17,877 nucleotides of DNA from Phycisphaerales bacterium (lineage in GTDB: Bacteria; Planctomycetota; Phycisphaerae; Tepidisphaerales; Tepidisphaeraceae), in NCBI GenBank assembly GCA_003153655.1, contig PMAK01000149.1, forward strand, positions 13,425-31,301, read 5' to 3'. Positions 1 to 17,877 of this stretch are shown here, piece by piece (position 1 is the first letter of the stretch; the number at the start of each line of letters is the position of its first letter). The translations under genes were made by a program, and so were the position numbers. The notes beneath the pieces were generated by a model. The model was given only the letters and a program-made list of their open reading frames with translations, was not told the DNA's origin and did no database searches.

Positions 1-206
1 ACGAAATTGACGATGTAAACACCCCAGGAGAAATAATCGTTCATCGCGGTGGCGGCCAAGCCAATGCGAAGCTGGTGGATGTAAGCGACCAATGCCCAGG
101 CGACGACAAGTCCCAATCCGACCACGAGGAACTTGTGCGCGAAGCCCGGCGGCCCCAGCGTCGCAAGCATATCCCTTTCCACGTTGTGCGATTTGGCGTC
201 GCTCAT
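1..206 (-). CDS. NrfD/PsrC/HybB-type membrane quinol subunit, N-terminal part
   Basis: Only the first 68 codons are inside the window; the gene runs off the left edge. The start is the ATG at 206-204, preceded by an AAGGGG Shine-Dalgarno-like stretch that overlaps the end of the upstream gene. The protein begins with a short polar N-terminus, then one hydrophobic helix (roughly residues 26-42), then the sequence AMNDYFSWGVYIVNF. An (A/G)MNDY-SWG-YI-NF motif at this place is typical of NrfD-like integral membrane proteins, which pass electrons between quinol and a periplasmic iron-sulfur subunit. The gene lies 9 bases downstream of a Tat-exported four-cluster ferredoxin, the usual partner order (HybA-HybB, NrfC-NrfD, PsrB-PsrC). 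The catalytic subunit it serves is not visible, so hydrogenase, molybdoenzyme and other assignments stay open. Confidence 0.8.
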   Translation of the reverse strand, partial: MSDAKSHNVERDMLATLGPPGFAHKFLVVGLGLVVAWALVAYIHQLRIGLAATAMNDYFSWGVYIVNF

Positions 207-215
207 TGCAAAACC

Positions 216-1103
216 TTACCCCTTCATCGGCGAGCTTGGCGGGGCGTACATTCGATTGTTGGGTGGCAGATAATAGACTCGCGGCTTTGTGCCTAATTCC
301 TCCATGTCCCGGTACCCACTGCGATCCATCAGCAACTTTGACAGACGCAGCGTCTCGCCTTGTGCGTTGGTCACCGCGTCTTCGTTCTCATCGCCGTAAT
401 AAATTGCTCCCATCGGGCAGCCGCTGGTGCAGGCCGGGAGCATGCCCATCGCGGCCATATCGGGACAAAAGTCACATTTTTCGACGGTTCCGATTTTGCG
501 CGGATATCCGTATTCGGGCGAGTAACCTTTTTCCAAAGCCTCGGGCGGGTCTTGCGGCGAACCCCAGTTGAAACTGCGCGCGCCGTATGGACAGGCGGCC
601 ATGCAGAACCTGCACCCGATGCACCGGTCATTGTCGATCAGCACCACGCCGTCGGAACGCTTGAATGTCGCATCCACCGGGCAAACCTTGGTGCATGGCG
701 GGTTGTCGCAGTGATAGCACGGCTGCGGGAAGAAATACGGCGCTGTCTTCTCCGACTCCTGCATTCGCAAAACTTTGATCCATTGACGATCCGGGGGAAT
801 GAAGTGCATCTTGGAACACGCAGAGATGCACTTGCCGCATCCGTCACACTTGGCTAGATCGATCACCATGATCCAGCGGCGGCCGGGCACACCTTGGCGA
901 GCGGAATCTGGCGTTGTTGTTATGGCTGCTCCGGTGCGCGCGTCCACAACCTGATGGTCGTGGGTGAGCGCGGGAATAGCCGGTCCGAAGGGAGCGTCAC
1001 TATTAGCGACGGCGCGAGCACAACGGCAGGCAACTTCACCAGCGGCGGCGGCGCCTAGAACTGTCAGGCTGTGCCGCAGGAATTGTCTTCGATTGGTGTC
1101 CAT
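216..1103 (-). CDS. Tat-exported four-cluster [4Fe-4S] ferredoxin subunit (HybA/NrfC/DsrO type)
   Basis: The 295-residue protein starts at the ATG at 1103. An in-frame upstream start at 1166 exists, but the 1103 start puts a twin-arginine signal (NRRQFLRHS, Arg5-Arg6) followed by a hydrophobic Ala-rich stretch right at the N-terminus. Four clusters of four Cys can be read: 86/89/92/96, 129/132/137/141, 161/164/167/171 and 210/213/225/229. This is the layout of the electron-transfer subunit of periplasmic oxidoreductases that work with an NrfD membrane anchor, and an NrfD start follows 9 bases downstream. The leader holds one of the five shared composite promoters, so the gene can be transcribed separately from the GTPase operon upstream. 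The predicted mRNA leader is short, about 10 bases, and has no strong ribosome site. Function beyond electron transfer between a quinone-linked anchor and an unseen catalytic subunit cannot be read from this window. Confidence 0.88.
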   Translation of the reverse strand: MDTNRRQFLRHSLTVLGAAAAGEVACRCARAVANSDAPFGPAIPALTHDHQVVDARTGAAITTTPDSARQGVPGRRWIMVIDLAKCDGCGKCISACSKMHFIPPDRQWIKVLRMQESEKTAPYFFPQPCYHCDNPPCTKVCPVDATFKRSDGVVLIDNDRCIGCRFCMAACPYGARSFNWGSPQDPPEALEKGYSPEYGYPRKIGTVEKCDFCPDMAAMGMLPACTSGCPMGAIYYGDENEDAVTNAQGETLRLSKLLMDRSGYRDMEELGTKPRVYYLPPNNRMYAPPSSPMKG

Positions 1104-1119
1104 AGCTTCTATAAGGGGA

Positions 1120-1188
1120 AGTATCGGAATGTGGCGAAGATAAATGAATCGGGTGTTGCCCGTCAAATCTCATAGGGGAATTTGCTTA
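1120..1188 (-). promoter_or_regulatory. Composite promoter E, upstream of the Tat ferredoxin gene
   Basis: Read on the minus strand: a TCAG-like TAAG at 1188-1185, 8 bases, CCTATGA at 1176-1170, 19 bases, GATT at 1150-1147, 21 bases, GATACT at 1125-1120 as the -10. It matches the other four copies in spacing exactly and is the most diverged in the CCTACGC box. The -10 ends 16 bases before the ATG at 1103. Confidence 0.75.
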
Positions 1189-1193
1189 CAAAC

Positions 1194-1240
1194 GACCCCC
1201 GAAAGCCACGTGGGACGCGCGATTCCGGGGGTCGGCTTTC
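1194..1240 (-). other. Interleaved inverted repeats (possible pseudoknot or paired hairpins)
   Basis: Two perfect 7-base complementary pairs are interleaved: GACCCCC (1194-1200) pairs with GGGGGTC (1227-1233), and GAAAGCC (1201-1207) pairs with GGCTTTC (1234-1240). The order a-b-a'-b' permits an H-type pseudoknot or two mutually exclusive hairpins. It lies after the stop of the Cys-rich gene and just upstream of promoter E, so an RNA 3' end for the GTPase operon is one possible role. There is no clear T tract. Confidence 0.45.
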
Positions 1241-1271
1241 CAGATATTTCTCAGCACAAACCGCGGCCAGT

Positions 1272-1742
1272 TCATTGGACATCACCTTGCTCCCCAACGC
1301 GATTGGGGTCTTCCACGGCGAGTTTAGAATGGTGCTCACAATCGCTCTTCGGCGTATGGACACACAGCTGTCCGAGTGCAAAAGATCGCCGAGCACAATC
1401 GTGCTCAGGGGTTGTGATTGCCGGCACATCAAGAAGCGCGACAATCCGCTCCAGAATCGCCAGTGCTTCATGGGCATAATCCAGGAAGGGGCTGGGCATT
1501 GCCGTGGGATCGCCCCTGGAAATGTCTGCCGACGATTCACAAAGCAGCTTGAGGACAAACTCCTCGTATCCAGCCGGCGGCTTGGCGCGATACCGCTCAA
1601 GAAACCGCGCCAACCGTGGCAATTGAACGAACAGCGCGCAATCGGTTTCGCACGAGTGCGGAGCGAGTAGTTGCAAGGAGTCGGCAACTGTCGGAACGGG
1701 GCAACACTGCGAGCAAATCTGCCCTCGCAATGCCATCTTCAT
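1272..1742 (-). CDS. Cys-rich small protein, CxxC-x17-CxxxC family, copy 1
   Basis: I do not recognise a named family. The 156-residue protein from the ATG at 1742 has Cys10-x2-Cys13, then 17 residues, then Cys31-x3-Cys35, followed by LFVQLPRL. The same spacing and the LFxQLPxL segment occur in the 106-residue protein at 7749-8069, and both have a similar C-terminal helix (EALAILERIVALL here, KALRVLENLF there). The C-terminus adds three more Cys. Four Cys in this order could hold a zinc ion or an Fe-S cluster. An AAGGAAG sequence lies about 13-16 bases upstream. An ATG at 1736 is an alternative start. The gene follows the second HypB-like GTPase after 55 bases, so a metal- or cluster-linked role with the GTPases is a reasonable inference. 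Confidence 0.7.
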   Translation of the reverse strand: MKMALRGQICSQCCPVPTVADSLQLLAPHSCETDCALFVQLPRLARFLERYRAKPPAGYEEFVLKLLCESSADISRGDPTAMPSPFLDYAHEALAILERIVALLDVPAITTPEHDCARRSFALGQLCVHTPKSDCEHHSKLAVEDPNRVGEQGDVQ

Positions 1743-1781
1743 CCATCCGATTGAAGTTCTTCCTTGCACTGTGATCACCCT

Positions 1782-1796
1782 GGCGCCTGAAGCGCC
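1782..1796 (-). terminator. Short GC-rich stem-loop after the second HypB-like gene
   Basis: GGCGC and GCGCC form a 5-base-pair stem with a 5-base loop directly after the stop codon at 1800-1798. There is no T tract, so it may be an RNA-stabilising or attenuating hairpin and not a true terminator. Confidence 0.35.
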
Positions 1797-1797
1797 G

Positions 1798-2541
1798 TTA
1801 TCCGAAGAATGTATTTCCCGAGGATTGTTCCGGGTCAATCGGCACATCACGCCATTTCTTGGCCGTGCGTGTTTTGTCGAGCCATTCCAACCAACAGTGC
1901 ATGCCCGACCCCGTGACTGCGGAGAGCTCGATGATCTGCGCTTCGGGGGCGATGGCTTGAGCATCGTTGCGGAAAATGTGCTCGTTGAACTTCACTAAAT
2001 GCCGAACGTCGATCTTAGTTAACAAAATGACCGAAGCGCTCTCGAGCAGCGTGTGATACTCCAATGCTTTATCGTCGCCGCCGCTTACGGCCAACACAGC
2101 CGCGGTGGCGTCCTGGCCCACATCCTTGAGGGGCGCCATACCGCCGCATCCTTCGATCAAAATGAAATCAAAGTCCTCCAGACGAAGCTGGGAAATGATC
2201 CGCCAGATCGCGGCAGGATCGGGGACAGCGGAATCGAGATGCGCAACAAATCCGCATCGGTTCTGAAGCCGTTCCGCCTCCCGGACAGACGCCGGGTCCA
2301 CCGCAATCACGGCGACTCGCCGGGGCGCGGGATATCCCTTTAAGGTTGCTTCGATCAACTCCGTTTTCCCGGATCCTGGCGGGCCAATGATTCGTAACGC
2401 CAAGACTCCGGCGCGCGCCAGTGCCGCGCGAATCAGCGCCTCCGACGGGCTCCGCCCCGTGTTCCTCTGAGCTTCGCCCAATGTTCTATGGCCGTCGCTT
2501 TCAACTGAATCGACGGAATGTCCGGACGTTTTGTTTGTCAT
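1798..2541 (-). CDS. HypB-like G3E GTPase, copy 2, metal-binding residues missing
   Basis: The 247-residue protein has a Walker A motif GPPGSGKT (residues 53-60), a DPAS segment after the second strand, LIEGCGG in the Walker B / switch region, GGDDKALEY, and TKID as the guanine-specificity motif. The GGDDK and TK-D segments and the overall order match HypB, the GTPase that delivers nickel to NiFe hydrogenase. In HypB the metal site is a Cys-His dyad plus a Cys before Pro in the GNLVCP segment. Here those places read HLDSAVPDP and MAPLKD, so no such site exists. The Met at 2541 is chosen because ATGA overlaps the stop of the upstream paralogue, a sign of translational coupling. The HypB relationship is well supported. 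Hydrogenase maturation as the actual role is doubtful. Confidence 0.82.
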   Translation of the reverse strand: MTNKTSGHSVDSVESDGHRTLGEAQRNTGRSPSEALIRAALARAGVLALRIIGPPGSGKTELIEATLKGYPAPRRVAVIAVDPASVREAERLQNRCGFVAHLDSAVPDPAAIWRIISQLRLEDFDFILIEGCGGMAPLKDVGQDATAAVLAVSGGDDKALEYHTLLESASVILLTKIDVRHLVKFNEHIFRNDAQAIAPEAQIIELSAVTGSGMHCWLEWLDKTRTAKKWRDVPIDPEQSSGNTFFG

Positions 2542-3260
2542 GGCATATCTCCCAAAGATTTTGCTCGGTCGTCCCAACTCACGAATGGAACAAACATTTC
2601 CCCATTCCCGCGCTTCTGAATTTCCCGAAACACGTGCGACTCAACCCAACTCACCCAAGCCTTGATTCCTTGATTGGATTGCGCGCATGCATCAATGATA
2701 TTCAGCCTCGGTTTCAACCGCTCAACATCTTGGCGAAAGACTTGAATATCGAAGGTGACGTAGGGAAGCAGATCGGTCTTGGTAAGAAGAACCAAGTCAG
2801 ATCCGGCGACAAGGAACGGATATTCCGTCGCTTTGTCGTCGCCTCCGGCTACGCTGAAAACGCTTACTCTCAGGTGATGCCCCAGATCGAATTCGACCGG
2901 GCTCAGTGCATTGCCATCGGCTTCTATGATCAGGAGGTCAAGATGCTGTAGGTCTAATCGGTCGAGCGACTGGCGTATATGAACGGCTGTCAGATTGTCA
3001 GTAATCAGCGGCACGGCCTGATATCCATGCCGGGTGATGCGCGAAACCTGCCGTTCAGCGGCGAGGTTTCCGACAATCACAGCGACGCGCACCTTGGGAT
3101 CGAGACGCGTAAGCAATGCCTCAATCGCCGACGTTTTCCCGGAGCCAGCCGGCCCAACCACGCTGATTACCGTCAAGCCGACCGCGTCGAAATCCTTGCG
3201 ATTGGCCTGCGCACTCTCGCTGTTCAATCTGAATCGATCTGCGAGTGATGAAGATTTCAT
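2538..3260 (-). CDS. HypB-like G3E GTPase, copy 1, metal-binding residues missing
   Basis: The 240-residue protein starts at the ATG at 3260, preceded by AGGTGG at 5-base spacing and 23 bases after the stop of the small membrane gene. In-frame starts further upstream would overlap that gene. HypB features are clear: an ANRKDF N-terminal helix, Walker A GPAGSGKT (36-43), the GNLAAERQ segment, LIIEADGNALSPVEFDLG, AGGDDKATEYP, then TKTDLLPYVTFD. Canonical HypB has a Cys-His pair in the TGxxCHL segment and a Cys in GNLVCP. Here these read TDNLTAVHI and GNALSP, so the nickel/zinc ligands are lost while the GTPase core is kept. It is a paralogue of the next gene. A heteromeric GTPase pair acting on another cofactor or target is possible, but this is inference. 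Confidence 0.85.
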   Translation of the reverse strand: MKSSSLADRFRLNSESAQANRKDFDAVGLTVISVVGPAGSGKTSAIEALLTRLDPKVRVAVIVGNLAAERQVSRITRHGYQAVPLITDNLTAVHIRQSLDRLDLQHLDLLIIEADGNALSPVEFDLGHHLRVSVFSVAGGDDKATEYPFLVAGSDLVLLTKTDLLPYVTFDIQVFRQDVERLKPRLNIIDACAQSNQGIKAWVSWVESHVFREIQKRGNGEMFVPFVSWDDRAKSLGDMP

Positions 3261-3283
3261 AATGCCACCTACACCTTCGCTGT

Positions 3284-3676
3284 TTACGTCGCCCATGGCT
3301 TGCTCGCGGACGCATTCTCTCCCAGCGACGCACGCCATGTACGCAACGACGCAAGATCGTTCCACAAAATGAGTCCGACGATCGTGAATGAGGAGAGCGA
3401 CAACAATGGCAATAAAAGTTCGGGCTTTGCCGCGACAAGCGTCAAGCCGCCCATGAGGACCGCGATTCCAATTTCTTCACGGACGAACCCGCCGAGGTGA
3501 AACTGCGGTTGTATTCTTGATTGAGTATGAACGACCATTGTCGGACGCACAATTGGCCGGCGAGTTCCGGTCCGATGAAGCCCTCGGCTTCGTGGCGGGA
3601 CCGAAACATGGTGCGCGAATCGATTGTCTCGCCGCGCAATGTTGGCCATGCTGAAGCTTTTCGTTGTCGTGCGCAT
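3284..3676 (-). CDS. Small two-helix membrane protein of unknown function
   Basis: I do not recognise this 130-residue product. The start at 3676 is set by AGGAGG at 7-base spacing, 20 bases after the PEPCK stop; an ATG 6 bases further up would be too close to the ribosome site. The N-terminal 65 residues are Arg-, Thr- and Pro-rich. The C-terminal half has two hydrophobic segments (IGIAVLMGGLTLVAA and LLLPLLSLSSFTIVGLILW). The C-terminal half is convincing. The N-terminal half has weak GC bias at third codon positions, while a neighbouring frame over about 3500-3640 has stronger bias. A frameshift pair in the gene or assembly is therefore possible. It sits between PEPCK and the HypB-like genes in the same apparent operon. 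Confidence 0.5.
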   Translation of the reverse strand: MRTTTKSFSMANIARRDNRFAHHVSVPPRSRGLHRTGTRRPIVRPTMVVHTQSRIQPQFHLGGFVREEIGIAVLMGGLTLVAAKPELLLPLLSLSSFTIVGLILWNDLASLRTWRASLGENASASKPWAT

Positions 3677-3696
3677 GTGCATGCCTCCTGACGTTC

Positions 3697-5496
3697 TCAC
3701 AGCCGACTGATGAGCAGCTCGCGCTGGAAGATCATTTCCTTTGGTAGATCGCCGGCCAACTTGAGGAATAACTCTTCTTGGCCAGCGATCTCGGCTTTGA
3801 AGGCCTCCAGATCAACTTTTTGCATTTCATCGAAGTCGGCGTCGACGATGTTCAAGCCGTTGAGATCAATGTCCTGCCTGCGCGGCATCCATCCGAGCGG
3901 AGTTTCGACTGCATAGGCACGCCCGTGACAACGATCGATGATCCACTTGATGACTCGGATGTTTTCACCGTAGCCGGGCCAGATGTATTGGCCCTTATCG
4001 TTCTTGCGGAACCAATTGACATGAAAGATGCGCGGACAATCAGACATCTTCTTGCGCATCCGAAACCAGTGAACGAGATAGTCGCGAATGTTGTAGCCAA
4101 TGAACGGAAGCATCGCCATCGGATCGCGGCGGACCACGCCGACCTGGCCGGTGGCGGCAGCTGTGGTTTCGCTGCCAACGGTCGCCCCGACGTAAACGCC
4201 ATGCATCCAGTTAAATGCCTGGAAAACGAGTGGGACAGTTTTGGCGCGGCGGCCGCCGAAGATGATCGCTGAGATTTCGACTCCATTTGGATCATCGGCC
4301 GATGCATCAAGCGCGGGGTTGTTAATCATCGGAGCCGTAAAGCGGCTGTTGGGCTGGGCGGCCTTGGTTCCGCTCTTGGGCGTCCAGGGCTTTCCGGTCC
4401 AGTCGACGCATTCAGCCGGTGGTTCAGCGGTCTTTCCTTCCCACCAGACATCCCCGTCGGGCAATAGCGCCACATTAGTGAAAATCGTATCGTGCGACAT
4501 GCACGCTATGGCGTTAGGATTGGTCTGCTCGTTCGTGCCGGGGACGACCCCGAAATAACCCGCCTCGGGATTAATGGCGCGGAGGCGCCCGGTCTTCTCG
4601 TCAACCCACATCCAGGCGATGTCATCGCCAACCGTTGTGACTTTCCAGCCGGCCTGCCGATAGATCGGGGGAGGAATCAGCATGGCGAAGTTTGTCTTGC
4701 CGCAGGCGCTGGGGAATGCAGCGGCGACATACGTCTTCTCGCCGGCGAAGCTCACGCCGCTGATCAGCATGTGCTCCGCCATCCAGCCCTGTTGTTGACC
4801 CAGGAAGCTGGCGATCCTCAGAGCCAGGCATTTCTTGCCCCATAGAGCGTTGCCGCCGTAACCACTGCCAAAGCTCCAAATCGTATTGTCCAGCGGAAAA
4901 TGGCAGATGTATCGGCGATCAGGATTGCAATCGCCGACGCTGTGGAGACAACGGGTGAATTCTTCGCTATCGCCCAACTGCTTCCAGACGATGTGCCCAA
5001 CGCGGGTCATGATTTCCATGTTGACGGCGACGTAGAGCGAATCGGTCAACTGGATGCCGACCTTGGCAAGCGGAGAACCGATCGGTCCCATCACAAATGG
5101 AATGACATACATGGTGCGGCCTTTCATGCAGCCGCGGAAAAGTGTCTTCAGCTTTGAATAAGCCGCCTTTGGCTCCATCCAGTTGTTTGTCGGTCCGGCC
5201 ATATCCTGGCTGGGTGTGCAGATGAATGTGCATTGCTCCGTACGGGCGACGTCGTTTGGGTTGCTTCGATGTAGATAACATCCGGGACGTTTTTCCTGGT
5301 TTAGCCGAATAAAGACGCCGGTGCGAACGCCTTCGTCGGTCAGTTGCTTCCGTTCTTCGGCACTGCCGGTGCAAACGTGAACTAGATTGGGTTGGCATAG
5401 CTCGATGCATTCGTTGATCCACTGTTGCACCGTTGTCGTCTCCGCTGGTTTACGAGCGTTTGTTTCTCGAATTGGGGGCTTCATAGTCGTGGTCAT
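3697..5496 (-). CDS. pckG: Phosphoenolpyruvate carboxykinase (GTP)
   Basis: This enzyme converts oxaloacetate and GTP to phosphoenolpyruvate, GDP and CO2 (reversible) in the cytosol, linking the TCA cycle to gluconeogenesis. The 599-residue length is normal for the GTP class. Signature segments are present: FPSACGKTN (261-269), which carries the active-site Cys265 and the P-loop Lys267, VGDDIAW (289-295), and [14 protein letters not shown] (308-321). The ATG at 5496 has AAGGA at 8-base spacing. It is the first gene of the minus-strand cluster running through the small membrane protein, the two HypB-like GTPases and the Cys-rich protein, with gaps of 20, 23, -4 and 55 bases. None of the five composite promoters precedes it. 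Together with the PpsR-type regulator at 6120-6995 it places PEP/pyruvate control in this locus. Confidence 0.97.
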
Positions 5497-5554
5497 GGCT
5501 TATTCCTTATGTTGTTCCAAAGCTGATAAGATGACGACCGGAAGGAGCGTGGGC

Positions 5555-6082
5555 ATGCCCCCGTCCGATTGGGCCAAAATCATCAGTGTGTCGGTCGTTC
5601 CAGTGGTCATCATTTCTGCTTGCGGGCTACTATGCCTCGCGTTTTACAATCGTTTGGCGGCGATCGTGTCTCGGCTCCGAGGTTTTCAGCGAGAGCGCCT
5701 GCATGAGCAGGAGCTCTTGCAAGGCGCCGGTCTCGATAGAGGCGAAGAACACTCGCGCCGGCGACGGCTGCTCGAACATCTGGAAATACAAAGTGCGCGG
5801 GTTGTACGACGCGCCAAACTAATTCGGCTGACTCTGTTGTTTCTGCTTCTGACAATCTCCTTAATGATCGGATGTTGCATGATGCTGGGCTTGTCGGTGC
5901 TTGCCCCGCGTGCAATATTCATCGCTGTTATGCTGCTCACCATCGGTTTGCTGAATATGCTAGCGGGCATGATTGCAGCGATGCTTGAATTAAAGGCGGC
6001 ACTCCAGCCGGCGGAGTTGGAGAGCCGCTTCGTGTCAGATATGTTGCAGCAGGAGGAGCATCGCCCGGGCGACACCACGTAA
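5555..6082 (+). CDS. DUF2721-type integral membrane protein
   Basis: The 175-residue protein starts at the ATG at 5555, with GGAAGGAG seven bases upstream; the in-frame ATG at 5531 has no such site. It has one N-terminal membrane helix (about residues 11-30), a charged, Arg- and Glu-rich middle with NRLAAIVSRLRGFQRE, a second Arg-rich stretch RVVRRAKLIR, then two further hydrophobic helices and a C-terminal ELKAALQPAELE segment. This helix / NRLxRI-x-R / RRxxL-I-R / helix pair layout matches DUF2721 (Pfam PF11026) as I remember it. No biochemical function is established for that family. It is divergent from PEPCK with 58 bases between the starts and convergent with the PpsR-type gene, so it appears to be a single-gene unit. 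Confidence 0.7.
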   Translation: MPPSDWAKIISVSVVPVVIISACGLLCLAFYNRLAAIVSRLRGFQRERLHEQELLQGAGLDRGEEHSRRRRLLEHLEIQSARVVRRAKLIRLTLLFLLLTISLMIGCCMMLGLSVLAPRAIFIAVMLLTIGLLNMLAGMIAAMLELKAALQPAELESRFVSDMLQQEEHRPGDTT

Positions 6083-6119
6083 TCCTGTCTGTCCGCCGAC
6101 ATTGTCTGACTGTTGTGTT

Positions 6120-6995
6120 TCATGACATTCGCTCCTCACGGCAGGGAGAGGGCTGGCTGAGGGCGAGCAGATCGAGAATGCGTGCGGCCGTCTCTTCGAT
6201 CGCCTGATCCGTCACTTCGAGAATGGGCATGTGCAGCCTGGCAAAGAGCCGACGGCTCCATTCCACTTCTTCCTGAACGCGGCGCGGATCGTTGTAACTC
6301 GTCTGGGTCATGTGCCATCCGGTCTGTCTGCGTGTGCGGATTTCGGCGAGTTGGCGCGGATCAATAATCAGGCCGACAGCTTTGCCGGGCGGCAGATCCA
6401 GCAGCGGGCGAGGCGGCTCGACCTGCATGGCCAGCGAGACGTTGGCGACGCGATAACCGAGCATGGCGAGATAGATGCTGGTCGGGGTCTTGCCCGTACG
6501 GGACACGCCCGCCAGAACGATGTCCGCACTGGCGAGCGTGTCCAGGCCGAGCCCGTCGTCGTGCTCAAGCGTGAAGGACATCGCGTTGATTCGGCCGCAG
6601 TAGGCATTATCGACGCGATGCAGACGACGGGGGTCGCGTAGTGGTTCGACGCGGGCGGCTTTGGCGAGGAATTCCATTGTCGAGCCGGTGAGATCGCAGC
6701 AGGCGACATCGAGACGCCGGCATCTCGCCGTGATTTCGTTCTTCAGTTCGGGAGACACAACCGCGTGCAGCACGATTCCCGGACGGGACGAAATGACGTC
6801 GAAGGCCTTTTCCAGACGCCGCAGCTCGTTGACGAACGGTTTCATCTGGGTGGCGAACGTCCCATCCGGGAATTGCGTTACGTAGGTCGCGAGCATGTGC
6901 CGGGCGAGGTTTCCGGTGGAATCGGACAGCACGTACAGGGGGATCTCTCCGGTCGCGGCAGTCTTCGGAGTTTTTTTTGCGTGCTGTGTCATCAT
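6120..6995 (-). CDS. ppsR: Pyruvate,phosphate dikinase / PEP synthase regulatory protein
   Basis: This family (PF03618) is a bifunctional ADP-dependent kinase and Pi-dependent pyrophosphorylase. It switches PEP synthase or pyruvate phosphate dikinase off and on by threonine phosphorylation. The 291-residue protein has the N-terminal YVLSDSTGNL motif (21-30), an EHDDG segment (144-148), the P-loop GVSRTGKT (163-170) and TPTSIYLA. A GTG start at 7025 is in frame, but it would fall right at the predicted transcription start of promoter A, so the ATG at 6995 is preferred; the ATG at 6992 is also possible. Its target enzyme is not in the window. The reactivation reaction releases pyrophosphate, as does pyruvate phosphate dikinase run toward pyruvate's phosphorylation partner reactions, which may relate to the co-controlled pyrophosphatase at 14949-17522. 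Confidence 0.92.
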   Translation of the reverse strand: MMTQHAKKTPKTAATGEIPLYVLSDSTGNLARHMLATYVTQFPDGTFATQMKPFVNELRRLEKAFDVISSRPGIVLHAVVSPELKNEITARCRRLDVACCDLTGSTMEFLAKAARVEPLRDPRRLHRVDNAYCGRINAMSFTLEHDDGLGLDTLASADIVLAGVSRTGKTPTSIYLAMLGYRVANVSLAMQVEPPRPLLDLPPGKAVGLIIDPRQLAEIRTRRQTGWHMTQTSYNDPRRVQEEVEWSRRLFARLHMPILEVTDQAIEETAARILDLLALSQPSPCREERMS

Positions 6996-7032
6996 AAATC
7001 TCGCTGCTTCGCCAGCAGCCTCCACTACCGAA

Positions 7033-7104
7033 ATTATCGAACCGATTGGCTCGGTTGAAAATCAGAGCTTGCCCGGCTTTAGGCGTAGGTGAATTTACCG
7101 CTGC
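7033..7104 (-). promoter_or_regulatory. Composite promoter A, upstream of ppsR
   Basis: On the minus strand: CCTACGC at 7089-7083, 19 bases, GATT at 7063-7060, 21 bases, GATAAT at 7038-7033 as the -10. The upstream CAG lies three bases further out than in the other copies. Over about 38 bases it is nearly identical to promoter B, including GGGCAAGCTC between the two boxes. Confidence 0.85.
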
Positions 7105-7108
7105 CTTA

Positions 7109-7125
7109 GGGAGCCGGACGCTCCT
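7109..7125 (-). terminator. Weak stem-loop after the 42-residue membrane peptide gene
   Basis: GGAGC and GCTCC pair across a 5-base loop (7110-7124), 16 bases after the stop of the small gene and just upstream of promoter A. No T tract follows, so termination is only a suggestion. Confidence 0.3.
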
Positions 7126-7140
7126 GTTGCCTGGCGGATA

Positions 7141-7269
7141 TCACATGCGCCGAATTTGAAGCTCCCGGCGCAGTGGCGGCACCGCCCAGAAACCGAAACC
7201 AACGATCGCCGCAAACGCAATCACTCCAGCAATAGCTCTGAACATTTGAACCACCGTGGTTGTGGGCAT
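7141..7269 (-). CDS. 42-residue single-helix membrane peptide
   Basis: This gene is short enough to be missed by standard gene calling. It runs from the ATG at 7269 to a TGA at 7143-7141 and encodes MPTTTVVQMFRAI, a hydrophobic helix AGVIAFAAIVGFGFWAV, and a basic tail PPLRRELQIRRM. A short polar N-terminus, one clean helix and a positively charged C-terminal tail suggest a small inner-membrane peptide. The ribosome site is weak (GGGA). Strong support comes from composite promoter B, whose predicted transcription start lies about 17 bases before the ATG. The gene sits alone between promoters A and B. No function can be assigned; regulation together with the other composite-promoter genes suggests a role in the same response. 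Confidence 0.6.
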   Translation of the reverse strand: MPTTTVVQMFRAIAGVIAFAAIVGFGFWAVPPLRRELQIRRM

Positions 7270-7292
7270 TCGGTCCCGTTACTCTGCTAGTA

Positions 7293-7361
7293 ATTATCGG
7301 ATGGTCTTCGATGGCGGAAAATCGGAGCTTGCCCGCGTTTTCGCGTAGGTGAATTCTCTGA
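7293..7361 (-). promoter_or_regulatory. Composite promoter B, upstream of the 42-residue peptide
   Basis: On the minus strand: TCAG at 7361-7358, 8 bases, CCTACGC at 7349-7343, 19 bases, GATT at 7323-7320, 21 bases, GATAAT at 7298-7293. This is the copy closest to the consensus of the five. Confidence 0.87.
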
Positions 7362-7366
7362 CGGCA

Positions 7367-7711
7367 TCAGCCTGGATCGCCGAGGGCAGCGGAAATCGCT
7401 TCTGCGATCTGCTCCGCGTGGCGGAACGGAATACATCCGCCGGTTTGATGGAGCGGACAATAGCGCTCGGGAAACTGGTGCGGGCAGTGATCGCAAATAC
7501 CGGCTCGGATTCGCGCGGCGGGTGACTCGTTTCGTTGAGGTATCTCACGAATCATTTCAATGAGATGGTCGATGTGCTGGTCTATATCAGGAACGCCGTC
7601 CGGATATCGCAGGGCGTAGCCGGATATATCTCGGCGGTCCGCGGGAATGGCTGCTTCGATCGCCAAAAGGATTTTTCGTCGACGGCGATGTGTGTTTTCG
7701 ACGGCGGTCAT
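7367..7711 (-). CDS. Small Cys-motif protein of unknown function, related to the CxxC family
   Basis: The 114-residue protein starts at the ATG at 7711 with GAGGAC five bases upstream, 37 bases after the preceding gene. The N-terminal 65 residues are soluble and charged (helical, with PDIDQHIDHLIEMI). The C-terminal part has RIRAGICDHCP, then Cys85-Pro-Leu-His, then Cys93, i.e. CxxC-x8-C-x7-C at residues 73-93, followed by an amphipathic helix AEQIAEAISAAL. The R-x-R-A-x-I/V-C-x-x-C-P start resembles RAQVCASCP in the neighbouring 106-residue protein, so the two may share a metal-binding fold with altered spacing. It is the last gene of the operon that begins at 8814; promoter B starts just past its stop. 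No named family is recognised. Confidence 0.72.
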   Translation of the reverse strand: MTAVENTHRRRRKILLAIEAAIPADRRDISGYALRYPDGVPDIDQHIDHLIEMIREIPQRNESPAARIRAGICDHCPHQFPERYCPLHQTGGCIPFRHAEQIAEAISAALGDPG

Positions 7712-7748
7712 TTTTGTCCTCGAGAGGCTCGGAGCAGATGCAGTCGCA

Positions 7749-8069
7749 TTATGTCTGGAAGAGATTCTCTAAAACCCTCAGTGCTTTGCGGCCGTTGCGG
7801 GCGATGGTGGCCGCGCCGCGCTTGCCATGGCGGCCGATCTTCAGGATGAGACGGGCAAGCGTACGCCTCGGGTTGCCAACTATGGGATCGAGCTGGCGAG
7901 CGGCTTCCGCGAGATCGGGCAGTTGCGTGAAAAGTGGGCAGACTCGCTCGCAGGGACGCGGTTCATCAGTCGAATTGGCATCGGTTCCCGGCGTCCGGAA
8001 GGGGCAGGAGGCGCAGACCTGCGCTCGAATATTCCGTTCAACTTCTTTCTGATCGGGAGAATGAATCAT
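7749..8069 (-). CDS. Cys-rich small protein, CxxC-x17-CxxxC family, copy 2
   Basis: The 106-residue protein from the ATG at 8069 has Cys19-x2-Cys22, 17 residues, Cys40-x3-Cys44, then LFTQLPDLAEAARQLDP, and a basic C-terminal half ending in RKALRVLENLFQT. The Cys spacing and the LFxQLPxL segment are the same as in the 156-residue protein at 1272-1742, so the two are paralogues placed about 6 kb apart. The frame stays open upstream, but the upstream part overlaps the four-helix membrane gene in another frame and looks non-coding. The gap to that gene is 14 bases. Binding of zinc or an Fe-S cluster is inferred from the four Cys alone. No named family is recognised. Confidence 0.75.
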   Translation of the reverse strand: MIHSPDQKEVERNIRAQVCASCPFRTPGTDANSTDEPRPCERVCPLFTQLPDLAEAARQLDPIVGNPRRTLARLILKIGRHGKRGAATIARNGRKALRVLENLFQT

Positions 8070-8083
8070 CGCATTCTCGTTTC

Positions 8084-8587
8084 TCAATGGACCTGTGCTT
8101 TGGGAACCGCCTTTGGCCGGCCTGCGTGATGGCCGATCACCCTTTCCGTGGGCCAAAGCATTAAAAAGAGCATGAGCGCAAAAAAAGCCGGAACCATATT
8201 CGGCAGGAAACTGCCCGTGAAAATACAGCCGATGAGACTCAAGATTGCGGAACTCAGCAGCGCCAGCCAGATGCTGATCATGCCCGGCAGAAATTTCCCG
8301 GTACGCGCCATTGCACCCGACCGATGGCCTGAATACATGCGCTCGCGCCAGAAAAAGGCTCCCGGCGCGATCACGACGAGGTACAACATCGCAGCGATGA
8401 ACCATCGCCCTTCAGCCAATCGTGAAATCGGAACGCGATCCACGGGAATGCGCGCGCTGATCCAAAGGGCGGCTAGAAATGGCGTAAAGAGAAAGACGGA
8501 CCACAGGAGCCGCGCCAGCCGGAACGCTGTGAACGCGGACATCCGCGATCGTGATTGTTCGAGTTTTGGAAGAGTCTGGATGGTCAT
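8084..8587 (-). CDS. Four-helix integral membrane protein of unknown function
   Basis: The 167-residue protein starts at the ATG at 8587, whose ATGA overlaps the stop of the preceding gene, with CGGAGG seven bases upstream. Four hydrophobic segments lie at about 27-44, 62-80, 100-123 and 128-145. Both ends are basic. The loop after helix 2 reads WRERMYSGHRSGAMARTG. There are no obvious catalytic or heme-ligand patterns beyond two adjacent His near the C-terminus (153-154). I do not recognise the family. It is the second gene of a four-gene operon (CxxC protein, this protein, Cys-rich copy 2, Cys-motif protein) under composite promoter C, so it could anchor the small Cys-rich proteins at the membrane; this is inference from position only. 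Confidence 0.75.
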   Translation of the reverse strand: MTIQTLPKLEQSRSRMSAFTAFRLARLLWSVFLFTPFLAALWISARIPVDRVPISRLAEGRWFIAAMLYLVVIAPGAFFWRERMYSGHRSGAMARTGKFLPGMISIWLALLSSAILSLIGCIFTGSFLPNMVPAFFALMLFLMLWPTERVIGHHAGRPKAVPKAQVH

Positions 8588-8814
8588 GTTGCAGCCTCCG
8601 GGGTTAGATCGCAAAGATCAAGAGATATGGAAGATTCGGGCCGGGTTTGAACGCGGTGAGCAAAGACATTCGGCCGCCATTGGATTTTCTGGCCGAGAAC
8701 CGGGCAGAGAAAGGCGTGCGGTCGATAGGTCATGATGGTGGCGCGTTCTTCCAGGCAAAGATCGTGAGTCCCTTTGCAGGCTGGACAGCGAACATCTCTG
8801 TAGAGCACGAGCAT
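8584..8814 (-). CDS. Small CxxC protein, zinc-ribbon-like
   Basis: The 76-residue protein starts at the ATG at 8814 with a GCGGAGA ribosome site seven bases upstream. It has Cys10-Pro-Ala-Cys13, then Cys20 and Cys37-Pro, and a WRP segment after the last Cys; one more Cys lies near the C-terminus. The layout CPxC...C...CP suggests a small metal- or cluster-binding domain, but the spacing differs from the CxxC-x17-CxxxC proteins. It is the first gene of the small-gene operon, and its stop overlaps the start of the four-helix membrane gene (ATGA). The predicted transcription start of promoter C lies only about 10 bases before the ATG, which would place the ribosome site at the very 5' end of the mRNA. 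The start is therefore likely but not certain. Confidence 0.68.
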   Translation of the reverse strand: MLVLYRDVRCPACKGTHDLCLEERATIMTYRPHAFLCPVLGQKIQWRPNVFAHRVQTRPESSISLDLCDLTPEAAT

Positions 8815-8830
8815 GAAATTCTCCGCAGGT

Positions 8831-8899
8831 AATATCGATCCCGGGCTCGAATTTGAGAATCGGAGCCAAACCTGTTTTCGGCGTAGGGGATTTTGCTGA
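8831..8899 (-). promoter_or_regulatory. Composite promoter C, upstream of the small Cys-rich operon
   Basis: On the minus strand: TCAG at 8899-8896, 8 bases, CCTACGC at 8887-8881, 19 bases, GATT at 8861-8858, 21 bases, GATATT at 8836-8831. It lies between the divergent starts at 8814 and 8935. The orientation points to the minus-strand operon, but a bound regulator could also affect the acyl-CoA synthetase operon. Confidence 0.84.
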
Positions 8900-8934
8900 T
8901 GCGAATGAATACGACGGTTGCTTAAATATGTGCC

Positions 8935-11721
8935 ATGGAGCTTACATCTGATCGTGGGCCATCATTTTTTCCGGGTTCACCGTCCGCAAGATCGGCCGAG
9001 CCGAAACGTCGGCCGCTGGACGCGATTTTCGAGCCGCGCAATATCGCGGTGATTGGAGCGACCGAAGCACGCGGGAGCGTGGGGCGGACTCTGCTCTGGA
9101 ACCTGGTGAGCAGCCCTTTTGGCGGGACAGTGTTTCCGGTAAATCCCAAGCGCGCGAACGTGCTTGGAATAAAGGCATATCCGAATATCGCGGCGGTTCC
9201 GGAAAAAGTGGATTTGGCGGTTGTGGTTACACCGGCGGCCAGCGTGCCGTCGGTTATGGAGCAATGCGCAGATGCGGGCGTCAAAGGCGCGATCGTGATT
9301 TCCGCCGGGTTTCGCGAGCTGGGCACGGCTGGTCTGGAATTGGAGCAACAGGTTTTGAAACAGGCGCGGCGCGGCGGAATTCGACTCATCGGGCCGAATT
9401 GCCTCGGCGTGATGAATCCGCTGATCGGCCTGAACGCGACGTTCAGCAAAGGGATCGCGCTCCCGGGCAATGTTGCCTTCATCAGCCAAAGCGGTGCGCT
9501 GCTGACGGCGATCCTGGATTGGAGTCTTCGCGAGCGTGTGGGATTCAGTGCGTTTGTATCAACGGGGTCGATGCTGGATGTGAACTGGGGCGATTTGATT
9601 GATTATCTGGGTGATGATCCGCGCACGAAGAGCATCTTGATTTACATGGAGTCGATCGGGGATGCGCGGTCGTTTCTCTCGGCCGCGCGCGAGGTTTCGC
9701 TCAATAAGCCAATCATTGTAATCAAGGCGGGGAGAACCGACGCGGCTGCGAAGGCGGCGGCATCTCATACCGGTTCGCTGACCGGCAGCGATGAGGTGCT
9801 GGACGCGGCGTTTCGACGAACCGGCGTGCTTCGGGTGGACAGCATCGCGGATTTGTTCGCGATGGCGGATGTGCTGGCCAAACAGCCGCGACCTACGGGG
9901 CGACGCCTCGCAATCGTCACGAATGCCGGAGGACCCGGTGTTTTGGCCACCGACGCTCTCCTGGGCGGCGGCGGGGAACTGGCCGTTCTTTCGCCACAGG
10001 TTCGCCAATCCCTCGACGCGATCCTGCCTCCGCAGTGGAGCCACAACAATCCAATCGATGTGCTCGGCGACGCCGCACCCGACCGTTTCGCCAAAGCGCT
10101 GAAGTTCGTAGCCGACGATTCGGACAACGATGGCGTGCTCGTTGTCCTAACGCCGCAGGATATGACCGATCCAACTCAAACCGCCGAAGCGGTCAAATCC
10201 CTGGCCAAGCTTGATGGCAAGCCGATACTGGCGAGTTGGATGGGCGGGGCTGAGGTGACGGCGGGCCGCGCGATCCTCAACGCCGCCGGTATTCCGAACT
10301 TTGATTTCCCCGACCAGGCAGCACGTGCGTTTACGTACATGTGGCGCTACTCCTACAACCTTCGAGCACTATATGAAACCCCAGTGCTGGGCGACGGTGA
10401 CTCCACTCACGATCGGTCGGCCGCGAGCCAAATCATCAACGCCGCGAGAACCTCCGGCCGCACGCTGCTCGATGAAGTTCAATCGAAGCAGATTCTTTCT
10501 GCATACGAAATCCCGGTCGTCAAGACCCTGACCGCTGCAACATCGCAGGGCGCCATGGAAGCAGCCGACGAAATCGGATATCCCGTCGTAGTCAAGCTCT
10601 TCTCCCTCACGCTGACCCACAAGACCGATGTTGGGGGCGTGAAACTCAACCTCTCGGATCGGCAGGAAGTTGCCCAGGCTTTCGATGACATCCGCCAGAC
10701 GGTAGGTCGCACCGCAGGTGATACTCATTTCCAGGGGGTCACTATCCAACCGATGATCACCGCGCGGGATGGATATGAATTAATCATCGGTAGCAGCCCC
10801 GATTCGCAATTCGGCCCCGTTCTGCTTTTTGGCTCGGGAGGCCAGCTTGTGGAAGTGCTCAAGGATCGCGCGCTTGGACTTCCACCTCTCAACGCGACGC
10901 TGGCGCGCCGCATGATGGAACAGACAAAAATCTTCAAAGCGCTCCAGGGCGTGCGTGGACGCAAACCTGTCGATATCGAGATGCTGAGCCAAATTCTCGT
11001 TCGGTTCAGTCAGTTGATCGTCGAACAACCTTGGATTAAGGAAATTGAAATAAATCCGCTGATTGCAACGCCAAATCAGATCGTCGCCGTCGACGCCCGA
11101 ACCGTGCTCTGGAGTTCGGACAAATCAGAATCAGATTTGCCCCGAGCGGTCATTCGGCCTTATCCAACTCAATATGTCACACACTGGAAAACCCGGGATG
11201 GAATGCCGGTCACGATACGCCCAATCCGGCCCGAGGACGAGCCGTTGCTCGTCCGTTTCCATCATGAACTTTCCGATCGGAGTGTGACATTTCGCTATTT
11301 CCACTCGATCAACTTGAACCAGCGGACGGCTCATGAGCGTCTGATCCGTGTCTGCTTCAACGATTATGATCGCGAGCTAGCTTTGGTGGCCGAAGCATCG
11401 CATCCCGAAAGTCAGAAACCGATGATTCTCGGTATTAGCCGTCTGAGCAAAGTTCCGGGCGGCCGAGATGCAGAATTTGCCATTGTGATTAGCGATTCTT
11501 GGCAAAATCAGGGTCTAGGCACTCAGTTGTTACGTCTCTTGATCCAGGTTGCCCGCGACGAAAATATCCAACACCTTTTTGGCACAATCATGGCCCAAAA
11601 CCTGGAAATGCGCCGATTGGCCGAGAAACTGGGGTTCCAGTTGACCAGCGACTTGACAGATACCACGATCCAAGCCGCGTTAAATCTCCATCCGATTCCC
11701 GCCGCCGTCCACCACGATTAA
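8935..11721 (+). CDS. ADP-forming acyl/acetyl-CoA synthetase fused to a GNAT acetyltransferase domain
   Basis: The 928-residue protein has three parts. Residues about 28-480 are the CoA-binding and ligase regions of NDP-forming acetyl-CoA synthetase ([35 protein letters not shown], and [10 protein letters not shown] with His278). Residues about 505-730 are the ATP-grasp part ([22 protein letters not shown]). Residues about 757-915 are a GNAT domain with the acetyl-CoA loop NQGLGTQL near 858-865. The layout is that of Pat/PatZ protein lysine acetyltransferases. As I recall, those Pat proteins have lost the catalytic His of the synthetase part; here it is present in SHTG, so ATP-forming thiokinase activity remains possible. 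There is no Shine-Dalgarno; a TTAAAT at 8922-8927 suggests a leaderless or very short leader mRNA. The stop lies one base from the kinase start, so the two are in one operon. Confidence 0.93.
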
Positions 11722-11722
11722 G

Positions 11723-13492
11723 ATGGCGGCCATGGCGAAGAAACGCAATGAAGTGGAGCCACCCCCACCCACGGACTTTGTCTATACATTTCATCTGTCA
11801 CCCAGCGGCGAAATACGCCACGAATCAACCACCGGTGCCTTCGCGGAAATTACGGGCCACCCGCCGGATATCCTGCAAAAGCGCGGCTGGACCGGCCTGA
11901 TCTATCCGAAAGATGAGTCGCTATTGGCAACTCGCCCGACCGCATTGCTGTCAGGTCTGCCCGACGTGCGCGAATACCGCCTCATCACCGCCAACGGACA
12001 TCTCAAATGGATTCGGGATTATGCCCAGCCCATGCGCACCGAAGCTGATGGCAGCATCTTTGTCTTCGCAGCCGCTCAGGAAATCACCTCCCGCAAGAGG
12101 CTGCAGGAGGAAATGGGTCGCCTCGCCTCCATCGTTGAATCCTCCGAGGACGCGATCATGGACACGACCCTTGACGGCGTCATCGTAAGTTGGAACCGCG
12201 CGGCGGAGAAGATTTACGGCTATTCGTCCGACGAAGTTAAAGGTCGCACGGCCACACTTCTGGTGCCGACAGATCGGATCGACGAAATGGCTCGCATTTT
12301 GGCGGATGTCCGCCGGGCGGGATCAGTCTTGCGCATGGAAACGGTGCGTCTTCACAAGGACGGGCGTACCATTCCCGTGGCACTGACGGTGGCCCCCGTC
12401 CGTGATCCCGCCGGGCAACTGGCCGGAGCCTCGATCATCAGCCGCGACATCTCCCAACTCAAGCACGCCGAGTCAGCCCTTCGGGAAAACGCCACAAAGA
12501 CCACCGCTATCCTAAACACAATGGTTGATAGCGTCATCACCATCGATGAGCATGGGATCATTGATTCAGCTAACCCGGCAGCCGAACGATTGTTCGGCTA
12601 TTCTTTTTCTGAAATCGGCGGCAAAAATGTCAACCTGCTGATGCCCGAGCCATATCGCGGCGAGCATGACGAATATCTGCGCAATTATGTTCGAACGGGC
12701 AAAGCCAAGATCATCGGCATCGGGCGAGAAGTCGTCGGTCGCCGAAAGGACGGCTCCATCTTTCCCATGGATTTGGCGGTCAGCGAAATGTTTCTTGGCC
12801 AGCGGCGGCTCTTCGCGGGGATCGTACGTGACCTGACCGACCGGAAACGCATGGAGCGGCAAGTTTTGGAGATCAGCGATCGCGAACAACGCCGTATCGG
12901 CCAGGACCTTCACGACGGACTCGGCCAGCAACTGGCGGGAATCGGTTTCTTAAGCAAGTCACTGGAACAACGCCTTATCAAACAACGAGCTTCCGGAGCC
13001 GACGATGCGAAGCAGATCGCGCATCTGGTTTCGGAGGCGATTGCTCAGGCTCGCGGAATGGCGCATGGGCTCCATCCGGTCGATATGTCGGCCACGGGAT
13101 TGATGTCCGCATTGCAGGAATTAGCGCTCACGGTTCAGCACACCTTTCGAATCGAATGTTCATTCACCTGCGACCAGCCGGTGCTTGTGTCGGATGGGGC
13201 TGTTGCCACGCATCTTTATCGCATTGCTCAGGAGGCGGCGAACAATGCAATTAAGCATGGCAACGCTCAGCACGTTTCGATTGTTCTGAATCGAGACCGC
13301 GATACAATCACAGTGTCAATCAGGGATAATGGCACCGGGTTTCCCGAAGTGTTGCCGGAAAAGAAGGGCATGGGTTTGCAGACGATGCGCTATCGCGCAG
13401 GCCTGGTCGGCGCAACCTTGTCGATCATGAAGGTGCCATCCGGCGGAACGCGAGTGGATTGCTCGCTCAAAGAAGCTGATTCCTCTCCTTAA
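11723..13492 (+). CDS. Triple-PAS sensor histidine kinase with FixL-like heme PAS domain
   Basis: The 589-residue protein has no signal peptide or membrane helix, so it is cytosolic. PAS domains lie at about 18-135, 136-258 and 262-385. The third closely follows the FixL heme domain: LLMPEPYRGEHDEYL, then IIGIGREVVGRRKDGS, then FPMDLAVSEM. His315 and Arg335 sit 20 residues apart, as do the heme ligand His200 and the oxygen-sensing Arg220 of Bradyrhizobium FixL. The transmitter is not FixL's own type but HisKA_3 (HPK7): REQRRIGQDLHDGLGQQL with phosphoacceptor His397, followed by an HATPase with an N box near 507, a DNGTGF G1 box and a GMGLQTM G2 box. The start at 11723 has no ribosome site and probably uses coupling; the ATG at 11732 is an alternative. 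The response regulator follows after 11 bases. Oxygen or redox gas sensing is strongly suggested. Confidence 0.93.
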   Translation: MAAMAKKRNEVEPPPPTDFVYTFHLSPSGEIRHESTTGAFAEITGHPPDILQKRGWTGLIYPKDESLLATRPTALLSGLPDVREYRLITANGHLKWIRDYAQPMRTEADGSIFVFAAAQEITSRKRLQEEMGRLASIVESSEDAIMDTTLDGVIVSWNRAAEKIYGYSSDEVKGRTATLLVPTDRIDEMARILADVRRAGSVLRMETVRLHKDGRTIPVALTVAPVRDPAGQLAGASIISRDISQLKHAESALRENATKTTAILNTMVDSVITIDEHGIIDSANPAAERLFGYSFSEIGGKNVNLLMPEPYRGEHDEYLRNYVRTGKAKIIGIGREVVGRRKDGSIFPMDLAVSEMFLGQRRLFAGIVRDLTDRKRMERQVLEISDREQRRIGQDLHDGLGQQLAGIGFLSKSLEQRLIKQRASGADDAKQIAHLVSEAIAQARGMAHGLHPVDMSATGLMSALQELALTVQHTFRIECSFTCDQPVLVSDGAVATHLYRIAQEAANNAIKHGNAQHVSIVLNRDRDTITVSIRDNGTGFPEVLPEKKGMGLQTMRYRAGLVGATLSIMKVPSGGTRVDCSLKEADSSP

Positions 13493-13503
13493 GGACACTG
13501 AAA

Positions 13504-14184
13504 ATGTCAAAGGTACAACCGACGAAGCGCCAAAATAAACACAGGGTATTTCTCGTTGATGATCATCCGGTCCTGCGACAGGGCCTTGGCCGATTGATTG
13601 ACGATCAACCCGATCTGGCGATGTGTGGCGAGGCTGAATCGCCCGTGGAGGCGATGCGCCTGCTGCCGGCCGCTAAACCGGATGTGGTAATTGTCGATCT
13701 GACGCTAAAGGGCGGTGACGGGTTGGAATTGTGCAAGCAAATCCGCGACCGTTTCACGACGCTGCCTATCCTGGTCGTATCGATGCACGATGAATCACTC
13801 TACGCCGAGCGCGCCCTGAAGGCGGGCGCTCGCGGCTATGTCATGAAGCAAGAACCGCAGGAAACAGTGATGACCGCTCTGCGTACCGTGGCCAAGGGTG
13901 AGGTATATCTCAGCGCCAAGATGTCCGCCAAACTGCTGCGAAGTTTTTCCGGCGTCAAGTCCGACAGCGATCTGGCGCCGCTGGAACGTCTGACCGACCG
14001 TGAGTTGGAGATTTTCCGCCTAATCGGCGACGGGCAAAGCGTGCGAACGATTGCCGAGAAATTGTTTCTGAGCACCAAAACGGTTGAAGCGCACAAGGAA
14101 CACATCAAGCAGAAACTGAATCTGAAAAGCAGCAACGAGTTGCTTCAATACGCCATCGAAGCGAGGGTCACCGATAGACAATAA
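13504..14184 (+). CDS. NarL/FixJ-type response regulator
   Basis: The 226-residue protein has an N-terminal receiver domain (acidic pair Asp19-Asp20, phosphoacceptor Asp65 in VVIVDLTLKGGDG, Lys in YVMKQE) and a C-terminal LuxR-type helix-turn-helix (LTDRELEIFRLIGDGQSVRTIAEKLFLS). AAGGA lies eight bases before the ATG. It is 11 bases downstream of the HPK7 kinase, the standard cognate pairing, so phosphorylation by that kinase is expected. FixJ, DevR/DosR and NarL share this fold and control respiration and hypoxia genes. I infer that it binds the five composite promoters, but the window shows no direct proof. Its gene is convergent with pdxH, with only 12 bases between the stops. Confidence 0.95.
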   Translation: MSKVQPTKRQNKHRVFLVDDHPVLRQGLGRLIDDQPDLAMCGEAESPVEAMRLLPAAKPDVVIVDLTLKGGDGLELCKQIRDRFTTLPILVVSMHDESLYAERALKAGARGYVMKQEPQETVMTALRTVAKGEVYLSAKMSAKLLRSFSGVKSDSDLAPLERLTDRELEIFRLIGDGQSVRTIAEKLFLSTKTVEAHKEHIKQKLNLKSSNELLQYAIEARVTDRQ

Positions 14185-14196
14185 GTCGCGCGTCGC

Positions 14197-14901
14197 CTAC
14201 GGTCCGAGACGATCGAGCTTCCAGCCTGTTCCGCCCACACGCGTGTAGCAGAAGCGGTCGTGGAGCCGGCCGAGGCGGCCTTGCCAGAATTCAATTCGAT
14301 GGGGACTCAGAAGATAACCGCCCCAGAATGGCGGAAGGGGAATATCCTTGCCGTGGAACTGCTCTTCGATTTGCCGCCAGCGGGCTTCGAGAGCGGCACG
14401 GTCTGGAATGACAGCGCTTTGATCGGAAGCCCAGGCGGCAATGCGGCTCTCACGCGGGCGCGACCGAAAATATCGTTCGGATTCCTCGCGCGCAAGCTGC
14501 GTCACGGGGCCGCCGACGCAGACCTGGCGTTCGAGGTCCGGCCAATAAAATGTGAGCGCCGCCCAGGGGTTGGTGGCGAGTTCGCACCCCTTGCGGCTTT
14601 GGTAGTTGGTGAAAAACGTGAACCCGCTCGCGTCAGCGCCTTTGAGCAGAACGGTTCGGACGGAGGGATGTCCGTCGATGTCGGCGGTGGCAAGGGCCAT
14701 CGCGTTCGGTTCCACGGAATTGCCCGTGAACAGGCCGTGAAACGCTTTGTAGAGAGCAACTCCGAATTTTCGCAACCGGCTCCCGCGGGCGCCGGCGGCT
14801 TGGCCAAACCAGTTCTGAAATTGATCGATCGGATCAGGAGCCAGATCCGATCGATCGAGTGTCGAGAGGCTATATTCCCGACGTAGGTCCGCAATGGCCA
14901 T
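14197..14901 (-). CDS. pdxH: Pyridoxamine/pyridoxine 5'-phosphate oxidase, with an insertion
   Basis: PdxH oxidises pyridoxine or pyridoxamine 5'-phosphate to pyridoxal 5'-phosphate with FMN and O2. The 234-residue protein shows the family signatures: an LRREYSL N-terminus, EPNAM (64-68), SVRTVLLKG (80-88), FFTNYQSRKG (96-105), and near the C-terminus EFWQGRLGRLHDRFCY and a terminal RLGP. Between the WF of the first helix (31-32) and EPNAM there are about 20 extra residues (GARGSRLRKFGVALYKAFHGLFTG) compared with the usual short link. The Met at 14901 is preferred because the family begins near there and GGAG lies about ten bases upstream; an in-frame start at 14934 adds unrelated residues. 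It is 47 bases downstream of the pyrophosphatase gene and may be cotranscribed with it. Confidence 0.94.
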   Translation of the reverse strand: MAIADLRREYSLSTLDRSDLAPDPIDQFQNWFGQAAGARGSRLRKFGVALYKAFHGLFTGNSVEPNAMALATADIDGHPSVRTVLLKGADASGFTFFTNYQSRKGCELATNPWAALTFYWPDLERQVCVGGPVTQLAREESERYFRSRPRESRIAAWASDQSAVIPDRAALEARWRQIEEQFHGKDIPLPPFWGGYLLSPHRIEFWQGRLGRLHDRFCYTRVGGTGWKLDRLGP

Positions 14902-14948
14902 GGATTGCCAACTCCGTTGCCCATGACGCTGCAAGGGCGCGAATTATG

Positions 14949-17522
14949 TTAGCGCGCCGCGACGGCCAAGTCTTCTCGAACAGGGGCGGCCATTGCATCG
15001 CGTTCGCCACGACCGCTGCGAATTCTCATCCCATAGAACGACCGATAGACGAAGCCCAGCGCGATGATGAAGAACCCAAGCGCGAGCCAGGCCGTCAGGT
15101 GGGCCGGCACGTTGGGATTCTTCCTTAGGCTCTGGGCCAATTCGACGGCCAGCAGGCCGAATAGCGTCGTGAATTTGATGATCGGGTTCATCGCCACGGA
15201 CGAGGTATCCTTGAACGGATCGCCAACGGTATCGCCGACGACCGTGGCGGCGTGCAATTCGGTTCCCTTTTCCCGCAAGACAACCTCAACGATTTTCTTA
15301 GCGTTGTCCCACGCCCCACCGGCGTTGGCCATGAAGATCGCCTGAAACAGGCCGAAAATCGCCATGGAAATCAGAAATCCGATGAAGAAGAATGGGTCGA
15401 TACAGGCGTAAGCCAAGGTACTGAAAAAGACCACGAAAAAAATGTTGACCATTCCCGCCTGCGCATAACGCGTGCAGATTGCGACGACCTTCTTGCTGTC
15501 CGCGATCGAAGCTTTTTCCGCGCCATCAAGGTGCATATTTCGGCGGATGAATTCGACCGCGCGGAATGCGCCCGTGACCACGGCTTGCATGCTGGCGCCA
15601 GTGAACCAGTAAATCTCCGCACCGCCCGCGATCAGGCCCAGGAGAAACGGCGCATACAACACGGAAAGATGCGCTATTCCCACGGGATCGGTCAGCTTGT
15701 TCGTCAGCATCATGATGATCGAGAAAATCAGCGTGGTTGCGCCGACGACCGCTGTGCCGATGAGGACCGGCTTGGCGGTGGCCTTGAATGTGTTGCCGGC
15801 CCCGTCGTTCTGCTCCAGCAGCAGCTTGGAGTGCTCGAAATCGACATTGATGCCGTGATCGCGTTTGAGCTGCTCGCGGACGCCGGGAATCGTTTCGATC
15901 AGGCTCAGCTCGTAGACGCTCTGGGCGTTGTCGGTGACGGGCCCGTAGCTGTCCACGGCGATCGTGACCGGTCCCATGCCCAGGAATCCAAAGGCGACCA
16001 GGCCAAAGGCGAACACCGCGACAGCCGCGCTAGCGCCAGGATTGAGCAGCGACTCGACGCCGCCAACTCCGCTCCATGTCGCAACGCCGTAAGCGAGCGC
16101 CATTAGACCGGCGATGACCACGCCACCCATCCAGAACGCCGAGAAATTGCCGGCAGTGAGACCGCTGAGGATGTTCAGCGATGCCCCGCCCTCGCGGCTG
16201 GCATCGACGATTTCGCGCACGTGGCGGCTATGGACGCTGGTGAAAACTTTGGTGAATTCAGGTATCAGCGCCCCGGCCAGCGTGCCGCAGGTGATGATCG
16301 TGGACAATTGCCACCACAGCCCGCCGCCGAGGTTATGAATCAACGCGAACGACCCTAAGTAGGTTGTCGCGATTGAGACGAAGCTGGTGATATAAACCAG
16401 GCTAGTGAGCGGCTTTTCAAAATCCATTTCAGTCGCATGCTGGTAACGTATGCGAGCCAGCGACTCGTTGATCCAATACGAGACGCCGCTGGTAATGACC
16501 ATGACGAGACGCATGGCAAAAATCCAGACCAGGAGTTGAACCTGCAATTCGGGTCGAACCGCCAAAAGGATAAAGGTAATCAACGCCACGCCGGTGACGC
16601 CGTAGGTTTCGAAACCATCGGCGGTGGGCCCGACGCTGTCGCCAGCGTTGTCACCGGTACAATCGGCGATCACGCCCGGATTTCGGGCGTCGTCCTCCTC
16701 GACTTTGAAGACGATCTTCATCAAGTCCGCGCCGATGTCCGCGATCTTCGTAAAGATTCCCCCCGCGACGCGCAGTGCGGCCGCGCCCAGCGATTCCCCC
16801 ACCGCAAATCCGATGAAGCAAGGTCCGGCATAATTCCTAGGTATGAAAAGGAGAATGGCCAGCATGATCATCAGTTCGAGGCTGATGAGAACCATGCCCA
16901 CGCTGATGCCGGCTTGTAGCGGGATCGAATAGAGCGGATACGGCTTGCCCATCAGGGAAGCTTGGGCAGTTCGGCTGTTGGCGAAGGTGTTAATCCGCAT
17001 CCCGAACCACGCGACCGACACGCTGCCGGCGATGCCAATCAGGCTGAACCCAAGGATCGTCGCCACTTGCGCGACGGTCATGTGGCGCCCCACCTCATCC
17101 GTGGTGAGAAAGCCGAAATACACCACCAGGATCGCTCCGATGAAAAATTCCAAAAATAGGATGAAGAGCAACTGTGTCTTCAGATAAGTCTTGCACGTGG
17201 CGTAAATGGTCTCCGAAACCGCGCTCATCGCCGGATGCACGGGCAATGCCTTCAGGCGGCGCTGAATGATCAAACCGAACGCGAGCCCCGCGAAACAGAT
17301 GGCCAAGCCAAAGACGAGCAGCGTCCAGCCGTCGATGAAGCCGAAGTATCGCACGGAATGTAAGTCAGGAATTCGAAGGCTCGCCTCACTTGCGACGGAC
17401 AAAGCTGGAAACGCCAATACGAAAAATGCAAAGGCGGCTCCGAGCAGAGCCGGACCCGGTTTCGCGAGCCAACGGCGTGTCATTCTCCGCAACGTTTCAC
17501 ATTTTGGGAACTTGCCGATCAC
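14949..17522 (-). CDS. hppA: Membrane-bound ion-translocating pyrophosphatase
   Basis: The enzyme splits pyrophosphate and pumps H+ (or Na+) across the membrane. Signature segments are present: DIGADL (262-267), EDDARNP (276-282), GDNAGD (290-295), DSYGPVTDNAQ (524-534), and near the C-terminus VVGDTVGDPFKDTSSVAMNP. The GNTFK segment carries Lys580 at the place where K+-dependent forms have Ala, so a K+-independent type is likely. At 857 residues it is longer than the usual bacterial length of about 670-800, with a cleavable-looking N-terminal signal (hydrophobic to ALSVAS) and about 20 extra residues before GNTFK. The start is the GTG at 17522: AAGGAGG lies five bases upstream, stronger than any site at the in-frame ATG at 17483. 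Composite promoter D precedes it, with a leader of about 54 bases. It fits energy saving when ATP is scarce. Confidence 0.96.
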   Translation of the reverse strand: MIGKFPKCETLRRMTRRWLAKPGPALLGAAFAFFVLAFPALSVASEASLRIPDLHSVRYFGFIDGWTLLVFGLAICFAGLAFGLIIQRRLKALPVHPAMSAVSETIYATCKTYLKTQLLFILFLEFFIGAILVVYFGFLTTDEVGRHMTVAQVATILGFSLIGIAGSVSVAWFGMRINTFANSRTAQASLMGKPYPLYSIPLQAGISVGMVLISLELMIMLAILLFIPRNYAGPCFIGFAVGESLGAAALRVAGGIFTKIADIGADLMKIVFKVEEDDARNPGVIADCTGDNAGDSVGPTADGFETYGVTGVALITFILLAVRPELQVQLLVWIFAMRLVMVITSGVSYWINESLARIRYQHATEMDFEKPLTSLVYITSFVSIATTYLGSFALIHNLGGGLWWQLSTIITCGTLAGALIPEFTKVFTSVHSRHVREIVDASREGGASLNILSGLTAGNFSAFWMGGVVIAGLMALAYGVATWSGVGGVESLLNPGASAAVAVFAFGLVAFGFLGMGPVTIAVDSYGPVTDNAQSVYELSLIETIPGVREQLKRDHGINVDFEHSKLLLEQNDGAGNTFKATAKPVLIGTAVVGATTLIFSIIMMLTNKLTDPVGIAHLSVLYAPFLLGLIAGGAEIYWFTGASMQAVVTGAFRAVEFIRRNMHLDGAEKASIADSKKVVAICTRYAQAGMVNIFFVVFFSTLAYACIDPFFFIGFLISMAIFGLFQAIFMANAGGAWDNAKKIVEVVLREKGTELHAATVVGDTVGDPFKDTSSVAMNPIIKFTTLFGLLAVELAQSLRKNPNVPAHLTAWLALGFFIIALGFVYRSFYGMRIRSGRGERDAMAAPVREDLAVAAR

Positions 17523-17582
17523 AAAAGCCTCCTTATGGCTTTGCCATGTTCGACGCGTAGCGCGGCGAACTCAATGTCGGGC

Positions 17583-17651
17583 ACTATGAAGCGTCAGGTT
17601 CGATTCAGAAATCAGCACTCTTCCTGTAATCTGCGTAGGGGAATTCGCTGA
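17583..17651 (-). promoter_or_regulatory. Composite promoter D, upstream of hppA
   Basis: On the minus strand: TCAG at 17651-17648, 8 bases, CCTACGC at 17639-17633, 19 bases, GATT at 17613-17610, 21 bases, CATAGT at 17588-17583 as a weak -10. The upstream half is consensus-like, while the stretch between the boxes differs from copies A and B. The rest of the hppA spacer (17652-17826) shows no feature I can support. Confidence 0.82.
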
Positions 17652-17826
17652 TATGAATGGAGTCACGAATCAGCTCAGGGGCCGGCGCGCCCGCTCAAAG
17701 CTTCTCGACAGCCGCGGTCTAGGCAGATTTACCGATCTTCAAAAGAGTAACTTGACCAATAGTGGTTTTTCCGCGTTCGCTTCAAACTTGCGTGCAGTAT
17801 GCGTATTCGCAACAGCGGAGGTCACT

Positions 17827-17877
17827 ATGCCGGCTTTTGGACGAACGCTCATGGGCTTGCGCCCTTATATTGTTCTT
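17827..17877 (+). CDS. Start of an unidentified gene, cut by the window edge
   Basis: Seventeen codons are visible, from the ATG at 17827 to the window end: MPAFGRTLMGLRPYIVL. GGAGG lies five bases before the ATG, which supports a real start. The sequence is too short to identify. It is divergent from hppA across about 300 bases. Confidence 0.5.
   Translation, partial: MPAFGRTLMGLRPYIVL

Follow-up and report, generated by a model that had tools for sequence, protein, structure and literature searches.

FixL is a kinase of a type other than HisKA_3, while the DevS and DosT sensors bind heme in GAF-type domains. GacA-type response regulators are associated with a palindrome upstream of small-RNA genes. 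According to the accessible part of PMC4999443, the S. meliloti FixJ site is TAAGTAATTTCCCTTA, TAAG-N8-CTTA with 4-8-4 geometry, and FixJ protects two fixK regions, -69/-44 and -57/-31. The OsdR palindrome of Streptomyces, AGGGCCGATCGGCCCT, has 16 nucleotides and 4-8-4 geometry; universal stress proteins are among the DevRS/DosRST-OsdKR targets, and those of OsdR also include pyruvate phosphate dikinase (PMC5069765, in the part available). At DevR promoters the sites are close-packed and act cooperatively, and the proximal site overlaps -35 (partial text of PMC3029386). A literature search, which covered few subscription papers, found no publication that describes a two-component regulon of the oxygen type in Planctomycetota.

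The window analysed here is a 17,877-nucleotide stretch of a 4.65-Mb draft genome of a Phycisphaerales bacterium. It contains five composite promoter sites and a two-component pair with a FixL-like kinase and a DevR-like regulator (Table 1).

Composite sites and operator structure

The motif common to the five sites is real and beyond chance. A relaxed composite pattern, written after the sites had been seen, has five matches in the window and none in 300 second-order Markov windows. All five sites are on the minus strand where an earlier note had placed them, with the 19- and 21-base gaps and a GATAAT-like -10 present in each, and all lie entirely outside called genes; non-coding sequence makes up 10.2% of the window. 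TAAG or TCAG occurs 8 bases upstream in s1, s3, s4 and s5, again as described, while s2 has GCGG instead. CCTACGC, which the note gave for all five, is exact in four; s1 reads CCTATGA. Gene starts were expected 16-60 bases beyond the -10, and candidate codons are indeed found at 16 (s1), 37 or 40 (s2), 23 (s3), 16 (s4) and 60 bases (s5). There is an additional GTG candidate 7 bases past the -10 of s2, and the s3 start opens a 42-codon ORF.

Table 1. Sites and genes of the window (window coordinates; boxes are listed in minus-strand direction)
Feature	Position	Strand	Details
s1	1120..1188	-	distal box 1188-1171 (TAAG-N8-CCTATG); proximal box 1163-1147 (ACGG-N7-CCGATT); GATACT 1125-1120; 5' of Tat-signal 4Fe-4S ferredoxin; orthologous promoter in G013 (locus L099)
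s2	7033..7104	-	distal box 7101-7084 (GCGG-N8-CCTACG); proximal box 7076-7060; GATAAT 7038-7033; 5' of kinase/pyrophosphorylase
s3	7293..7361	-	distal box 7361-7344; proximal box 7336-7320; GATAAT 7298-7293; 5' of 42-codon ORF 7269-7141
s4	8831..8899	-	distal box 8899-8882; proximal box 8874-8858; GATATT 8836-8831; 5' of Cys-motif protein; divergent from acyl-CoA synthetase-like gene at 8935
s5	17583..17651	-	distal box 17651-17634; proximal box 17626-17610; CATAGT 17588-17583; 5' of membrane pyrophosphatase; orthologous promoter in G013 (locus L096)
Tat-signal 4Fe-4S ferredoxin	216..1103	-	DsrO-like, under the curated cut-off
Kinase/pyrophosphorylase	6120..6995	-	PPDK/PEP synthase regulator
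Cys-motif protein	8584..8814	-	76 aa, CPAC motif; followed by membrane protein 8084-8578
Acyl-CoA synthetase (ADP-forming type) + GNAT	8935..11721	+	
Histidine kinase	11723..13492	+	PAS domains, FixL-type heme-PAS (residues 258-383), HisKA_3, HATPase
Response regulator	13504..14184	+	receiver + LuxR/GerE HTH
Ion-translocating membrane pyrophosphatase	14949..17522	-	

The Cys-motif protein has no match in Pfam or NCBIfam. Beyond the window, the contig continues after the ferredoxin gene with NrfD, cytochrome c and more minus-strand genes. The acyl-CoA synthetase gene is possibly co-regulated, because it is divergent from s4 here and from the pyrophosphatase site in G013 (Phycisphaerales UBA1161).

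In the whole genome, CCTACGC-N19-GATT-N21-NATANT has four matches, all in the window, and its reversed control has none. When the box gap is shifted by one base, three matches are found at two mismatches and none at one or zero, with no known site among them. A sequence-only model of the five sites refinds these at E<1e-13, as follows from its construction; its other matches in this genome at E<=10 are C34:6497 (0.005), C75:10033 (0.02), C34:8865 (0.09) and C26 (6.0). A model of 11 sites was trained on the five window sites, C34a, C34b, C75, two sites of G013 and one of bin49. It gives eight strong matches in the genome; the three outside the window (two on C34, one on C75) are members of the training set. 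The further sites precede a Cys protein/membrane protein pair and cytidylate kinase-like and universal stress protein genes, and weak sites precede YbaK-like and PFOR-like/HypF genes. Within the window, the response regulator, kinase and PEPCK genes have no site directly 5' of them at PWM 8 or more.

The earlier note described a locus-wide regulon. A shared regulon, as it proposed, is supported, and the genes behind the sites are mostly unrelated. The regulon reaches beyond the locus, since contigs C34 and C75 have sites too, as do C15 and C301 weakly. The scan of the genome and its relatives that it suggested turned up further sites 5' of genes, both in this genome and at orthologous promoters in G013.

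The composite appears to consist of one imperfect palindrome repeated in tandem with a 24-bp register, as TNRG-N8-CCTACG and NGG-N7-CYGATT. The correlation of box 1 with box 2 in a 16-site profile peaks at 0.44 at offset 24; the other eight offsets (19-27) reach at most 0.13. In the 11 aligned sites, positions -9 (G) and -5 (A) relative to CCTA do not vary, GG stands nine bases ahead of GATT, and the box-to-box distance is constant. TNRG-N8-CCTA is present in 9 of the 11, the left half being GCGG in s2 and ATAG in bin49. From GATT to the -10 the gap is 21 bases in the five window sites and C34a, and 20, 21 or 22 in further sites, and two of the 11 (C75 and bin49) have no clear -10, so the exact 21-base spacing is only local. 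The composite promoter with an activator site, here at about -67, next to a degenerate -35 agrees with the note. GATT, which it put at the -35 place, makes more sense as the right-hand part of the second operator copy, because that copy extends over the -35 position. The reading of GATT as a -35 box was rejected, as box 2 is like box 1 at the 24-bp offset and the distance from GATT to the -10 varies.

The adjacent kinase and response regulator

The earlier finding drew no link between the motif and the FixL-like/DevR-like pair at 11723-14184. FixL is the top PDB match of the kinase heme-PAS domain (E 1e-38). In the alignment to 8js5/1dp6, His315 and Arg335 of the kinase align with the proximal His and distal Arg of FixL; counterparts of FixL His200 and Arg220, whose roles are described in the accessible part of PMC10765370, are thus kept. 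The domain most likely senses oxygen, although the kinase has Asn321 at the position of the FixL switch residue Arg206, which counts against this reading. Pfam finds PAS domains and no GAF domain in the kinase, which lacks the GAF-type heme sensor of the DevR/DosR regulon.

The top PDB match of the response regulator is DevR (3c3w, E 3e-33). DevR, NarL and VraR all score far above FixJ (7e-13), and the regulator falls outside the FixJ subfamily. The likely phosphorylation residues are His397 of the kinase and Asp65 of the regulator.

Sites and regulators in relatives

G013 carries composite sites 5' of the orthologous H+-pyrophosphatase and ferredoxin genes. A third site, at PEPCK, is weak (E 0.24), yet has the 21-base spacer and GATAAT; it lies in the gap between PEPCK and the kinase-regulator pair. 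The G013 regulator is the closest ortholog among the 60 relatives searched (68%), and adjoins a kinase with the heme signature. The two-box pattern TNRG-N8-CCTACG-N9-GG-N7-CYGATT, drawn from sites already seen, has at one mismatch or fewer seven matches in the window's own genome, two in G013 and two in the other 59 genomes combined. At two mismatches or fewer, these 59 genomes are near chance (81 vs 68 in the control), against 11 vs 3 in the own genome and 4 vs 1 in G013.

In two genomes of the same family, G002 and G012, a FixL-type kinase lies beside a related regulator (59% and 56%). No site was found in 8-kb and 13-kb stretches around these genes, and the R2 scan of both genomes gave nothing below E 1. 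Across the phylum, R2 matches in genomes other than the window's own hardly exceed chance: at E<=0.01, 7 of 391 genomes have such a match, with about 4 expected. One of the genomes scanned, G405, has two intergenic, mutually similar sites.

A related palindrome occurs just 3' of genes of the regulator clade. Sixteen of 103 such loci have at most three mismatches to AGGGGATTCCCCGAT, compared with 0.58% of 1388 random windows. In a de novo search of the 103 windows 3' of these genes, aGGGGATTCCCCGATgca is among 12 refined motifs; it has the most information (15.2 bits) and is fourth by likelihood. A split-box test on the same windows, with bin49 left out of training, gives 13 windows at score >=8 with the native gap, 10 with the gap one base shorter and 7 with it three bases shorter; at score >=14 the counts are 4, 1 and 1. 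The controls at score 8 are 4 for reverse complements and 1.4 on average for random windows. Native spacing is therefore favoured, though not strict, in distant loci.

None of the 16 regulator loci with a strong downstream palindrome has the FixL heme signature in its kinase by regular expression; oxygen sensing is therefore not general in the clade. ATAGGGGATTCCCCNAT has 22 matches in 17 of 392 genomes of the phylum vs 8 control matches in 6 genomes. This palindrome alone is not diagnostic, because none of 21 loci around its matches (about 1.5 kb each side) has a kinase or regulator relative; one (L214) has a DsrO-like ferredoxin. Rfam, searched for small RNAs from promoters 3' of the regulator genes, gave just three tRNAs in seven loci. 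Translations of two relative loci (L025 and L134) read as csrA-like ORFs 3' of sites.

Proposed regulon and comparison with known systems

With a probability of roughly 70%, the sites belong to a DevR/FixJ-like two-component regulon, in which the window regulator, phosphorylated by the FixL-type kinase, binds tandem operators and activates promoters. By analogy, the regulon is probably for low oxygen; we infer regulator binding, activation and the oxygen signal. The five sites would be sigma-70-type promoters without a proper -35, each with two palindrome copies 24 bp apart. The distal copy (idealised TAGG-N8-CCTA) would be the strong site; with the GATAAT-like box taken as the -10, its centre falls near -67. 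The degenerate proximal copy would overlap the -35 position. The kinase may be active at low O2, as in FixL, and phosphorylate the adjacent NarL/DevR-family regulator, which would then occupy the two copies cooperatively and bring in RNA polymerase. Genes for energy conservation and stress are the predicted targets. They comprise those for the membrane pyrophosphatase, the PPDK regulator, electron transfer by ferredoxin/NrfD, the modules of a Cys protein with a membrane protein, the cytidylate kinase-like and universal stress proteins and, perhaps, the PFOR-like/HypF genes. If true, this predicts sensor, regulator, operator and targets for an uncultured lineage, connects energy saving through pyrophosphate and PEP with a heme sensor, and yields a motif with which such regulons can be sought elsewhere.

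It is unlikely that a different NarL-family regulator of the same genome binds the tandem operator while the FixL-like pair controls something else. Two paralogs of the clade (C259 and C107, E<1e-60) could do so, with HTH domains 56% and 61% identical to that of the window regulator, and in G002, where the stretches and the scan above gave no site, the HTH of the regulator matches that of the window regulator as well as the G013 one does (77%). However, 7-kb stretches around both paralogs (L174 and L175) contain no site at PWM 12 or more, and in site-bearing G013 the ortholog of the window regulator is the single member of the clade at E<=1e-60.

An alternative sigma factor that reads GATT and GATAAT as -35 and -10, with the upstream boxes as the site of a second factor, is highly improbable. 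It would suit the constant 21-base gap of the window sites and C34a, but the gap is 20 or 22 elsewhere while the box-to-box distance holds among the aligned sites, so a fixed -35/-10 spacing is not the conserved core. Box 2 also resembles box 1, and the sequence 3' of the regulator gene in a relative locus (L024) reads as three tandem 24-base units. Least probable of all is that the five sites are copies from a recent duplication, alike by common descent only. Descent does explain s4 and a C34 site, because both precede paralogous gene pairs (Cys protein 49%, membrane protein 40%). The genes behind the other window sites are unrelated, the 11 sites hold little information between proximal box and -10, and boxes are kept at G013 promoters of orthologous genes. 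The note's view that common descent alone does not explain the spacing thus stands, except for this one pair.

A broader extension of the two-component reading is tentative and rather doubtful. A cross-phylum regulator clade (Planctomycetota, Verrucomicrobia, Deltaproteobacteria and others by record title) may keep the tandem 24-bp operator and exchange sensor heads; a FixL-type oxygen sensor would, in Phycisphaerae, have come to control a pyrophosphate/PEP energy-economy regulon (membrane pyrophosphatase, PPDK regulator, PEPCK, PFOR).

Among known systems, GacA-type regulation is similar in its palindromic upstream site, its NarL/FixJ-family regulator and the csrA-like ORFs of the two relative loci. 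It differs in that the targets in the window code for proteins, and Rfam gave no match there. The locus shares with FixLJ the heme-PAS with proximal His and distal Arg, a box resembling the FixJ site and the 4-8-4 operator geometry, and the two protected fixK regions, as given in the available part of their source, recall the tandem boxes. Unlike FixLJ, the window kinase is HisKA_3-type, the regulator is nearer DevR than FixJ, and Asn stands at the Arg206 position. DevRS/DosRST of Mycobacterium and OsdKR are alike in the NarL-subfamily regulator, nearest DevR, the 4-8-4 box and universal stress proteins as targets, here predicted. In contrast to DevRS/DosRST, the sensor head here is a FixL-type heme-PAS, the box is near TAGG-N8-CCTA, and the predicted targets are mostly for energy conservation and electron transfer. 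As in DevR/DosR promoters, there are at least two close-packed boxes, which by analogy may be bound cooperatively; with the GATAAT-like box taken as the -10, the proximal box lies over -35.

The composite sites and their operator

The coordinates that an earlier note gave for five composite sites in the window were all confirmed; every site lies outside called genes, and the non-coding share of the window is 10.2%. The box CCTACGC, which the note held common to all five, is exact in four, while the ferredoxin site reads CCTATGA. A relaxed pattern, composed only after the sites were known, had no match in 300 Markov windows. The stricter CCTACGC-N19-GATT-N21-NATANT matches four times in the own genome (a 4.65-Mb draft, completeness 88%), always within the window, and never in the control.

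Eleven sites were aligned: the five window sites, C34a, C34b and C75 from other contigs of the same genome, two from G013 (Phycisphaerales bacterium UBA1161) and one from bin49. More positions are conserved than the boxes already named: relative to CCTA, G at -9 and A at -5 are invariant, and GG at +15/+16, C at +24, G at +26 and T at +28 are also conserved. Nine of the 11 sites have a distal box of the form TNRG-N8-CCTA, an imperfect palindrome; the PPDK regulator site and bin49 depart from it in the left half. The proximal box, NGG-N7-CYGATT, has the appearance of a decayed duplicate of the distal one. Correlation between the boxes in a 16-site profile is best at a 24-bp offset (0.44, against at most 0.13 at any of the eight other offsets between 19 and 27), and three 24-base units can be read downstream of the regulator gene in fetched locus L024. 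GATT, previously put at the -35 place, is therefore better read as operator overlapping the -35 position. The distance to the -10 box, said to be exactly 21 bases, is so in all five window sites and C34a; it is 20 in C34b and 22 in both G013 sites. No clear -10 is present at the aligned C75 and bin49 sites.

Occurrence in the genome and in relatives

The motif is judged a genuine NarL/DevR-type operator, found across the genome and retained at the promoters of orthologous genes in a single relative. Profile R1, from the five window sites, found three further own-genome sites (see table) and a weak match on C26 (E 6.0). Profile R2, from the 11 sites, added two, both between listed ORFs; its weaker matches on C248, C135 and C163 (E 0.3-0.9) lie inside long ORFs.

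Composite sites, weaker matches and examples of AGGGGATTCCCCGAT-like palindromes
Sequence	Position	Strand	Score	Context
Window	1188-1120	minus		ferredoxin
Window	7104-7033	minus		PPDK regulator
Window	7361-7293	minus		42-codon ORF
Window	8899-8831	minus		Cys-motif protein (8584-8814)
Window	17651-17583	minus		membrane pyrophosphatase
Window	17720-17764	plus	PWM 9.4 (weak)	directed at next plus-strand contig ORF, away from pyrophosphatase gene
C34	6497		E 0.005 (R1)	upstream of paralogs of window Cys-motif protein and membrane protein
C34	8865		E 0.09 (R1)	upstream of cytidylate kinase-like gene and universal stress protein
C34	8679	minus	PWM 17.6 (weaker)	upstream of YbaK-like gene (below curated cut-off)
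C75	10033		E 0.02 (R1)	upstream of ORF with signal-like start
C15	4090		E 0.003 (R2)	
C301	5787		E 0.04 (R2)	between hypF and ORF matching first third of pyruvate:ferredoxin oxidoreductase (PFOR)
L024	10787-10855			palindrome
L040	10964-11008			palindrome
L055	10810-10854			palindrome
L025	10799-10843			palindrome

The site at C34:6497 comes after genes for a NiFe hydrogenase (large subunit), a HypB-like protein and HupE on that contig. The window has two neighbouring HypB-like GTPase genes (1798-3365; one above and one below the curated cut-off) but no hydrogenase gene. The Cys-motif protein and membrane protein form a paralogous module with two genome copies (window 8084-8814 and L103:6597-7362), each preceded by a composite site; where tested, the copies in the window had no Pfam or NCBIfam match. 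A plus-strand membrane-protein-like ORF (5387-6082) separates PEPCK from the PPDK regulator, so the two probably do not form a single operon.

Among 60 relatives, R1 found full composite sites at low E-value only in G013 (3.8e-8 and 0.003), upstream of its H+-pyrophosphatase, where the site is divergent from an acyl-CoA synthetase ortholog, and of its ferredoxin ortholog; weak matches, all at E 0.01-0.03, occur in G029 (two) and G056 (one). G013 also has a weaker site between PEPCK and the kinase-regulator pair (E 0.24, with 21-base spacing and GATAAT), of a kind absent from PEPCK in the window, and another upstream of a lipoprotein-like gene (E 0.16). The two-box pattern with at most one mismatch occurs seven times in the own genome, twice in G013 and twice in the other 59 genomes combined. 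At up to two mismatches the counts are, in the same order, 11 vs 3 in the control, 4 vs 1, and 81 vs 68, the last near chance. An R2 scan of 26 family genomes (E<=0.05) gave matches in the own genome and G013 only. G018 has a weak match (E 0.12), 87 bases beyond one of the same-clade regulator genes it carries. The phylum-wide R2 scan was near chance beyond the own genome. In G405, a distant planctomycete, two intergenic sites (L196 and L203) share TGTAGGG...CTACA, then AAATCAGGGAA, a C run and a -10-like box; these are possibly of the same operator class.

The candidate regulator and its clade

A kinase gene in the window (11723-13492, plus strand) codes for PAS, HisKA_3 and HATPase domains; the next gene (13504-14184) codes for a receiver-LuxR regulator. 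Kinase residues 258-383 match FixL heme-PAS 1dp6 (E 1e-32) and residues 154-384 match FixL 8js5 (E 1e-38). The proximal His and distal Arg of FixL, with roles as outlined in PMC10765370, are retained as His315 and Arg335, whereas the FixL switch Arg206 is Asn321. The closest match of the regulator is DevR (E 3e-33), then NarL and VraR, with FixJ far lower.

Loci with relatives of the regulator were fetched: 80 named ones, and 30 more drawn from the own genome and related genomes. In several distant loci a profile from window-type sites places composite sites shortly after the regulator gene; box spacing in the distant loci is looser than in the window. De novo search of 103 windows (own locus, G013 and duplicates dropped) gave 12 refined motifs, of which aGGGGATTCCCCGATgca ranked top by information (15.2 bits) and fourth by likelihood. 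The motif placed second on likelihood includes GGGGATTCC, and the one placed first appears to sit within the end of the coding sequence. AGGGGATTCCCCGAT occurs at up to three mismatches in 16 of the 103 windows vs 0.58% of 1388 random windows, and at up to four in 25 vs 5.3%; this test of enrichment near regulator genes is strong but not blind, because the enrichment was sought after being noticed, the consensus was derived from the very windows tested and the random set was not limited to intergenic DNA. In distant phyla such palindromes, some in tandem, stand about 40-390 bases past the response-regulator gene. The ORFs beyond them include, by eye, csrA-like, glutamate dehydrogenase-like, HypB-like with a stress protein, and acyl-CoA synthetase-like. 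The FixL heme signature (a regular expression, applied to the longest upstream open frame only) was found in 18 of 110 loci, counting the own locus and G013 twice, and in none of the 16 with AGGGGATTCCCCGAT; the operator therefore seems tied to the regulator clade, with sensor heads that differ among its members.

The neighbouring FixL-like/DevR-like pair is the most likely reader of the operator, with binding, activation and signal as predicted below. A DevR/FixJ-like two-component regulon reading the tandem operator is the best explanation of the whole, at a probability of roughly 0.7. Against it, two paralogous regulators in the own genome could supply a different reader, which is improbable; G002 and G012 carry a FixL-type kinase with a 56-59% regulator, yet their fetched stretches yielded no site; and the near-chance phylum-wide R2 scan and the looser box spacing of the distant loci also count against it. 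That a cross-phylum clade keeps the tandem operator and swaps sensor heads, with the FixL type serving an energy-economy regulon in Phycisphaerae, is a tentative extension. Confidence in both the regulon and this extension is lowered, and that in a paralogous reader slightly raised, because aGGGGATTCCCCGATgca was only fourth by likelihood and because the HTH of G002, where no site was found, is as close to that of the window regulator as that of G013 (77% each).

Predicted action and known systems

The phosphorylated regulator would bind the boxes cooperatively and, once bound, may recruit sigma-70 polymerase. Low oxygen is the activating condition that the FixL-type domain suggests. The target set of membrane pyrophosphatase, PPDK regulator, ferredoxin/NrfD, universal stress protein and perhaps PFOR fits an anoxic energy-saving programme. 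No account of this sensor-regulator combination and target set was found in the literature searched.

DevR promoters have cooperative, close-packed sites, the proximal one over the -35 (PMC3029386), and FixJ of S. meliloti protects two regions at fixK, -69/-44 and -57/-31 (PMC4999443). The window promoters share this layout, with a strong distal box at about -67 and a weak proximal box at about -43. The predicted regulon also resembles that of OsdR of Streptomyces, whose targets include pyruvate phosphate dikinase as well as universal stress proteins (PMC5069765).
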